From: Clostridiales bacterium
GTDB taxonomy: Bacteria > Bacillota > Clostridia > Christensenellales > Aristaeellaceae
Length of the DNA: 53,548 bases
Direction: 5' to 3'
NCBI GenBank assembly: GCA_015056125.1
Contig: SVGW01000010.1
Coordinates: 1-53,548 of the forward strand
Shown: positions 1 to 53,548 of the stretch, piece after piece
Position numbering within the stretch: position 1 is the stretch's first letter
Layout of the letters: every line of letters begins with the position of its first letter
The notes under the pieces: model-generated
Seen by the model: only the letters and a program-made list of their open reading frames with translations
Told to the model about the DNA's origin: nothing
Databases searched by the model: none
Position numbers and translations under genes: made by a program

Positions 1-145
1 GCAGGCTCAGGATTTCTTTGGCATTTTCGTCGGTATAGAGGCTGGGATCCCAGCAGGTGAGCTGACAGGAATGAATGCCCATTTGGGCCGCCAGGGGAAT
101 GCGTTCCTTCACGTCGGTCAGTTTCATCAATACGCCGATTTTCAT
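1..145 (-). CDS. Sugar phosphate isomerase/epimerase, N-terminal part (cut by window edge)
   Basis: The gene reads leftwards out of the window. From the ATG at 145 the protein begins MKIGVLMKLTDVKERIPLAA and continues with a Q-L-T-C-W-D-P stretch. This is the usual first beta-alpha unit of the xylose-isomerase-like TIM-barrel family, which isomerises or epimerises sugars and sugar phosphates in the cytoplasm. A strong GGAGGAG ribosome site lies 5-10 nt upstream of the ATG on the minus strand, and a promoter is visible further up. Only about 48 residues are present, so substrate and metal ligands cannot be judged. Confidence 0.75.
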   Translation of the reverse strand, partial: MKIGVLMKLTDVKERIPLAAQMGIHSCQLTCWDPSLYTDENAKEILSL

Positions 146-177
146 GTTTTGCTCCTCCTGAATATTTCGATAACTAT

Positions 178-205
178 ATTATAATGCAAGTTTGAAATTT
201 TTCAA
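178..205 (-). promoter_or_regulatory. Promoter for the truncated isomerase
   Basis: On the minus strand TTGAAA (200-205) is followed after 16 bp by TATAAT (178-183), just upstream of the ribosome site and ATG of the leftward isomerase gene. Confidence 0.6.
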
Positions 206-248
206 GAAAGCATGATCTATTTGTGGAAGAGGCGGCGGTTGGTTTCTC

Positions 249-277
249 TTGTTTAATGACAGAGGGCGTGATATAAT
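249..277 (+). promoter_or_regulatory. Promoter for tlyA
   Basis: TTGTTT (249-254), a 17-bp spacer and a perfect TATAAT (272-277) lie 32 bp before the tlyA ATG. The promoter is divergent from that of the truncated isomerase. Confidence 0.65.
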
Positions 278-309
278 ATAGGCCGAAATAATGTGAAGGC
301 GGTTTACAC

Positions 310-1104
310 ATGAAGCAGCGGATCGATGTATGGCTCACCACCCGGGGCATGGCGGACAGCCGTGAAAAGGCCCAGGCGCTGATTATGGCGGGGCAGGTGT
401 ATGTAGGAGAAAAGAAGGTGCTGAAGGCGTCGGAGCAATATGCCGAGGACGCCCCCATCAATCTTCGGGGCGTGCAGGATGCCTTTGCCAGCCGGGGCGG
501 GCATAAACTGGAAAAGGCCATCACAGCATTCCATGCGGATGTGACAGGCCTGGTGGCCATGGATATCGGTGCGGCCACCGGCGGCTTTACCGATGTGCTT
601 CTTCGCCATGGAGCCAGCCATGTGTATGCCATTGACGTGGGCTATGGTCAGCTGGATTGGAAGCTTCGCAATGACGAAAGAGTCACCGTAATGGAGCGCA
701 CCAATGCCCGGAGCCTGACTATTGACAATTTTGACCGCCATCCCACCCTTACCGTGATGGACGTATCCTTTATCTCCATCAAGCTGATCCTCCCCGTGGC
801 GGCAGCCATTATGGGGGATGAGGGAAGGTTCCTTACTCTGATCAAGCCCCAGTTTGAGGCCGGGCGCGGCCAGGTGGGCAAAAACGGCGTGGTGCGGGAA
901 AAAGAAACCCATGCCCGGGTGCTCAGGGAAATTTGCGCCTTTGCCCCCTCCTTTGGCTGGCATGTGCATGATCTTACCTTTTCTCCCATTAAGGGCCCGG
1001 CCGGGAATATTGAATTTCTGGCGGACGTGCGCCCCGGCCCCGGAGAAGAAATCACGGATGAATTCATTGCAAACCTGGTGGATACTGCCCACCGGGAACT
1101 GTAA
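310..1104 (+). CDS. tlyA: TlyA family rRNA (cytidine-2'-O)-methyltransferase
   Basis: The 264-residue protein has the TlyA layout. An N-terminal S4 RNA-binding domain (about residues 1-60, with ALIMAGQVYVGEKKV) is followed by an FtsJ/RrmJ-type SAM-dependent methyltransferase. The SAM motif is VAMDIGAATGGFTDVLL, and later landmarks are VMDVSFISI and LIKPQFEAG. TlyA enzymes 2'-O-methylate cytidines in 16S and/or 23S rRNA; older annotations call them haemolysins. Length is normal. The next gene begins 22 bp downstream, so the two are probably co-transcribed. Function is family knowledge; the exact methylation site is not deducible here. Confidence 0.93.
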   Translation: MKQRIDVWLTTRGMADSREKAQALIMAGQVYVGEKKVLKASEQYAEDAPINLRGVQDAFASRGGHKLEKAITAFHADVTGLVAMDIGAATGGFTDVLLRHGASHVYAIDVGYGQLDWKLRNDERVTVMERTNARSLTIDNFDRHPTLTVMDVSFISIKLILPVAAAIMGDEGRFLTLIKPQFEAGRGQVGKNGVVREKETHARVLREICAFAPSFGWHVHDLTFSPIKGPAGNIEFLADVRPGPGEEITDEFIANLVDTAHREL

Positions 1105-1126
1105 TTGAAAAAAGGAAAGGAGCCCC

Positions 1127-2569
1127 ATGAAGAAAACTTATGTGACCACCATGCCCGATCATGTGGGTGCCTTTTTGCAGGCCAGCCGGGTGATGAGCGA
1201 ATTGGATATCAATATTACCCGGGTGAGCTATAATAAAGCGGTGGATATGCACACGCTGTTTATTGAGGTAAGCGGCGGTGTGGAGCAGATTGCCCAGGCG
1301 GACCGCCGCCTGGCCCAGATCGGCTATCTTCAGAATGATGATGGCGGAAAAGGCGTGGTGCTGGTGGAGTTCCGGCTTCGGGATGAGCCGGGCAGCGTGC
1401 AGAAAATTCTGGAGCTGATCAATGCGTTCCGTTTCAATATTTCCTATATGAGTTCCCAGGAAAACGGCTCGGAATATCAATTATTTAAAATGGGTCTGTT
1501 CGTGGAAAATAAGGCAGATATCCAAGCCTTTTTGCAGCAGGCGGAAAGCATCTGCAGTGTGCGGGTGATGGATTATCAGCACACAGAAAAGAATTTTGAC
1601 AACAGCATTTTTTATCAATCCTATGCCACGGCCCTGGCTTCCTGCATGGATATCCGGGAAAGCGGCCGGGAGGAATTATTGATCCACGTGAATCTGGCCA
1701 TGCAGGTGCTGGATGAGCGGGGGCTATCTCCCTATCGCACCTTTGACAGCATCAGCCGTTTTGCGGAATTGCTGGCCCGGCACCGGGATGAGGCCTTTTC
1801 GCCCCGTATTTCCCGCCATGCTATAACGGAACGGACGGAAATTATTCTGATTGAGCCCCCTTGCGGCAGCAATACGGCCATCATCAGAAGCGGGGATGAA
1901 TACCTGTTTGTGGATACAGGCTACGCCTGCTACCGGGAGGAAATGCTGAAAATTTTCAGAAATCTGATCCCGGGCTTTGACAGCATGAAAAAGCGCGCCC
2001 TGATCACTCATGCGGATGTGGATCACTGCGGCTTGCTGCCCTTATTTGACGAAGTGATGATGAGCAAAAAGAGCAGCCTTTGCATCCAAGCAGAGGCCCG
2101 GGGTGAGGATGGCTTCCGGGAACAAAATCCCCTGCACAAGCCCTATATCCGCATCTGTAAGCTGCTCACCGGCCTGGTTCCCATGGATCCGGAAAAGATC
2201 CATGTGATCTGCGGGGACGAGGATGCGCTTAAGGCACCCCTTGAAAGTGTGGGCCGCTTCTCCTTTGGGGATTTGCATTTTGAAGTGTACGAAGGAAAGG
2301 GCGGGCACCTGCCCGGAGAAATTGTGCTCATTGATTATGGGCATAAGCTGGTGTTTACCGGGGATGTGTATGTGAATTTAAAGGGCATGACGGCGGAGCA
2401 GGCCGCCTATAACCAGTACGCTCCCATTCTGATGACTTCCGTGGATACCGACCCTGCCCTATGCAAGCAGGAAAGGGAAGCCGTGATGGAGCGGCTGGGC
2501 GTGGGCGAATGGCAGATTTTCGGTGCCCATGGCATGAAGAAGGATTATGCCGTGAAGCTGCAGGCATAA
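1127..2569 (+). CDS. ACT-ACT-metallo-beta-lactamase fusion protein
   Basis: The 480-residue protein begins with two ACT-like regulatory domains (about residues 1-70 and 80-150; the second holds DEPGSVQKILELINAF). A middle linker follows, then a metallo-beta-lactamase fold (about 230-470). The metal motif reads HADVDHCG, a variant of HxHxDH with Asp in the second His position. Later ligands are probably in KGGHLPGE and FTGDVYV. ACT domains usually bind amino acids or other small effectors, so the hydrolase may be ligand-controlled. It starts after an AAGGAAAGGAG-like ribosome site behind tlyA. Substrate is unknown; glyoxalase II-like hydrolysis would be only a guess. Confidence 0.75.
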   Translation: MKKTYVTTMPDHVGAFLQASRVMSELDINITRVSYNKAVDMHTLFIEVSGGVEQIAQADRRLAQIGYLQNDDGGKGVVLVEFRLRDEPGSVQKILELINAFRFNISYMSSQENGSEYQLFKMGLFVENKADIQAFLQQAESICSVRVMDYQHTEKNFDNSIFYQSYATALASCMDIRESGREELLIHVNLAMQVLDERGLSPYRTFDSISRFAELLARHRDEAFSPRISRHAITERTEIILIEPPCGSNTAIIRSGDEYLFVDTGYACYREEMLKIFRNLIPGFDSMKKRALITHADVDHCGLLPLFDEVMMSKKSSLCIQAEARGEDGFREQNPLHKPYIRICKLLTGLVPMDPEKIHVICGDEDALKAPLESVGRFSFGDLHFEVYEGKGGHLPGEIVLIDYGHKLVFTGDVYVNLKGMTAEQAAYNQYAPILMTSVDTDPALCKQEREAVMERLGVGEWQIFGAHGMKKDYAVKLQA

Positions 2570-2592
2570 TTTGAAAAAAGAAAAAATATGGG

Positions 2593-2621
2593 TTGACATT
2601 TCCTGCGGATGGATGTATAAT
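2593..2621 (+). promoter_or_regulatory. Consensus promoter for tRNA-Trp
   Basis: Perfect TTGACA (2593-2598), 17-bp spacer and perfect TATAAT (2616-2621) end 13 bp before the tRNA. This is an ideal sigma-A promoter. Confidence 0.9.
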
Positions 2622-2634
2622 ATCATTTGTTCGT

Positions 2635-2708
2635 AGGGGAATGGTGTAATGGTAACACGTGGGTCTCCAAAACCTTTGTTGAGGGTTCGAGTCCTTCTTC
2701 CCCTGCCA
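2635..2708 (+). tRNA. tRNA-Trp (anticodon CCA)
   Basis: The cloverleaf can be drawn by hand. Acceptor stem AGGGGAA pairs with TTCCCCT, the D arm is GTGT/ACAC, the anticodon loop CTCCAAA carries CCA, and the T stem is GAGGG/CCTTC with a TTCGAGT loop. The CCA end is encoded. The top anticodon-stem pair is T-T, otherwise the fold is regular. Confidence 0.95.
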
Positions 2709-2711
2709 TGT

Positions 2712-2749
2712 AGCCGGTTTCGAAAGAAACCGGCTGATTTAATATTTTT
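2712..2749 (+). terminator. Intrinsic terminator after tRNA-Trp
   Basis: A perfect 10-bp stem AGCCGGTTTC/GAAACCGGCT with a GAAA tetraloop begins 4 nt after the tRNA and is followed by a T-rich tract. Confidence 0.85.
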
Positions 2750-2786
2750 CGTTCATTAAAAGGCCAAAGGCATGAGGAGGAGAATT

Positions 2787-3644
2787 ATGAAATTATCTGT
2801 TGAACTCTATTCTGTTGCCGCGAAATTTGGAGATCATAAAGCGATTGAATTAATCAAACAAGCAGGTTTTGATGCTATAGATTTTTCTTATTATTATGAA
2901 AGAGAAAACGAAGAAATTTTGGGCGAAGACTACCGGAAGTATGCCGAAGAGATGAAGGCACAGCTTGATCTGGCCGGGATCGTCTGCAATCAGGCGCACG
3001 CTTCGTTTACATTCAAATACGGAATGAACAAAGATATTTCCGTGCCGGAATATCTTCATATCATCCGTGCGTTGGAATCTGCTTCTATTCTTGGCGCAGA
3101 AAATATTGTTGTTCACGCCATAGGTGTGCCGGACGACGTTGATTTCGAGGCGTATAATATCGAATATTACAGAAGCTTTATTCCTTACTGTGAGGCTTTC
3201 AATATTCACGTTGCTGTTGAAAATCTTTTTACGAGAGATACCAAAAGAAACAGAATGGTTGGCAGGATCGGAAGTCCTCAGGAATTGAACAGCATTGTTA
3301 AAAAGATAAATTCTCCTTGGATTGTGGCGTGTGTGGACGTGGGGCATGCCGCACTGACGGGATATGAGCCTGAGGAGTTTATCAGTCGGATGGATTCGCA
3401 CATTCTTAAATGTCTTCACATTCAGGATAATGATTATCTTGGAGATCGCCACACACTCCCCTATTTGGCAAATTTGAATTGGAATGCGATTATGACCGCT
3501 CTAAAAAAGAACGGCTATCAAGGAGACCTCACACTTGAAATCGTCAAGTACCTTCAGAGATTTCCAAATGAATTGATTCCCGATGCGTTAAAATTTGCTG
3601 TTGTGGTTGGAAAACATCTTATTTCAATTTATGAACAGTCCTAA
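2787..3644 (+). CDS. Sugar phosphate isomerase/epimerase (xylose-isomerase-like TIM barrel)
   Basis: The 285-residue protein has the AP-endonuclease-2/xylose-isomerase-like TIM-barrel pattern. It carries AGFDAIDFSYYYE near the N-terminus, an acidic site in IHVAVENLF, VACVDVGHA with metal-binding Asp and His, CLHIQDND, and a closing LTLEIV. These enzymes interconvert sugars, sugar phosphates or inositols using a divalent metal. I chose the ATG at 2787 because AGGAGG ends 6 nt before it; the in-frame ATG at 2772 overlaps that ribosome site. The gene is clearly AT-richer than tlyA and the downstream operons, so it may have been acquired with the next two frames. Confidence 0.85.
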   Translation: MKLSVELYSVAAKFGDHKAIELIKQAGFDAIDFSYYYERENEEILGEDYRKYAEEMKAQLDLAGIVCNQAHASFTFKYGMNKDISVPEYLHIIRALESASILGAENIVVHAIGVPDDVDFEAYNIEYYRSFIPYCEAFNIHVAVENLFTRDTKRNRMVGRIGSPQELNSIVKKINSPWIVACVDVGHAALTGYEPEEFISRMDSHILKCLHIQDNDYLGDRHTLPYLANLNWNAIMTALKKNGYQGDLTLEIVKYLQRFPNELIPDALKFAVVVGKHLISIYEQS

Positions 3645-3654
3645 TACCGGCATA

Positions 3655-3867
3655 TGATCATATGATCGTCCGATGGCTTTCCGCCGAAGCTGGAGCTGCT
3701 ATGGGTCTTATGCTGACGATGGATCGGACATTGATGTGATGCTCCACGTGGGTTCCTTCCGCCAGACAATCCAGGAGAAGCACTGGCAAATTGGGGAAGC
3801 CGCAGCAGAAGTGCTGATAGATTTCGGTATGTTCATTCAAAGGACGAGAATGAAATGGATTGGATAA
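3655..3867 (+). pseudogene. Remnant of a nucleotidyltransferase-fold gene
   Basis: One frame reads YGSYADDGSDIDVMLHV, a shortened form of the GSxARGxxxxxSDxDLxV signature of Pol-beta-like nucleotidyltransferases (MNT/KNTase type). It then gives QIGEAAAEVLIDFGMFIQ, which matches the following helix-strand of the same family. The loop between GSYA and SDID is deleted, the N-terminus has no good start, and the frame stops soon after. A functional family member would be at least 100 residues. I read this as a decayed fragment, possibly half of a lost MNT/HEPN toxin-antitoxin pair; the partner is not visible. Confidence 0.55.
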
Positions 3868-4538
3868 ACGAACGATCTGAGCATTATTCACTTTTTTACC
3901 ATCCGAATAGTATCGCTGAAATGAATCTCTCCCAGATTATAGCGTGGCAAGAGAAGTGTTACCAAAGATTATCCAATGAGCTCGGCTTGATTCTGAATCG
4001 TCCAATTCGCATGTATCTATGCAATTCTCCTGATGAAATTGCTCAAATTACAGGCTGCCCTCCATGCAATGGAATGACATTTGACTATGATTTGATATAT
4101 GCTGTCTACAACGAAACGACGCGGTGCCTTGGCCCACATGAGGATGCACATATCTTTTCATATCAAATTGCAATTCCAAACTCTTTTTTTCTTAGAGAAG
4201 GATTTGCAATGTATTTTGATAAAAGCTATCATGGCAGGGATAACACCGAAATTGCAAAAGACTGGTTCAAATCAAATAAATCGTTTTCCATCACCTCGCT
4301 TATTGATAATAGAATCTTCTGGCAGCTTCCGGAAGAAATCAGTTATCCATTGGCGGGAGCATTTGCACAATGGATCATTCAACATTATGGGATGCCGGTA
4401 TATCTGGAAATATATCGTAATGAAGATTATCTTAATGGCTGTCTTGCGAAATTTTCAAATGTTATTGATAGCATGTTTGCAGACACTGTATCGAAATGCA
4501 TCCGGATAAGCTGGAGTTCAGTTTCCGAAACGGAATGA
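3855..4538 (+). CDS. Small HExxH metalloprotease-like protein (peptidase MA-like)
   Basis: The 227-residue protein holds HEDAH (an HExxH zinc motif) about residue 93. LREGFAMYF follows about 20 residues later, supplying the downstream Glu expected of gluzincins such as the peptidase MA-like family. No signal peptide is evident, which is unusual for this group, so the start may be truncated. The ATG overlaps the end of the nucleotidyltransferase remnant and has only a weak AGGACGAG ribosome site. The C-terminus is short. The reading frame is open and AT-rich like its left neighbour. Proteolytic activity is inferred from the motif; substrate unknown. Confidence 0.6.
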   Translation: MDWINERSEHYSLFYHPNSIAEMNLSQIIAWQEKCYQRLSNELGLILNRPIRMYLCNSPDEIAQITGCPPCNGMTFDYDLIYAVYNETTRCLGPHEDAHIFSYQIAIPNSFFLREGFAMYFDKSYHGRDNTEIAKDWFKSNKSFSITSLIDNRIFWQLPEEISYPLAGAFAQWIIQHYGMPVYLEIYRNEDYLNGCLAKFSNVIDSMFADTVSKCIRISWSSVSETE

Positions 4539-4781
4539 AATACACAATATCATAGTTGATATACTGATTGCCGTCTAACTCATTTTGCCGTGGGGTAGCC
4601 GGCTTTTTTCGTGATGGACAAGCCTTGGTATAGGTGATATAATAAAATAGATTAATTATATGCATGCATAAATTATCGTTTGTTTTCAAAAATATGACCT
4701 TGCAGATTCAATCGCAAAGGGGCAGAGAGGCACTCGACCTATTCTGTAAAATAAGAGTATTCACAATAGAAAGGGATCCAT

Positions 4782-6593
4782 ATGTTATTTGCAGATGATG
4801 CATTCAAGAAAGCTGCGCTGGCAGCGCTGGGCGCGGAAGTGATTGAAAATGATGGACAATTGGCCCAAATAGACGCGCTTGAGGTGGAGGGCGCGTATAC
4901 TCTGAACGACCTGCCGCGCTTTCCTGCTTTGACATGGTTGAAATTGACGAGATGCGAGTTGAAAAGCGCGCTGGCTTTGCGTCAGATGAGTGGGCTGCGC
5001 AGCTTGCAATTATGCAAGGTGAACGGTGCAACGGCACAAGACATTGCGCCGCTGACCGGGCTTGTTGATCTTTGGATAGAGGACTGCGGCATATGGGACA
5101 TTGCGCCGCTGGCCGTGCTGATCGGATTGAAGGAACTGACTTTGTGGGGCATGGGCATCAAAGATCTGTCGCCGCTGAAGAACATGACGCGCATGGAAGA
5201 TTTGTCCCTGTATCACAATCCGATTGAAGATCTGTCGCCCATTCGCGGGATGAAGCGGTTGAAGCACCTCACGATGCATGTGGATCATTTGAAAAACCGG
5301 CGCATTTTGCTGGAAAAACCATTTTCAACCGCATTTCAGGGTTACACGGATTTTCCGGAAAACGCGCCCGAGAGCGCGAAAAAGAAGAAGCCGCAGGGTA
5401 AACAGGCGCTGACTTGGCTGGCAAATGTACATCCGCGCCTGCCCTTTTGCCGGGATGCAGCGCTTTTCAAACTGACCGGCGGGCAGGAAAGGCTGGTCTG
5501 CCGGGACTTGGGTAGAGAGGAGTCGCAACGATTTGACCTGTATCTGGATGACAAGCCGCTTGCGGAGATATTCATCAATAGCAGTTGTGAATACTCCTGC
5601 CATTTCAGGAGCGGCTATGGCGACGGATTGATGAACGAGCTGCCCTGTCAGGCGGTGAGCGATCAGATAAACCGGGGCTTTGAGGGCGTGCGGCAGACGG
5701 GAAAATACCTGGCTCCGTACATGGCGCTGATGGAATCCGGGCTGTATGTGGTGGCTGACTTTGACATGTTCCCGGTCCGAAAAGATAGCGAAAAGGACTA
5801 TGATTACTTCTGGGACGTGCCTGTATTCAATGAGGAACTGCACTTTATACATTATTTTGTGGGCGGGGAAACGCAGAAGACGGACATCCCGCTGTTTCTG
5901 GCTCCCAGCCGCCGTGCAGCGGGCATGAGCCCCGCACGGGTGGAATACTATCGCGCTCGTTTTGCCGAAGGAGACGCGTTTCCACGTGCCATTGCGCTGT
6001 ACTTAAACGGCGGCGTGGCGCTGCTGCTGGACGGCCATCATAAGGCGGCGGCCTGTGCCATGGAGGGGCAGCGGGTGCGTACACTGGTCATCTTCCCAAT
6101 GGAAAAGATCAATAACGAGGAAGTGGAGGCGGCTGTGGCAAACGGCGTTCGCCTGTACCTACAGCGCGATATTTATCCGCGCCTAAAGGATGGAAAAAGT
6201 GCGGCGCTGTGCGATGGACAGGACAGAATCTTCGGCTGGGTATCCTGTTTGGAACACATGAAAAAGACCCGAGTGTACGCCGAGCCGCTCAAAGCGCCCG
6301 ACTGGGGCCGCGTGCCGGACGAGTGCCGCACAGAGCAGTTTAAGGATTATCCGCATGTTAGCGCGCTGGCGTTCGCCTGCAAGATGAATCCCCAGGAGGT
6401 GCGCCGCCTGCTTGCCGAGCAGAAGAACCGCCCCCGCGGGCAGCACGACATGGATGTGATCCACGAGTTGCGCGCCTTTGCCCATATGTTCCCGGACGGC
6501 AAATGGCTGTCGCCCACTGAACGTGAGTGGCTGAAGCGCCCGGATGATAAGTTCGAGGACTATGGCTACGAAGTGGAGCACCCGAATAAGTAA
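4782..6593 (+). CDS. Leucine-rich-repeat protein with ParB-like C-terminal motif
   Basis: The 603-residue protein starts after AAAGGGA at about 8 nt. Residues about 40-170 are leucine-rich repeats of the internalin/SDS22 type: units such as LTWLKLTRCELK, LVDLWIEDCGIWDIAPL, LKELTLWGMGIKDLSPL and MEDLSLYHNPIEDLSPI. No signal peptide or membrane segment is seen, so it is probably cytoplasmic. A long middle region (about 180-390) is unrecognised. Residues about 400-440 contain LLLDGHHKAAACAMEG followed by a V-x-T-L-V-I-F-P strand, which resembles the ParB/sulfiredoxin-fold motif. It is the first gene of the plus-strand island. Role unknown; target recognition through the LRR is a reasonable guess. 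Confidence 0.6.
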   Translation: MLFADDAFKKAALAALGAEVIENDGQLAQIDALEVEGAYTLNDLPRFPALTWLKLTRCELKSALALRQMSGLRSLQLCKVNGATAQDIAPLTGLVDLWIEDCGIWDIAPLAVLIGLKELTLWGMGIKDLSPLKNMTRMEDLSLYHNPIEDLSPIRGMKRLKHLTMHVDHLKNRRILLEKPFSTAFQGYTDFPENAPESAKKKKPQGKQALTWLANVHPRLPFCRDAALFKLTGGQERLVCRDLGREESQRFDLYLDDKPLAEIFINSSCEYSCHFRSGYGDGLMNELPCQAVSDQINRGFEGVRQTGKYLAPYMALMESGLYVVADFDMFPVRKDSEKDYDYFWDVPVFNEELHFIHYFVGGETQKTDIPLFLAPSRRAAGMSPARVEYYRARFAEGDAFPRAIALYLNGGVALLLDGHHKAAACAMEGQRVRTLVIFPMEKINNEEVEAAVANGVRLYLQRDIYPRLKDGKSAALCDGQDRIFGWVSCLEHMKKTRVYAEPLKAPDWGRVPDECRTEQFKDYPHVSALAFACKMNPQEVRRLLAEQKNRPRGQHDMDVIHELRAFAHMFPDGKWLSPTEREWLKRPDDKFEDYGYEVEHPNK

Positions 6594-6629
6594 AAATGAC
6601 AATTCGCGCTGTGAATATGACATGGTTTT

Positions 6630-6657
6630 TTTACGGATCGTGATGCGATGATATAAT
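6630..6657 (+). promoter_or_regulatory. Probable promoter for the HerA-type ATPase operon
   Basis: TATAAT (6652-6657) is preceded at 16 bp by TTTACG (6630-6635), 4 of 6 consensus. AAAAGGAGG and the ATG at 6689 follow. Confidence 0.5.
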
Positions 6658-6688
6658 ATCGACAAGACATCAAAAGGAGGTCTGTTAC

Positions 6689-9355
6689 ATGGCTAAGAAC
6701 GGTATTAAGGACGATGTTTTTCTGGATGTAAAGCCTAAGGACTTGCTGAAACAGCTGAGCCTTAGGGATCAGACCGTTGAATTGGATATCAATGTTCCGG
6801 ATAATTTTTACCAGACCCTGCTGGAGCAGCTTCTGGAACGGGAATACCTGAATGATACTTCTCATCGTGAGTTTTACATGACACCCAAGGGCAAGCAGAA
6901 GCCTATTCATTGGATGCAGATCACTCGACTTCCCGTACATCCTAATGATAATGAAAGCTATGATCTGCTTTCCCGGTGGCAGGGTGTCCTGTCCGGGCTT
7001 CATGCTTGGGGATATCGTTTGCTGTTTTTGCTGCTTCGATATGAAGGAAAGACGAAGCTGTATTTGGGTACAACGTCCACAAAGCAGGAAATTTCTGCGG
7101 AAGAAGCGGTTGAACAGTTGAGAGAAGCCTGCTTTGGATCTATGCCGGGTATGGGAACCAGAATCTTGGCATCCAATGTCGAGGTATGGGATGAAATTCA
7201 TGCACCATTGTCTGCCATGGATTCGATTGGTGCGGTAACAGGAATTCCTTCTTTCCGCGATGCAGAACAGAAAGGCGTATTGCAGACTCTCGATCAGCTT
7301 GCTTTTGGAATTCGGGACATCAATGGCGAGGATAAAGATTATGCTATGCTCGTGATCGCAGATCCCCTCAGCGACGAAAGTATCGCTGAGATTATTTCCA
7401 GTCACAGGCGGTTGAGCAGCCAGATTCATACAGCCGTAAAAATGACGGGCGGTCAGTCTTTGGGACGCGGCGAATCTAAAGAAGCAGAGGCAGCTGCGAA
7501 AGCAGGTATCGGCATACTCGGTACTGTTGTCGGCGGTATTCTTGGCGCATCCACCGGGGCGTATATTGGTTCTTCTATTGCGGGGGCTATCAGCGGAGCG
7601 ATCAGCAAACAGATCAATGTGAACGGTTCCGCCTCTACCAGCCGGGAATACCTGGACAAATTTGCCGAATTTGCCGAGGAAGCGACCAACCATCATACGG
7701 AACGATTGAATCAAGGCCGAAATTATGGTTTCTGGAATACGGGCATTTATGTTCTTGGAAGCACGCCCAGAGACGTGGTAACGGTTACCGGCATGCTGCG
7801 ATCCATCTATTCCGGCGAAGAAACATATTACGAGCCCATCCGCCTGCATCAGTTCAGTTCGAATTCCAAGGCGCTGAATATCGTCCGTGATCGTTTTGAA
7901 CTGTTGCCCATGATCGATCCTGAGGTCGTGAAAAAGGATGGATTTGCATATGGCAAGGATCAGTGGCATATCTTTGGCGAGTATTATCAGTATCTGTCCA
8001 CACCCATCAACACGAAGGAGCTTTCTCTTGTTACCTCTCTGCCCCGCCGAGACGTGCCAGGGCTGCGATTTGTAAAAACGGCTGTACGCTTTGCGAATAA
8101 TCCTGCGGAATTGCGTGATGACAAGATCACCCTTGGACGCATTGTTGATACCGGCATCGTTCAGTCGAATACCTATGATATTGATCCCAATTCTCTGGTG
8201 CGTCATGCCCTGGTGGCCGGCAGTACGGGCAGCGGTAAGTCCACCACCTGTAAGCGCATCCTGAGTGAAATTCTGGATCGTGATGTTCCTGTGATGGTGA
8301 TCGAGCCCGCCAAGGATGATTATGTTCGCTGGGCGATCGAAATGAACAAGTCTTTGCCGGCTGAAAAACAGTTTAAAATTTATATGCCCGGCGTGGATGA
8401 GCTGGATGGCGTAAAGATGGAGCCCTTGCATCTGAATCCCTTTGAGCCTGCGGCGATCAAAGGTGTTAAGGTGGATCTTCTCCAGCACTGCGAGACTTTT
8501 ATCACATTGCTTAACGCTTGCCTGCCCGGAGAGGATGTCGTTCCGATCCTGATCGAAGAAACTGCCTATGAGACCATCCGGGATGTGGCAGAGATGCTGA
8601 ACCGCGATTTGGAGGAAGGTGCGGTAGAGCCCATGGACAGCTATCCCCGGATCAGGGATATGGAGCTCATGGCTTCTCAGATCATGGCAAAGAAGCAGTA
8701 TTTCCAGCAGAACAAGGATAACCTGACGGAAATCCTCATTACCCGATTCAAGTATCTGCGCCGCGGCACCCGAGGCAAGATCCTCAATGTGTTCAAATCC
8801 ATTGATTATAATGAAATGTTTTCCAAAAATGTAGTCATCAACCTCAGCCGCTTGTCTGGCAGCAAGGATAAGGCGCTGATTATGTCCATGCTGATGCAGG
8901 CGCTGTATGAGTATCGGGTATCCTGCTATGTCCACGATGCCGAATATCGTGCCAAGGCGCAGCAGAACAAGCTCATGCATCTGACCTTGATCGAAGAAGC
9001 GCACAACGTGTTGATGAAGCCTGATAATAATGCCGCCAGTGGCAATCCTCAACGTGCAGCTGCGGATCTGTTTGGCAATATGCTTTCTGAAGTTCGCGGA
9101 TACGGTCAAGGCTTTATCGTGGTGGATCAGGTTCCCACCCGTCTCATTGACGATGCGATCAAGAATACCAACTACAAGATCGTCCACCGTCTGACAGCTC
9201 CGGATGATCAGGAGGTCATGGCCTCCTGCATGGCTTTCCGAGATGACCAGAAGTACATCATTCCAGCGCTGGAAAAGGGAAATGCAATCATCTGCGGCGA
9301 TGAGGATGATGCAGCAGCGTGGGTCAAAATTCCCGCCCCGAGCAAGCCTGTGTGA
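6689..9355 (+). CDS. HerA/DUF87-type ATPase with internal glycine-zipper segment
   Basis: The 888-residue protein has an excellent AAAAGGAGG site. The C-terminal half is a HerA/FtsK-clade motor: Walker A AGSTGSGKSTT (Lys517), Walker B LTLIEEAHN (Glu769-Glu770), and the HerA-like QVPTRLIDDAIKNTN with IVHRL near the end. Family members are hexameric DNA or peptide translocases. Unusually, residues about 270-305 form a glycine/alanine-rich hydrophobic hairpin with the GxxxG spacing of a glycine zipper, suggesting membrane association. The N-terminal 260 residues are unrecognised. No NurA-type nuclease lies next to it. Downstream genes follow at short spacing (25 bp to the next), so it probably heads an operon to about 12000. 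Confidence 0.8.
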   Translation: MAKNGIKDDVFLDVKPKDLLKQLSLRDQTVELDINVPDNFYQTLLEQLLEREYLNDTSHREFYMTPKGKQKPIHWMQITRLPVHPNDNESYDLLSRWQGVLSGLHAWGYRLLFLLLRYEGKTKLYLGTTSTKQEISAEEAVEQLREACFGSMPGMGTRILASNVEVWDEIHAPLSAMDSIGAVTGIPSFRDAEQKGVLQTLDQLAFGIRDINGEDKDYAMLVIADPLSDESIAEIISSHRRLSSQIHTAVKMTGGQSLGRGESKEAEAAAKAGIGILGTVVGGILGASTGAYIGSSIAGAISGAISKQINVNGSASTSREYLDKFAEFAEEATNHHTERLNQGRNYGFWNTGIYVLGSTPRDVVTVTGMLRSIYSGEETYYEPIRLHQFSSNSKALNIVRDRFELLPMIDPEVVKKDGFAYGKDQWHIFGEYYQYLSTPINTKELSLVTSLPRRDVPGLRFVKTAVRFANNPAELRDDKITLGRIVDTGIVQSNTYDIDPNSLVRHALVAGSTGSGKSTTCKRILSEILDRDVPVMVIEPAKDDYVRWAIEMNKSLPAEKQFKIYMPGVDELDGVKMEPLHLNPFEPAAIKGVKVDLLQHCETFITLLNACLPGEDVVPILIEETAYETIRDVAEMLNRDLEEGAVEPMDSYPRIRDMELMASQIMAKKQYFQQNKDNLTEILITRFKYLRRGTRGKILNVFKSIDYNEMFSKNVVINLSRLSGSKDKALIMSMLMQALYEYRVSCYVHDAEYRAKAQQNKLMHLTLIEEAHNVLMKPDNNAASGNPQRAAADLFGNMLSEVRGYGQGFIVVDQVPTRLIDDAIKNTNYKIVHRLTAPDDQEVMASCMAFRDDQKYIIPALEKGNAIICGDEDDAAAWVKIPAPSKPV

Positions 9356-9380
9356 CGATTTGAGACAAGGAGAGATCATT

Positions 9381-9794
9381 ATGGCACAGATCATTGAAAG
9401 CGTGGAACCTACTGAGCAGGTCATAGATATCGAAGTGGAAAATCCATTGGTCTTGGAATATACTGCATTGGAGCAGGATGCTGCTAATTCTGAATGCAGC
9501 GACATGGCGGAATACTATGCGAAAAAGAAGCAGGCGCTAATCGAAGAGCAGCAGGAGTTTTATCGGCAGAAGAAGCTTAAAATACAAGCTGAAATGGACG
9601 CACATCAGGACCGGATAAATCAGTGGAAAATAGAAAATACCCCGACCTACGGAGTGCCCCAAACTGCATTGGAATGGGAGCTGCAAGCCAAAGGCGAATT
9701 GGAACGCAACGGTCCCACCGACCGGTGGAGATACTCACTAAAGCAAGCAGATATCGCTTGGCAGAAAGAACTGCAGGAAAAAGCGCAAAAGTGA
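9381..9794 (+). CDS. Small acidic protein, paralogue A of the ATPase operon
   Basis: The 137-residue protein is not recognised. It starts at ATG 9381 after ACAAGGAG. It is acidic, helical and partly coiled-coil-like, with no signal or membrane segment. It contains DMAEYYAKKKQ and, near the end, ALEWELQAKGELERNG. The next protein carries the same two patterns, so the pair is probably paralogous. Tight spacing behind the HerA-type ATPase suggests an adaptor, substrate or structural partner of that motor; this is inference only. Confidence 0.65.
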   Translation: MAQIIESVEPTEQVIDIEVENPLVLEYTALEQDAANSECSDMAEYYAKKKQALIEEQQEFYRQKKLKIQAEMDAHQDRINQWKIENTPTYGVPQTALEWELQAKGELERNGPTDRWRYSLKQADIAWQKELQEKAQK

Positions 9795-9812
9795 AGCTTG
9801 GAGGATATTTCA

Positions 9813-10133
9813 ATGCCGGAGAATATTGAAAGATTTGAAGCTGCGGAAAACAGCATGCCGCGTGAAATGCTTCAGAATGCAATAGAGAGTTTTATGGAGA
9901 TGAGCCGGGAGATGGAAGCGGCCGGCAATCACGATATGGCGCAGTACTATGAAAAGAAGGCCAGAGAATTGACCGCTGAAGAGGCGGCCTCCAGCGATAT
10001 ACGGCTTGGGGGCTGGTATGCTGGATACACTGCCGGAGAGTGGCGGGATATGGCAAAGGAGGAGTATGTGAAAAACGGAAACTCCATGAAATATCGTCAG
10101 TATTGCGATAATGCAATGAAGGCAAGCAGTTGA
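9813..10133 (+). CDS. Small acidic protein, paralogue B of the ATPase operon
   Basis: The 106-residue protein is not recognised. ATG 9813 has TTGGAGG about 8 nt upstream; a TTG at 9798 overlaps that site and is rejected. It contains HDMAQYYEKKAREL and then GEWRDMAKEEYVKNGNSMKY, matching the order and spacing of shared motifs in the preceding gene (D-M-A-x-Y-Y-x-K-K, then E-W-x-x-x-A-K-x-E and N-G). Function unknown; the duplication inside one operon suggests both act with the ATPase. Confidence 0.65.
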   Translation: MPENIERFEAAENSMPREMLQNAIESFMEMSREMEAAGNHDMAQYYEKKARELTAEEAASSDIRLGGWYAGYTAGEWRDMAKEEYVKNGNSMKYRQYCDNAMKASS

Positions 10134-10166
10134 TAGTGCTCTCGAATCAGAAATGAGTGAACGTTG

Positions 10167-10832
10167 ATGAACCATGAATTGATAAATCTGCCCGAAAATA
10201 GGGCTGAGCAGACTTCGGTCGAGCAGCTGGAGGAAGGACTTTTTCGTGAATACATCGGAAAAGCAGAACCGTTGGCCATTGAGGCAGAACGTAGCGAAAC
10301 TGTGATTGGCGATCTGGAAGATACAGAGAACTGGCACTTTCAAGCGGAGCAGACATCCTGCGTGGTCGCCATCGAAGAAATGATTGCAGAACAGCTTCTT
10401 CAGCAGGACATGCCTGACGGGAAGATGATTGATTATTCCCAAATGCGCGGCTGGTATGAACCGATGAGCGGAACCTCTTTGGAAGATACAGGTAAGATTT
10501 TGGAAGCGTTGGGACTGGAAGTGGAACGGGGAGAAAACTACTCTGTTTCCGATTTGGTGGAATCGCTGGCACAGGGACAAAAGATCCTGTGCGCAGTTGA
10601 CGGCATGATGCTGCGGGATGCACGACTGGCGGAGATCCCCGGACGCAGCGCAAACCATGCGGTGCAGTTAGTGGGAATTGATTTTTCAGATCCGCAGAAA
10701 GCGCAAGTGATCCTTAATGATACGTTTGATCCCAATGGCAGAGGAATCCGTTATGATCTGGATCTATTTATAAACGCATGGAAAACCAGTGGTAATTTTG
10801 CGGTGATGGCGGAAAAAGGGGATGTTGCATAA
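10167..10832 (+). CDS. Peptidase C39-like cysteine protease-fold protein
   Basis: The 221-residue protein has a papain-like C39 pattern. The motif FQAEQTSCVVAIEEM gives an oxyanion Gln and nucleophile Cys65, SANHAVQLVGID gives His164, and ILNDTFDPNGRG gives Asp/Asn184-185. All three triad positions look intact, so the protein may be an active peptidase or transamidase. C39 peptidases classically remove double-glycine leaders in bacteriocin export, but here there is no fused ABC transporter and no signal peptide. The first 50 residues are unrecognised. The ATG overlaps the stop of a 4-codon frame starting at 10153, and the ribosome site is weak. Confidence 0.65.
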   Translation: MNHELINLPENRAEQTSVEQLEEGLFREYIGKAEPLAIEAERSETVIGDLEDTENWHFQAEQTSCVVAIEEMIAEQLLQQDMPDGKMIDYSQMRGWYEPMSGTSLEDTGKILEALGLEVERGENYSVSDLVESLAQGQKILCAVDGMMLRDARLAEIPGRSANHAVQLVGIDFSDPQKAQVILNDTFDPNGRGIRYDLDLFINAWKTSGNFAVMAEKGDVA

Positions 10833-11303
10833 ATGGATGCAAAAGAAATGATGCATCAATTGTCCACCCATTCGGTGGTCAGATCGGATATGGCCATGCA
10901 GGTACAGCTGGGGCTACCGTATCTTGACAAACGAATGGATAAGTTGTGCGTCAGCTGTCTGCCTCATCGGGAGGAATACCGGGATGGATGTGTGGTATTC
11001 TATCAGCCGCAGTATAGGATCACATGGGTTTATCCATTTCAAAAGATCATCGCTTTTGAAAACGCAGCATATTTTCGTCCGCTGAATTGCGCAGAACCAG
11101 TATGTTCTGTGAAGTCAGAAGAATATATTCTGCGCGGCAGGTCTGTTTTGAACGAGTTGTATGCGCAGTGCTCCGGATTGCTTGCCGCCTATGAACGGGA
11201 GGGTACGGTATCCGATGTCGCACTTCGCAGATATCGAAGAGAATATTACGAAGCAGTCCGGGAATTGGGGCTGACTGACATCTATGGAGAAAATCGCCTA
11301 TGA
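10833..11303 (+). CDS. Unrecognised 156-residue protein
   Basis: The ATG follows the preceding stop codon directly, and the end overlaps the next gene (ATGA), so translation is probably coupled to both. The protein is soluble, with no signal or membrane segment. It includes a CLPHREEYRDGCVVFYQPQ segment and an amphipathic, Arg/Tyr-rich C-terminal helix. I recognise no family. Tight packing between the C39-like protein and the LytTR regulator argues that it is a true member of the operon. Confidence 0.6.
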   Translation: MDAKEMMHQLSTHSVVRSDMAMQVQLGLPYLDKRMDKLCVSCLPHREEYRDGCVVFYQPQYRITWVYPFQKIIAFENAAYFRPLNCAEPVCSVKSEEYILRGRSVLNELYAQCSGLLAAYEREGTVSDVALRRYRREYYEAVRELGLTDIYGENRL

Positions 11304-12001
11304 TCTGCCTTGCTGTTTTTGAACCGGATGCAGGACGAAAGGCCATAATCAAAGACTTGTTAGTACGATATACCGTACAACAGAACTGTGAAATGGAATT
11401 GCTTTGGTTCGTGGATAATGATCCCATTCCAAAGATCGAAAAGCATGCGGAGAGGATACAGATCGCGCTCGTATCCCTTGATTATGGAAAAGGAATTGAA
11501 TCCGGGCAGCTTCTCTATAAACAGAATCCGGACTGCCGCATCCTGTATTATCAAGATTCTAAGTGCGATCTGGAACCGCTGCTTTCTACCCGTCCTATCG
11601 GGTTTTGTCTTTGGGAAAGGTGCGGAGAGACCTTTCTGGAGAAATTGGATCATGCTTACAATGATGTGCTGATGATCCAGACCACCTTCCGATATGAGAC
11701 GAAGAGCAAAATGTATCTTCTTCCGAAGCGGAATATTTTGTATTTCCAGAGCGATCTTCGATATGTTGATATCTGTACGATCCAGGGCGATCATCCCCGA
11801 ATTCTTGCAAAGCTTTCTGAAATCGAGCTTTTAGCAGGAAGCGTATTTGTGAGAATTCATAAAAGCTACCTGGTCAATGTGAAGCACATACTTTGGATAG
11901 ACAAGAAAAAACATTTGATTTTGCTGACAAATGGTGAACAACTGCCCGTTTCTGATGCCCAGTATGAGCAAGTGTGCGAAAGACTGCGGGTGCTGAAATA
12001 A
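11300..12001 (+). CDS. LytTR-family response regulator with degenerate receiver
   Basis: The 233-residue protein overlaps the previous gene by four bases. Residues about 135-230 form a LytTR DNA-binding domain: ILYFQSDLRYVDI, FVRIHKSYLVNVKHI and LPVSDAQYEQV are its hallmarks. The N-terminal 120 residues resemble a receiver, with Asp61 in ALVSLDYGKG as the possible phosphorylation site. However, the usual L-D-I-x-M-P context and the conserved Lys are missing, so phosphorelay control is doubtful. No histidine kinase is nearby. LytTR proteins bind direct-repeat sites; a likely target is the promoter just downstream (12136-12164). Confidence 0.8.
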   Translation: MICLAVFEPDAGRKAIIKDLLVRYTVQQNCEMELLWFVDNDPIPKIEKHAERIQIALVSLDYGKGIESGQLLYKQNPDCRILYYQDSKCDLEPLLSTRPIGFCLWERCGETFLEKLDHAYNDVLMIQTTFRYETKSKMYLLPKRNILYFQSDLRYVDICTIQGDHPRILAKLSEIELLAGSVFVRIHKSYLVNVKHILWIDKKKHLILLTNGEQLPVSDAQYEQVCERLRVLK

Positions 12002-12135
12002 CGCCTCCGTCTTCTGGCTTGGAGCCCGCGAGACAAAGTGGAATCTGAGACATCAGAAGGATGGATAACTGCAGAAGAAAGAACATATCCGTTGTATACT
12101 TGATTGAATGCTCTGTGCGCTGAAATCGAATATGG

Positions 12136-12164
12136 TTGTGGCTCTGGAGTGTTTGATGTATAAT
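12136..12164 (+). promoter_or_regulatory. Promoter for the Hsp70-like gene
   Basis: TTGTGG (12136-12141), 17-bp spacer and TATAAT (12159-12164) lie in a 195-bp gap before the ATG at 12197. The gap also suits LytTR binding, but I see no clear direct repeat. Confidence 0.65.
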
Positions 12165-12196
12165 TGATTCATACAGAGACAAATGGAGGAAAGACA

Positions 12197-14305
12197 ATGG
12201 CAGCAGAGAGAATCATCGGCGTTGACTTCGGCACCAGCACATCGGTTATTCGGGTAAAGCGCTATGAAAACGGGAATCCCCTGGGTGAAAAACTGGAAGC
12301 GAAAGAAGTGGTCTTTGGCGACAGAGCCTTGGTTCCTACAGTTATCATGAAGAAGGATGATGCTGAGTCAGCATGCTATTTTGGCTATGAAGCGCAGCAG
12401 GGCAAAAAGAATTATACATACTTTCATAGCTTCAAGATGGATCTGGAAAGTAGCGATCCTGAGAAACGCGCACAGGCCAGACAGCTCACAGAAAGCTTCT
12501 TTTTGTTCCTTGCCAAGCAATACAGGAGCCAAAGCGAGGGTGGGCATCTTGGGAATCCGGATGACAAAGAGCGTACCATTGTCAGCTATCCGGTAAAGTG
12601 GAATGAAGGAACGAAGAACTTCATGCTCAAAACTGCGGCAAAAGCAGGCTTTCCAAATGTAACGGGCATGGATGAGGCGCAGGCTGCAATTCAGGCAGTG
12701 ATCGTCATGAATGCGGAGCACCTGCAAAAGCATGGCTTGCTGAAAAACGGCGTGGGAACCAATGTCCTGTTGATCGATATGGGAGCCGGTACCACAGATT
12801 TAGTGCTTGCCCGTTATACTCCTGGCGATGAAACGGAAACAGAAGTGCTGAATACCTGGCCCAAGAGCGGCGATATCCAGTTTGGCGGCAGAGAGATCGA
12901 CCATTTGCTGCAAAAGTTTTTCCGTCAAATGCTGGATGAGGATGATGCCGAAAGGATTTTTGCCCGCATTGGCACGGATAAATTCAAAAGCTGGAAAGAG
13001 GGAAACGTGTCTCCTGCCTTGCGTCAAGATGATTCCGTAACGGAATTTGCGGAGTTTGACAATTTGGCTGGGTTCCTGGGCCTTGATCTGGATTACTGCC
13101 TTGATCGCACAGCCTTTGAAAACTGCCTTGCCGATTACCTGAGGCAGTTCCCTCAGTTGATTAATGGATGCCTGCAGAATGCGGGCATGACTGGCAATGA
13201 TGTGGATCTGGTGATCGTCACGGGCGGCCACAGCCAGTGGTATTTTGTCAGGGAAATGCTGGAAGGGAAAATGCCGCAGCTTGGAAATGTGGATCTGCCT
13301 AAGATCAGAGAGAACCCCGGCAGGATTATCCCCATCTCCCGTCCGCAGGAAACGGTTGCATTGGGACTTGCCTACAACGGGATTCACGACACCGGTGAGG
13401 ACGAGCTTGTAGTTCCGGAGCCTCCTACTCCTCTGTGGCCGGACCCAATTGAAGATAAGATTTCCACGCCCACATTTACGATGGAAATTCGTCAAATCAT
13501 TTCCAAGCCTGAAGGATTTGTAGTTGAGGGAACCATTTCTTTGGGCGAAGTTGTTGCGGGAGATACGGTTTATATTTGGGATACTACTGGGAAAAAATGC
13601 CGCTCTGCGACCATCAAACGAATTGGTCTGTGCAGCAAAAACAATGGAACCATCATCAAGGATGCTGCGGCTGAAAACGATGTAGTAGCAGTGCGTCTTG
13701 ATAGGATCATGGCAACAGAGCTGTCTCAGGGGATGATTCTTTTCAAGGATACGGAAGAATTCCAGCATGCGCCGCTTCAATGGGTGCAGGAACGTGTTGA
13801 ACGCTGGAAGGCGCGTCAACCGGTGGTAACTGGTCCTAAAGCTGGAGGAGATTCTGACGGCGGAAACAACAGCAACGGTGGAACGATTATTAATGGCGGT
13901 GCTCTTGGCATTGGTTCTGATATCTATACGATTCCCCAAGGTAAATCTGTTGCTGGAGCTGTGCAGACAGTCAGAAAATTTCTTGTATCCAAGAAAATGG
14001 AAGTGCAGGAACTGAAAACGGAAGAAGGATATGTCGTTCAGGCACGAAAGAAGGGCTTGTTCAACAAAAATGCATCGGCTTTGGAGATTCGCTTGGCACC
14101 TATCGGCGATGATCAGGTAGCGATTAAGGTCGGAGGTGGAAAATGGGCATCCATCGCTGCAAAGTCTGGAGGCGCGATTGTTTCTACGCTCGTCCTTGGC
14201 CCACTGGCCCCCATCGGAGCTATTGCGTTCATAATCAGCGCAGGAGTTGATGCCCAATTGATCAGCGATACAAAGAAGCTCATTAAGGACTATTTCACCT
14301 GTTGA
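12197..14305 (+). CDS. Hsp70-family ATPase with EF-Tu-like domain and hydrophobic C-terminus
   Basis: The 702-residue protein starts at ATG 12197 after TGGAGGAAAG. The N-terminal actin-like ATPase shows phosphate-1 GVDFGTSTSV (8-17), phosphate-2 LLIDMGAGTTDLVL (about 191-204) and adenosine motif VIVTGGHSQW (about 339-348). Instead of the DnaK substrate-binding domain, residues about 425-518 form a beta-barrel like EF-Tu domain 2 (GEVVAGDTVYIWD, GMILFKD). A Gly/Asn-rich linker follows, then a C-terminal module (575-702) with a Gly-rich turn and a hydrophobic run at about 658-681, which may touch a membrane. No grpE or dnaJ is adjacent, though a DnaJ-type zinc finger is encoded at 18984. Confidence 0.85.
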   Translation: MAAERIIGVDFGTSTSVIRVKRYENGNPLGEKLEAKEVVFGDRALVPTVIMKKDDAESACYFGYEAQQGKKNYTYFHSFKMDLESSDPEKRAQARQLTESFFLFLAKQYRSQSEGGHLGNPDDKERTIVSYPVKWNEGTKNFMLKTAAKAGFPNVTGMDEAQAAIQAVIVMNAEHLQKHGLLKNGVGTNVLLIDMGAGTTDLVLARYTPGDETETEVLNTWPKSGDIQFGGREIDHLLQKFFRQMLDEDDAERIFARIGTDKFKSWKEGNVSPALRQDDSVTEFAEFDNLAGFLGLDLDYCLDRTAFENCLADYLRQFPQLINGCLQNAGMTGNDVDLVIVTGGHSQWYFVREMLEGKMPQLGNVDLPKIRENPGRIIPISRPQETVALGLAYNGIHDTGEDELVVPEPPTPLWPDPIEDKISTPTFTMEIRQIISKPEGFVVEGTISLGEVVAGDTVYIWDTTGKKCRSATIKRIGLCSKNNGTIIKDAAAENDVVAVRLDRIMATELSQGMILFKDTEEFQHAPLQWVQERVERWKARQPVVTGPKAGGDSDGGNNSNGGTIINGGALGIGSDIYTIPQGKSVAGAVQTVRKFLVSKKMEVQELKTEEGYVVQARKKGLFNKNASALEIRLAPIGDDQVAIKVGGGKWASIAAKSGGAIVSTLVLGPLAPIGAIAFIISAGVDAQLISDTKKLIKDYFTC

Positions 14306-14336
14306 GTTATCTTCCTGAATCAAGGAGGTAAATGGT

Positions 14337-14915
14337 TTGAAGGCAGGAATCTATATTGCTGCTGCGGCAGTCGGGTTGTGTGTCGGCGGTGCAGTGGTCG
14401 TATATGGCTGGTATCGGAAAAAGAAAGCGCATCGGAGGGCGAACGCAGATACTGTTGAAGCTCGTTTTCTGACAGCATGGACAGAGGCGCTGAGCGATGA
14501 CGCCCGTTTGTTCAATGGCTTGTACAGCGGCTTGTACCGCGTTACCAGCGGCACTGTAAAAAGGCCGGAAAAGATTCTGCGAGAGTGGTGTCAGCGCACC
14601 CATTACAGATGGGAAAACGAAGCGGTTGATATGCTTTGTCAGGAGCATCTTGTCCCCCTGATTGAAGCTGTGGATGAAAACGCCTTGACCAAGTGGGCAA
14701 GCCTTCTGCTGGATGCAGCTTCTACTGCCGGGATCATGAGAGAGTCTGCGGAAAAGCTGGTGCTTACCGATCGCAATACTGCTGATTATGTGGAATGGGA
14801 TGGCAATGATCTGTATTCGGAAGATGAAATTGAGATCATCACCCCTGCATGGTATCAAAATGGAAAGTTGTTAGAACAGGGACAGTGCAGAAAAGTATCG
14901 GTTGAGGCATACTGA
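14337..14915 (+). CDS. Unrecognised protein with N-terminal membrane anchor
   Basis: The 192-residue protein most likely starts at TTG 14337, which is 8 nt after AAGGAGG (14322-14328). The only nearby ATG (14332) opens a three-codon frame ending at the TTG. Residues about 4-25 form one transmembrane helix, followed by a basic RKKKAHRR stretch, so the rest should be cytoplasmic. The soluble part is helical, with WCQRTHYRW and an acidic tail. No family recognised. It directly follows the Hsp70-like gene and may be its membrane partner; that is inference from order only. Confidence 0.55.
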   Translation: MKAGIYIAAAAVGLCVGGAVVVYGWYRKKKAHRRANADTVEARFLTAWTEALSDDARLFNGLYSGLYRVTSGTVKRPEKILREWCQRTHYRWENEAVDMLCQEHLVPLIEAVDENALTKWASLLLDAASTAGIMRESAEKLVLTDRNTADYVEWDGNDLYSEDEIEIITPAWYQNGKLLEQGQCRKVSVEAY

Positions 14916-15032
14916 TCACACCGCAAAGGGAGCGCCATATCAAATGGACAGTTGATGCGGCGTACCCGTGTTTTCTACAGAGGCTGGCAGGCGAAGAAAA
15001 GATTATCAGGATGCCGGGAGGCGGATTGAAAA

Positions 15033-15494
15033 ATGAAGCTGTTGGATCGCCTGTTTGGAAGAAGGGCTGTTCAGGAAGAAAAGCCAAGCACCCCTGCGGG
15101 GCAAGACATCCCTAAAACAGGCATGAATGCTGAGAAACAGCGCCGCATACTGATTTCAAAGTGCCTGGAGGTACTGAAAGATCAGATGGATGCGCACATG
15201 AATGAGAGCGTTTTTGTTCCCTGCTCGGTTTCCTGTGATTTCCCCGGCACGAAGAACAAGGCGTTTCTTCGGGTGATTCCAGATGAATCGGATAAGGAGA
15301 TTTGCCGTCTCACTGCCAGTGCTGTGCGAAAAGGCAGTGACCTGTGTGTGATGAACTACCTGTTCAAGGGTACGCGGCAGGAGATGAAGGAATGGCTGGG
15401 CGATGATGCACATGCAGAGGAGTTAATCCCATGCATCGCCCATCTGTCTGAATCATTGGATAGCAAGCTGAATCAGGGAATTGCCCGGCCCTAA
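15033..15494 (+). CDS. Unrecognised 153-residue soluble protein
   Basis: ATG 15033 follows CGGGAGGCGG at a good distance. The N-terminus is basic (MKLLDRLFGRR) with a Pro-rich linker, then a mixed alpha/beta body containing FVPCSVSCDFPGTKNKAFLR and VMNYLFKGTRQEMKEWL. No signal peptide, membrane segment or known catalytic motif is visible. It lies between the membrane-anchored protein and the ADP-ribosylglycohydrolase fusion, all on one strand. The 117 bp before it contain no other convincing frame. Confidence 0.55.
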   Translation: MKLLDRLFGRRAVQEEKPSTPAGQDIPKTGMNAEKQRRILISKCLEVLKDQMDAHMNESVFVPCSVSCDFPGTKNKAFLRVIPDESDKEICRLTASAVRKGSDLCVMNYLFKGTRQEMKEWLGDDAHAEELIPCIAHLSESLDSKLNQGIARP

Positions 15495-15550
15495 AATAAC
15501 AGATGATGGAGGGAATCGTATGAACGGCAAGCCTACTGCCGCCGCATGAA

Positions 15551-17623
15551 ATGCTGCGCATTCTGAAAGAGCATACACGAACAGTGGATCGCCGCAGCAT
15601 TCCTTTGCTGCTGAATTCCAGGGACATTCAGACAGCGAAGCTGTACACACCCGATGAGATCGCTGCGCTGATCGAGTGCTTCTGCTGCGACGTTCCCTAT
15701 CGTGCGTCCAAGCTGATCGTCAATTTCAGCGAAAAGGACGCCATCAGCGAATACATGGGCTGGAACGACTACTGGCTGAAGTGGGAATACAATCGCGACA
15801 GGCAGTCCATTCCTACCCTGATCTTAAATTTCGCCGGTGCGCACCGCCCCGATGCCAATCAGTTTCCCATCGCCTACGGCCAGGAAAGGAGCCTGTTGGA
15901 AAACAGCACCCTGCTGGCCACGCTGGAGAATCCTGAAGCACATGCCTTTTACCTTTTCCAGCAGGCTGCAACCGATGGTATGCGTTCGGACGCCATGCTG
16001 CTCTCTCCCTACGTGGAGTTTTTCAGCGTGGATGGCGTGCAGCAGGAGAAGAGCCAGCTCGCCGCCGTGCTCTCAGCTGTACCGCCTCGCTTTAACGGCG
16101 ATTCTGAGGCAGTGAAAAAAGCACTTGAACGGCGTATCCGTGCCATGCTGCTCGTCGCTGCGAAAGAGGGCTACAGGCGGCTGATCCTCGGTGCATGGGG
16201 CTGCGGCAGCGCGGGCAACGATCCGGAACTCGTGGCCTCGCTCTTTGAAAAAGTGATCCGGGAACATGTGCATATTACGGATGCTCGTGGTGAGGAGACG
16301 CTGCACAGCTGGCAGGATTTCTTTGATTCCATCACCTTCCCAGTGCCGCCTGGTTCCGCCAGCGCAGCATTTAAAAATCATTTTTCCGATTTTTACCGTG
16401 CAGAGCGCGAGGAAAGGCACAACAGAATCAGGGCAGAAATCGCATCTGACCGTGAAAAATATCTCTCTGCTATCAAGGGCAGCCTGGTCGGCGGTGCAAT
16501 TGGCGATGCGCTGGGCTATCCGGTAGAGTTCATGCCCTATAACAGCATCATCAGGCATCATGGAGAAGGCGGTATTCAGCATTATGAAAAGAACCTTGAA
16601 ACCGGCCTTGCCCTGATTTCCGATGACACGCAGATGACGCTTTTTACCGCAGCGGGCATGCTGGTAGGTGAAACCCGTGGAGCCATGCGCGGCGTTGCAG
16701 GTTCTATGGAAAGCTACATTTATTATGCCTATCGCGACTGGTACTTCTGCCAGTGCAGCGCAGAGGCACCCGGGGAGGATGGCATATGGAAAAGCCAAGG
16801 CCACAGCCTGAACACATCCTGGCTGTCTTATTTACCGGAAATGCAGCAGCGGCGTGCGCCGGGAAATACCTGCCTGAGTGCGCTGGGTTCTGGCGATAGC
16901 GGCACGCTGGAGGAGCCCATCAACCACAGCAAGGGCTGCGGCGGCATCATGCGCATTGCGCCGGTTGCGCTGTTTTACAATCACAGGGCAGAAAAAAAAC
17001 GCGAATGGCTGGTGGATATCTGCTCCACTGCTGCGAAGGCGGCGGCGCTGACCCACGGTCACCCGCTGGGCTATATGCCGGCGGCAGCGCTTGCGCATAT
17101 CATCTCCCGCGCAATCTTTGGCGGTTGCCCCTATGAAAACGAGCTGCACGGCATCCTGAAGGAGTGCAGGGAATTGATGCGGGACATGTTTGAGGGCGAG
17201 CCATATTTGCCCAAGATGCTTTCCCTGATGGAGCGGGCCGAGGAGCTTGCTGCCAACGATAAATCAGATGCGGAAAACATCGAAAGCCTTGGAGGCGGGT
17301 GGGTCGCGGAGGAAACTCTGGCCATCGCCATCTACTGCTGCCTGAGGTACTCGGACGATTTTTCCAAGGCTGTCATTGCCGCAGTCAACCATTCCGGCGA
17401 CAGCGATTCCACCGGCGCGGTTACCGGAAACATCATGGGCGCGTGGTTGGGATATGAAAAAATCGATCCTGTGTGGCTAAAGGATCTGGAACTCAGGAAC
17501 GTGATCGAAGAAGTGGCGACCGATCTGTGCGACCATTGCCGCATGAGCGAATTCGGCGATTATCGGGATAAAGATTGGGAGCGTAAATATATCAATTTTG
17601 GCAAGCCCAATCAGGAATCGTGA
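15551..17623 (+). CDS. Degenerate PARG-type macrodomain fused to ADP-ribosylglycohydrolase
   Basis: The 690-residue protein has two ADP-ribose domains. Residues about 1-275 match the microbial PARG-like family TIGR02452/DUF2263 (ILNFAGAHRPD, LILGAWGCGSAGNDPEL). The catalytic GGG loop is replaced by PDA (100-102), and the QEE signature reads QER (111-113), so hydrolysis is unlikely and ADP-ribose binding more likely. Residues about 303-690 are an ARH/DraG-type hydrolase with intact metal motifs: GAIGDALGYPVEF, SDDTQM (357-362), KGCGGIMRIAP (about 461-471) and NHSGDSDSTGAVTG (Asp617, Asp619). It should remove ADP-ribose from proteins or related adducts. The start is odd: a good ribosome site serves ATG 15520, whose frame ends at 15549. 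Confidence 0.85.
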   Translation: MLRILKEHTRTVDRRSIPLLLNSRDIQTAKLYTPDEIAALIECFCCDVPYRASKLIVNFSEKDAISEYMGWNDYWLKWEYNRDRQSIPTLILNFAGAHRPDANQFPIAYGQERSLLENSTLLATLENPEAHAFYLFQQAATDGMRSDAMLLSPYVEFFSVDGVQQEKSQLAAVLSAVPPRFNGDSEAVKKALERRIRAMLLVAAKEGYRRLILGAWGCGSAGNDPELVASLFEKVIREHVHITDARGEETLHSWQDFFDSITFPVPPGSASAAFKNHFSDFYRAEREERHNRIRAEIASDREKYLSAIKGSLVGGAIGDALGYPVEFMPYNSIIRHHGEGGIQHYEKNLETGLALISDDTQMTLFTAAGMLVGETRGAMRGVAGSMESYIYYAYRDWYFCQCSAEAPGEDGIWKSQGHSLNTSWLSYLPEMQQRRAPGNTCLSALGSGDSGTLEEPINHSKGCGGIMRIAPVALFYNHRAEKKREWLVDICSTAAKAAALTHGHPLGYMPAAALAHIISRAIFGGCPYENELHGILKECRELMRDMFEGEPYLPKMLSLMERAEELAANDKSDAENIESLGGGWVAEETLAIAIYCCLRYSDDFSKAVIAAVNHSGDSDSTGAVTGNIMGAWLGYEKIDPVWLKDLELRNVIEEVATDLCDHCRMSEFGDYRDKDWERKYINFGKPNQES

Positions 17624-17662
17624 GATTTGGAAGAATCAACCACTGTACAAGGAGAGAGATAG

Positions 17663-18031
17663 ATGAGTAAGCAAATGAACAAGATGAAGAAACTCAGCTC
17701 TGCTGAATTGATCACCAGGCTCAGAAGCTCCAAAACTCTTGAATGCAGTCCTATCGCCTATGTGGTCGATCTTCTGGATGCGTATTTTCAGGGGAAATTT
17801 ACCGCACAAAAACTGTGTGCAGAGTATCATTTTGAAACGAAAAAGGCGCAGTTTGTGTTTTTTCATATGTCAAAACGTGATATAGAGGATAACAAGCGCG
17901 TGTTCAAGAAGGAATTTACTTTTGGGGATGGCTTGACGGCTGTTCTTGAGCAGCAGGTTGATTCGCTGGATGCGCCTGCGTTTGACAAAGCGCTTCGGGA
18001 ATGTGTGGAAGCCTATCTTGCATCCTCATAA
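17663..18031 (+). CDS. Unrecognised 122-residue protein between two ADP-ribose genes
   Basis: ATG 17663 follows AAGGAGAGAG. The protein is basic at the N-terminus, then helical, with no signal or membrane segment. Recognisable stretches are YVVDLLDAYFQGKFTAQKLC and FFHMSKRDIEDNKRVFKKEF. I recognise no family and no catalytic motif. Its position between the ARH fusion and the NADAR gene suggests a link with ADP-ribose turnover, either as a small partner or as a modified target; this is context only. Confidence 0.6.
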   Translation: MSKQMNKMKKLSSAELITRLRSSKTLECSPIAYVVDLLDAYFQGKFTAQKLCAEYHFETKKAQFVFFHMSKRDIEDNKRVFKKEFTFGDGLTAVLEQQVDSLDAPAFDKALRECVEAYLASS

Positions 18032-18095
18032 GCCATGAGGTGACATATCAGAAAACTGCTGCGTTAAGCTGGATCATCAAACGGAAGGCGATAAA

Positions 18096-18929
18096 ATGAA
18101 GTACATGACGCCCATTTGGCTGCGTTACCCACAGGTTGAGCCCGATTCCATCGAATGGCGCATGGGATTGGGAGAAGAGTATATCGCCCGGTGGATTGCA
18201 TGGAAAAAGCAGCTTTCCGCTGATGAAAAACGGGAATATGACGCGCTTTTCCCCGTTCCTGTTCTGTGGCATGGCTATTTTCCGGAAAAGAAGGCATGTA
18301 AGGAATATCATCACGGAGCCTTTACCATGCCGCTGTGGAGGAATAAGGGGCTTCCGAAGTATTCGCTGCGTAAATTGCAGCTTTCTGAGCAGGAAAAGCC
18401 TGCAGAATACTGCTTCTTCTGGGGACATCATCCCGCCGCGGACGGCAGCATCACCAAAAACTGCTTCAGCCAGTGGTATAAATCTGATTTTCTTTCCTAT
18501 GGCGTTCCATATTGCTGCATGGAGCAGTATATGATGGCGCAGAAAGCAGCGCTTTTCGGCGATAAAGAAATCCACAAGCAAATCCTTGATTGCGACGATC
18601 CCGCTGAGATCAAAAAGCTGGGTCGGCGCGTACGAAGGTTTGATGCGTCTGTGTGGGATCAGGCGAAATATTCCATTGTACTGAACGGCAACTGGAAGAA
18701 ATTTTCGCAGAATCCCCAGCTGCGTGATTTCCTGCTGAGTACGGGAGAGCAAATTCTGGTGGAGGCAAGTCCGTATGATACCATATGGGGGATCGGTTTG
18801 TCCGCCGATCAAGCTGTTGCCGGACCGCAAGCATGGCGGGGCGAAAACCTGCTGGGCTTTGCGCTGATGGAAGTTCGGGATGAGCTGGCAAGGGTATATG
18901 CAAATGCAGATATCCTTGATGATAGATGA
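18096..18929 (+). CDS. NADAR-domain protein (YbiA-like ADP-ribose glycosidase family)
   Basis: The 277-residue protein starts after CGGAAGGCG. Residues about 105-272 form a complete NADAR domain: FWGHHP, MEQYMMAQKAALFGD (Glu143), KKLGRRVRRFD, LVEASPYDTIWGIGL and ENLLGFALMEVRDEL. The family removes ADP-ribose or riboflavin-pathway N-glycosides, and members are known to reverse ADP-ribosylation of guanine. The N-terminal 100 residues (SIEWRMGLGEEYIARWIAWK, LWHGYF) are an extra region absent from minimal YbiA proteins. It lies two genes after the PARG-like/ARH fusion, giving three ADP-ribose modules in 3.4 kb. Confidence 0.88.
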   Translation: MKYMTPIWLRYPQVEPDSIEWRMGLGEEYIARWIAWKKQLSADEKREYDALFPVPVLWHGYFPEKKACKEYHHGAFTMPLWRNKGLPKYSLRKLQLSEQEKPAEYCFFWGHHPAADGSITKNCFSQWYKSDFLSYGVPYCCMEQYMMAQKAALFGDKEIHKQILDCDDPAEIKKLGRRVRRFDASVWDQAKYSIVLNGNWKKFSQNPQLRDFLLSTGEQILVEASPYDTIWGIGLSADQAVAGPQAWRGENLLGFALMEVRDELARVYANADILDDR

Positions 18930-18983
18930 ACACGAAGGGAAAAAGTATCACCCAAAGACCGCTGCAAGGAGGAATGGCTGCTG

Positions 18984-19685
18984 ATGCTGAAGAAAAACGG
19001 CTTCTTATTGCTGTTGGTGGCGCTCCTGTCGTGCTTGCTGCTGTTTTGCATTAGCAAGATAGCAATTGTTGTGCCTAAACCTGTATCTGGCAATACGGCA
19101 GAGCCTACTTCTGCTGCTGTGCCTGTGAGTATTGATCTGGTGCTTCCTGCCCCGGATGTATATTTTGGATTAGCGAATGAGCCCCAATATGCGTCAGATA
19201 AGGTCAGTCCAATATATTCTTTGGATCTTGTTGATTATCCCGCTGCCAGCATCAAGCAATACATTTCGCTTCTGACAGAGAAGTATGGTCTCGCGGTCAA
19301 GCCGAAGGAAAACGATCGGATAGAATTCACAGGCACCACGCTCATCAATGACAACGGTCAGGAATGTGTGGAGATTCAATGGCTGGAAACTTCATTCGGC
19401 AACAGGCTGATGGTATCCTTCGGCAAAAACTGCGCTACTGCAGCACTGGAAACGCTGGAAAACACGCCGGACATACGAACAATCACAGATGGCGATTGGG
19501 TGGCGTGCACAAAATGTGGCGGCGAGAACCGCTGCCAGAGTTGTGAGGGCCGCGGCCGCTGGAGAGAATCGGATTGGGACGGCTACATATCGAAGAGCTG
19601 TTCCGTCTGCAACGGTGATGGCAAATGTCATGCCGACGGCTGCATAAATGGCCGCGTGTTCCGCCCAAAGGAAGAAAAGCAATGA
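18984..19685 (+). CDS. Membrane-anchored protein with DnaJ-type zinc finger
   Basis: The 233-residue protein starts at ATG 18984, 11 nt after AAGGAGG; ATG 18974 is too close to that site and leads into another frame. Residues about 5-30 are a strongly hydrophobic signal-anchor. After a Ser/Thr/Pro linker comes an unrecognised domain (about 50-165). Residues 175-225 form a Cys-rich cluster with CTKCGGENRCQSCEGRG, then CSVCNGDGKC and DGCINGR: the CxxCxGxG repeats of DnaJ zinc-finger modules. No J-domain is present. Such fingers bind unfolded peptides, so a link with the Hsp70-like gene is plausible, but the topology puts the finger outside the membrane. Confidence 0.75.
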   Translation: MLKKNGFLLLLVALLSCLLLFCISKIAIVVPKPVSGNTAEPTSAAVPVSIDLVLPAPDVYFGLANEPQYASDKVSPIYSLDLVDYPAASIKQYISLLTEKYGLAVKPKENDRIEFTGTTLINDNGQECVEIQWLETSFGNRLMVSFGKNCATAALETLENTPDIRTITDGDWVACTKCGGENRCQSCEGRGRWRESDWDGYISKSCSVCNGDGKCHADGCINGRVFRPKEEKQ

Positions 19686-19808
19686 TCTGTTCGCGAAACA
19701 TGCGGGCATCCAACGTGTTCCAGAAATGCGATATAAAACCCGATGCTGCTTATGTGCGTGGTCTTTTGACAGAAAACGAGTGCCCCCGGAAAGAAAGGAG
19801 GATCCGGA

Positions 19809-20951
19809 ATGTACCTATGGCATCAATTGCTGAACAAAATCCGCAAAGCTTCCACAAATGCCCAGCCTTTGGAAGCGGAAAAGTCTGAATTATCCCCCGC
19901 GTCTCCCGCGACGCAGCTGCATCCGACCACGGCCCTGATGGCTCCTTTGTCTGCCGATCAGTTGTCTTCCGCACTGGAAACCTGGCGGCAGCAGCATGAT
20001 TTCATTCAGGCCAAAATTAATGAGGAATGGGATCGCACCCAGGATCAGCTGGATCAAAGGCAGCAGGCCTACTTGCGCACATTACATCCTTTTTTGAGGT
20101 ATTATGTGCCTCTGCAAAGCTTTGATCGCGCCGTTATTAAAACGGATGAGTTTTGCGTTTCTGGAGAAGAGATGCGCAAGATGTCATTAAGTTATTTTGT
20201 CGCGCTGGATTATTTTCGCAATCTAATGAAACAGCCAACCCCGGATGTGATCGCTTATCTGAACAAAAGTAAAGCAGAAATGTCCCACGAAGATTGGGCG
20301 CTGGTGGAGCGTTACCAGCCAGATGCTGCGCTGATCGTAAAAAAGGCAGTTGCAGCGCACGAACACTTTCATCGGCGTATTCCTGATAATTTTCGTTGGG
20401 AGATCACTCAAAAAGAGGTCGATACGTATTGGAAGCAATATGGTTCGTCTAATCTGAAGTATCAAGCTGCGTATGAACTGGCTCGACATGGTCAGGCGGA
20501 TGATTTCCTGCCTGCCCCTTTCAGGTTTCTGGGCTATATGGGGCCGGACTGGGATCAAGGCGGGATGACATTCGCTATTGATCGGAACTGCTTTGCCGAT
20601 CCCGATCCCTTACTGTGCTATTGGGAAAGTGAAATGCCGGAGATTGACTGGGCTCAGGCCCAGGAAGAGCCCTATGTGCTGACTGAAGATGCGTATGAAT
20701 ATCAGCAGCAAATTTTGGAACAATTTCGGTCCCTGTCCAGCGGTATCGTCCCCCTGCGCATTCAAGGCCACTTCTTTTTCCGGTTGGATGTGCACGCCAT
20801 AAAAGCCAGCTTCCCCCATTTTGGCGAGGACTTGCCAACGGCTGAATTGAGCCCTTATCTTTTTGTGAAGTGTGGCAACCGGGATTTCCAAGCACACTTT
20901 GGTCAGGTTGTGGATGGTCAGATCGTTCAGTTGTATCTAAGAAGCATCTGA
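19809..20951 (+). CDS. Unrecognised 380-residue protein
   Basis: ATG 19809 has an excellent AAAGGAGG site. The protein is soluble, with a Ser/Pro/Thr-rich N-terminal linker (about 15-45), a helical stretch rich in Gln (QLDQRQQAYL), HEHFHRRIPDNFRWEI near the middle, and Trp/Tyr-rich acidic segments such as LGYMGPDWDQGG. HEHFH is not a standard HExxH site. No known family is apparent. The 123 bp before it hold no convincing gene, although a 68-codon frame (19682-19888) overlaps its start. It is the last large gene of the island. Confidence 0.6.
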   Translation: MYLWHQLLNKIRKASTNAQPLEAEKSELSPASPATQLHPTTALMAPLSADQLSSALETWRQQHDFIQAKINEEWDRTQDQLDQRQQAYLRTLHPFLRYYVPLQSFDRAVIKTDEFCVSGEEMRKMSLSYFVALDYFRNLMKQPTPDVIAYLNKSKAEMSHEDWALVERYQPDAALIVKKAVAAHEHFHRRIPDNFRWEITQKEVDTYWKQYGSSNLKYQAAYELARHGQADDFLPAPFRFLGYMGPDWDQGGMTFAIDRNCFADPDPLLCYWESEMPEIDWAQAQEEPYVLTEDAYEYQQQILEQFRSLSSGIVPLRIQGHFFFRLDVHAIKASFPHFGEDLPTAELSPYLFVKCGNRDFQAHFGQVVDGQIVQLYLRSI

Positions 20952-21089
20952 TTTTTCTGAAAAGTCCGTAACCATCGCAGGAGGCGTAAATGACTATGAA
21001 GCCCCCTAGCTGACATCCCTATGTGACTTTGTTTTTCTGGAACACGCCAAGGCAAATGCTGTTTACTATACTGTATCGGGTGATGAGGA

Positions 21090-21440
21090 ATGAGTAACTA
21101 TGCAGAATTCAATGAATTGATCTTCTTTGCGCAAGTGAAAAAACGTCCGGGAATGTTTTTCGGAAGAAAATCACTAATCAGTCTGAGAGATCATCTCTTT
21201 GGCATGAGCTATGCTTTTTCAGCCTGCGGTCATCCTGATGCCCTGATCCTGTTCAAGAGTTTTATCGAATGCTACAACAACAAACTGTTTCTCAGCGATC
21301 AGAACGGCTATGTCTGCTGGTGGAATCATCTTCTTTATATCAGCGGCGGCATGGATGACTTGGCTTTCGATTCATTCTATAGACGATTTGAAGCCTATCT
21401 TCTGGAAGAACATAATCTGAAGCTGCCTGAAGTTGAATAG
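21090..21440 (+). CDS. Small unrecognised protein, possibly immunity-like
   Basis: The 116-residue protein starts at ATG 21090 after GATGAGG. It begins with an acidic helix, then KKRPGMFFGRKSLISLRDHL. I associate an R-P-x-M-Y/F-F-G plus S-L-x-x-L pattern with small helical proteins found near polymorphic-toxin immunity genes, but cannot confirm it here. The region just upstream (20952-21089) contains short relics without a full frame, as expected at the decaying edge of an island. Function unknown. Confidence 0.5.
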   Translation: MSNYAEFNELIFFAQVKKRPGMFFGRKSLISLRDHLFGMSYAFSACGHPDALILFKSFIECYNNKLFLSDQNGYVCWWNHLLYISGGMDDLAFDSFYRRFEAYLLEEHNLKLPEVE

Positions 21441-21470
21441 ATGAGACGAGTCCTATTGTCCCTGCCAATG

Positions 21471-21505
21471 GAGCTTTTCCTGAAAAGGAAAGGCTCTCTT
21501 CATTT
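21471..21505 (+). terminator. Hairpin closing the island
   Basis: GAGCTTTTCCT (21471-21481) pairs with AGGAAAGGCTC (21486-21496) around a GAAA tetraloop with one G-T pair. The following T-tract is modest. It separates the island from the metabolic operon promoter at 21533. Confidence 0.6.
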
Positions 21506-21532
21506 AGGTGCAGAAAGAGTACCGGCTGCTTC

Positions 21533-21561
21533 TTGACCGCGCCTCCTGCCAGTGATACAAT
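21533..21561 (+). promoter_or_regulatory. Promoter for the deacylase operon
   Basis: TTGACC (21533-21538), 17-bp spacer and TACAAT (21556-21561) lie 25 bp before the ribosome site of the gene at 21587. Confidence 0.75.
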
Positions 21562-21586
21562 AATATACAAATTAAGGAGGTATGAT

Positions 21587-22384
21587 ATGGCAAATTGGAT
21601 TGCAATCAACCAAGATATTTCCAGGCTCACCACGCCCTATAAGGATATTTTTACCACGGTTTATACGGTGAAAACCCCGGAAGGCGCGCTGTTGTTTGAC
21701 GCGGCCAGCTATGATACGGATGCGGATGCCTACCTGCTCCCCTTCTTGAAGGAGCAGGGGATCACGGAAGATCAGCTGAAATATATTTTTATCTCCCATT
21801 CCCATACCGATCATGCCGGGGGCTTGGGAGGGCTGAAAAAGCATTTTCCCAAGGCTCAGGTGGTTTGCGGAAGTGCGAATATCGAAAGAATTCAGCCAGG
21901 CATTGCTTATCATGTGGCGAATGAAGAGGAATTGCTGCTGGGAGTATTGCAGGCGGTGTCCATCCCCGGCCATACCAAGGACAGCATGGCTCTTTTGGAT
22001 TTGCGTACCCGCACGCTGATTTCAGGGGACTGCCTGCAGATGCATGGCATTTATGGCTCCGGAAAATGGGGCGCCAATATTTCTTTCCCGAAGGAGCACC
22101 TGGCGGCCCTTGAAAAGCTGCGGAAAATGGAAATAGACCAACTTATCACCGCCCACGATTATCATCCCCTGGGCTATCGCTGCGATGACCGGGAAACCGT
22201 GAAAAAGGCCCTGGATGCCTGCGAAGAACCCCTGAAAATCCTGGAAAAGCTGATTGATCAGCATCCCGAGTGGACGGATGCGCAAATTTGCGCTCACTAT
22301 ATGGATGCCTACCATTGGCCCACTTTGGGCGAGCATGTGGCGGCGGCGATCAGAAAAACAATGATTAAGAAAGAGGAGGAATAA
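21587..22384 (+). CDS. Metallo-beta-lactamase-fold hydrolase
   Basis: The 265-residue protein starts at ATG 21587, right after TTAAGGAGG. It has the full zinc site of the fold: SHSHTDHAGG (HxHxDH), the following His in PGHTKDSMAL, Asp in SGDCLQMHG and a distal His in ITAHDYHP. Enzymes of this group hydrolyse thioesters, lactones or related bonds in the cytoplasm; the substrate cannot be read from sequence. It is first of a three-gene operon, 2 bp before the PHP gene, so its substrate probably relates to the N-acyl-amino-acid or phosphoester pathway of its neighbours. Confidence 0.85.
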   Translation: MANWIAINQDISRLTTPYKDIFTTVYTVKTPEGALLFDAASYDTDADAYLLPFLKEQGITEDQLKYIFISHSHTDHAGGLGGLKKHFPKAQVVCGSANIERIQPGIAYHVANEEELLLGVLQAVSIPGHTKDSMALLDLRTRTLISGDCLQMHGIYGSGKWGANISFPKEHLAALEKLRKMEIDQLITAHDYHPLGYRCDDRETVKKALDACEEPLKILEKLIDQHPEWTDAQICAHYMDAYHWPTLGEHVAAAIRKTMIKKEEE

Positions 22385-22386
22385 TC

Positions 22387-23781
22387 ATGCCCTTCAAGCC
22401 TGACGATAATTTGGTGAACTATGATGTGTATCCCAAGGTGTTCCGGTGCGGGAAAAAAACGGAATTCCACATCCGCCCTCTGGGCGGTCGGGTGGAATTT
22501 GTGCCGGGGGAAAAGTATAATCTGGTGATCTGCGCTCTGGAGCAGGGCAGCCCCGAGCAGTTCCCTTGCACGGCGGATTTCAAGAAATTTGAAATCACGG
22601 CCAATGAAATGGGGGGCTTTGATTTTGAGCATACCTTTGAATCCGAGCAGCAGTATTTCCTGCGTTTTCTGGATCAAGAAGGAAAAAGGATCAATCAATT
22701 CCCCGTTTATGCGGTGGAGGATGATCTGGCAGCTCGCTATCCTTTTATCGGCGATCTGCATATGCACACCAATCGCTCCGATGGCCGGCAGATTCCCAGC
22801 GTGGTGGCGGCCAATTACCGGCGCCATGGCTATGATTTCATGGTGATCAGCGATCACCGCCGCTACTGGCCCTCTCTGGAGGCCATCGTTGCCTATAAGG
22901 ATGTGCCTCTGGAATTTAATATCGTGCCCGGTGAAGAAGTGCATATGCCCCCTGTGGGAAATATGCTCAATGCTGTGCATATCGTAAACTTTGGCGGGGA
23001 ATATTCCGTGAATGCTCTCACGGAAGGGGATGCAATTGCGGAAAAGGGCACCGATCCCAAGTATCGCTCCCTCTATGGGGAATGCCCCGATTTCATGCCC
23101 AAGGAAGAATACGACCAAATGATGCGGGATCTGATGGCCAAAGCCGATTTGCCCGAGGGCATCGATGCCTATCCCGCCGTATGCTGCAAATGGATTTTTG
23201 ATCACATCCGCAAGGCCAATGGCCTGGGCATTTTTGCCCATCCCACCTGGATCGCCAATGTGTTACATGTTCCGGAAAAATTTACCGATTATCTCATGGA
23301 AACCCAGCCTTTTGACGCTTTTGAGGTGCTGGGCGGAGAACGCTATTTTGAGCAAAATGGCTACCAGACTGTGCGCTATTACGAGGATCGGGCCAAGGGC
23401 CGCCGCTATCCCATTGTGGGCTCCACCGACAGCCACAATTCCTATGAAAGCAGCCCCGGCTCCCTGATCTGCTCCACCATCATTTTTGCCCCCGAAAATG
23501 AGCGCAAGGCGCTGATCGCTTCCGTAAAGGATTTCTATTCCGTGGCGGTGGATACCATCAGCCCCGAATTCCGCCTGGTAGGGGAAAACCGGCTGGTGCG
23601 CTACGGCTGCTTCCTGCTAAAGAATTATTTCCCCATCCATGATGCTGCATGCATAGAGGAAGGGCGATTGATGAAGCTGTATGCCACCGGCACGGAGGAT
23701 GAAAAGGCCGAGGCCAAGGCGCTGCTTACCGCCATGCACGGCAGGATTGGGCGGCTGCAGAAAAAGTATTTTGCTTTCTGA
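22387..23781 (+). CDS. PHP-domain metal-dependent phosphoesterase/hydrolase
   Basis: The 464-residue protein starts after GAGGAGGAA. A non-catalytic N-terminal region of about 120 residues, probably a beta-sandwich, precedes a PHP domain. The PHP motifs run in order: GDLHMHTNRSDG, VISDHR, GEEVHM, FAHPTW and GSTDSHNS, supplying the usual His/Asp metal ligands. PHP enzymes hydrolyse phosphoesters, e.g. in nucleotide or histidinol-phosphate metabolism. The N-terminal extension makes it longer than typical stand-alone PHP proteins. It sits between the metallo-beta-lactamase-fold enzyme and the D-aminoacylase, 2 and 25 bp away. Substrate unknown. Confidence 0.85.
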   Translation: MPFKPDDNLVNYDVYPKVFRCGKKTEFHIRPLGGRVEFVPGEKYNLVICALEQGSPEQFPCTADFKKFEITANEMGGFDFEHTFESEQQYFLRFLDQEGKRINQFPVYAVEDDLAARYPFIGDLHMHTNRSDGRQIPSVVAANYRRHGYDFMVISDHRRYWPSLEAIVAYKDVPLEFNIVPGEEVHMPPVGNMLNAVHIVNFGGEYSVNALTEGDAIAEKGTDPKYRSLYGECPDFMPKEEYDQMMRDLMAKADLPEGIDAYPAVCCKWIFDHIRKANGLGIFAHPTWIANVLHVPEKFTDYLMETQPFDAFEVLGGERYFEQNGYQTVRYYEDRAKGRRYPIVGSTDSHNSYESSPGSLICSTIIFAPENERKALIASVKDFYSVAVDTISPEFRLVGENRLVRYGCFLLKNYFPIHDAACIEEGRLMKLYATGTEDEKAEAKALLTAMHGRIGRLQKKYFAF

Positions 23782-23806
23782 GGAAGCAAAGGGAGAAGAA
23801 AGAAGC

Positions 23807-25369
23807 ATGGATGAAGTGATCATTCGCGGCGGGCTGGTGGTGGATGGCACCGGCCTGCCGGGATACCTGGCGGATGTGGCGATTCATCAGGGAAAAATCA
23901 CCGCCATCGGTGATCTGAAAGGAAGAAATGCCGAAAAAATTCTGGATGCTCAAGGCCTGGTAGTGGCTCCTGGCTTTTTTGACGCCCACGCCCATTCGGA
24001 TACCTCTTTTTTGCAGGATTCATCCAGCGCCTCCAAAATCTATCAGGGAATTACTACTGAGGTGAGCGGCCAGTGCGGCGCCAGTCCCTTTCCCTCGCTT
24101 CCGGAGCGCCTGGATGCAGAGGAACCATGGCACTGTGCTTCCTTTGCGGATTTCATAAGGAAATTTGAGGAAAGCGATTATGCCATGGCGGTCAATCAGG
24201 CGTTGCTGGTAGGCCACGGGCGGCTCCGCGCCGGGGTGATGGGGCTGGAGGACAGGCCGGCCACTTTGGATGAAATGGAAAAAATGAAGGCCCTTTTAAG
24301 AAGAGATCTGGAGGATGGGGCCTGGGGCCTGTCCCTGGGGTTGGAATATGCTCCCGGCTTCTTTGCACCCCAAGAAGAATTACAGGAATTGGCCCAAATC
24401 GTTCGGGAATATGATGGGCTCATTCCCTGCCATATGCGCAGCGAGGGATTGAAAATCGAGGAAGCGCTGGATGAACTGATGAATATCGGCAAAGCCAGCG
24501 GCGCACGGGTGCACGTGTCCCATTTGAAAATTGATCATTACAAGGCGCACGGGCAGGCTAAAGCCGTGTGGGAAAAGATCGAAGGGGCTCGAAGAAAGGG
24601 CGTTTGCATCTCTGCTGATCTATACCCCTTCACTGCCTCCTGTACCGGGCTCACCATCCGCTGCCCCCGCTGGAGCCAGGAGGGCGGAGATGTGGCCGTG
24701 GCGCGCTTTTTGCAGGGCGAAAGGCGGCAGGAGATCGTGGAGCATATTCGCGGCCACTATTTTAACGCGCAAAGAGCGGAAACTTGCTTGTTTAACGATG
24801 ACGGGGGCTATTGGCCCGAAATCGTGGGGAAAACCTTGCGGTATGTGGCGGAGGAATATCTGCATACCACCGATTACGCGGAGGCCGCCGCCCAGGTGAT
24901 CATTCGCACCCGGGGAGAGGCCAACTGCATTTTCTTTGTGATGGATGAAGGGGATATGTTGTATTTCCTTTCACAGGATGTGGGCATTGGCTCGGACGGC
25001 TGGGCCCTGAGCGGGGATCCAAAGAAAATTTCCAATAAACCCCATCCCCGATCCTATGGCGCGGTGGCGGAATTTTTCCGTTTAGCCAGGGAACGGCGGC
25101 TTTGCTCTTTGGAGGAAGCGGTGCGCAGGGTTACTTCCAAAGCGGCGGATATGATCGGCATCCGGGATCGGGGAAGGCTGCAGGTGGGATTGGCGGCGGA
25201 TATTACTGTATTTGATCCTGAAACCATCGCGCCTCAAAGCACATATCTGGAGCCGGTACAATTGGCCAAGGGGGTTCAGCACGTATTGGTCAACGGAAGC
25301 GTTGCCCTGGAAAATGGTGTACAGACCGATCTTCGCTGCGGGAGATTTTTGCGAAAAAGGGAACGGTGA
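23807..25369 (+). CDS. N-acyl-D-amino-acid deacylase (amidohydrolase superfamily)
   Basis: The 520-residue protein starts at ATG 23807 after GGGAGAAG. It matches D-aminoacylases. FDAHAHSDTSFL supplies metal-binding His residues; GITTEVSGQCGASPFP contains the Cys conserved in the D-aminoacylase subgroup; IPCHMRSEG, RVHVSHLKID and IGSDGWAL give further His/Asp ligands. A C-terminal composite beta-domain (LQVGLAADITVFDP) closes the barrel. The enzyme should release D-amino acids, or the acyl or glycolyl part, from N-acyl-D-amino acids, as in peptidoglycan or dietary scavenging. It ends the operon at a hairpin-rich gap. Confidence 0.88.
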   Translation: MDEVIIRGGLVVDGTGLPGYLADVAIHQGKITAIGDLKGRNAEKILDAQGLVVAPGFFDAHAHSDTSFLQDSSSASKIYQGITTEVSGQCGASPFPSLPERLDAEEPWHCASFADFIRKFEESDYAMAVNQALLVGHGRLRAGVMGLEDRPATLDEMEKMKALLRRDLEDGAWGLSLGLEYAPGFFAPQEELQELAQIVREYDGLIPCHMRSEGLKIEEALDELMNIGKASGARVHVSHLKIDHYKAHGQAKAVWEKIEGARRKGVCISADLYPFTASCTGLTIRCPRWSQEGGDVAVARFLQGERRQEIVEHIRGHYFNAQRAETCLFNDDGGYWPEIVGKTLRYVAEEYLHTTDYAEAAAQVIIRTRGEANCIFFVMDEGDMLYFLSQDVGIGSDGWALSGDPKKISNKPHPRSYGAVAEFFRLARERRLCSLEEAVRRVTSKAADMIGIRDRGRLQVGLAADITVFDPETIAPQSTYLEPVQLAKGVQHVLVNGSVALENGVQTDLRCGRFLRKRER

Positions 25370-25411
25370 GGGGCGCTGCCCCTTTACCCCGCCAGGGACG
25401 CTCGTCCCTGG
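25370..25411. repeat. Double-hairpin repeat element, copy 1
   Basis: GGGGC/GCCCC (25370-25374, 25378-25382) and CCAGGGACG/CGTCCCTGG (25392-25400, 25403-25411) form two adjacent hairpins right after the deacylase stop codon. On the other strand this has the same order and spacing as the element at 25682-25732. Confidence 0.6.
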
Positions 25412-25533
25412 ACCCATCCTCCGGTCATGCGATCCGCATTTTCGGGCAGCGTGCCGGTGACGCGCAGGGGTACGTTTGACGCCCGCGGGCACGGCGGCAG
25501 TATCTGCCGCCAGCCGGATGCAAAGCATCCGGG

Positions 25534-25595
25534 AAAACGAGAAAAAATGCCGGAGGAGAAAGCTTGTTTTCTCTCCCGGCATTTTCTCGTTTTTA
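25534..25595. terminator. Long bidirectional terminator
   Basis: AAAACGAGAAAAAATGCCGG (25534-25553) pairs with CCGGCATTTTCTCGTTTT (25577-25594 region) with a 2-nt bulge, and the inner part GGAGGAGAAA/TTTTCTCTCC extends the stem. A-tract and T-tract flank it, so it can stop transcription of both converging genes. Confidence 0.8.
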
Positions 25596-25681
25596 TTATG
25601 CCCGTGAAATTGCTTTTCGTATCCCCAAGTTTCTTGCGGAAAAAAGCGGAGCTATTTGAGTTTGCCTTGTCGCATACCGGA

Positions 25682-25732
25682 GTCCAGAGGACGATGTCCT
25701 CTGGCGAGGGGTACAGGGGGCAAGGCGCCCCC
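25682..25732. repeat. Double-hairpin repeat element, copy 2 (inverted)
   Basis: GTCCAGAGGAC/GTCCTCTGG (25682-25704) followed by GGGGGC/GCCCCC (25716-25732), joined by GCGAGGGGTA. The reverse complement of copy 1 has the same layout with compensating changes in the stems. Confidence 0.6.
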
Positions 25733-25750
25733 TGCTCCGGGCGTGTAGCC

Positions 25751-26842
25751 TCAGTCCAGATATTCAGGCAGCAGAGAGGAAGCGCCGGTGTATTCACCGA
25801 TCATTTCCATTTCGGCGTAGGTTTTTTCGTTGAGGTACACGCCTTCCACCATCACCCGGTCATGGGCTTCCGCTTCCTTTTCGCCGTGGATGAAGATGCG
25901 ATCCTGCCCCTCCGCCTTGGCGGATTCCCGGATTTCCTGAAGATATTTGGAAAAATGGGCTTCAATTTCTTTTTTATCCCCAAACATGCCGTGATCCAGG
26001 GCGATAAAGCAATGGGCGATATTGGCCCGGCCGGGGGTTTTATAGATATAGTTGGAGGTGGTGCCCCCGGAAAGGATGGCGGTGGCAATTTCGCAAAGCA
26101 TGGCAAAGCCATAGCCCTTGTAGCCGGAGGTGGCTTCCCCGGAGCCGCCCAAGGGCAGGATTCCGCCCCCGGATTTGGCAATGATGTTGCCCAGCACCCG
26201 GTCGGCGTCGCCGCTATCCTGGCCGTTTTCATCCAGGGCCCAGCCGATGGGCAGGCCGCTTCCCCGCTTGGCGTACACTTCCAATTTGCCCCGGGGCACC
26301 ACGGTGGTGGCGGCATCAAAGGAATAGATGGTGGGTTCGGCGGGCATGGCAAAGGCAATGGGGTTGGTGCCCAGCATGGCCTGGCGGCCGAAGGTGGGCA
26401 CCATGATGGCCTCTGTATTGGTCATGCACATGCCAATCAGCCCTTCCCGGGCAGCCATTTTGGCATAATAGCCCGCAATGCCGTAGTGGTTGGAATTGCG
26501 CACGGTGATCATGCCAAAGCCGGATTTTTTCGCTTTTTCAATGGCCATTTCCATGGCCTGCACTCCAAGCAATTGGCCCATAGCATCATTGCCCTCGATC
26601 ACGGCGGAAAGGGGCGTTTCAAATACGGTTTCGGGCTTAGCATCGGTTTTCACCAGGCCACCGGTGATTTCCTTGTGATAGCGGATCAAACGCTGGATGC
26701 CGTGGGATTCAATGCCGCTTAAATCGGCTGCCAGCAATACTTTGGTGATCTGCTCACTCTGATCGGCAGAAAAGCCGTAGCCCTTGAAGACTTCCAGGCA
26801 GAAATTGTGCAATTTATGATAATCTACATGATGATACTGCAT
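25751..26842 (-). CDS. Ldh family (malate/L-lactate-type) NAD(P)-dependent oxidoreductase
   Basis: The 363-residue protein starts at ATG 26842 with GGAGG-like GAGGGAGAA upstream. It belongs to the malate/L-lactate dehydrogenase family (YlbC/YiaK/ComC type), not the classical Rossmann LDHs. Landmarks are SGIESHGIQRLIRY (family His), VRNSNHYGIAGYYA (catalytic His), PTFGRQAMLGTNPIAFAMPA, FDAATTVVPRGK and GYKGYGFAMLCEI. Members reduce 2-oxoacids such as oxaloacetate, sulfopyruvate, ureidoglycolate or 2,3-diketo-gulonate. It follows the glycerophosphodiesterase gene by 19 bp on the same strand. The specific 2-oxoacid is unknown. Confidence 0.88.
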   Translation of the reverse strand: MQYHHVDYHKLHNFCLEVFKGYGFSADQSEQITKVLLAADLSGIESHGIQRLIRYHKEITGGLVKTDAKPETVFETPLSAVIEGNDAMGQLLGVQAMEMAIEKAKKSGFGMITVRNSNHYGIAGYYAKMAAREGLIGMCMTNTEAIMVPTFGRQAMLGTNPIAFAMPAEPTIYSFDAATTVVPRGKLEVYAKRGSGLPIGWALDENGQDSGDADRVLGNIIAKSGGGILPLGGSGEATSGYKGYGFAMLCEIATAILSGGTTSNYIYKTPGRANIAHCFIALDHGMFGDKKEIEAHFSKYLQEIRESAKAEGQDRIFIHGEKEAEAHDRVMVEGVYLNEKTYAEMEMIGEYTGASSLLPEYLD

Positions 26843-26861
26843 AGATGTTCTCCCTCTTTCC

Positions 26862-27578
26862 TTACAAATGATTTTTCCGATAATGGGCTGCCAAATCCAT
26901 GCGGTTGGTGAGCAAGGTATCAACACCCATGCCGAAGTATTTCTGATAGTCTTCCAGGGTATCGGCATAGAACAAATTGCAGCTTACGCCCTTTTCGTGG
27001 AGGCGCTGAATCGTGCTTTCATCAAACATTCCCAGCCAGAATTGCACCCGGCCGCAATGATATTCCTGCGCCATTTCTTCAATCCCAATAGCGTCTTTGG
27101 GCCCTTGGATGGCCGCACGATCAATATGCGGGGCAGTGCGCTCCATCCATTCCAGTACACTGGGGCTGCCGGCGAAATAGATGCTGCTTTCGGCATGATA
27201 TTTTTGAGCAAGGCGCACCAATTCCCGGATCAGGAACCCTTCTTCGCCATGCTCTTTCAGATGCAGGTTAAACACTGTCTGATTGGCAAAATGGGAGAAC
27301 ACTTCTTCCGGGGTGCAGAAGGGAACCGTCCAGCCATGCTTAAGGCCGATATTCAATTCCATCAGTTCCTTCAGGGTATAATCGCTTAAAGGGCCTTGGC
27401 CATCGGAGATGCGATCCAGGGTGCCGTCGTGGGAGACGATCAATTGCTGATCCCGGGTCAGGCGCACATCCAATTCAATTTCATCAGCCCCCAGGGCAAT
27501 GGCAGATGCAAAGGCGGGCAGCGTATTTTCCGGCATCAAAGCAGATACGCCCCGATGGGCGCAGAAATGTTTGCTCAT
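26862..27578 (-). CDS. Glycerophosphodiester phosphodiesterase family protein
   Basis: The 238-residue protein starts at ATG 27578 behind GAAAGGAGC. It shows the GDPD TIM-barrel signature: HRGVSALMPENTLPAF (catalytic His, Glu, Asn), DEIELDVRLTRD (metal-binding Glu and Asp) and LIVSHDGTLDRISDG (second catalytic His). These enzymes split glycerophosphodiesters to glycerol-3-phosphate and an alcohol. No signal peptide is present, so it works in the cytoplasm. It is the first gene of a two-gene minus-strand operon with the dehydrogenase. Confidence 0.9.
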   Translation of the reverse strand: MSKHFCAHRGVSALMPENTLPAFASAIALGADEIELDVRLTRDQQLIVSHDGTLDRISDGQGPLSDYTLKELMELNIGLKHGWTVPFCTPEEVFSHFANQTVFNLHLKEHGEEGFLIRELVRLAQKYHAESSIYFAGSPSVLEWMERTAPHIDRAAIQGPKDAIGIEEMAQEYHCGRVQFWLGMFDESTIQRLHEKGVSCNLFYADTLEDYQKYFGMGVDTLLTNRMDLAAHYRKNHL

Positions 27579-27616
27579 GAAAAAGCTCCTTTCATAAAAA
27601 CGCTGTGGATATATGT

Positions 27617-27645
27617 ATTATCTATAATTGGCAAGAAAAAGTCAA
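27617..27645 (-). promoter_or_regulatory. Promoter for the glycerophosphodiesterase operon
   Basis: Minus strand TTGACT (27640-27645), 17-bp spacer and GATAAT (27617-27622). Confidence 0.75.
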
Positions 27646-27663
27646 GCACATTGGCGAATCTGA

Positions 27664-27692
27664 TTGCCTCCGGAGTGGGAACGTGCTATGAT
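27664..27692 (+). promoter_or_regulatory. Promoter for the beta-propeller gene
   Basis: TTGCCT (27664-27669), 17-bp spacer and TATGAT (27687-27692), back to back with the opposing promoter at 27617-27645. Confidence 0.65.
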
Positions 27693-27716
27693 ATACGTGA
27701 AAGGAAGGGAAAAAAT

Positions 27717-28562
27717 GTGATTCTCTTTGAAGGAAACGACCGTCTGGCTTATCGTGATCCGGCCTGTATTTTTTGGCAGGGCGCCTATTATTTGTTTTTT
27801 ACCGTATCGGAAAAAGAAAATGGATATATGTATAACCGGGTGGGCATGAGCATATCCCGGGATTTGATAAATTGGACCGAGCCTCGGCTGCTTACCCCCA
27901 AGGATGTGAATCTCAATTTCTGCAGCCCGGGCAATATCATAAAGGCCGGGGAGGAATACGTGATCTGCTTCACCTCCTATCCCATGCCCTTCCCTTATGC
28001 CAGGCGGCATTATGCGGATGATACTGCCCGCCTCTTTCTCATGCGCACCCGAGATTTTGAGCATTTTACCGATCCCGAGCTGTTAAATCCCAAGGGCGAT
28101 GCCCTGGTTGAGGAGTTGGGCCGGATGATTGATCCCTTCATTCTCCCCAAAGGGGATGAATATTTTCTTTTCTATAAGCAAAACGGCGTGAGCGTATCCA
28201 AATCCCGTGATCTGAAAAAATGGGAATACCTGGGCCATGCACAAGCAGGAGAAAATGCCTGTGTAATCCAGAGGAACGGAGAATATCTTCTGGTGCATTC
28301 TCCGCAAAATGGCATCGCCTTTTCCCGTTCCAAAGATCTTACCCATTGGGAAGAGGCGGGCGTAACTACATTGGATCAGCTCAATTGGCCCTGGGCCCAG
28401 GGACGCATCACCGCGGGATTTGCCATGGAAGCGCCAAAGGAGGCACCACGCCGCTATCTTCTTTTTTTCCATGGTTCCCGGGATATATTTCCCGAAACCC
28501 ATGGAAACGCCACCTTGGCCCTGGCCTATACCGATGATTTTGAAAGCTTCTATTACGAATAA
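27717..28562 (+). CDS. Five-bladed beta-propeller glycosidase-like protein (GH43/GH32-like)
   Basis: The 281-residue protein probably starts at GTG 27717, 6 nt after AAGGAAGGG; the overlapping ATG at 27715 is followed at once by a stop. The fold is suggested by repeating blades: RDPACIFWQGAYYLFFTV (blade-one Asp), MSISRDLINWTEPRLL, MIDPFILPKGDEYFLFY, GVSVSKSRDLKKWEYLG and IAFSRSKDLTHWEEAG. Such propellers cut or phosphorylyse glycans in GH32, GH43, GH68 and GH130. No signal peptide, so it acts on imported sugars. It stands alone, divergent from the glycerophosphodiesterase operon. Confidence 0.75.
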   Translation: MILFEGNDRLAYRDPACIFWQGAYYLFFTVSEKENGYMYNRVGMSISRDLINWTEPRLLTPKDVNLNFCSPGNIIKAGEEYVICFTSYPMPFPYARRHYADDTARLFLMRTRDFEHFTDPELLNPKGDALVEELGRMIDPFILPKGDEYFLFYKQNGVSVSKSRDLKKWEYLGHAQAGENACVIQRNGEYLLVHSPQNGIAFSRSKDLTHWEEAGVTTLDQLNWPWAQGRITAGFAMEAPKEAPRRYLLFFHGSRDIFPETHGNATLALAYTDDFESFYYE

Positions 28563-28631
28563 ATTCTCCGAAACGTAGAATTTATTAAAAAACGCGAAAG
28601 AAATCTTCTTTCCGGATATTCTTCCCGTAGG

Positions 28632-28660
28632 TTTACCTTTTCAAATTCTTTCGGTATAAT
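28632..28660 (+). promoter_or_regulatory. Promoter for the HTH-kinase operon
   Basis: TTTACC (28632-28637), 17-bp spacer and TATAAT (28655-28660), 20 nt before AAAAGGAGG. Confidence 0.7.
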
Positions 28661-28692
28661 GAAAATATCAAAAAGAGAAAAGGAGGAACGGG

Positions 28693-29907
28693 ATGAATCA
28701 AAAGCTATTTGGTATGACTGTGACCCGGCTTCGCAAGCGGGCCGGCATGACCCAGGCGGAATTGGCCAAATCCCTGAACGTAAGCGATAAAGCGGTGAGC
28801 AAATGGGAAACGGGGCTGGGTTATCCGGAAATCACCCTGCTCCCCCGGATTGCCGCGGTATTTGGGGTCACGGTGGATTATCTGCTCACCGGGGAAAGAA
28901 AGGGCATTGCTATTGCGGGCAATATCATCACCGATCTGGTGAAAACCATCCACAGCTACCCTACCCCCGGCATGCTGGTGAACATTCATTCTGTGTCCCG
29001 TGCGGTGGGCGGGTGCGCCGCCAATACGGCCATTGATCTGGCCAGGATTGACGCTTCCGTGCCCATTAGCGTCCTTGGATGCGTGGGGGATGATGAATAC
29101 GGCCGCCATGTGATTTCCCAATTGCAAAGAAGCAATATTGATACCAGCGGGGTAAAGATCACCGATGCCGCCCCTACCAGCTTTACCGATGTGATGAGCC
29201 TGCCCGGGGGCGAACGCACCTTTTTCCATGCCCGGGGGGCCAATGCGCTTTTTGCTCCTTCGGATGTGGATATCGCGGCCCTTCCCTGCAGCATGCTCCA
29301 TATCGGCTATATTCTTTTGCTGGATCAATTCGATCAGAAGGATGATGAATACGGCACGGTGATGGCCCGCTTCCTTCGGGATGTGCAGGAGGCCGGGATC
29401 AAAACCTCTATCGACGTGGTCAGCGAAAATCGCCCGGATTATCCGGAACTTATCAAGCCTGCTTTGCAGTATTGCGATTATGTGATCATCAACGAAATTG
29501 AATGCTGTGCTATTTGGGGCCTTGATCCCAGAAAAAAAGACGGCACGCTGAATCTGGACGCGCTAAAGGATGCCATGGAGCGCACCATCCAATGCGGCGT
29601 GAAAGAAAAAGTGATTGTGCATTGCAAAGAGGCAGGCTGCTGCCTGGATGCTTCCGGGGCGTGGACGGTGGTGCCCTCCCTTCAAATTCCTGCCGAGGAA
29701 ATCAAAGGGAGCGTGGGAGCAGGGGATGCCTTCTGCGCCGGGTGCCTGTATGCGCTGTATCATCACTATACGGATTCTGAAATGCTGGAATTTGCTTCCG
29801 CGGCGGCGGCCTGCAATCTCTTTGCAGAAAATGCGGTGGATGGCCTGCGATCCCGTCAGGAAATTCTGCAGGTGATGCAGCATTATCCCCGACGTGATTT
29901 TGAATGA
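28693..29907 (+). CDS. XRE-type HTH fused to PfkB-family carbohydrate kinase
   Basis: The 404-residue protein starts after AAAAGGAGG. Residues about 8-65 are a Cro/CI-type helix-turn-helix (MTQAELAKSLNVSDKAVSKW, then YLLTG). The remainder is a ribokinase/PfkB sugar kinase: VSRAVGGCAANTAIDLARI near the substrate site, GDDEYGRHVISQL, YVIINEIECCAIWG, and the anion-hole/base motif GSVGAGDAFCAGCL with catalytic Asp. The fusion suggests a kinase that also binds DNA, perhaps controlling its own operon in response to substrate. It precedes the lyxose-isomerase-like gene by 9 bp, pointing to a ketose product phosphorylated by this kinase. Confidence 0.88.
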   Translation: MNQKLFGMTVTRLRKRAGMTQAELAKSLNVSDKAVSKWETGLGYPEITLLPRIAAVFGVTVDYLLTGERKGIAIAGNIITDLVKTIHSYPTPGMLVNIHSVSRAVGGCAANTAIDLARIDASVPISVLGCVGDDEYGRHVISQLQRSNIDTSGVKITDAAPTSFTDVMSLPGGERTFFHARGANALFAPSDVDIAALPCSMLHIGYILLLDQFDQKDDEYGTVMARFLRDVQEAGIKTSIDVVSENRPDYPELIKPALQYCDYVIINEIECCAIWGLDPRKKDGTLNLDALKDAMERTIQCGVKEKVIVHCKEAGCCLDASGAWTVVPSLQIPAEEIKGSVGAGDAFCAGCLYALYHHYTDSEMLEFASAAAACNLFAENAVDGLRSRQEILQVMQHYPRRDFE

Positions 29908-29916
29908 GGTAAAGAA

Positions 29917-30612
29917 ATGAAACGATCTGAAATCAATAAAGCTCTGAAGGAAATGGAGGCCATGTGCCAGAAGCACTGCTGCTATCTTCCTCCCTTTTGC
30001 CATTTTGAGCCCGAAGCATGGAAGGCGCTGGGCCACGAATACGATGAAATCAGGGATTGCATGCTGGGCTGGGATATTACGGATTTTGGCTCCGGGGATT
30101 TTGATAAGATTGGCTTTTCCCTGATCACCATCCGCAACGGAAACCGGGCCATGCTGGAAAAATATCCGAAAGTATATGCGGAAAAGCTTTTGTATCTCAA
30201 AGAAGGGCAGATGGCCTGCAATCATTTTCATTGGTATAAAACGGAAGATATTATCAATCGGGGCGGCGGCAACTGCCTGATCCGGGTGTATAACAGCCAT
30301 CCGGATGAATCCATCGATTATGAATCGGACGTGACGGTGCATTTGGATGGCCGCGCCTGCACGGTGCCCGCCGGCACCCAGATTCGCCTCCGGCCCGGGG
30401 AGAGCCTTTATGTGCAGCAGCGGATGTATCACGATTTTGCGGTGGAGGAGGGAACGGGGCCCGTGCTTCTTGGAGAAGTGAGCCAGTGCAATGATGATAA
30501 TACCGATAATCGCTTCAATCCCCCTGCCGGGCGCTTCCCGGAAATTGAGGAGGATGAAGCGCCCTATCGTCTCCTTTGCAATGAATATCCGGTGGCCCAG
30601 GAAGATAACTGA
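29917..30612 (+). CDS. D-lyxose ketol-isomerase family protein (cupin fold)
   Basis: The 231-residue protein starts after GAGGTAAAG. It matches the D-lyxose/D-mannose isomerase family, a cupin-fold enzyme with a divalent metal bound by CNHFHWYKTEDIINRGGG (two His, Lys/Glu) and a further His in RMYHDFAVEEG. It interconverts an aldose and a ketose, such as D-lyxose and D-xylulose. Length is normal. Together with the HTH-kinase it could turn a scavenged aldose into a phosphorylated ketose for the pentose-phosphate pathway. A strong hairpin follows. Confidence 0.85.
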   Translation: MKRSEINKALKEMEAMCQKHCCYLPPFCHFEPEAWKALGHEYDEIRDCMLGWDITDFGSGDFDKIGFSLITIRNGNRAMLEKYPKVYAEKLLYLKEGQMACNHFHWYKTEDIINRGGGNCLIRVYNSHPDESIDYESDVTVHLDGRACTVPAGTQIRLRPGESLYVQQRMYHDFAVEEGTGPVLLGEVSQCNDDNTDNRFNPPAGRFPEIEEDEAPYRLLCNEYPVAQEDN

Positions 30613-30659
30613 TGCAAAAATCATATTTTTTGATGGAAATTGCATAGCGCTGCTTTTTA

Positions 30660-30695
30660 CGCCGTGATACAATAAATTTGTATCACGGCGTTTTT
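30660..30695 (+). terminator. Terminator, possibly also an operator
   Basis: CGCCGTGATACAA (30660-30672) and TTGTATCACGGCG (30678-30690) are a perfect 13-bp inverted repeat with a 5-nt loop, followed by TTTTT. As it lies just before the next operon it could also bind a dimeric repressor. Confidence 0.8.
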
Positions 30696-30729
30696 AATGG
30701 ATTGCATCAAATGGAATAGAGGCGATAGA

Positions 30730-31767
30730 ATGAAGGCATTGGTAAAAACGCAAAAAGGAGAGGGCTTTGTGGCCCTGGAAGAGCGCCCGATCCCTGAAAT
30801 TGCTCCGGATGAGGTATTGATCCAGGTGGCATATAGCGGCATTTGCGGCACGGATATTCATATTTTGCATGATCAGTTTACCTATTATCCTCCGGTGATT
30901 ATCGGCCATGAGTTTTCGGGCCGGGTGGTGAAAATCGGGGATCAGGTGGAGGGCTATCGGGCAGGGGATTTGGTGGTGGGCGAACCTCACAACCGTCACT
31001 GCGGAAGATGCTATCTTTGCCGAAACGGCCATATCCAGAATTGCATGGACAAGCGCTCCATCGGCTGGGGCATTGACGGCTCCTTTGCGGCGTATCTGGC
31101 CATGCCGGAAAAGCTTTTGCACAAGGTGCCGGAGGGGGTGTCCCTGAAAGCCGCCGCCATGGCGGAGCCAGCCGCCATAGTGGCCCATCAATTGCTGGAG
31201 AGGGCCCGTGTTACCCCAGGGGACAACGTGGTGATTATGGGCGTCGGGCCCATTGCCCTGCTGGCTGCTCAGATGGCCAGGATCGCTGGGGCGGGAAAGA
31301 TTATCCTGTGCGGCTGCACCGGGGATATTCCTTATCGGCTTAAGATTGCCGAGCAACTAAAATGCTATGATCTTTTTATCGATGTGCTCACCCAGGATGC
31401 CGCCGCCATTATCATGGAGGAAACAAAAATCGGCGCCGATTTGGTGGTGGAGGCGTCCGGCGCTCAAAGCGCCATTGCCACCTCCATCCGGGTGCTGAAA
31501 AAATGGGGCACGCTCTGCGCTATCGGCATGACGGGACCGGAAAAAATTCAGGTGCCTTGGAATGAGGCGATGATGAAGGTGCTTACCGTGCAATTCAATA
31601 TGAGCTCCAGCTATAATGGATGGAATATGGCGCTCAATCTGATGGCCAGCGGGCGGCTGCAGGTGGAGCCTATGATCGGGGTGAAGCCCATGAGCGCCTG
31701 GCAGGAGGCCTTTGATGATCTTGAAAGCGGCCGGGCCATGAAAATGCTGCTGGAGCCCGAAAAATAG
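30730..31767 (+). CDS. Zinc-dependent medium-chain alcohol/polyol dehydrogenase
   Basis: The 345-residue protein starts at ATG 30730 after GAGGCGAT; the in-frame ATG at 30697 has no ribosome site. Catalytic zinc ligands are in GICGTDIHIL and IIGHEFSGRV. The structural zinc is held by CGRCYLCRNGHIQNC. The Rossmann fold is VIMGVGPIALLAAQMARIAG. It resembles the sorbitol/threonine dehydrogenase branch, oxidising a secondary alcohol of a polyol or sugar acid with NAD(P). It is the first gene of an eight-gene run to 37435. Confidence 0.92.
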   Translation: MKALVKTQKGEGFVALEERPIPEIAPDEVLIQVAYSGICGTDIHILHDQFTYYPPVIIGHEFSGRVVKIGDQVEGYRAGDLVVGEPHNRHCGRCYLCRNGHIQNCMDKRSIGWGIDGSFAAYLAMPEKLLHKVPEGVSLKAAAMAEPAAIVAHQLLERARVTPGDNVVIMGVGPIALLAAQMARIAGAGKIILCGCTGDIPYRLKIAEQLKCYDLFIDVLTQDAAAIIMEETKIGADLVVEASGAQSAIATSIRVLKKWGTLCAIGMTGPEKIQVPWNEAMMKVLTVQFNMSSSYNGWNMALNLMASGRLQVEPMIGVKPMSAWQEAFDDLESGRAMKMLLEPEK

Positions 31768-31782
31768 GAAAGAGGTGCGCAT

Positions 31783-32550
31783 ATGAATATCGGCTTTGAA
31801 AATCAGGTGGTCGTGATTACCGGCGCTGCCGGGGGCCTGGGGATGGGCATGGTAAAAAGGTTTCTGGAGGATGGGGCCATTGTGGCTCTGTGCGATTTAA
31901 AGGGTGCCAGGGAAGCAGCGGAAAAAATGGAAAGCGACCGGGCGCATGGCTTTGATTTTGATATTACCGATCGGGCTGCGGTGCAAAGCGCCATGGCTAA
32001 GATTCATCAGGAACTGGGGCCCATCCAGGTGCTGGTCAATAATGCCGGGATCAATGTGGGGCCGGAAGAGAGAAAGCATGTGGATCAGTTTAGTGATAAA
32101 TGGTGGGACGCCATTGTGAAAGTGGATTTGGATGGCACCTACAATTGCGTAAAGCAGGCGGCGCCCTACATGAAGGAGGGAGGGGCCATCGTAAATATCA
32201 GCTCCATTGTGGGCCTGGTGCCCCTTCGCAATCAGTGCGCTTTCACGGCGGCCAAGGCGGCGGTGATTAATTTCACCAAAGCTATCGCCATGGAATTGGC
32301 TCCCCAGGGTATCCGGGCCAATGTGATTTGCCCCGGCACCATCGGCCTCGCCATCACCAACCGGCTCTGGCAGAATAACAGCGCCATGGAAGGCTTGCTT
32401 TCCCATATTCCCATGAATCGTCAGGGCAGCCCGGAGGAAATCGCCAATGCTACGGCATTCCTGGCCTCCTCCGCCGCTTCCTATATCACCGGGGCTGTGC
32501 TGCCCGTGGACGGTGGATGGACCTGCGGCGGTTTTGCCCGGAACTTTTAA
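31783..32550 (+). CDS. SDR family oxidoreductase lacking the catalytic Tyr
   Basis: The 255-residue protein starts after GAAAGAGGTG. The classical SDR frame is complete: TGAAGGLGMG cofactor motif, NNAGIN, NISSIV (Ser141) and the C-terminal PVDGGWTCGG. The YxxxK motif, however, reads FTAAK (Phe154, Lys158), exactly 13 residues after Ser141 where Tyr is normally found. The codon is TTC. Classical SDRs need this Tyr as acid/base, so the protein may be inactive, use another residue, or act as a ligand-binding partner. Neighbours are two alcohol dehydrogenases of the same operon. Confidence 0.9.
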   Translation: MNIGFENQVVVITGAAGGLGMGMVKRFLEDGAIVALCDLKGAREAAEKMESDRAHGFDFDITDRAAVQSAMAKIHQELGPIQVLVNNAGINVGPEERKHVDQFSDKWWDAIVKVDLDGTYNCVKQAAPYMKEGGAIVNISSIVGLVPLRNQCAFTAAKAAVINFTKAIAMELAPQGIRANVICPGTIGLAITNRLWQNNSAMEGLLSHIPMNRQGSPEEIANATAFLASSAASYITGAVLPVDGGWTCGGFARNF

Positions 32551-32565
32551 GAAAGGGTGAATGAA

Positions 32566-33327
32566 ATGGTGAATTTTGCGCAGAAGGTGTGCACATATCA
32601 GGTGCCTGCGGGCGCAGTGGGGGTCTTTTTTCTGGGCCAGGCAGGATTCATTTTCAAAACGCCCATGGGTCAAATGGCAGCGGTGGATCCCTATCTTTCC
32701 GATTGCTGCGAGCGCTATTTTGGCTTTAAGCGCTTGATGCCCCATATCCTGGAGGCTGGGGAACTCACCTTGGATCAATTGATCATTTCCCACGCCCATT
32801 ACGATCATTTCGATCCGGATAGCGTGCCCCTGCTCATGGCAAATGGGCATACGGAGCTCATCGGCGCTCAGGATACCCGGGCGGAATGCCAGAGGCTGAA
32901 TCTTGAAAAGAATGTAACGTACCTGTCCATCGGCGAAACCGTAATCCGGGGAGAAATTTCGGTAAAGGGTATGCCTTGCGATCATGGGGAATTGGCCCCG
33001 GATGCTTTGGGCCTTTTGATTACCGTGGGCGAAAAGAAAATCTATCTCATGGGGGATACCGCCTATCGCCCCGATCTATTGGAAAATGAAGAAATTCAGG
33101 GGGTGAATCTTCTGATTCTGCCCATCAACGGCGCCTTTGGCAACCTGAATGAAGAGCAGGCGGCCCGGGTGATCCACCGATTGCAGCCCCGAATGGCCGT
33201 GCCCTGCCATTACTGGAATTTTGCCGAGCACGGCGGCAATCCCGGGCTTTTCCAGGAGAAAATGCGCGAAATTGCGCCGGAAATTCCCTATGTGCTTATG
33301 CGCCAGGGGGAGGGAATGATGATATGA
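32566..33327 (+). CDS. UlaG-like metallo-beta-lactamase-fold lactonase
   Basis: The 253-residue protein starts at ATG 32566; GAAAGGG is about 8 nt upstream, and the in-frame GTG at 32557 overlaps it. It shows the UlaG/UPF0173 pattern: GQAGFIFKTP, DPYLSD, ISHAHYDHFDPD (HxHxDH), MPCDHGE, LMGDTAY and a late His in AVPCHYWNF. UlaG opens L-ascorbate-6-phosphate; relatives hydrolyse sugar lactones. In this operon it could open the lactone formed by one of the dehydrogenases. Its stop overlaps the next start (ATGA), so translation is coupled. Confidence 0.8.
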   Translation: MVNFAQKVCTYQVPAGAVGVFFLGQAGFIFKTPMGQMAAVDPYLSDCCERYFGFKRLMPHILEAGELTLDQLIISHAHYDHFDPDSVPLLMANGHTELIGAQDTRAECQRLNLEKNVTYLSIGETVIRGEISVKGMPCDHGELAPDALGLLITVGEKKIYLMGDTAYRPDLLENEEIQGVNLLILPINGAFGNLNEEQAARVIHRLQPRMAVPCHYWNFAEHGGNPGLFQEKMREIAPEIPYVLMRQGEGMMI

Positions 33328-34367
33328 AAGCAGTAACTGTATATGGCCCCCGAAACGCCCGGATGGAGGAAGTGGAAAAGCCCCGGGCTACCGGGGATAT
33401 GCTGGTGATGAAGGTAAAGCGCACAGGGGTGTGCGCCACCGATCAATCTATCTATACCGGGGAAAGCAGCTTTATCCGAAGCGGCGAAATTAAGTTTCCC
33501 TGCCGCTTTGGCCATGAATGGGCCGGTGTGGTGGAGGAAATCGGGCCGGACGTGACCAAGTTTAAAGTGGGAGACCGGGTATATGCGGATAATTTCGTTT
33601 CCTGCGGCCAGTGCGACGCCTGCAAGCGGGGGGATTATATGGCCTGCGGTCATATCCGCTCTGTGGGCACGGTGAATTGCTGGGATGGATGCTATGCGGA
33701 ATATATGCAGATGCCTGAGCGCCATGTGTTTCTTTTGCCTGATGAACTGAGCATGGATGAAGGCGCGCTGATTGAGCCGGCCTCCATTGCTTACGACGCC
33801 TTTCGGGGCGTGGAACTGCAAAAAGAAGATACGGTGGCAGTGTTTGGCACAGGCGCCATCGGCATGATTGCAGCCTGGCTGGCCAAGTTCTACGGAGCGG
33901 GCCAGGTGATCATGGTGGGCCGCAGCCCGGATAAGCTGGAAGTGGCGCTGAAAGTGGGCGCGGATAAGGCCGTTAACAGCCGGCAGGAAGATGCGGTAGA
34001 AGCGATTAAGAAGCTGACCGGGGGGAAGGGAGCCAATCTGATCGTGGAAACCTCCGGCGCGGCCTCAGCTTTAAAGGAGAGCATCCTCTCTGCTGCCCGC
34101 TATGGACGAATCTCCGTGGTCAGCTTCTATGAAAGGGATCTTGATGGCATCCCCATTGATCCACTGGTGCTGGGATGCGTATCCATGGTGGGGGCTGCAG
34201 GCCGGGCGGGAAATGCCCCAGGGGTGTGCGAAATCATGCGGATAAACCCCGTGAAGCTCGCGCCCATTATCACCCATCACATTCCTTTTGAAAATTGCCT
34301 GGATATATTTGAGCATGAAGAAAAATATCATGCCGAAAAAATCAAAGCAATGATTGACTTTGAGTAA
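33324..34367 (+). CDS. Zinc-dependent medium-chain alcohol dehydrogenase (second copy)
   Basis: The 347-residue protein overlaps the lactonase-like gene by four bases. Catalytic-zinc motifs are GVCATDQSIYTG and FGHEWAGVVEEIG; the structural zinc is in CGQCDACKRGDYMAC. The Rossmann motif is FGTGAIGMIAAWLAKFYGAG. It shares the fold of the first gene of the operon but not close sequence, so the two probably handle different alcohols, or the same pathway intermediate at two steps. No signal peptide. Confidence 0.92.
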   Translation: MKAVTVYGPRNARMEEVEKPRATGDMLVMKVKRTGVCATDQSIYTGESSFIRSGEIKFPCRFGHEWAGVVEEIGPDVTKFKVGDRVYADNFVSCGQCDACKRGDYMACGHIRSVGTVNCWDGCYAEYMQMPERHVFLLPDELSMDEGALIEPASIAYDAFRGVELQKEDTVAVFGTGAIGMIAAWLAKFYGAGQVIMVGRSPDKLEVALKVGADKAVNSRQEDAVEAIKKLTGGKGANLIVETSGAASALKESILSAARYGRISVVSFYERDLDGIPIDPLVLGCVSMVGAAGRAGNAPGVCEIMRINPVKLAPIITHHIPFENCLDIFEHEEKYHAEKIKAMIDFE

Positions 34368-34386
34368 AAAAAAGGAGAAAATAGAG

Positions 34387-34812
34387 ATGGATAAGAAAAA
34401 GCTGCCCCCCCTGCAGGTGGACGTGGCCAGAGTGAAGCCTCTGGTATTCGGACAGGAATATGAATCTCGGATGATTCTGGATCATCAGATCACCGGGCGG
34501 GATAATGTGATTCAGATCAATCATGGCACAGTGAAGGCCGGCTTTGCCTTGGGCGGCGCCACCCACGATGAAGATGAAATCTATTATATCCTCTCCGGCC
34601 ACGGAAAATTGCAACTGGATGAAAAAATTGTAGATGTAATGGGGGGCCAGGTGATCTTCATTCCGGCCGGATGCTTCCATGCCCTGGATAATCGGGAATC
34701 CAATGAAGATCTTTGCATCCTCACCTTCTGGCGGGATTGGCGCTTCAATGACGCCTACGAAGAGCGCATCCGCCAGTGGGGCACTTCCTTTAAGACGATT
34801 GACGAAGAATAA
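34387..34812 (+). CDS. Cupin-domain protein
   Basis: The 141-residue protein starts at ATG 34387 after AAAAAGGAG; an in-frame ATG at 34354 lies within the preceding gene. A single cupin barrel shows motif 1 as THDEDEIYYILSGHGKLQL and motif 2 as IFIPAGCFHALDN. Metal ligands would be the His, Glu and final His. Small cupins in sugar operons are isomerases, epimerases or mutarotase-like proteins. The exact job is unknown. It is co-transcribed with deoC 17 bp downstream. Confidence 0.85.
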   Translation: MDKKKLPPLQVDVARVKPLVFGQEYESRMILDHQITGRDNVIQINHGTVKAGFALGGATHDEDEIYYILSGHGKLQLDEKIVDVMGGQVIFIPAGCFHALDNRESNEDLCILTFWRDWRFNDAYEERIRQWGTSFKTIDEE

Positions 34813-34829
34813 GAAAGGAGAAATCTTTC

Positions 34830-35498
34830 ATGGAAAAGCTCAATAAGTATGTGGATCACACCAATTTAAAGCCCTTCGCCACCAAGGCGGATATTGAAAA
34901 GCTCTGCGCTGAGGCGAGAAAGTGGGATTTTGCCTCCGTGTGCGTAAATCCCTGCAATATCCCCCTGGCAAAGGAATTGCTAAAGGGCAGCGATGTGAAG
35001 GTATGCACTGTGATTGGCTTTCCTCTGGGCCAGAACACCACCGCCGTGAAGGTTCAGGAAACCAAGGACGCCTATGAAATGGGCTGCGAAGAATTTGATA
35101 TGGTGATTAATGTGGGCCGTTTAAAGGATGGATGCCAGGATTATGTGCGGGATGAGATCAAGGCCGTTGTGGAAGCGGCCCAGGGCCGATTGGTCAAGGT
35201 GATTATTGAAACCGGGCTGCTCACCGATGAAGAAAAGGCCATTGCCACACGGCTTTCCTGCGAAGCGGGGGCTGATTTTGTGAAAACCTGCACCGGCGTA
35301 TCCCAGGGCGTGGCCACGGTGGAGGATATCAAGCTGATGAAAGAAAATCTTAGCAACGGCGCCAAGCTCAAGGCGTCCTCCGGCATCCGCAGCTATGAGG
35401 ATGCCAAGGCCCTGATTGACGCAGGCGCCCAGCGCCTGGGCACCTCTGCCGGCATTGCCATTATCACCGGTGCGCCTGCCGGAGAAGGAGGCTACTAA
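34830..35498 (+). CDS. deoC: Deoxyribose-phosphate aldolase
   Basis: The 222-residue protein starts after AGAAAGGAG. It matches class I DeoC: YVDHTNLKP, CTVIGFPLGQNTTAVK, EFDMVINVG, VKTCTGVSQG with the Schiff-base Lys, and KASSGIRSYEDA with the second active-site Lys. It splits 2-deoxy-D-ribose-5-phosphate into glyceraldehyde-3-phosphate and acetaldehyde. No nucleoside phosphorylase or pentomutase is beside it. Together with ribokinase and dehydrogenases this points to deoxysugar or sugar-acid catabolism rather than nucleoside salvage. Its stop overlaps the ribokinase start. Confidence 0.95.
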   Translation: MEKLNKYVDHTNLKPFATKADIEKLCAEARKWDFASVCVNPCNIPLAKELLKGSDVKVCTVIGFPLGQNTTAVKVQETKDAYEMGCEEFDMVINVGRLKDGCQDYVRDEIKAVVEAAQGRLVKVIIETGLLTDEEKAIATRLSCEAGADFVKTCTGVSQGVATVEDIKLMKENLSNGAKLKASSGIRSYEDAKALIDAGAQRLGTSAGIAIITGAPAGEGGY

Positions 35499-36433
35499 TG
35501 GGTAAAGTAATCGGCCCCGGTTCACTGATTGTGGATATTACGGGCTTTGCTCCTCATCTTCCCGTGGCTGGGGAAACCACCAAAGGAACAACTTTGCGCT
35601 TTGGCCCCGGGGGTAAGGGCAGCAATCAAATGACCGCCGCCCATCGCGCCGGGGCGGATACCATGATCATCGGCTGCAAGGGCAATGATTTCCTGGGAAA
35701 AATTCTGGATGGGCACTATGAAAAAGAGCAGATGAGCACCAAATATATCTCCATTTTGGAAGACGGAGAAACGGCCAGCGCCCTCATCGAAGTGGACGAA
35801 GAAACGGCCCAGAATCGCATCATCGTGATTCTGGGTGCCTGCGCCGCCGTGAGCCGTGAACAGGTGATGGCGGCGGAAAAAGATTTTGCGGATTGCGATG
35901 CCGTGCTCACCCAGTTTGAAACCACGGTGGAAGCCGTGGAAGCGGCCAAGGAGCTGGCGAAAAAGTATCATAAGCCCTTTATCCTTAATCCTGCTCCCTA
36001 CATCGATGTGCCTGCCTCCATTTTTGACGGGGTGGATTATGTGACCCCCAATGAAACGGAAGCGGAGCAGTTTACGGGAATCAAGGTGGATACGGTGGAG
36101 GATTGCAGGAAGGCGGCGAAAAGATTCCTGGAAATGGGCGTGAAAAACGTAATCATCACCCTGGGCGTTCGCGGCGTATTCTTTACCGATGGGGAAAAGG
36201 AATTGCAGGTGCCGGCGCTTAAAGTAAAGGCCGTTGAAACCACCGGTGCGGGGGATGCCTTTAACGGCGGCCTTACGGCGGCGCTTTCCGCTGGATTACC
36301 CATTGAAACGGCCCTGAAATTTGCCACCTGCACCTCCGCCATTTCTGTTACCCGCCTGGGCTCTTCTCCCTCCATGCCCTATCGCCATGAAATTCTGGCG
36401 CTGCTGGAGAAAGAATTCGGCATTCGGCTGTAA
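35498..36433 (+). CDS. rbsK: Ribokinase (PfkB family)
   Basis: The 311-residue protein starts on the last base of the deoC stop codon after GGAGAAGGAGG. It matches ribokinase: RFGPGGKGSNQMTAAHRAGA (substrate motif 1), YVTPNETEAEQFTG, and VETTGAGDAFNGGL (motif 2 with catalytic Asp). It phosphorylates ribose or deoxyribose at O5, making the substrate for DeoC. Length is normal. The rbsK name rests on family resemblance; deoxyribokinase (DeoK) is equally possible given tight coupling to deoC. Confidence 0.88.
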   Translation: MGKVIGPGSLIVDITGFAPHLPVAGETTKGTTLRFGPGGKGSNQMTAAHRAGADTMIIGCKGNDFLGKILDGHYEKEQMSTKYISILEDGETASALIEVDEETAQNRIIVILGACAAVSREQVMAAEKDFADCDAVLTQFETTVEAVEAAKELAKKYHKPFILNPAPYIDVPASIFDGVDYVTPNETEAEQFTGIKVDTVEDCRKAAKRFLEMGVKNVIITLGVRGVFFTDGEKELQVPALKVKAVETTGAGDAFNGGLTAALSAGLPIETALKFATCTSAISVTRLGSSPSMPYRHEILALLEKEFGIRL

Positions 36434-36445
36434 GGGGGCGTCTCC

Positions 36446-37435
36446 TTGGAATTTCTTGGTAGCTTTCTGACCGTGGCGGAAAAGGTGGGGCTTTTGTTCA
36501 TCCTCATCGCCATCGGCTTTTTCTGTCAGCGCAAAAAGATGCTCACGGAAGAATCCAATAAAAGCCTGGCGGATATTGTGATGTATATCGTGTCCCCTTG
36601 CGTGATTATCAACGCTTTTAGCGCCAATATGTATTCAAAAGAAGAACTCACGGTGGTGCTAAAAAATATCGCGCTGGTGGCGGGGATTTCGGTCTTGGCC
36701 CATGTGCTGATGATTGTGGCGGTCACCTTCATTTTCCGCACGCCTGATGAAAACAGGCGCAGGCTGATGCGCTTTTCGGCGGTGTTTTCCAATGCGGGCT
36801 TTATCGCTCTGCCCCTGGCCCAGGCGCTGATCGATACCCCCACCTTCCACGAAGGGGCGCTGTATGCTTCGGCCTACTTGGCCATGTTCAACGTCACTTT
36901 GTGGACTTGGGGCCTGGTGGATATGAGCGGCAATAAAAAGGATATGCGGCTGCGCAAAATCCTTTTGAATCCCGGAGTGGTGAGCGTGGTGATCGGTATG
37001 ATCATTTTCACGTCTCCCCTCTATCTTCCCTTTGGGGAGGGCGCAGGCATCCGCTTGCCAGGGATCATTGCTGATGCGCTTGCTACCATCGCCGCACTGA
37101 ATCTGCCCCTGCCCATGTTGATGGTGGGCTATTATCTGGGAAAGGCCGATTTGAGGGCCGCTTTCCGGGATACCAGTTCCTTTTTTTGCATGGCGCTCAG
37201 GCTGCTGATTTTTCCTTTGCTGGTGCTGCTGCTTTTGTGGCTGTGCGGGGTGAAGGGCAATGTGCTGTTGGTATCGGTGATTGGGGCCAGCGCGCCGGTG
37301 GGCGCCACGGCCACCATCTTTTCGGCGAAGTTTTCCCGGGATACCGATCTGTCCGTGCGGTTGGTATCCCTTTCTACCATTCTCTCGCTCATCACTATGC
37401 CGATCATCGTGGGCCTCACCAGGATGATTGCTTGA
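36446..37435 (+). CDS. AEC (auxin efflux carrier) family transporter
   Basis: The 329-residue protein probably starts at TTG 36446, since TAAGGGGGCG is the only ribosome-like site and no nearby ATG fits. About ten hydrophobic helices are evident. FSNAGFIALPLAQALI and the C-terminal SAPVGATATIFSAKF are typical of bacterial AEC permeases. These carry organic acids or related anions across the cytoplasmic membrane. As last gene of the operon it may import the sugar acid, or export an end product such as malate or lactate. A terminator follows immediately. Confidence 0.88.
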   Translation: MEFLGSFLTVAEKVGLLFILIAIGFFCQRKKMLTEESNKSLADIVMYIVSPCVIINAFSANMYSKEELTVVLKNIALVAGISVLAHVLMIVAVTFIFRTPDENRRRLMRFSAVFSNAGFIALPLAQALIDTPTFHEGALYASAYLAMFNVTLWTWGLVDMSGNKKDMRLRKILLNPGVVSVVIGMIIFTSPLYLPFGEGAGIRLPGIIADALATIAALNLPLPMLMVGYYLGKADLRAAFRDTSSFFCMALRLLIFPLLVLLLLWLCGVKGNVLLVSVIGASAPVGATATIFSAKFSRDTDLSVRLVSLSTILSLITMPIIVGLTRMIA

Positions 37436-37451
37436 TCAGCGAATGATTCTT

Positions 37452-37488
37452 TTCCCGGCGGAGCGCTTGTGTTCCTCCGGGAATTTTT
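37452..37488 (+). terminator. Terminator of the eight-gene sugar operon
   Basis: TTCCCGG (37452-37458) pairs with CCGGGAA (37477-37483); GGA/TCC extends the stem around a bulge, and TTTTT follows. Confidence 0.75.
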
Positions 37489-37495
37489 GTATAAT
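37467..37495 (+). promoter_or_regulatory. Promoter for the aldo/keto reductase, overlapping the terminator
   Basis: TTGTGT (37467-37472), 17-bp spacer and TATAAT (37490-37495). The -35 box lies in the loop of the upstream terminator and the -10 box just after its T-tract. Confidence 0.65.
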
Positions 37496-37515
37496 GAAAA
37501 GCGAGGTGAAAAAAG

Positions 37516-38694
37516 ATGATTTACAGGAATTTTCAGGGAAAAGAATTATCCATGCTGGGGTTTGGCACCATGCGCCTGCCCACCCTTCCCGATGGCGCCA
37601 TTGATGAAAAGCAGGTATTCCGCATGGTGGATCTGGCGATGAGCCATGGCGTCAATTATTTTGATACGGCCTGGCCCTATCATGGGGGGCTTTCCGAAGT
37701 GGTGATTGGCAAGGCCCTGGTCCGGTATCCAAGAGAAAAATGGTATCTGGCCAATAAATATCCCGGCCACCAGATTGCTTCCTCCTATGATCCCAAGGCC
37801 ATTTTTGAAGAGCAGCTTCAAAAATGCGGCGTGGAGTATTTTGATTTTTATCTTCTGCACAACGTATATGAAAAATCTATCGAAACCTATCTGGATCCCC
37901 GCTGGGGCATTCTGGATTATTTCAAGGAGCAAAAGCGCCTGGGCCGCATCAAGCATCTGGGCTTTTCCACCCATGGCCGGGTGGAATTGATCAAGGAGTT
38001 TCTGGAAGCCTGCGGGGAGGATATGGAATTTTGCCAGATCCAATTGAATTATTTGGATTGGACGCTCCAGGATGCCAAAGCCAAGGTGAATTTGCTCAAT
38101 GAATGGAAGATTCCTATATGGGTGATGGAGCCTCTTCGGGGCGGCAAGCTGTGCCAGCTGAAAGAAGAGGAGGAAAAAGCGCTTCGCGCCCTGCGCCCGG
38201 ATGAAGGCGCGCCCGCCTGGGGCCTTAGGTTCCTCCAGGGGATTGAAGGAGTATCGGTGGTGCTCAGCGGCATGTCCAACCGCTATCAGATGCAGGAAAA
38301 TATCCGCACATTTGCAGAAGAAAAGCCCCTTTCCCATGAGGAGCAGGAAGCGCTGCTGGCCTTGGCCGAGGGCATGAAGGATTCCGTTCCCTGCACGGGC
38401 TGCCGCTATTGCACGGCTCATTGCCCCAAGGGGCTGGATATTCCCATGCTGCTGGAAACCTACAATGACGTGCGCTATCTGGCCAATGTATACGCTACCA
38501 TGCGGGTGGAAGCGCTGCCCGAGGAAAAGCAGCCCGCCGCCTGCATTGCCTGTGGAAAGTGCGCCCGGATGTGCCCGCAAAATATTGATATCCCAGCTGC
38601 TATGAAGGATTTTGCAGAAAAATTTGCCCAGATTCCCACCTGGGTGAGCATTTGCAAGGAGCGGGAAGAGGCAGCGAAGAAATTGAAGAAATAA
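37516..38694 (+). CDS. Aldo/keto reductase with C-terminal [4Fe-4S] ferredoxin domain
   Basis: The 392-residue protein starts after GCGAGGTG. The AKR barrel (about 1-285) shows VNYFDTAWPYHGG with catalytic Asp and Tyr, YLANKYPG with Lys, and YLLHNVY with His. The C-terminal 100 residues carry CTGCRYCTAHCPKGLDIP and CIACGKCARMCPQNIDIP, two four-Cys [4Fe-4S] sites. This is a common clostridial architecture thought to couple carbonyl reduction to ferredoxin-level electrons. Cytoplasmic. It is a single-gene unit between its promoter and a bidirectional terminator. Confidence 0.92.
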   Translation: MIYRNFQGKELSMLGFGTMRLPTLPDGAIDEKQVFRMVDLAMSHGVNYFDTAWPYHGGLSEVVIGKALVRYPREKWYLANKYPGHQIASSYDPKAIFEEQLQKCGVEYFDFYLLHNVYEKSIETYLDPRWGILDYFKEQKRLGRIKHLGFSTHGRVELIKEFLEACGEDMEFCQIQLNYLDWTLQDAKAKVNLLNEWKIPIWVMEPLRGGKLCQLKEEEEKALRALRPDEGAPAWGLRFLQGIEGVSVVLSGMSNRYQMQENIRTFAEEKPLSHEEQEALLALAEGMKDSVPCTGCRYCTAHCPKGLDIPMLLETYNDVRYLANVYATMRVEALPEEKQPAACIACGKCARMCPQNIDIPAAMKDFAEKFAQIPTWVSICKEREEAAKKLKK

Positions 38695-38699
38695 AAAAT

Positions 38700-38735
38700 G
38701 GATGGAAGATCGAATAGGTCTTCCATCCGTTTATA
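38700..38735. terminator. Bidirectional terminator between convergent genes
   Basis: GGATGGAAGA (38700-38709) and TCTTCCATCC (38719-38728) form a perfect 10-bp stem. A-rich and T-rich flanks let it serve both the reductase and the converging F420-ligase-like gene. Confidence 0.8.
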
Positions 38736-38741
38736 TATCTA

Positions 38742-39938
38742 TTAGTCCGTGGTATAGTTATCGAAGTAGCCCTGGATATACACAATGGGCGTGCCCTTAT
38801 CTCCGGAGCCGGAAGTGAGATCGCACAGGGAGCCGATCAGATCGGTGAGGCGGCGGGGAGTGGTGCCCTGAGCGGCCATATTGCCCACCAGGCTGCTGCC
38901 ATCCTTTTCCCGAATCTTATGCTTGATGGCGTCCCGGAGCGCTTCGCCGGAAAGGGCGGCAAAATCGTTGTCCGCCAGATATTTGAGCTTTAGCTCATTG
39001 GGGGTGCCTTCCAGGCCGGGGGTGTAGGCGGGGGAAACCACCGGGTCGGCCAGCTCCCAAATCTTGCCCACAGGATCCTTGAAGGCGCCGTCGCCGTACA
39101 CCATCACTTCCATGTGCTTGCCCGTTTCCTTGAGCAGCCGATCCTGAATACTTTCCACCAGATCCTGGCAGGAGCGGGGGAAGAGCTTTACTGCATCCTC
39201 GGTGGATTTATTGGAGCCCAGCAGGCCGTATTTTTCATTATAGCCGCTGCCGTTGATGGGGGCGTTCATAATTTCGTCCAGGCCAAATACCCTTTCACCG
39301 CCGGCTTTTTTCAGCAGCCGGTTGGTGCGCGCCCGGGTATGGATATCGCAGTGGAGCACATTCTTGGTATACTGCAGAATGGTGCGGGGATCATTGGCAA
39401 AGATCACTTCCACTTCGGCGCCGCATTCTTTGATCAGCTGGCTGTAATATTCCACATAGTCAACGCCGGTGAATGTGTGCTTAATATAGCCAAAGAGCGC
39501 CCGGTATTTTTCTTCGCTGAGCACATCCTTGTAGGGATCCACGCCGTGCTGCTCCATCAGATCCCAATCGATGAGATGATTGCCCACTTCATCGGCGGGA
39601 TAGCTGAGCATCAGCACGATTTTTTTGCAGCCCATGGCAATGCCCCGCAGGCAGATGGCGAAGCGGTTGCGGCTGAGGATGGGGAAGATCACGCCCACGG
39701 TTTCGCCGCCCAGCTTTTCCTTCACATCCTGCGCAATATTTTCAACGGTCACATAATTGCCCTGAGCACGGGCAACGATGGCTTCGGTCATGGCCACGAT
39801 ATCCCGATCCCGGGGGGTCAGGCCGTCTTCCTTCATGGCTTCCAATACGGAACCCGTTACGATTTCGACCAAATTATCGCCTTCACGAATAATGGGCGCA
39901 CGAAGGCCCATGGAAACAGTACCAATCATCCGGCTCAT
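38742..39938 (-). CDS. Coenzyme F420-0:L-glutamate ligase-family protein
   Basis: The 398-residue protein starts at ATG 39938 after TTGGGAGTG. The N-terminal half matches the CofE/F420_ligase fold (GLRAPIIREGDNLVEIV, DRDIVAMTEAIVARAQGNY). The C-terminal half is an extra domain with YGDGAFKDPVGKIWELADPV and a final SGSGDKGTPIVYIQG. True CofE adds glutamates to F420-0. No other F420 gene (cofC, cofD, cofGH) is in the window, and most Clostridia lack F420, so the protein may ligate glutamate to another acceptor. Monocistronic on the minus strand. Confidence 0.75.
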   Translation of the reverse strand: MSRMIGTVSMGLRAPIIREGDNLVEIVTGSVLEAMKEDGLTPRDRDIVAMTEAIVARAQGNYVTVENIAQDVKEKLGGETVGVIFPILSRNRFAICLRGIAMGCKKIVLMLSYPADEVGNHLIDWDLMEQHGVDPYKDVLSEEKYRALFGYIKHTFTGVDYVEYYSQLIKECGAEVEVIFANDPRTILQYTKNVLHCDIHTRARTNRLLKKAGGERVFGLDEIMNAPINGSGYNEKYGLLGSNKSTEDAVKLFPRSCQDLVESIQDRLLKETGKHMEVMVYGDGAFKDPVGKIWELADPVVSPAYTPGLEGTPNELKLKYLADNDFAALSGEALRDAIKHKIREKDGSSLVGNMAAQGTTPRRLTDLIGSLCDLTSGSGDKGTPIVYIQGYFDNYTTD

Positions 39939-40194
39939 TGTTCAACACTCCCAATTGTATCAAAAATGCGGGCTTATTCCGCCAGGTCCTTTTACTTCAG
40001 TATTATAATACAGAATCGTGCGGAGGAAAAGAGAAAATTTGAATTTTCATTTGTTTTTTTTGAATACATTTTCAAATGATGAAAAATCAGGCAAGAAAAC
40101 GACCGAATATATAAAACGAGAAAAAGAAAGGGGATGGCGCTGAAGAAAAAAAGGTGTATAATGAAATCAATAAAAAAGTATGGGAGGAAATGAA

Positions 40195-41322
40195 ATGGAT
40201 CAGCATTGGGTGGCAGCCTGGGGCGTGGCCCCGTCCCTTAAAGAAGCGCTGCCGGCAGAATATGCCAAGGATATCACCCTTCGATATATCTTGAAAATGG
40301 GCATTGGGGGGAAAGGACTGCGGCTTCATTTTTCCAATTTGTTTAATGAAGAAGAAACGGTGATCACCCGGGCCACGGTACAATTGCAGGGCCAGGAGGG
40401 CCCTGTGTATCCCGTTCTCTTTGGGGGCAAAAGCCAGGGCGTGCTCCCGGCTCAGGGAGAAGGGGAAAGCGATCCCATTGAAATGAATATCTTGCCCGGC
40501 ATGGATGTGGCGGTGAGCCTGTATTTTGGGGAGATGACCCATTTGGCTTCCGGCGTGTCCTCCTCCGGCCCTTTGTGCATCGGTTCCTTTGCCAAGGGCG
40601 ATCGCTGCGATGAAAAGGAATTTGCCCTTACCTGGGCCAAGGATAACGGCTGGTTTTGCTTCCTGGATCGGGCGGATGTGCTGGCGGATGCGGATGCCCA
40701 TGCCCTGGTGGCCTTTGGGGACAGCATTACGGCTCAATCCTGGCCCGATTGGCTGGCCCTGCGCCTGATAGATGAAAAGAATGAAAAGCTCAGCGTGGTG
40801 CGCCGGGGCATCAGCGGCAGCCGGGTTCTCCGTCAATACAGCCATCTGCAGCATAAGCACTATGGCCCCTCCGGCGCTTCCCGGTTTGAAAGGGAAGTGT
40901 GCGTGCCTGGGGTGGACCGGGTGATCGTGCTTCACGGCGTTAATGACGTGATCCATCCCGATGGCGTGCATCCCTGCCGCCCCTGGAGCGATCTGCCCAC
41001 GGCAGAGGAATTGATTGAAGGCTTGCGCGCCTATATCCGCCTGGCCCATGCCCATGGGCTGAAAATTTACCTGGCCACCATTACGCCCATTCAGGGCTGG
41101 CGCACCGAAACCTCTATGCGCACGGAAATTTGCCAGCAGGTGAATCAGTGGATCCGGGAAAATAAGGAAGCGGATGGCGTGGCGGATTTTGCCGCGGCGG
41201 TATGGAACCCCGAAAATCATTTGGCCCTGCTTCCCGCCTGCGATAGCGGCGATCACCTTCATCCCAGCGTGGAGGGCGCCAAGCGCATGGCCCACAGTAT
41301 TCCCGGGGAATATCTGAAATAA
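40195..41322 (+). CDS. SGNH/GDSL-family esterase or hydrolase
   Basis: The 375-residue protein starts at ATG 40195, 6 nt after GGGAGGAA; the in-frame ATG at 40180 precedes that site and is rejected. The SGNH blocks are ALVAFGDSITAQSWPDWL (nucleophile Ser), GISGSRVL (Gly), LHGVNDVIHPDG (Asn) and CDSGDHLHPSVEGA (Asp-x-x-His). About 160 residues before the Ser form a beta-rich accessory domain. No signal peptide is visible, so intracellular deacetylation of imported oligosaccharides is likely. Specificity unknown. Confidence 0.88.
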   Translation: MDQHWVAAWGVAPSLKEALPAEYAKDITLRYILKMGIGGKGLRLHFSNLFNEEETVITRATVQLQGQEGPVYPVLFGGKSQGVLPAQGEGESDPIEMNILPGMDVAVSLYFGEMTHLASGVSSSGPLCIGSFAKGDRCDEKEFALTWAKDNGWFCFLDRADVLADADAHALVAFGDSITAQSWPDWLALRLIDEKNEKLSVVRRGISGSRVLRQYSHLQHKHYGPSGASRFEREVCVPGVDRVIVLHGVNDVIHPDGVHPCRPWSDLPTAEELIEGLRAYIRLAHAHGLKIYLATITPIQGWRTETSMRTEICQQVNQWIRENKEADGVADFAAAVWNPENHLALLPACDSGDHLHPSVEGAKRMAHSIPGEYLK

Positions 41323-41331
41323 TATCTCCTG

Positions 41332-41367
41332 CGCCGGGGCGGATGCTTTCCGCTCCGGCGAATTTTT
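41332..41367 (+). terminator. Terminator after the SGNH hydrolase
   Basis: A 12-bp GC-rich stem CGCCGGGGCGGA/TCCGCTCCGGCG (41332-41343, 41349-41360) with one G-T pair is followed by AATTTTT. Confidence 0.85.
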
Positions 41368-41387
41368 CATTTTTTTGAAAAAAGCCC

Positions 41388-41416
41388 TTGACAAATGACG
41401 AAAAATGCAGTATCAT
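41388..41416 (+). promoter_or_regulatory. Promoter for tRNA-Lys
   Basis: Perfect TTGACA (41388-41393), 17-bp spacer and TATCAT (41411-41416). Confidence 0.85.
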
Positions 41417-41433
41417 ATCTCTTGAAGTTTGAT

Positions 41434-41509
41434 GCGCCATTAGCTCAGTTGGTAGAGCACCTGACTCTTAATCAGGGTGTCCCGGGTTCGAGTCCCTGAT
41501 GGCGCACCA
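41434..41509 (+). tRNA. tRNA-Lys (anticodon CTT)
   Basis: Acceptor stem GCGCCAT pairs with ATGGCGC, the D arm is GCTC/GAGC, the anticodon loop CTCTTAA carries CTT inside CTGA/TCAG-containing stems, and the T loop is TTCGAGT. The CCA end is encoded. All stems pair. Confidence 0.96.
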
Positions 41510-41511
41510 CG

Positions 41512-41543
41512 AAAACACCAGGATTTTCGCCTGGTGTTTTTTG
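41512..41543 (+). terminator. Terminator after tRNA-Lys
   Basis: AAAACACCAGG (41512-41522) and CCTGGTGTTTT (41530-41540) form a perfect 11-bp stem followed by more T. Confidence 0.88.
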
Positions 41544-41638
41544 TTTACTTCATGCAGACGGAAGCAGGGGGCTTCTCGCTCCGGTACTGGGGGAGGCAAG
41601 AAGCGGCGTTTCGATCAGGAGCTTTAATAATGTGAAAT

Positions 41639-41660
41639 GCACCCAATAATGATTGGGTGC
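41639..41660 (-). terminator. Hairpin downstream of the secreted Cys-repeat gene
   Basis: GCACCCAAT/ATTGGGTGC, perfect 9-bp stem with a 4-nt loop, 57 bp past the stop codon on the minus strand. The T-tract on that strand is interrupted, so terminator strength is uncertain. The rest of 41544-41716 shows nothing recognisable. Confidence 0.5.
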
Positions 41661-41716
41661 AACAAGAGACTGGCCTCTTTTCTTGGCGAGGATCAAATCT
41701 TTTTTACTTTTGTGAA

Positions 41717-43249
41717 TTATGGAATGACTTGAAAATTGGATATTTTTTCAATAGTCTCCATGATGGTATCGCCGCATTGGATACAATGCCGCTGGCGTTC
41801 CCCTTCCTGATCTTTTGTAGCTTCCCGGATCACCTTCCATTCAGTATATTTGTGCCCCAGCGCATCGATTATTTCCCTTGACACAAGATGGTGGCAAGTT
41901 TCGCAAAGCTGTTCTATCACACCGCTTTGATCACAGGTTGAAAAAATTTTGATATCTTTTACCCCCGGTTTGTGTCCCAGGGCGGGAATAGGGTCTGTTT
42001 CCAGGATGATCAGACAACGTGAGCAAATCTTTTCATTTTGTCCTTCGTTGGTACAGGTAGCATTATAACTGATTTGCCAGATGCCATCGTGCCCCAAAGC
42101 AGGCAAGCTTTCCTGATGCAACTGCATATTGCATTCAATACAGCGCTGAATGGCATACCCTTCCTCTGTGCAGGTGGGGTCGCTGATGATTTGCATGGAA
42201 CTGCCGAGATGATCTTTTTTGGGTAATACTTCGCTGTCCATTTCCAGTCTGCAGTATTTGCAGCGCAAAATCTGTTTGCCTTCGTGCTGACAGGTAGCGA
42301 ATTCTTGAAGCTCCCATTGTCCACTGGTGTGGGTCAGCATGGGCAATTCTTCACTGTTCATCAGGATATTACAGAACGTGCAGCGTTGCTCTGCCAAGCC
42401 TTTTTCTGTGCAGGTGGCGGGAGAAAGCACATTCATCTGTCCGGGGGTGTGCGGTGAGAGGGGGAGGGCCTCGGTAGAAAGCACTTCACCGCATTGCGCA
42501 CAGCCAATGCTGGATGTCCCCTCTTTCAAGCAGGTTGCCGGTTGTGTAGTTTGCGCTTCTCCGGGAGTATGGGGCAATTTTTCAATGGTTTGAGAGGCAA
42601 TAATATCACCGCAAGTGGTACAGCGCTGGGCATGAAGCCCTTCCTGAGCGCAAGAAGGATCTTGCTCCAACTTCCATTCTCCGGGGGTATGGCCTTTGGC
42701 CGGAGCGCTTTCCCGGGTGGCGGCCACGGCGCCGCAAAATTGACATAGCGACCGCTGTATACCCGGAGCATCGCAGGTGGCCATGGAGACATCTTCAAAA
42801 ATGCCGCTTTGGGGATGGCTGCCTTCCGCGCAGATGGCGAAATTATCGTACGAATAAAATGCATAATTAGCGGGACCAGCTATGCCGATATAATATATTT
42901 GATTGGCGACCAGATCGATTTCAAATGTTTTCTTTGCAGTCCAGTCACTTAGCTGATTTCCGTTTATATCAAAAATGGCGATGTTCATGTTGCTGGTGAG
43001 AAAATATTCCCCTGTTTTTTCAGGGCAGAATTTAAAGTAATGCTTACTAGATACAACTTCTTTTTTACTATAAGATTTTCCAGTAACAACAAGCATTGCA
43101 TTTGCCTTATTATCCCATTTTACACCAGAGAGTTGTTCATCTACGACTAAATATTCTCTTTCAACTATTGCCATGGCAGAAGATGGAAGGAACAGGAGCA
43201 GAATCACAAAAAGAGAAAGACAGCATAGACGGGTAAAACGATGTTTCAT
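41717..43249 (-). CDS. Secreted protein with tandem CxxC repeats
   Basis: The 510-residue protein starts at ATG 43249 after AAAGGAGGC. It has a signal peptide (basic MKHRF, long hydrophobic core, SSAMA cleavage site). A beta-rich N-terminal domain (about 25-140) is followed by about nine repeats of 38-42 residues. Each repeat has the plan: Cys, E-G, about ten residues, C-x-x-C, a short strand, then a closing L-P-x-x-x-H or L-G-H turn. Such repeats occur in clostridial surface proteins and probably bind a metal or form disulfides. No cell-wall anchor motif is seen, so it may be released. It is divergent from a small XRE regulator with shared operators. Confidence 0.8.
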   Translation of the reverse strand: MKHRFTRLCCLSLFVILLLFLPSSAMAIVEREYLVVDEQLSGVKWDNKANAMLVVTGKSYSKKEVVSSKHYFKFCPEKTGEYFLTSNMNIAIFDINGNQLSDWTAKKTFEIDLVANQIYYIGIAGPANYAFYSYDNFAICAEGSHPQSGIFEDVSMATCDAPGIQRSLCQFCGAVAATRESAPAKGHTPGEWKLEQDPSCAQEGLHAQRCTTCGDIIASQTIEKLPHTPGEAQTTQPATCLKEGTSSIGCAQCGEVLSTEALPLSPHTPGQMNVLSPATCTEKGLAEQRCTFCNILMNSEELPMLTHTSGQWELQEFATCQHEGKQILRCKYCRLEMDSEVLPKKDHLGSSMQIISDPTCTEEGYAIQRCIECNMQLHQESLPALGHDGIWQISYNATCTNEGQNEKICSRCLIILETDPIPALGHKPGVKDIKIFSTCDQSGVIEQLCETCHHLVSREIIDALGHKYTEWKVIREATKDQEGERQRHCIQCGDTIMETIEKISNFQVIP

Positions 43250-43274
43250 AGATAGGCCTCCTTTGTTTTTCTTG

Positions 43275-43304
43275 ATTATACACCACATTAGATGTAAAAG
43301 TCAA
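43275..43304 (-). promoter_or_regulatory. Promoter of the Cys-repeat gene
   Basis: Minus strand TTGACT (43299-43304), 18-bp spacer and TATAAT (43275-43280). The palindrome at 43285-43295 lies inside the spacer. Confidence 0.7.
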
Positions 43305-43321
43305 TACGCTACATCCGATGT
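43285..43321. promoter_or_regulatory. Pair of palindromic operator-like sites
   Basis: ACATTAGATGT (43285-43295) and ACATCCGATGT (43311-43321; extended to perfect TACATC-C-GATGTA) share ACATnnGATGT with half-site symmetry. Centres are 26 bp apart in the gap between the divergent secreted protein and XRE regulator. They suit a dimeric helix-turn-helix repressor covering both promoters. Confidence 0.65.
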
Positions 43322-43355
43322 ATGTATACTCATTTTAATAAGTTCGGAGGTGGCT

Positions 43356-43577
43356 ATGAAAGAGTATTGGGAGATTATTCGGGAACTGCGGGAGGACTGC
43401 GATAAAAAGCAAAGTGAAATTGCAGCAGTACTGCATACCACCCAGCAGGTGTATTCCCGGTATGAAAACGGCGTCAATGAAATGCCTGTGCGGCATTTGC
43501 AAACGCTTTGCCGTTACTATCATGTAAGTGCAGATTATATTCTGGGATTATGTGAAGAAAAGCGTCCGCTGGTATAA
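43356..43577 (+). CDS. Small XRE-family transcriptional regulator
   Basis: The 73-residue protein starts at ATG 43356 after CGGAGG. It is almost only a Cro/CI helix-turn-helix: IIRELREDCDKKQSEIAAVL, then TTQQVYSRYENGVNEMPV and YYHVSADYILGLC. No oligomerisation or ligand domain is present. It faces the secreted Cys-repeat gene across 106 bp with two matching palindromes, so it most likely represses both itself and that gene. A terminator follows at 43583. Confidence 0.88.
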   Translation: MKEYWEIIRELREDCDKKQSEIAAVLHTTQQVYSRYENGVNEMPVRHLQTLCRYYHVSADYILGLCEEKRPLV

Positions 43578-43582
43578 AAAAA

Positions 43583-43612
43583 GGATTTTCATCCAATATG
43601 GACGAAAAGCCT
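43583..43612. terminator. Terminator between convergent small genes
   Basis: An A-rich/T-rich stem around GGATTTTCATCC and GGACGAAAAGCC with two mismatches, flanked by A and T runs, so it can act in both directions. Confidence 0.6.
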
Positions 43613-43624
43613 TTTTCTATTTTT

Positions 43625-44001
43625 TTACTTCATCCTCCTGAACCAGGGAAGCTTTTCAATGGGGCAGTCTATGGAATGGGTCATGCCGCCCTTGTAGGTA
43701 TCCTTGTATTCGTGGTATTCAAAGCGCTGGCCAAATTCGTTCCAGGCAATGTTCATGGCGTAGGGGGCGTGATCTTCCCGGGCAGGGTCATTACCCCGTT
43801 TTTGACAGTGAAATTAAACAGGGATTCGCTCCAGATATATCGCCCCTTATTGGATACCAACAGGGGCATGGTCTGATTGCCGGGATGGATTCTAAAATCG
43901 CAGGAAAAATCGGATTCTTCGGTGTAGGGGTTATGTACGCCGTATGCGGCGGATGCACCCCAAAAGCATTCATCTTTCAGCAATTTGTATTCGTATAGCA
44001 T
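43625..44001 (-). pseudogene. Frameshifted small gene (about 125 residues if restored)
   Basis: A good ribosome site (AGGAGG) and a promoter (TTTACA-17-CATAAT) precede ATG 44001. The frame reads MLYEYKLLKDECFWGASAAY, then NQTMPLLVSNKGRYIWSESL and NFTVKNG, and is cut by a stop at 43757. From about 43795 the neighbouring frame continues with protein-like sequence (APYAMNIAWNEFGQRFEYHE, then HSIDCPIEKLPWFRRM) to the TAA at 43625. A single-base slip near the A5-C-G4 run at about 43798 explains this. Parts vaguely recall the start of glycoside hydrolases, but I cannot assign a family. It could be a recent mutation, an assembly error or a programmed shift. Confidence 0.55.
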
Positions 44002-44034
44002 CGCTGTGCCTCCTGAAAGCATTTGTTCATCTAT

Positions 44035-44063
44035 ATTATGGAGATAAACGGGGGCGTTGTAAA
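44035..44063 (-). promoter_or_regulatory. Promoter of the frameshifted small gene
   Basis: Minus strand TTTACA (44058-44063), 17-bp spacer and CATAAT (44035-44040). Confidence 0.5.
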
Positions 44064-44099
44064 GAGAAAAAACAGTTTTTTTACTCTTTCCTGGGAAGA

Positions 44100-44128
44100 T
44101 TGCAAAAAATGCGCCCTTGCGGTATAAT
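44100..44128 (+). promoter_or_regulatory. Promoter for the YczE-like membrane gene
   Basis: TTGCAA (44100-44105), 17-bp spacer and perfect TATAAT (44123-44128). Confidence 0.75.
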
Positions 44129-44194
44129 TTGATTGAGAAAATATCTTTTGCCGTTTCTGTATCAAACGTCAGCAAAAAAACATGAGGTGATCGG

Positions 44195-44878
44195 ATGAAA
44201 AAGACGCTGTATACAGAGGTGGCGTATATTCTGGGCATTGTGATTCTGGCCATTGGCACGGCCTTTATGGAACGGGCGGATTTCGGCATGTCCATGGTGG
44301 TAGCGCCGGCCTATCTTTTCCACTTGAAGCTGTCTGAATTTTTGCCTTTCTTCAGCTTTGGTATGGCAGAATATATGCTCCAGGCGGTGCTGCTGATTTT
44401 GCTCTCCCTTATTTTGCGGAAGGCGAAAAGGACATATCTTTTTTCCTTTGTTACGGCAGTGCTCTATGGCTTTGCTTTGGACGGCGCTATTTGGACAGTG
44501 TCCTTGATCCCTTTTTCAGGAATGCTCTTCCGGGTGGTATATTATATCGTGGGCATGCTCATGTGCTCTCTTGGCGTGGCATTTTTCTTCCACACCTATA
44601 TCGCCCCGGAGGCCTATGAATTATTTGTAAAAGAAATCGCAGAAAAGCATGGCCAGCCCATCAGCAGGGTAAAAACGATTTACGATTGCGTCAGCTGCGC
44701 TTTGAGCATTCTTTTATCCTTTGCATTCTTTGGCCTTTGGCATTTTGAGGGTGTGAAGCTGGGCACGGTGATCTGCGCTTTGGTGAATGGCTGGATCATC
44801 GGAAAGACATCTAAGGTGCTTCAATCCCGCTTCCAATTTCGGGATCGCCTGCCATTGCGGAAGTATTTTCAACATTAA
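44195..44878 (+). CDS. YczE/YitT-type integral membrane protein
   Basis: The 227-residue protein starts at ATG 44195 with only a weak TGAGGTG site. Five or six hydrophobic helices are visible, and the order AIGTAFMERADFGMSMVVAP, then a short loop with FGMAEYMLQ, fits the YczE/YyaS/YitT family of small membrane proteins. Substrate is unknown for the family. It lies 25 bp upstream of an AraC regulator, so the two are probably co-transcribed. Confidence 0.8.
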   Translation: MKKTLYTEVAYILGIVILAIGTAFMERADFGMSMVVAPAYLFHLKLSEFLPFFSFGMAEYMLQAVLLILLSLILRKAKRTYLFSFVTAVLYGFALDGAIWTVSLIPFSGMLFRVVYYIVGMLMCSLGVAFFFHTYIAPEAYELFVKEIAEKHGQPISRVKTIYDCVSCALSILLSFAFFGLWHFEGVKLGTVICALVNGWIIGKTSKVLQSRFQFRDRLPLRKYFQH

Positions 44879-44903
44879 CGCTGCCCATGGGAGGTGAAAC
44901 GCC

Positions 44904-45674
44904 TTGATTATCTACCAGCAGGAAAATTCCAGCAGCCAGGCACATGTGCAAATTGATTTGTATACGGATTTCCATTATGTTCCCCATTTGCACAGGGATC
45001 TGGAATTTGCCCTGCTGCTGGAAGGGGAAATGGAGATTACGGTGCAGGGGCGCACGGAGCTGATGCGTCCAGGCGATCTTGCCCTGGTGCTTTCCAATGA
45101 GGTGCATGCCTATCGCACGGAACGCCATTCCCAGGTGCTGGTATGCCCTTTTTCGGGGGATTTTGTGCATGCCTTCCAGCGGGAAATAGAAGGAAAGGCA
45201 GGAGAAATCAGCGTGTTTCCCTGTCCTGAAGCCCTTGGGGCATACTTGAAAAGCTGCTTCCTTCAGGATACGCCCCCGGATGCCATGACCTTAAAGGCCG
45301 CCTTCTATGCCATCTGCGCCCGATATTTGCAAGCGGTGCCCCTTCATCCGGCGCGGGAAGGGCATGATGAGCTTTTGCATAAGCTGCTCCAGTATGTGAA
45401 GGAAAATTATCGGGAAAATATCACCATGAAAACGGCGGCCCGGGCCATTGGCTATGACGCCAATTATCTTTCCCGATATTTTCATCAGATGGTGGGGATG
45501 AATTTTCGCCGCTTCATTCATCAGCATCGTATCGAATACGCCTGCTCCCTGCTGGAAAAACCGGGCATCAGTATCGCCGAGGCGGCGCTGCTCAGCGGCT
45601 TCCAGAATATCCGCAGTTTCAACCGGGCATTTCGGGAAATTATGCAGAAAACGCCTTCGGAATATCGGCAGTGA
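44904..45674 (+). CDS. AraC-family transcriptional regulator with cupin sensor
   Basis: The 256-residue protein most likely starts at TTG 44904, about 9 nt after GGGAGG; no nearby ATG fits. The N-terminal cupin-like sensor has VPHLHRDLEFALLLEGEMEI and MRPGDLALVLSNEVHAY. The C-terminal AraC DNA-binding domain has two helix-turn-helices, including ARAIGYDANYLSRYFHQMVG and SIAEAALLSGFQNIRSFNRA, ending in the usual TPSEYR. It probably activates the arabinofuranosidase gene 100 bp downstream in response to an imported sugar. Confidence 0.93.
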   Translation: MIIYQQENSSSQAHVQIDLYTDFHYVPHLHRDLEFALLLEGEMEITVQGRTELMRPGDLALVLSNEVHAYRTERHSQVLVCPFSGDFVHAFQREIEGKAGEISVFPCPEALGAYLKSCFLQDTPPDAMTLKAAFYAICARYLQAVPLHPAREGHDELLHKLLQYVKENYRENITMKTAARAIGYDANYLSRYFHQMVGMNFRRFIHQHRIEYACSLLEKPGISIAEAALLSGFQNIRSFNRAFREIMQKTPSEYRQ

Positions 45675-45774
45675 GGAGGACAGATTTTGTCCATTCCTTG
45701 CTGCTTTTTTTCTTTCTTTTCTTTGGAGCGGTTTTTATAATAAAAGCAAACGAAGGCGTAAAGGAGCAAAGTGT

Positions 45775-47280
45775 ATGAACAAACTGGTATTGGATTTTTC
45801 CCATTCTGTCGGTACGATCAATCCCAATATTTACGGCCATTTTTCCGAGCATATCGGCGGCGTTTTTTATGATGGCTTATGGGTGGGAGAGGATAGCGGG
45901 ATTGAAAATGTCCACGGCTTCCGTAAGAGCCTGGTGGACAGCTTCAAAAAAATCGCGCCCCCCGTGCTTCGCTGGCCGGGCGGCTGCTTTGCTGAAATCT
46001 ATGACTGGCGGGACGGCATTGGCCCCAGGTCTCAGCGGCCTACCCGAGTAAACTGGTGGTATTACAGGGATCACCGCCTGGAAAGCAATCAGGTGGGCAC
46101 TCATGAATTTATGGATTTATGCCGCTTGGTTGGTGCGGAGCCCTATTTCGCCGCCAATATGACTACCACGACCCCTCTGCATATCCGGGACTGGATTGAA
46201 TACTGCAACTTCCCTGCGAATTCAACCACTCTGGCCAAGGAACGCGGGGCCAATGGAGATACGGAACCCTTTAATGTGCGGTACTGGGGCATCGGCAATG
46301 AAAACTGGGGCGGCGGGGGCCAGATGACCCCGGAGGGCTGCGCCCGGGAATATCTTCGCTATATCACCATTATGCGCAGCCTGGGCACGGCCAATTTGAA
46401 ATTCATCATGTGCGGCCCTGACGGGCATAATGTTTCCTGGACCAGAAGACTCATGCAGGAATGGCGCAGCAGTCCCTACCATTTAACGGATACCTACGGC
46501 ATGAGCGTGCATTATTATACACGCAGCTCCAAGGACTATGATCCCGCCCATATTGATGAAGCAGAGTGGGATTTGGTTCAGTTCAAGGCTGCAAAAATGA
46601 AGAGGATCTTGGAGGATCACCGGGCGGCCATGGATGAATTTGATCCAGACCGCAAGATCAAATTGATCGTGGATGAGTGGGGCATCTGGCATCGGGACGG
46701 CACCGGGCCTTCCAAGGGATATAATCTCTTTGAGCAGCAAAGCACCATGATGGATGCCGTGATGGCGGCCCAGACCCTGAATCTTTTCAATAATCGCTGC
46801 GATATTGTGGATATGGCCAATGTGGCCCAGCTTTGCAATAACCTTCATTCTCTTTACCTGGCGGGGGGCGAGCATTTCGTGGAAACCCCCAATTATCACG
46901 TGTTTGATCTCTATAAGGGACATCAGGGCGGCCGCCAGGTGAATGCACTGCTCACCAGTGAAGTGAAGGAAAAGGAAGGCTTTGCGCCCCTAGAAATGGT
47001 GTCCGCCTCCGCGTCCGTAAAGGAAAATGTGCTCACCCTCACTTTGGCCAATCTGGATATTTCAAAGAGCCAGCGGGTGAAGCTTTCCAGCGTGGAAGGC
47101 ATTTTGCAGGGAGAAGCCAAGGTGCGGCTTTTGCATCATGAAAATGTATCCACCTGCAATACCTTTGAAGATCCCTTTGCTATCATGCCCAGGGACTGCA
47201 CCATGACGGTGGCAGAAGGAATGGAAATCACCCTTCCCGCCGCTTCTGTGATGGCGATTACCTTGCCTTTGGCGGAATAA
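45775..47280 (+). CDS. abfA: Alpha-L-arabinofuranosidase, GH51
   Basis: The 501-residue protein starts after AAAGGAGCAAAG. It is a full-length intracellular GH51 enzyme: PNIYGHFSEHIGG, VLRWPGGCFAE, YWGIGNENWGGGG with acid/base Glu176, and LIVDEWGIWH with nucleophile Glu301. There is no signal peptide. It releases terminal L-arabinose from imported arabino-oligosaccharides. It is followed 21 bp later by a 2-hydroxyacid dehydrogenase. The AraC gene upstream is the natural regulator. No arabinose isomerase or ribulokinase is in the window, so later steps are encoded elsewhere. Confidence 0.95.
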   Translation: MNKLVLDFSHSVGTINPNIYGHFSEHIGGVFYDGLWVGEDSGIENVHGFRKSLVDSFKKIAPPVLRWPGGCFAEIYDWRDGIGPRSQRPTRVNWWYYRDHRLESNQVGTHEFMDLCRLVGAEPYFAANMTTTTPLHIRDWIEYCNFPANSTTLAKERGANGDTEPFNVRYWGIGNENWGGGGQMTPEGCAREYLRYITIMRSLGTANLKFIMCGPDGHNVSWTRRLMQEWRSSPYHLTDTYGMSVHYYTRSSKDYDPAHIDEAEWDLVQFKAAKMKRILEDHRAAMDEFDPDRKIKLIVDEWGIWHRDGTGPSKGYNLFEQQSTMMDAVMAAQTLNLFNNRCDIVDMANVAQLCNNLHSLYLAGGEHFVETPNYHVFDLYKGHQGGRQVNALLTSEVKEKEGFAPLEMVSASASVKENVLTLTLANLDISKSQRVKLSSVEGILQGEAKVRLLHHENVSTCNTFEDPFAIMPRDCTMTVAEGMEITLPAASVMAITLPLAE

Positions 47281-47301
47281 TTGCGAAAAAGGAGCATGTG
47301 T

Positions 47302-48249
47302 ATGAGCGAAGAAATGCAGATATTGGTTTCCCTGCCCATGAATGAAGATCAAAAGCAACGGATTCTTTCCTCCGCTCAGGGAGCAAATGTTACGTTTGCC
47401 CCTCAGGCGGAAGTGACGGATGAAATGCTTCAAAATGCTCAAATCGTATTTGGCAATCTGCCTGGGGAAATGCTGAAGAAAGCGCCGAATCTCAAATGGC
47501 TCCAGCTCAATTCCGCCGGGGCGGATGCATATACGAAGCCTGGCGCCCTTGATTCCCGTGTGCTGCTCACCAATGCCGTGGGCGCCTATGGGCTCACGGT
47601 ATCGGAGCACATGCTTTCTTTGCTTTTCGCTATGAACAGGCGCTTGATGGAATATGATCAAAATCAGCAAAAGAACTTGTGGCAGCCCATGGGCCAGGTG
47701 AAATCCGTGGAGGGCAGCGTGATTTTGACCCTGGGCCTTGGCAATATCGGCGGGGATTTTGCGAGGAAGGTGAAGGCTCTGGGGGCCTACACCATTGGCG
47801 TGCGCAGAAATACGGGGGATTGCCCGGATTATGTGGATGAAATGCATCCTCTCTCCAGCCTGGATGATCTTTTGGCCCGTGCGGATGTAGTGGCCATCGC
47901 GCTGCCCTTAACAGAGGAAACCAAGGGCATGATGAATGAAGCGCGGCTGATGAACATGAAAAAGGATGCCCTGCTCATCAATGTTGGGCGCGGGCCCATT
48001 GTGGATACGGATGCGCTGCTCCAGGTGGTGGGTGCAGGGCATCTTGGGGGCGCAGCCCTGGATGTGACGGATCCCGAGCCCTTGCCCCCTGATCATCCCC
48101 TGTGGCAGCAGGAACGGGTGATCATTACGCCTCATGTGGCGGGCAGCTTCTATCTTCCCGAAACCAAGAACCGGGTGATCACCGTGTTTCTGGAAAACTT
48201 GAAAAGATACCGGGCCGGGGAGCAATTGAAAAACCTGGTGAATCATTAA
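47302..48249 (+). CDS. D-2-hydroxyacid dehydrogenase family protein
   Basis: The 315-residue protein starts at ATG 47302, 7 nt after AAAAAGGAG. It has the D-isomer-specific dehydrogenase pattern: LQLNSAGADAY, LGLGNIGGDFARKVKALG as NAD-binding motif, INVGRGPIVDTDAL with substrate-binding Arg230, DPEPLPPDHPLW with Glu, and ITPHVAGSFYLPE with the catalytic His. It reduces a 2-oxoacid such as glyoxylate, hydroxypyruvate or a sugar-derived acid. It shares the GH51 operon and ends at a strong terminator. Confidence 0.9.
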   Translation: MSEEMQILVSLPMNEDQKQRILSSAQGANVTFAPQAEVTDEMLQNAQIVFGNLPGEMLKKAPNLKWLQLNSAGADAYTKPGALDSRVLLTNAVGAYGLTVSEHMLSLLFAMNRRLMEYDQNQQKNLWQPMGQVKSVEGSVILTLGLGNIGGDFARKVKALGAYTIGVRRNTGDCPDYVDEMHPLSSLDDLLARADVVAIALPLTEETKGMMNEARLMNMKKDALLINVGRGPIVDTDALLQVVGAGHLGGAALDVTDPEPLPPDHPLWQQERVIITPHVAGSFYLPETKNRVITVFLENLKRYRAGEQLKNLVNH

Positions 48250-48255
48250 CGCAAG

Positions 48256-48279
48256 GCGGCCGGATACCGGCCGCTTTTT
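48256..48279 (+). terminator. Terminator of the GH51 operon
   Basis: GCGGCCGG/CCGGCCGC, perfect 8-bp GC stem with an ATA loop, followed by TTTTT. Confidence 0.9.
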
Positions 48280-48314
48280 CACTTGTAAAATCTTCTTGTG
48301 CGGGTTCAAAGGTA

Positions 48315-48343
48315 TTGACTGGGTGGAAAAACGTGGTTAAAAT
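48315..48343 (+). promoter_or_regulatory. Promoter for the SH3b-repeat protein
   Basis: TTGACT (48315-48320), 17-bp spacer and TAAAAT (48338-48343), followed by AAGGAGG before ATG 48395. Confidence 0.75.
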
Positions 48344-48394
48344 ATTAATGAAATATTACAAAAGTATTTCTTTGCGCAAGGAGGTTGTGAGAAG

Positions 48395-51238
48395 ATGAAG
48401 AAGTGGATGGCTGTGCTGATGCTGGTGTTGCTTTTGTCGGTGATGCCCATGGCTCAGGCGGCTACTGTGATTCAGCGGCCCGATCAGTATTTTACCATTA
48501 TGATGTATCGCAGCGCGGCGGTGGAGCGCATGCCGGGTACGGAGATCACCTCCTTTGAGCGTGATCAGAATGATATGGTGTACACCACCAGCAGCGGTGC
48601 CATGAACGGCGATAAGGTGGGGAAAACCACCCTGTTTCTGGAGGAATACGATTCTGAAAAAGATATATATTACCATAGCAGGATCCACGTGACAGTGGAG
48701 CCTCTGGATAAGGCCATCGAATGGGAACGGGATCAATCGGCCAACAGCGCCGAGATGAAAGCCTGGGTGAAGGATAACGGCCACGTATTTGCCGTGGGCC
48801 AGCGCTACAGCGTGAAAACCGCCTGCACCAAGGATGGCAAATCCCTGAAGGTGACCTATTCCAGCAATCGCCCGGAGGTGGCCTCGGTGGATGAAAACGG
48901 CATGGTCACCATGAACGCCCCCGGCACGGCCAATATCACCTACCAGGCCGAGGGCAATCCGGGCTTTGACTGCTTTCTGATTGTGCATGACGGCGATGCC
49001 TGGGAGCACACCTATGGCTATTATGAGCCTGCCGATCCCAGCGCCCGGCTGAATGTGTATAAAAAAGCGGATGAAAAAAGCCAGGTGATCGCCACCATGG
49101 GCCGCTGGGAATCGGATAATTTCTATGTATTTTCCAGGGGCGAGGAATGGAGCCGGGTTTCCCTGAACGGGAAAATCGGCTATGTGAAAACGGCGGAGCT
49201 GCATTTCAAAGACCAGGAAGCTGAAAATGAAAACCGGGATATTCAGGTGCCCTGCACCATGTATGTAAATGCCCAGTCCCTGGGGAAATTGGATCTGGTG
49301 AGCCAGCCCAACCGGGGAAGCTGGCTGGGAGAATATGCTACCGATACCCCGGTGTATGTGACGGAAATTACGGACGGCTTTGCTAAGGTGACCGTGGATG
49401 GCAAAAGCGGCTATATGAACCTGACCTTTCTTAGCAGCATTAAGCCCGAAAACGTGATCGAGGATCAGACCCAGGCCCTGCAGGGCAAGGTGATGCAGGT
49501 GTATGTGCCCGGTGGGGAAGCGCTGAAAGTATGGGGCGATAAGGGCGCGTCGATCACGGGCAATCAAGTGGGCTCCCTGAAAAATGGGGAAGTGGTGCTG
49601 ATGGTGGGCAAATTGGGGGATCATGCCGAGATCGTTTATAACGGGAAAATTGCTTATGCGCAGAAAAAATATCTGGTGAACCCTGAGAATGAAAGCGAAT
49701 CCTCCGTCAGCAAGGGCGTGATCATGCATGTGAATGCCCAGGGAGAGGTGGCTGTTTACAGCGAAGCTAAGGCTGCTTCTGCCATCAAGCAGAAGGTGGC
49801 CAGCGGTACGGAAGTGGTGGTATATACCAACTTGAATGGCTGGTCCCTGGTGAATATCGGCGGATACACGGGCTATATCCAAAGCCAATTCCTGCTATCC
49901 GGCTCAGGGGATGCCCAGAGTTCTGCACCCTCTGGCAATATGATCGTGCAGACGGGGAATACGGGCAAATTGTTTCTTCGGGCCAAGCCAAAGGCGGGGG
50001 CCGCCATCCTTGACAAGTATCCCAACGGCACCTATGTCACGCTGCATGCAAAAATGGGGGAATGGGGCCATGTGACGGTGCAGGGCAAGCAGGGCTATAT
50101 GATGCTTAAATTCTTGGCATCCGTCCCCCATCAGCAGCCGGAGGAAGAAAAGAAGGAAGAAGCGGAAACCACCCCGGATACCGGCATCGCTCAAATGATG
50201 GTGGTGCAAACGGGGAACACCGGTAAGCTCTATTTGCGGGCGGAGCCCAAAGCGGGCACGGCGATTCTGGGCAAATATCCCAACGGCACTTTGATCACCG
50301 TCCATGAAAAAATGGGCGAATGGGGCCGTGTGACGGTGCAGGGCAAGCAGGGCTATATGATGCTTAAATTCTTGGCATCCGTCCCCCATCAGGAGCCGGA
50401 TGAAGAAAAGAAGGAAGAAGCGGAAACTACCCCGGATACCGGCATCGCTCAAATGATGGTGGTGCAAACGGGGAACACCGGTAAGCTCTATTTGCGGGCG
50501 GAGCCCAAAGCGGGCACGGCGATTCTGGGCAAATATCCCAACGGCACTTTGATCACCGTCCATGAAAAAATGGGCGAATGGGGCCGTGTGACGGTGGAAG
50601 GGAAGCAGGGCTATATGATGGTCAAGTTCCTGGCCGACGCCCCCAGCCAGCAGCCCGAGGAAGAAAAGAAGGAAGAGGAAACCAAGGAAGAGGAAAAGAT
50701 ACCGGAATATGTGGCGCCCAAGGCTATGGTGGTGCAGACGGGGAACAGCGGCAAGCTCTATCTCCGGGCGGAGCCCAAGGCAGGCGCCAGCATTCTGGAT
50801 AAGTACCCCAACGGCACCTTGCTGGTTCTGTATGAAACAAGCGGCGAATGGGGACGGGTGCTGATCGAGGGCAAACAGGGCTATATGATGCTCAAATTCC
50901 TGGCCGTTGCTCCCGTCCGGCAGCCGGAGGAGGAAAAAGAAGAGGAAAAAACGGAGGAAACGCAGCCCCCGGCCGAAGCGCCTGAAGAAGAACCCAAGGA
51001 AGAGCCCAAGGAGGAGACGCCTGAAGCTGTTCAGCCTGTGAAGCCTGCCAATGCAGCCACTGTAACCCATCCCAAGGGAAGCTTTGTGAATCTGCGCTCC
51101 GGCCCCCATACCGATTACCGGGTGGTGGAGCAGATTTCACACGGTACGCAAGTGGAGGTCCTTGAGAGGGGCGAATATTGGAGCAAGATCCGGGTAAACG
51201 GTCAGGAAGGCTATATGGTATCCAATTATCTCAAATGA
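48395..51238 (+). CDS. Secreted multi-SH3b cell-envelope protein
   Basis: The 947-residue protein has a signal peptide (MKKWMAV, hydrophobic core, MAQAA cleavage site). An N-terminal Ig-like region of BIG2 type (about 135-195; SSNRPEVASVDENGMVTM) precedes nine SH3b domains. Domains 5-8 are nearly identical (GKLYLRAEPKAG, KQGYMMLKFLA), and the ninth is divergent (NLRSGPHTDYRVVEQI). Acidic Glu/Lys/Pro linkers separate domains 5-9. SH3b domains bind peptidoglycan or its cross-bridges. No catalytic or LPXTG motif is present, so it is probably a non-covalently held wall protein. Confidence 0.85.
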   Translation: MKKWMAVLMLVLLLSVMPMAQAATVIQRPDQYFTIMMYRSAAVERMPGTEITSFERDQNDMVYTTSSGAMNGDKVGKTTLFLEEYDSEKDIYYHSRIHVTVEPLDKAIEWERDQSANSAEMKAWVKDNGHVFAVGQRYSVKTACTKDGKSLKVTYSSNRPEVASVDENGMVTMNAPGTANITYQAEGNPGFDCFLIVHDGDAWEHTYGYYEPADPSARLNVYKKADEKSQVIATMGRWESDNFYVFSRGEEWSRVSLNGKIGYVKTAELHFKDQEAENENRDIQVPCTMYVNAQSLGKLDLVSQPNRGSWLGEYATDTPVYVTEITDGFAKVTVDGKSGYMNLTFLSSIKPENVIEDQTQALQGKVMQVYVPGGEALKVWGDKGASITGNQVGSLKNGEVVLMVGKLGDHAEIVYNGKIAYAQKKYLVNPENESESSVSKGVIMHVNAQGEVAVYSEAKAASAIKQKVASGTEVVVYTNLNGWSLVNIGGYTGYIQSQFLLSGSGDAQSSAPSGNMIVQTGNTGKLFLRAKPKAGAAILDKYPNGTYVTLHAKMGEWGHVTVQGKQGYMMLKFLASVPHQQPEEEKKEEAETTPDTGIAQMMVVQTGNTGKLYLRAEPKAGTAILGKYPNGTLITVHEKMGEWGRVTVQGKQGYMMLKFLASVPHQEPDEEKKEEAETTPDTGIAQMMVVQTGNTGKLYLRAEPKAGTAILGKYPNGTLITVHEKMGEWGRVTVEGKQGYMMVKFLADAPSQQPEEEKKEEETKEEEKIPEYVAPKAMVVQTGNSGKLYLRAEPKAGASILDKYPNGTLLVLYETSGEWGRVLIEGKQGYMMLKFLAVAPVRQPEEEKEEEKTEETQPPAEAPEEEPKEEPKEETPEAVQPVKPANAATVTHPKGSFVNLRSGPHTDYRVVEQISHGTQVEVLERGEYWSKIRVNGQEGYMVSNYLK
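50138..50653 (+). repeat. Two 258-bp tandem repeats inside the SH3b gene
   Basis: Units 50138-50395 and 50396-50653 each encode 86 residues (acidic linker plus one SH3b domain) and are almost identical at DNA level, including silent sites. The tail of the first unit is also identical to the end of the domain before it. This points to recent duplication or gene conversion and a length-variable protein. Confidence 0.85.
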
Positions 51239-51281
51239 AAAATTGCTGCATCGGTTGAACCGGTGCAGCAATTTTTAGTTT
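51238..51281. repeat. 45-nt hairpin repeat, copy 1 (terminator of the SH3b gene)
   Basis: AAAAATTGCTGCA (51238-51250) pairs with TGCAGCAATTTTT (51264-51276), with CGG/CCG inside. It overlaps the last base of the SH3b stop codon. The same sequence recurs at 51532-51575. Confidence 0.85.
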
Positions 51282-51531
51282 GTCGAAAAAGTATTTTCGA
51301 CAAACTGCGAATGGAAGTCAGCTAAAGCAGTCTTCCATTCGATCCATCACATTTACTGCAAAAATGGCTTTCCAGCCCTGTGAAAAGGGATGGAAAGCCT
51401 ATTTTTGCGGTCGTAAATTGATATAGGAAGCGGAATACTTCCGCTCCTCGCCGCCGCGCATGTCGCCGGCTGCGGATTACAGTCGAAGGGCAGCGGCCCT
51501 TCGACGCATCCCAGGGGTTTTGTGACAGGCT
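51277..51531. other. Gene-free hairpin cluster between convergent genes
   Basis: No gene is supported here. Hairpins in order: AGTTTGTCGAAAA/TTTTCGACAAACT (51277-51306, perfect 13 bp); CGAATGGAAG/CTTCCATTCG (51308-51341); GCAAAAATGGCTTTCCA with its complement (51358-51408); AGCGGAA/TTCCGCT (51429-51445); GTCGAAGGGC/GCCCTTCGAC (51482-51505). Confidence 0.8.
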
Positions 51532-51575
51532 AAAAATTGCTGCATCGGTTGAACCGGTGCAGCAATTTTGAGTTT
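51532..51575. repeat. 45-nt hairpin repeat, copy 2 (terminator of ybaK)
   Basis: Identical to copy 1 at 43 of 45 positions and in the same orientation. It overlaps the ybaK stop codon on the minus strand. Being nearly palindromic, it can serve as terminator from either side. Confidence 0.85.
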
Positions 51576-52050
51576 ATACGGTAAGATCGGTGCTTTTGAT
51601 GGGCACGGCTTTGCGCAGCCCCTCCAAAGTGCATTCCACCTGATAGCCGATTTTGCCGGCGCTGAACATGATGGTTTCAAATTCTTCCGCCGTTTTGTGG
51701 ATCAGAGTGGGGAAGGGCTTTTTCATGCCAATAGGGGAGCAGCCTCCGTGCACATAGCCGGTAAGGGGCAAAAGTTCCTTGGATTTAAGCATTTCCAGGG
51801 CCTTTTCGCCAACGGCGGCAGCCGCCTTTTTCAAATCCAATTCTTCCTCTACCGGGATCATGAATACGTAATGCCCCTTGCTTTTGCCCACGGTCACCAG
51901 GGTTTTGAAGGTGCGTTTGGGGTCTTTGTTCAGCACCTTGGCTACGTCCACCCCGCTGACCACCCCGGAATCCACATAGCAATAATCCTGATAGGGCACC
52001 TTCAAGCGCTCCAGGGTGCGCATAACATTGGTTTTTTCAGGCTTTGCCAT
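51574..52050 (-). CDS. ybaK: Cys-tRNA(Pro)/Cys-tRNA(Cys) deacylase, YbaK/EbsC family
   Basis: The 158-residue protein starts at ATG 52050, five bases after the rpiB stop codon. It matches YbaK: VDVAKVLNKDPKRTFKTLV with the catalytic Lys, MIPVEEELDLKKAA, and GYVHGGCSPIGMKK, the substrate-binding signature. The enzyme removes cysteine mis-loaded on tRNA-Pro. Length is normal. It is the second gene of a two-gene operon with rpiB. Confidence 0.93.
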   Translation of the reverse strand: MAKPEKTNVMRTLERLKVPYQDYCYVDSGVVSGVDVAKVLNKDPKRTFKTLVTVGKSKGHYVFMIPVEEELDLKKAAAAVGEKALEMLKSKELLPLTGYVHGGCSPIGMKKPFPTLIHKTAEEFETIMFSAGKIGYQVECTLEGLRKAVPIKSTDLTV

Positions 52051-52055
52051 AACGC

Positions 52056-52511
52056 TTATTCCAGCTCCTGGCCGTTTTCGATGGCCGTGATCTGATCCAC
52101 CCGGCGCTGATGGCGGCCGCCTTCAAATTCAGTGGTCATGAAGATTTCCACGATCATCTTGGCGGTTTCAGGGGCGATGACCCGGCCGCCGATGGCCAGC
52201 ATATTGGCGTCGTTATGGGCGCGGGTCATCTTAGCGCTGTAGCAATCGGAGCAGCAGCAGCAGCGAATCCCCTTCACTTTATTGGCGGCTATGGAAATGC
52301 CAACGCCGGTACCGCAGATCACAATGCCCCGGTCGTATTCCTTGGCGGCAACGGCCTTGGCAGCCCGCAGGGCGAATACGGGATAATCCCGGGTGGTATC
52401 GTTATCATGAATGCCCAAATAGGTGGCTTCTGCGCCCAGCTCTTTCAGGGTTTCCATCACGGCGTCCTTGAGCACCACACCGGCGGGATCGCAGGCAACA
52501 GCAATTTTCAT
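52056..52511 (-). CDS. rpiB: Ribose-5-phosphate isomerase B
   Basis: The 151-residue protein matches RpiB: ACDPAGVVLKDAV, DYPVFALRAAKAVA, VICGTGVGISIAANK with the active-site Cys, RAHNDANMLAIGGRVI with phosphate/base residues, and FEGGRHQRRVDQI. It interconverts ribose-5-phosphate and ribulose-5-phosphate. In place of the usual residues before Y-S-A it has RCCCCSDC, an unusual Cys run. I chose ATG 52511 by family start; upstream the minus strand reads CCTCCT, and the nearest purine-rich site (AAAGGA) is about 12 nt away. An ATG at 52544 is too close to the -10 box. Confidence 0.93.
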   Translation of the reverse strand: MKIAVACDPAGVVLKDAVMETLKELGAEATYLGIHDNDTTRDYPVFALRAAKAVAAKEYDRGIVICGTGVGISIAANKVKGIRCCCCSDCYSAKMTRAHNDANMLAIGGRVIAPETAKMIVEIFMTTEFEGGRHQRRVDQITAIENGQELE

Positions 52512-52552
52512 AGGAGGAATACCGTCCTTTCGTTTGTAGATCATGCCTGTAT

Positions 52553-52581
52553 AGTATAGCGCAAAAAGCCAGGAAGGGCAA
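52553..52581 (-). promoter_or_regulatory. Promoter of the rpiB-ybaK operon
   Basis: Minus strand TTGCCC (52576-52581), 17-bp spacer and TATACT (52553-52558). Confidence 0.7.
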
Positions 52582-52625
52582 GGGCGGAAAAATGATGAAA
52601 AAGCATTTCTTTTTCCATGTACCCC

Positions 52626-52654
52626 TTGCAATTCCATGAAAAAGGGGATATAAT
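52626..52654 (+). promoter_or_regulatory. Promoter for serS
   Basis: TTGCAA (52626-52631), 17-bp spacer and perfect TATAAT (52649-52654), just before the T-box leader. Confidence 0.8.
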
Positions 52655-52662
52655 GCTTCCAT

Positions 52663-52874
52663 ACCGCGAGGAAAGGGAATGGCGGCGCCGGGTGTGAAAA
52701 GAGAACTGCCGGTTGGTGCAAGGCAGCGGCACAGGCCCGTGATCCACCCTGGAGCGGGCGGCGATGAGCCGCCGGGGCGCGCCCCTTACAGCGTAAACGA
52801 GAGGGCGTTTTGGTTTGAAACGCCAATCGGGGTGGCAACGCGGTACTTCCGTCCCTGTGCAGGGCGGTTTTTTT
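52663..52874 (+). promoter_or_regulatory. T-box riboswitch of serS
   Basis: The leader carries a T-box core GGGGTGGCAACGCGG (52829-52843), which would pair with the uncharged tRNA acceptor end. A strong terminator follows. Upstream is a long Stem I region. TCC at 52743-52745, in GTGATCCACC near the base of Stem I, is the likely specifier and fits tRNA-Ser. Uncharged tRNA-Ser should favour antitermination and raise serS expression. Specifier choice is inferred, not folded. Confidence 0.85.
52849..52874 (+). terminator. T-box-controlled terminator
   Basis: CCGTCCCTG (52849-52857) pairs with CAGGGCGG plus wobble (52860-52867), then seven T. The T-box core just upstream can form the competing antiterminator. 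Confidence 0.85.
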
Positions 52875-52907
52875 ATTTTCAGAATAGGAGAGGGAGGACA
52901 CAATACC

Positions 52908-53548
52908 ATGCTGGATATCAAACGGATCCGCCAGAATCCCCAGGAACTGATCGATGCGCTGAATAAGCGCAATTCTTCCATTGATATTTCCGAATTGCTC
53001 CAATTGGATGAAGAGCGCCGGGAAGCCCTGGGCCAGGTAGAAGCGCTGAAAAATAAGCGCAATGAAGAAAGCAAGAAGATCGCCCAGGTGAAGCGTCAGG
53101 GCGGGGATGCTTCCGAAATTATGGAAGCCATGCGCAAGGTGGGCGATGAAATCGCCGTGCTGGATAAGCAGGTGAATGAGATCGATGAAAAGATCAACTA
53201 TATTCTGATGCGCCTGCCCAATCTGCCCCACGAAAGCGTGCCCATCGGCAAGGATGACACGGAAAATGTGGAGCAGCGCCGCTGGGGCGAGCCCCGGAAA
53301 TTTGAGTGGGAACCCAAGGCCCACTGGGATATCGGCACCGATCTTGGCATTTTGGATTTTGAAGCTGCCGCCAAAATTTCTGGCGCCCGCTTCACGGTAT
53401 ATAAGGCCCTTGGCGCCCGCCTGGAGCGCGCCGTGATTAATTTCTTCATGGATACCCATGCGGGCGACGGCTATGAAGAAGTGCTGCCCCCCTATATGGT
53501 GACCCGCGCCACCATGACCGGCACCGGCCAGCTGCCCAAGTTTGAAGA
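52908..53548 (+). CDS. serS: Seryl-tRNA synthetase, N-terminal part (cut by window edge)
   Basis: The protein begins at ATG 52908 after AGAGGGAGG and runs off the window after about 213 residues. The start (MLDIKRIRQNPQELIDALNK) and the long antiparallel coiled coil (about 30-100) are typical of bacterial SerRS, where they grip the long variable arm of tRNA-Ser. NLPHESVPIGKDDTENVEQR and the opening of the class II catalytic core (DIGTDLGILDFEAAAKISGA, then PPYMVTRATMTGTGQLPKFE) follow. It charges tRNA-Ser and is regulated by the T-box upstream. Confidence 0.97.
   Translation, partial: MLDIKRIRQNPQELIDALNKRNSSIDISELLQLDEERREALGQVEALKNKRNEESKKIAQVKRQGGDASEIMEAMRKVGDEIAVLDKQVNEIDEKINYILMRLPNLPHESVPIGKDDTENVEQRRWGEPRKFEWEPKAHWDIGTDLGILDFEAAAKISGARFTVYKALGARLERAVINFFMDTHAGDGYEEVLPPYMVTRATMTGTGQLPKFE

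Follow-up and report, generated by a model that had tools for sequence, protein, structure and literature searches.

The analysed stretch of DNA, here called the window, comprises 53,548 nucleotides of a Clostridiales bacterium and carries a gene island that brings together a HerA-type ATPase, an Hsp70-type ATPase, a peptidase and several ADP-ribose genes (Table 1). The first-pass annotation had placed these genes on one strand with short gaps, and this layout is borne out, as all named genes are open on the forward strand in the ORF check and most of them were recognised in a Pfam scan of 20 window genes. A promoter-like site, whose 3' edge lies 31 bases from the HerA start, and a terminator-like hairpin at the far end are consistent with a predicted single transcription unit that spans roughly 6660 to 21440, the LRR gene perhaps lying apart. 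Such promoter-like sites are only weakly enriched (27 in the consensus scan against 19.0 in shuffles), and the hairpins (29 against 17.6) are consensus matches only.

Table 1. Genes and putative signals of the island, in window coordinates.
Feature	Position	Strand	Remarks
LRR protein, C-terminal domain of ~390 aa	4782..6593	+	upstream neighbour, non-conserved; LRR_4 8.2e-10
Promoter-like site	6630..6657	+	ahead of HerA gene; consensus scan, 10/12, TG before -10
HerA/VirB4-like ATPase, 888 aa	6689..9355	+	core; Pfam DUF87/HerA 1.7e-11
Small helical protein, 137 aa	9381..9794	+	AGGAGA before ATG
Small helical protein, 111 aa	9798..10133	+	pairwise E 3e-5 with 137-aa protein
Papain-like (C39/C70-like) cysteine peptidase, 222 aa	10164..10832	+	core slot; Peptidase_C70 1.2e-5, C39_2 0.0022
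Conserved 156-aa protein	10833..11303	+	HMM matches in other loci
LytTR-type regulator	11300..12001	+	Pfam LytTR 8.3e-17
Hsp70-type ATPase, 702 aa, non-DnaK C-terminus	12197..14305	+	core; Pfam Hsp70 6.9e-11
Membrane-anchored GrpE-like protein, 192 aa	14337..14915	+	core in 16/27 loci; TM-like residues 4-22
153-aa protein	15033..15494	+	chance-level Pfam row, E 0.083; no relative in other loci
PARG-like + ARH fusion	15551..17623	+	accessory; Pfam ARH 5e-64, microbial PARG 6.1e-6; TIGR02452 1.9e-19
122-aa protein	17663..18031	+	no Pfam family
NADAR-family protein	18096..18929	+	accessory; Pfam NADAR 3.1e-56
TM-anchored protein, DnaJ-like zinc-finger motif	18984..19685	+	TM-like residues 6-24; not found in other loci
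380-aa protein	19809..20951	+	best Pfam row E 0.68; not found in other loci
Terminator-like hairpin	21470..21497	+	12-pair stem; beyond 116-aa ORF 21090-21440

Relatives of the ATPase, Hsp70, C39-like, LytTR, 156-aa and 192-aa genes co-occur in other genomes in varying order, and the grouping in the window therefore exceeds chance. By tblastn (E 0.001), the genes at 4782, 9381, 9798, 15033, 17663, 18984, 19809 and 21090 were unmatched across the 31 stretches compared, which comprise L130-L132, L170-L173 and 24 named loci. The LRR/ParB, DnaJ-zinc-finger, 153-, 122-, 380- and 116-aa genes were rejected as core members for this lack of recurrence, so the LRR/ParB and DnaJ-zinc-finger genes, which the annotation had counted in the set, drop out of it. 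The label "ParB-like" had been given by eye, and Pfam returned only LRR families for that protein; relatives of its C-terminal domain were found in G045, at two loci, neither with a HerA match. The DnaJ zinc finger is itself weak (Pfam 0.23, NCBIfam 0.0064). The two small helical proteins, taken from the start as paralogues, are weakly so. At some other loci, unrelated-looking small coiled-coil proteins lie beside HerA.

The ATPase, Hsp70 and peptidase core

The 888-aa protein contains a P-loop ATPase domain with a HerA/VirB4-type fold, placing it in the HerA/FtsK superfamily, and its predicted core fold resembles the structures of SIR2-HerA/Nezha and HerA-DUF4297. It matches defence-labelled HerA and mad8 profiles (PADLOC mad8 3.4e-16). 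Among NCBIfam models, the ATPase region matched NF033849 (serine-rich protein, 1.3e-28) and CedD (1.6e-22), but scored far under the curated thresholds, with 98.9 bits where 650 are required and 79.8 where 600 are.

Comparison of 27 HerA loci (the window, 24 named loci, L130 and L131) with 12 distant HerA/DUF87 control loci shows that the predicted HerA/VirB4-like ATPase, an Hsp70-type ATPase with exchanged ends and a peptidase occur together, often with the GrpE-like protein and often with LytTR. With controls not taxon-matched to the test loci, and with HMMs trained on proteins of these very loci, which makes the counts partly circular except in held-out genomes, the Hsp70-type ATPase was found in 25/27 loci against 0/12 controls (Fisher P 2e-8), the GrpE-like protein in 16/27 against 0/12 (P 4e-4) and the papain-like peptidase in 17/27 against 0/12 (P 2e-4). 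Same-strand LytTR relatives occur in ten of the 27 loci, window included, and in none of the controls; the 156-aa protein has HMM matches in nine, again including the window, as well as in both held-out genomes. These two genomes, of one lineage, carry HerA, GrpE-like, C39, 156-aa, LytTR and two Hsp70 genes in a row.

In the Hsp70-type protein, the motifs DFGTST, DMGAGTTD and GHSQWYF, which we take to be the Hsp70 phosphate and adenosine motifs, are largely kept in 13 aligned proteins, indicating an Hsp70 ATPase domain. The Pfam Hsp70 match of the window protein stops at residue 355 and no DnaK-type substrate-binding domain follows; the protein is thus classed by its Hsp70-type ATPase domain and is not counted among the DnaK chaperones. 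Its C-terminal part shows a weak EF-Tu D2 match (Pfam 0.086) and a hydrophobic stretch at residues 662-680 (hydrophobicity scan). The ATPase parts of the 13 proteins share 45-96% identity (median 55%), against detectable similarity of the C-termini in only 22 of 78 pairs; across loci, these ends switch between recognition-type modules (RCC1, BspA LRR, Sel1) or are none of these. The same tendency is seen within the held-out pair, in which HerA is 97.5% identical over 795 residues and the N-terminal 400 residues of the Hsp70s are 85% and 89% identical, while the matched C-termini, which also differ in length, fall to 43% and 70%. Since the window's own genome contains another, separate Hsp70 match near GrpE, the island Hsp70 counts as an added system.

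Three features of GrpE, a long helix, a helical bundle and a beta domain at the C-terminus, were looked for in the 192-aa protein. GrpE chains top both structure lists for its AF2 model (pLDDT 90.6), weakly (best Foldseek E 0.1), and hhalign against GrpE was weak as well (E 0.0063, probability 6%); the profile of its alignment gave no convincing match to solved structures.

The peptidase slot appears to be filled by two unrelated classes. Residues Q60, C66, H165 and N185-D186, presumably the catalytic Gln, Cys, His and Asn/Asp of papain-like (C39/C70) peptidases, are invariant in 15/15 aligned proteins, which points to a papain-like enzyme; the C39 alignment profile found no convincing match among solved structures. 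Of the ten loci without a papain-like HMM match, seven carry an HExxH protein close to HerA, as does one of the 12 controls. In two more, L113 and L124, a papain-like protein was seen by eye only, that of L124 being without HMM support, and the tenth, L125, is a contig of 4.7 kb. The idea that the small proteins have a C-terminal tail in common with some of the HExxH proteins was rejected: leave-one-out HMMs recovered one of five well (g05, E 7.4e-5), and a pattern for the HExxH-protein tail gave five hits over 4363 frames, of which three fell in such proteins.

Distribution and mobility of the cluster

The cluster is rare, occurs in scattered gut bacteria and has relatives on cyanobacterial plasmids. 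At E 1e-80 or less, matches were obtained in 4/397 genomes of one family and in 3/391 genomes of the class, the window's own included. Four Bacteroidota HerA proteins sit inside a Firmicutes group, and the window HerA stands apart from the closest copies of its own GTDB family, which argues for horizontal spread. Two cyanobacterial plasmids with a full-length relative each encode an HExxH protein and an Hsp70, the latter supported by HMM in one (9e-12) and by annotation only in the other. A plasmid search matched 41 records, none covering 80%, and the Hsp70 ATPase part had no plasmid match at 1e-15. No relative was found in viral contigs, and the phage collection yielded two partial protein matches and no DNA match. 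Among 12 other genomes of the genus, three contain the gene to the left of the island; beyond it, nothing of the window aligned at these sites apart from pieces of a spurious-looking ORF, so that insertion of the island is unproven.

ADP-ribose genes as optional partners

The ARH part of the window fusion, which is 43% identical to a fusion in L121, is matched by Pfam over positions 1-285 of 287 and shares with L121 the motifs DDTQMT and GDSDSTGA, taken here as the ARH acidic metal motifs. The GGG...QEE motif, which we assume to be the microbial PARG catalytic signature, is not conserved in the window (PDANQFPIAYGQER, against PGGGVRYGARAQEE in L121), so this part is called PARG-like and is probably inactive. 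The NADAR protein has a full-length NADAR domain (match 1-162 of 163) and also matches the PDC-M42C profile.

ADP-ribose genes are present at 8/27 loci and missing from 19/27 and from the stretches read in both held-out genomes; given the latter, they do not belong to the core. ADP-ribose hydrolases are recurrent, optional accessories of HerA-Hsp70 loci, found at six of 25 other loci where 0.38 would be expected. The P value of about 1e-6 assumes uniform placement and so disregards the clustering of accessory genes in islands; when the 12 controls serve as reference, the excess reaches only P 0.04. The annotation's expectation that the ATPase, C39-like, Hsp70 and an ADP-ribose gene recur at different loci of unrelated genomes is confirmed by L104/L105, L108, L109 (ARH fragment), L110, L112 and L121; homologues are thus not mostly single, and the ATPase and ADP-ribose blocks do travel together. 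An NADAR fragment on another contig of the L124 genome was left out of the counts.

In L121 and An138, the ADP-ribose genes adjoin RNA ligase and kinase genes. This pairing and the optional nature of the genes suggest that their target may be nucleic acid and not the machine itself. No ADP-ribosyltransferase came up in a non-systematic look. The annotation's membrane-linked apparatus regulated by ADP-ribosylation is accordingly upheld in part: the TM-anchored GrpE-like protein and the Hsp70 hydrophobic stretch favour the membrane link, and regulation by ADP-ribosylation is unproven, the ADP-ribose genes being optional.

Known systems and possible function

The island shares a HerA-superfamily ATPase with SIR2-HerA/Nezha and HerA-DUF4297, although its HerA has a longer N-terminal part ahead of the ATPase domain and its partners are an Hsp70-type ATPase and a peptidase in place of SIR2 or DUF4297. 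Neither effector had a Pfam match among the 20 window genes, which places the island outside these systems. Extended Type III-A CoCoNuT operons, in the portion of PMC11090510 available, join a HerA/VirB4-like ATPase, an Hsp70-like protein, zinc ribbons and vWA; vWA and zinc ribbons also occur in L104, and the likeness of the HerA proteins is by description only. McrB-type GTPase and McrC had no Pfam match among the 20 window genes, so membership fails here too. GAP1-N2 GTPase systems, in the accessible part of PMC7159879, combine Hsp70 and GrpE with zinc ribbons, membrane placement and GTPases. The HerA loci likewise offer an Hsp70-type ATPase with a GrpE-like candidate, a probable membrane placement, zinc ribbons (L104) and dynamin-like GTPases (L104, L105 and L109); however, a HerA core is absent from the accessible description, and 24/27 HerA loci have no dynamin match. 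The viral networks of NAD+/ADPr and RNA repair link NADAR, macro and 2H domains with RNA-repair genes (PMC9503650, in excerpt), whereas the island's ADP-ribose genes include ARH and lie beside a cellular HerA-Hsp70-peptidase operon, and no close relative appeared in the phage and viral collections searched. The accessible text of PMC11004492 names DUF87 and Hsp70 in unrelated contexts, and the open-licence literature searched gave no earlier description.

The cluster has the look of a machine for cellular surveillance or conflict, so far undescribed. Its best reading is a chaperone-ATPase-peptidase machine that would serve conflict or stress, with an ADP-ribose/RNA-repair accessory arm. In our reading, to which we give a probability of roughly 45%, the island carries a mobile operon for such a machine, whose most likely role is surveillance of cellular conflict with phages, mobile elements or toxins. 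The variable Hsp70 C-terminus would sense a product of the invader or of stress, and the GrpE-like protein would reset the Hsp70 at the membrane. The Hsp70 state could be relayed to the HerA hexamer, which would thread or displace DNA, protein or a small helical partner; the peptidase would execute or release the response, and LytTR would tune expression. Enzymes that strip ADP-ribose (ARH, macro, NADAR, PARG-like) were gained by the operon repeatedly within part of the window's clade; as a protective arm, they may mend or neutralise nucleic acid or protein that carries ADP-ribose. The annotation's stress or defence role thus stands as a proposal, with defence unproven: among the best 25 of 52 PADLOC families matched by 103 non-core neighbour proteins, LeoA and LeoBC had four matches each and mad6, PD-T4-6, C3a189 and MkoA two each, so that no classical defence family dominates.

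The main alternative, somewhat unlikely, is a stress or proteostasis machine in which the Hsp70-like ATPase, its own exchange factor and the peptidase would handle damaged envelope or nascent proteins, while the ADP-ribose/RNA-repair genes mend stress damage. The company of Hsp70, GrpE-like protein and peptidase fits this, as do the extra nature of the island system and, in L121 and An138, the RNA ligase and kinase encoded next to ARH. Against it stand the rare, patchy and horizontally spread operon and the RCC1, LRR or Sel1 ends that replace a DnaK-type domain, and a HerA/VirB4 ATPase would be unexpected there. An export or maturation apparatus, with a VirB4-like ATPase driving the transfer of small helical proteins, a papain-like peptidase trimming them and the radical-SAM genes of some loci modifying them, is improbable: Pfam scans recognised no other secretion or conjugation component (including the best 25 of 99 families), the window HerA and peptidase have no predicted TM segment, and no radical-SAM match was obtained among the window genes scanned.

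Equally improbable is that two unrelated systems, the HerA-Hsp70-peptidase genes and an ADP-ribose/RNA-repair cassette, merely share integration hot spots. Most ADP-ribose genes of the 27 genomes do lie elsewhere (11 of the 30 ARH, 34 macro and 13 NADAR matches over cut-off are inside loci), the held-out genomes lack them over the stretches read, and ARH-macro is missing from L107 and present in its near twin L112. Yet their excess at other loci, the short-gap runs NADAR-ARH-GrpE-like-HerA in L108 and Hsp70-GrpE-like-phosphatase-ARH in L110, and An138, where a second Hsp70 of island type heads an NADAR/RNA-ligase/ARH run with a 192-aa relative in the same stretch, argue against this reading.

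A bolder form of the surveillance reading is possible but doubtful. It would define an undescribed class of prokaryotic surveillance machine. There, a HerA/VirB4-type ring would be driven by an Hsp70/GrpE-like switch that is tethered to the membrane and bears sensor ends which diverge fast and can be exchanged, and would fire a peptidase that has changed its catalytic class between phyla (papain-like or HExxH zincin). An arm for ADP-ribose removal and RNA repair would guard the cell against attack by ADP-ribosylation.

Three fields that usually stay separate meet in this island: HerA motors, Hsp70 switches and reversible ADP-ribosylation. A conserved Hsp70 ATPase with fast-changing ends, together with a peptidase slot of two unrelated classes, offers testable rules of sensing and acting. 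With RNA ligase and kinase genes as their neighbours, the ADP-ribose genes hint at a way in which gut bacteria may undo the ADP-ribosylation or damage of nucleic acids.

Composition and distribution of the HerA-Hsp70-peptidase operon

The genes named in the first-pass annotation are present between 4782 and 21440 of the window as open frames on one strand. Among the domain names proposed there, LRR, HerA/DUF87, C39/C70-like, LytTR, Hsp70-type, PARG-like/ARH and NADAR are supported by Pfam and NCBIfam; profile support is weak for the DnaJ-type zinc finger and absent for "ParB-like". A promoter-like site immediately 5' of the gene for the 888-aa HerA/VirB4-like ATPase (HerA) and a hairpin past 21440, both from a consensus scan only, are compatible with a single unit beginning at HerA. 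Other features of this region include a 979-aa open frame antisense to the entire HerA gene, very probably a composition artefact, and a tRNA-Trp gene approximately 2 kb ahead of the island, a possible candidate for its insertion site.

Gene composition was scored in six frames across 27 loci, comprising the window, 24 named loci from a pattern scan over 84,980 species genomes, and loci L130 and L131, using profile HMMs trained on members of these same loci. HerA is split between two frames in L116, and in L125 and L126 it runs off the contig. An Hsp70-type ATPase occurs in 25 of the 27 loci; in the two without it (L113 and L131), no more than about 1 kb of contig lies upstream of HerA. The papain-like (C39) peptidase was found in 17/27 loci, the membrane-anchored GrpE-like protein of 192 aa in 16/27 and a conserved 156-aa protein in 9/27; LytTR gave 11 matches, of which 10 share the strand of HerA. 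No HMM match to any of these five proteins was obtained in 12 control loci of distantly related HerA/DUF87 proteins, assembled without taxon matching. Two genomes held out for testing the core carry a row of HerA, GrpE-like, C39, 156-aa, LytTR, Hsp70 and Hsp70; their HerA proteins share 97.5% identity across 795 residues, and the pair counts as one lineage. The operon is real and conserved in composition.

Few genomes carry a homologue of the 888-aa ATPase. At E 0.001, a match was obtained in 18 of the 200 genomes from the window's GTDB family, its own included, but apart from its own genome just two show 47-50% identity (E below 1e-230; next match 1.9e-55); these are taken to be L114 and L119, both among the 24 loci. 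At E 1e-80, a match is present in 3 of 391 class genomes, again including its own, and in 4 of 397 genomes from the family of Lachnoclostridium An138. In the HerA tree, four Bacteroidota sequences fall within Firmicutes, and the window groups, with support, in a clade of 11 sequences, all from Firmicutes and many from Lachnospiraceae; L114 and L119, which share its GTDB family, lie outside this clade. These placements make horizontal transfer likely. Two cyanobacterial plasmids also carry a full-length relative (frames of 900 and 887 aa, each at HMM E about 1e-200), with an HExxH protein nearby in both. The Planktothrix plasmid combines its HerA relative with an Hsp70 domain (HMM 9e-12); on the Anabaena plasmid a HerA neighbour is annotated as Hsp70, and the Hsp70 HMM has no match in the piece examined.

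Features of the window and of loci around HerA relatives
Locus	Coordinates	Strand	Feature
Window	2635-2708		tRNA-Trp gene
Window	3855-4538		227-aa protein, HEDAH motif
Window	6566-9505	minus	979-aa open frame
Window	15551-17623	plus	ARH (PARG-like/ARH fusion)
Window	18096-18929	plus	NADAR
L096 (control)	10146-11201		HExxH frame
L104	171-5001		dynamin-like GTPase pair
L104			macro
L105	770-5600		dynamin-like GTPase pair
L105			macro
L108			NADAR, ARH
L109	4122-8705		dynamin-like GTPase pair
L109	18054-19216		ARH fragment (78 aa), DUF1810-like and kinase-like pieces
L110			ARH
L112			ARH-macro fusion
L113	5233-6438		five-locus gene family
L121			PARG-ARH
L122	8127-9068		five-locus gene family, Radical_SAM match
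L123	12285-13394		five-locus gene family
L124	13378-14502		five-locus gene family
L131	8418-9845		five-locus gene family
L132 (An138)	6869-17411	minus	Hsp70-LRR, metallophosphoesterase, Sel1, nucleotidyltransferase-NADAR, methyltransferase, RNA ligase, HD-AAA_33, ARH-nucleotidyltransferase-NADAR

Peptidases and other neighbours

An HExxH protein lies near HerA in seven of the ten loci without C39 (L115, L116, L117, L118, L127, L130 and L131), and the HExxH filter yielded further frames in L114, L118 and L127. In L113 and L124 a protein is papain-like by eye only, the HMM giving no support in L124, and no peptidase was seen on the 4.7-kb contig of L125. The same filter returned one frame from the 12 controls, directly adjoining the distant HerA of L096; thus, the pairing of HerA with a zincin may be wider than the system studied here. 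Just upstream of the window's island, a 227-aa protein carries an HExxH-type motif, and Pfam gave it no convincing family.

The commonest domains among 103 non-core neighbour proteins (25 of 99 families listed) are BspA LRR (5), zinc ribbon (5), ARH (4) and dynamin (4), with Pkinase matched in two proteins among the families listed. PADLOC profiles (25 of 52 families listed) matched LeoA/LeoBC four times and mad6, PD-T4-6, C3a189 and MkoA twice each. Two PADLOC profiles, HerA and mad8, match the window's HerA, and a third, PDC-M42C, matches its NADAR protein. Pairs of dynamin-like GTPases stand upstream of HerA at three loci that also carry zinc-ribbon proteins, and in L104 an M48 peptidase gene sits between the two. 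A family of interrelated genes lies near HerA at five loci, and its member in L122 matches Radical_SAM; together with a papain-like peptidase and small proteins, this is reminiscent of peptide maturation.

ADP-ribose genes and their RNA-repair company

The 27 genomes contain 30 ARH, 34 macro and 13 NADAR matches over the cut-off, and at least one ADP-ribose gene lies in 8 of the 27 loci. With the window itself and one member of a pair of sister strains left out, such genes occur in 6 of the remaining 25 loci, where uniform placement predicts 0.38 (P about 1e-6); the comparison with controls, 8/27 versus 0/12, gives a P of only 0.04. Control L088 had one weak match to the window fusion (3e-6) in an earlier single-sequence search. 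In the held-out pair, no ADP-ribose gene was found within the 36-40 kb examined per genome. Since the arrangement varies from locus to locus and L107 is without the ARH-macro fusion of its near twin L112, these genes are gained and lost. The window fusion keeps its ARH motifs but has lost the PARG signature. The pieces at 18054-19216 of L109 look like broken remnants of an ADP-ribose/RNA-repair set.

The company kept by the ADP-ribose genes suggests that they are tied to nucleic-acid repair. In L121 the genes after HerA encode a methyltransferase, an RNA ligase, an HD-AAA_33 protein and PARG-ARH. In An138, a gene run headed by an Hsp70 of the operon's type with LRR lies on the HerA strand, 17 to 27 kb upstream of that gene, and is a striking NAD/ADP-ribose/RNA-repair operon in itself; the stretch also contains a relative of the 192-aa protein. 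In L110 a protein ahead of ARH has a phosphatase domain and is a relative of a 2H-type protein in L124; DUF1810 adjoins the latter.

Relation to described systems

The nearest described systems are those of Hsp70, GrpE and GTPase (PMC7159879) and the CoCoNuT operons (PMC11090510), the latter with their own HerA/VirB4-like ATPase and Hsp70. Literature searches found no description of the HerA-Hsp70-peptidase set with ADP-ribose genes, and as far as they show the operon is undescribed. Gene composition, assigned domains and conserved motifs are what the comparison shows; each mechanistic step that goes further is our inference. The reading we favour from these sequences is that the operon would act as a machine for conflict surveillance, of which the ADP-ribose/RNA-repair genes would form an accessory arm.
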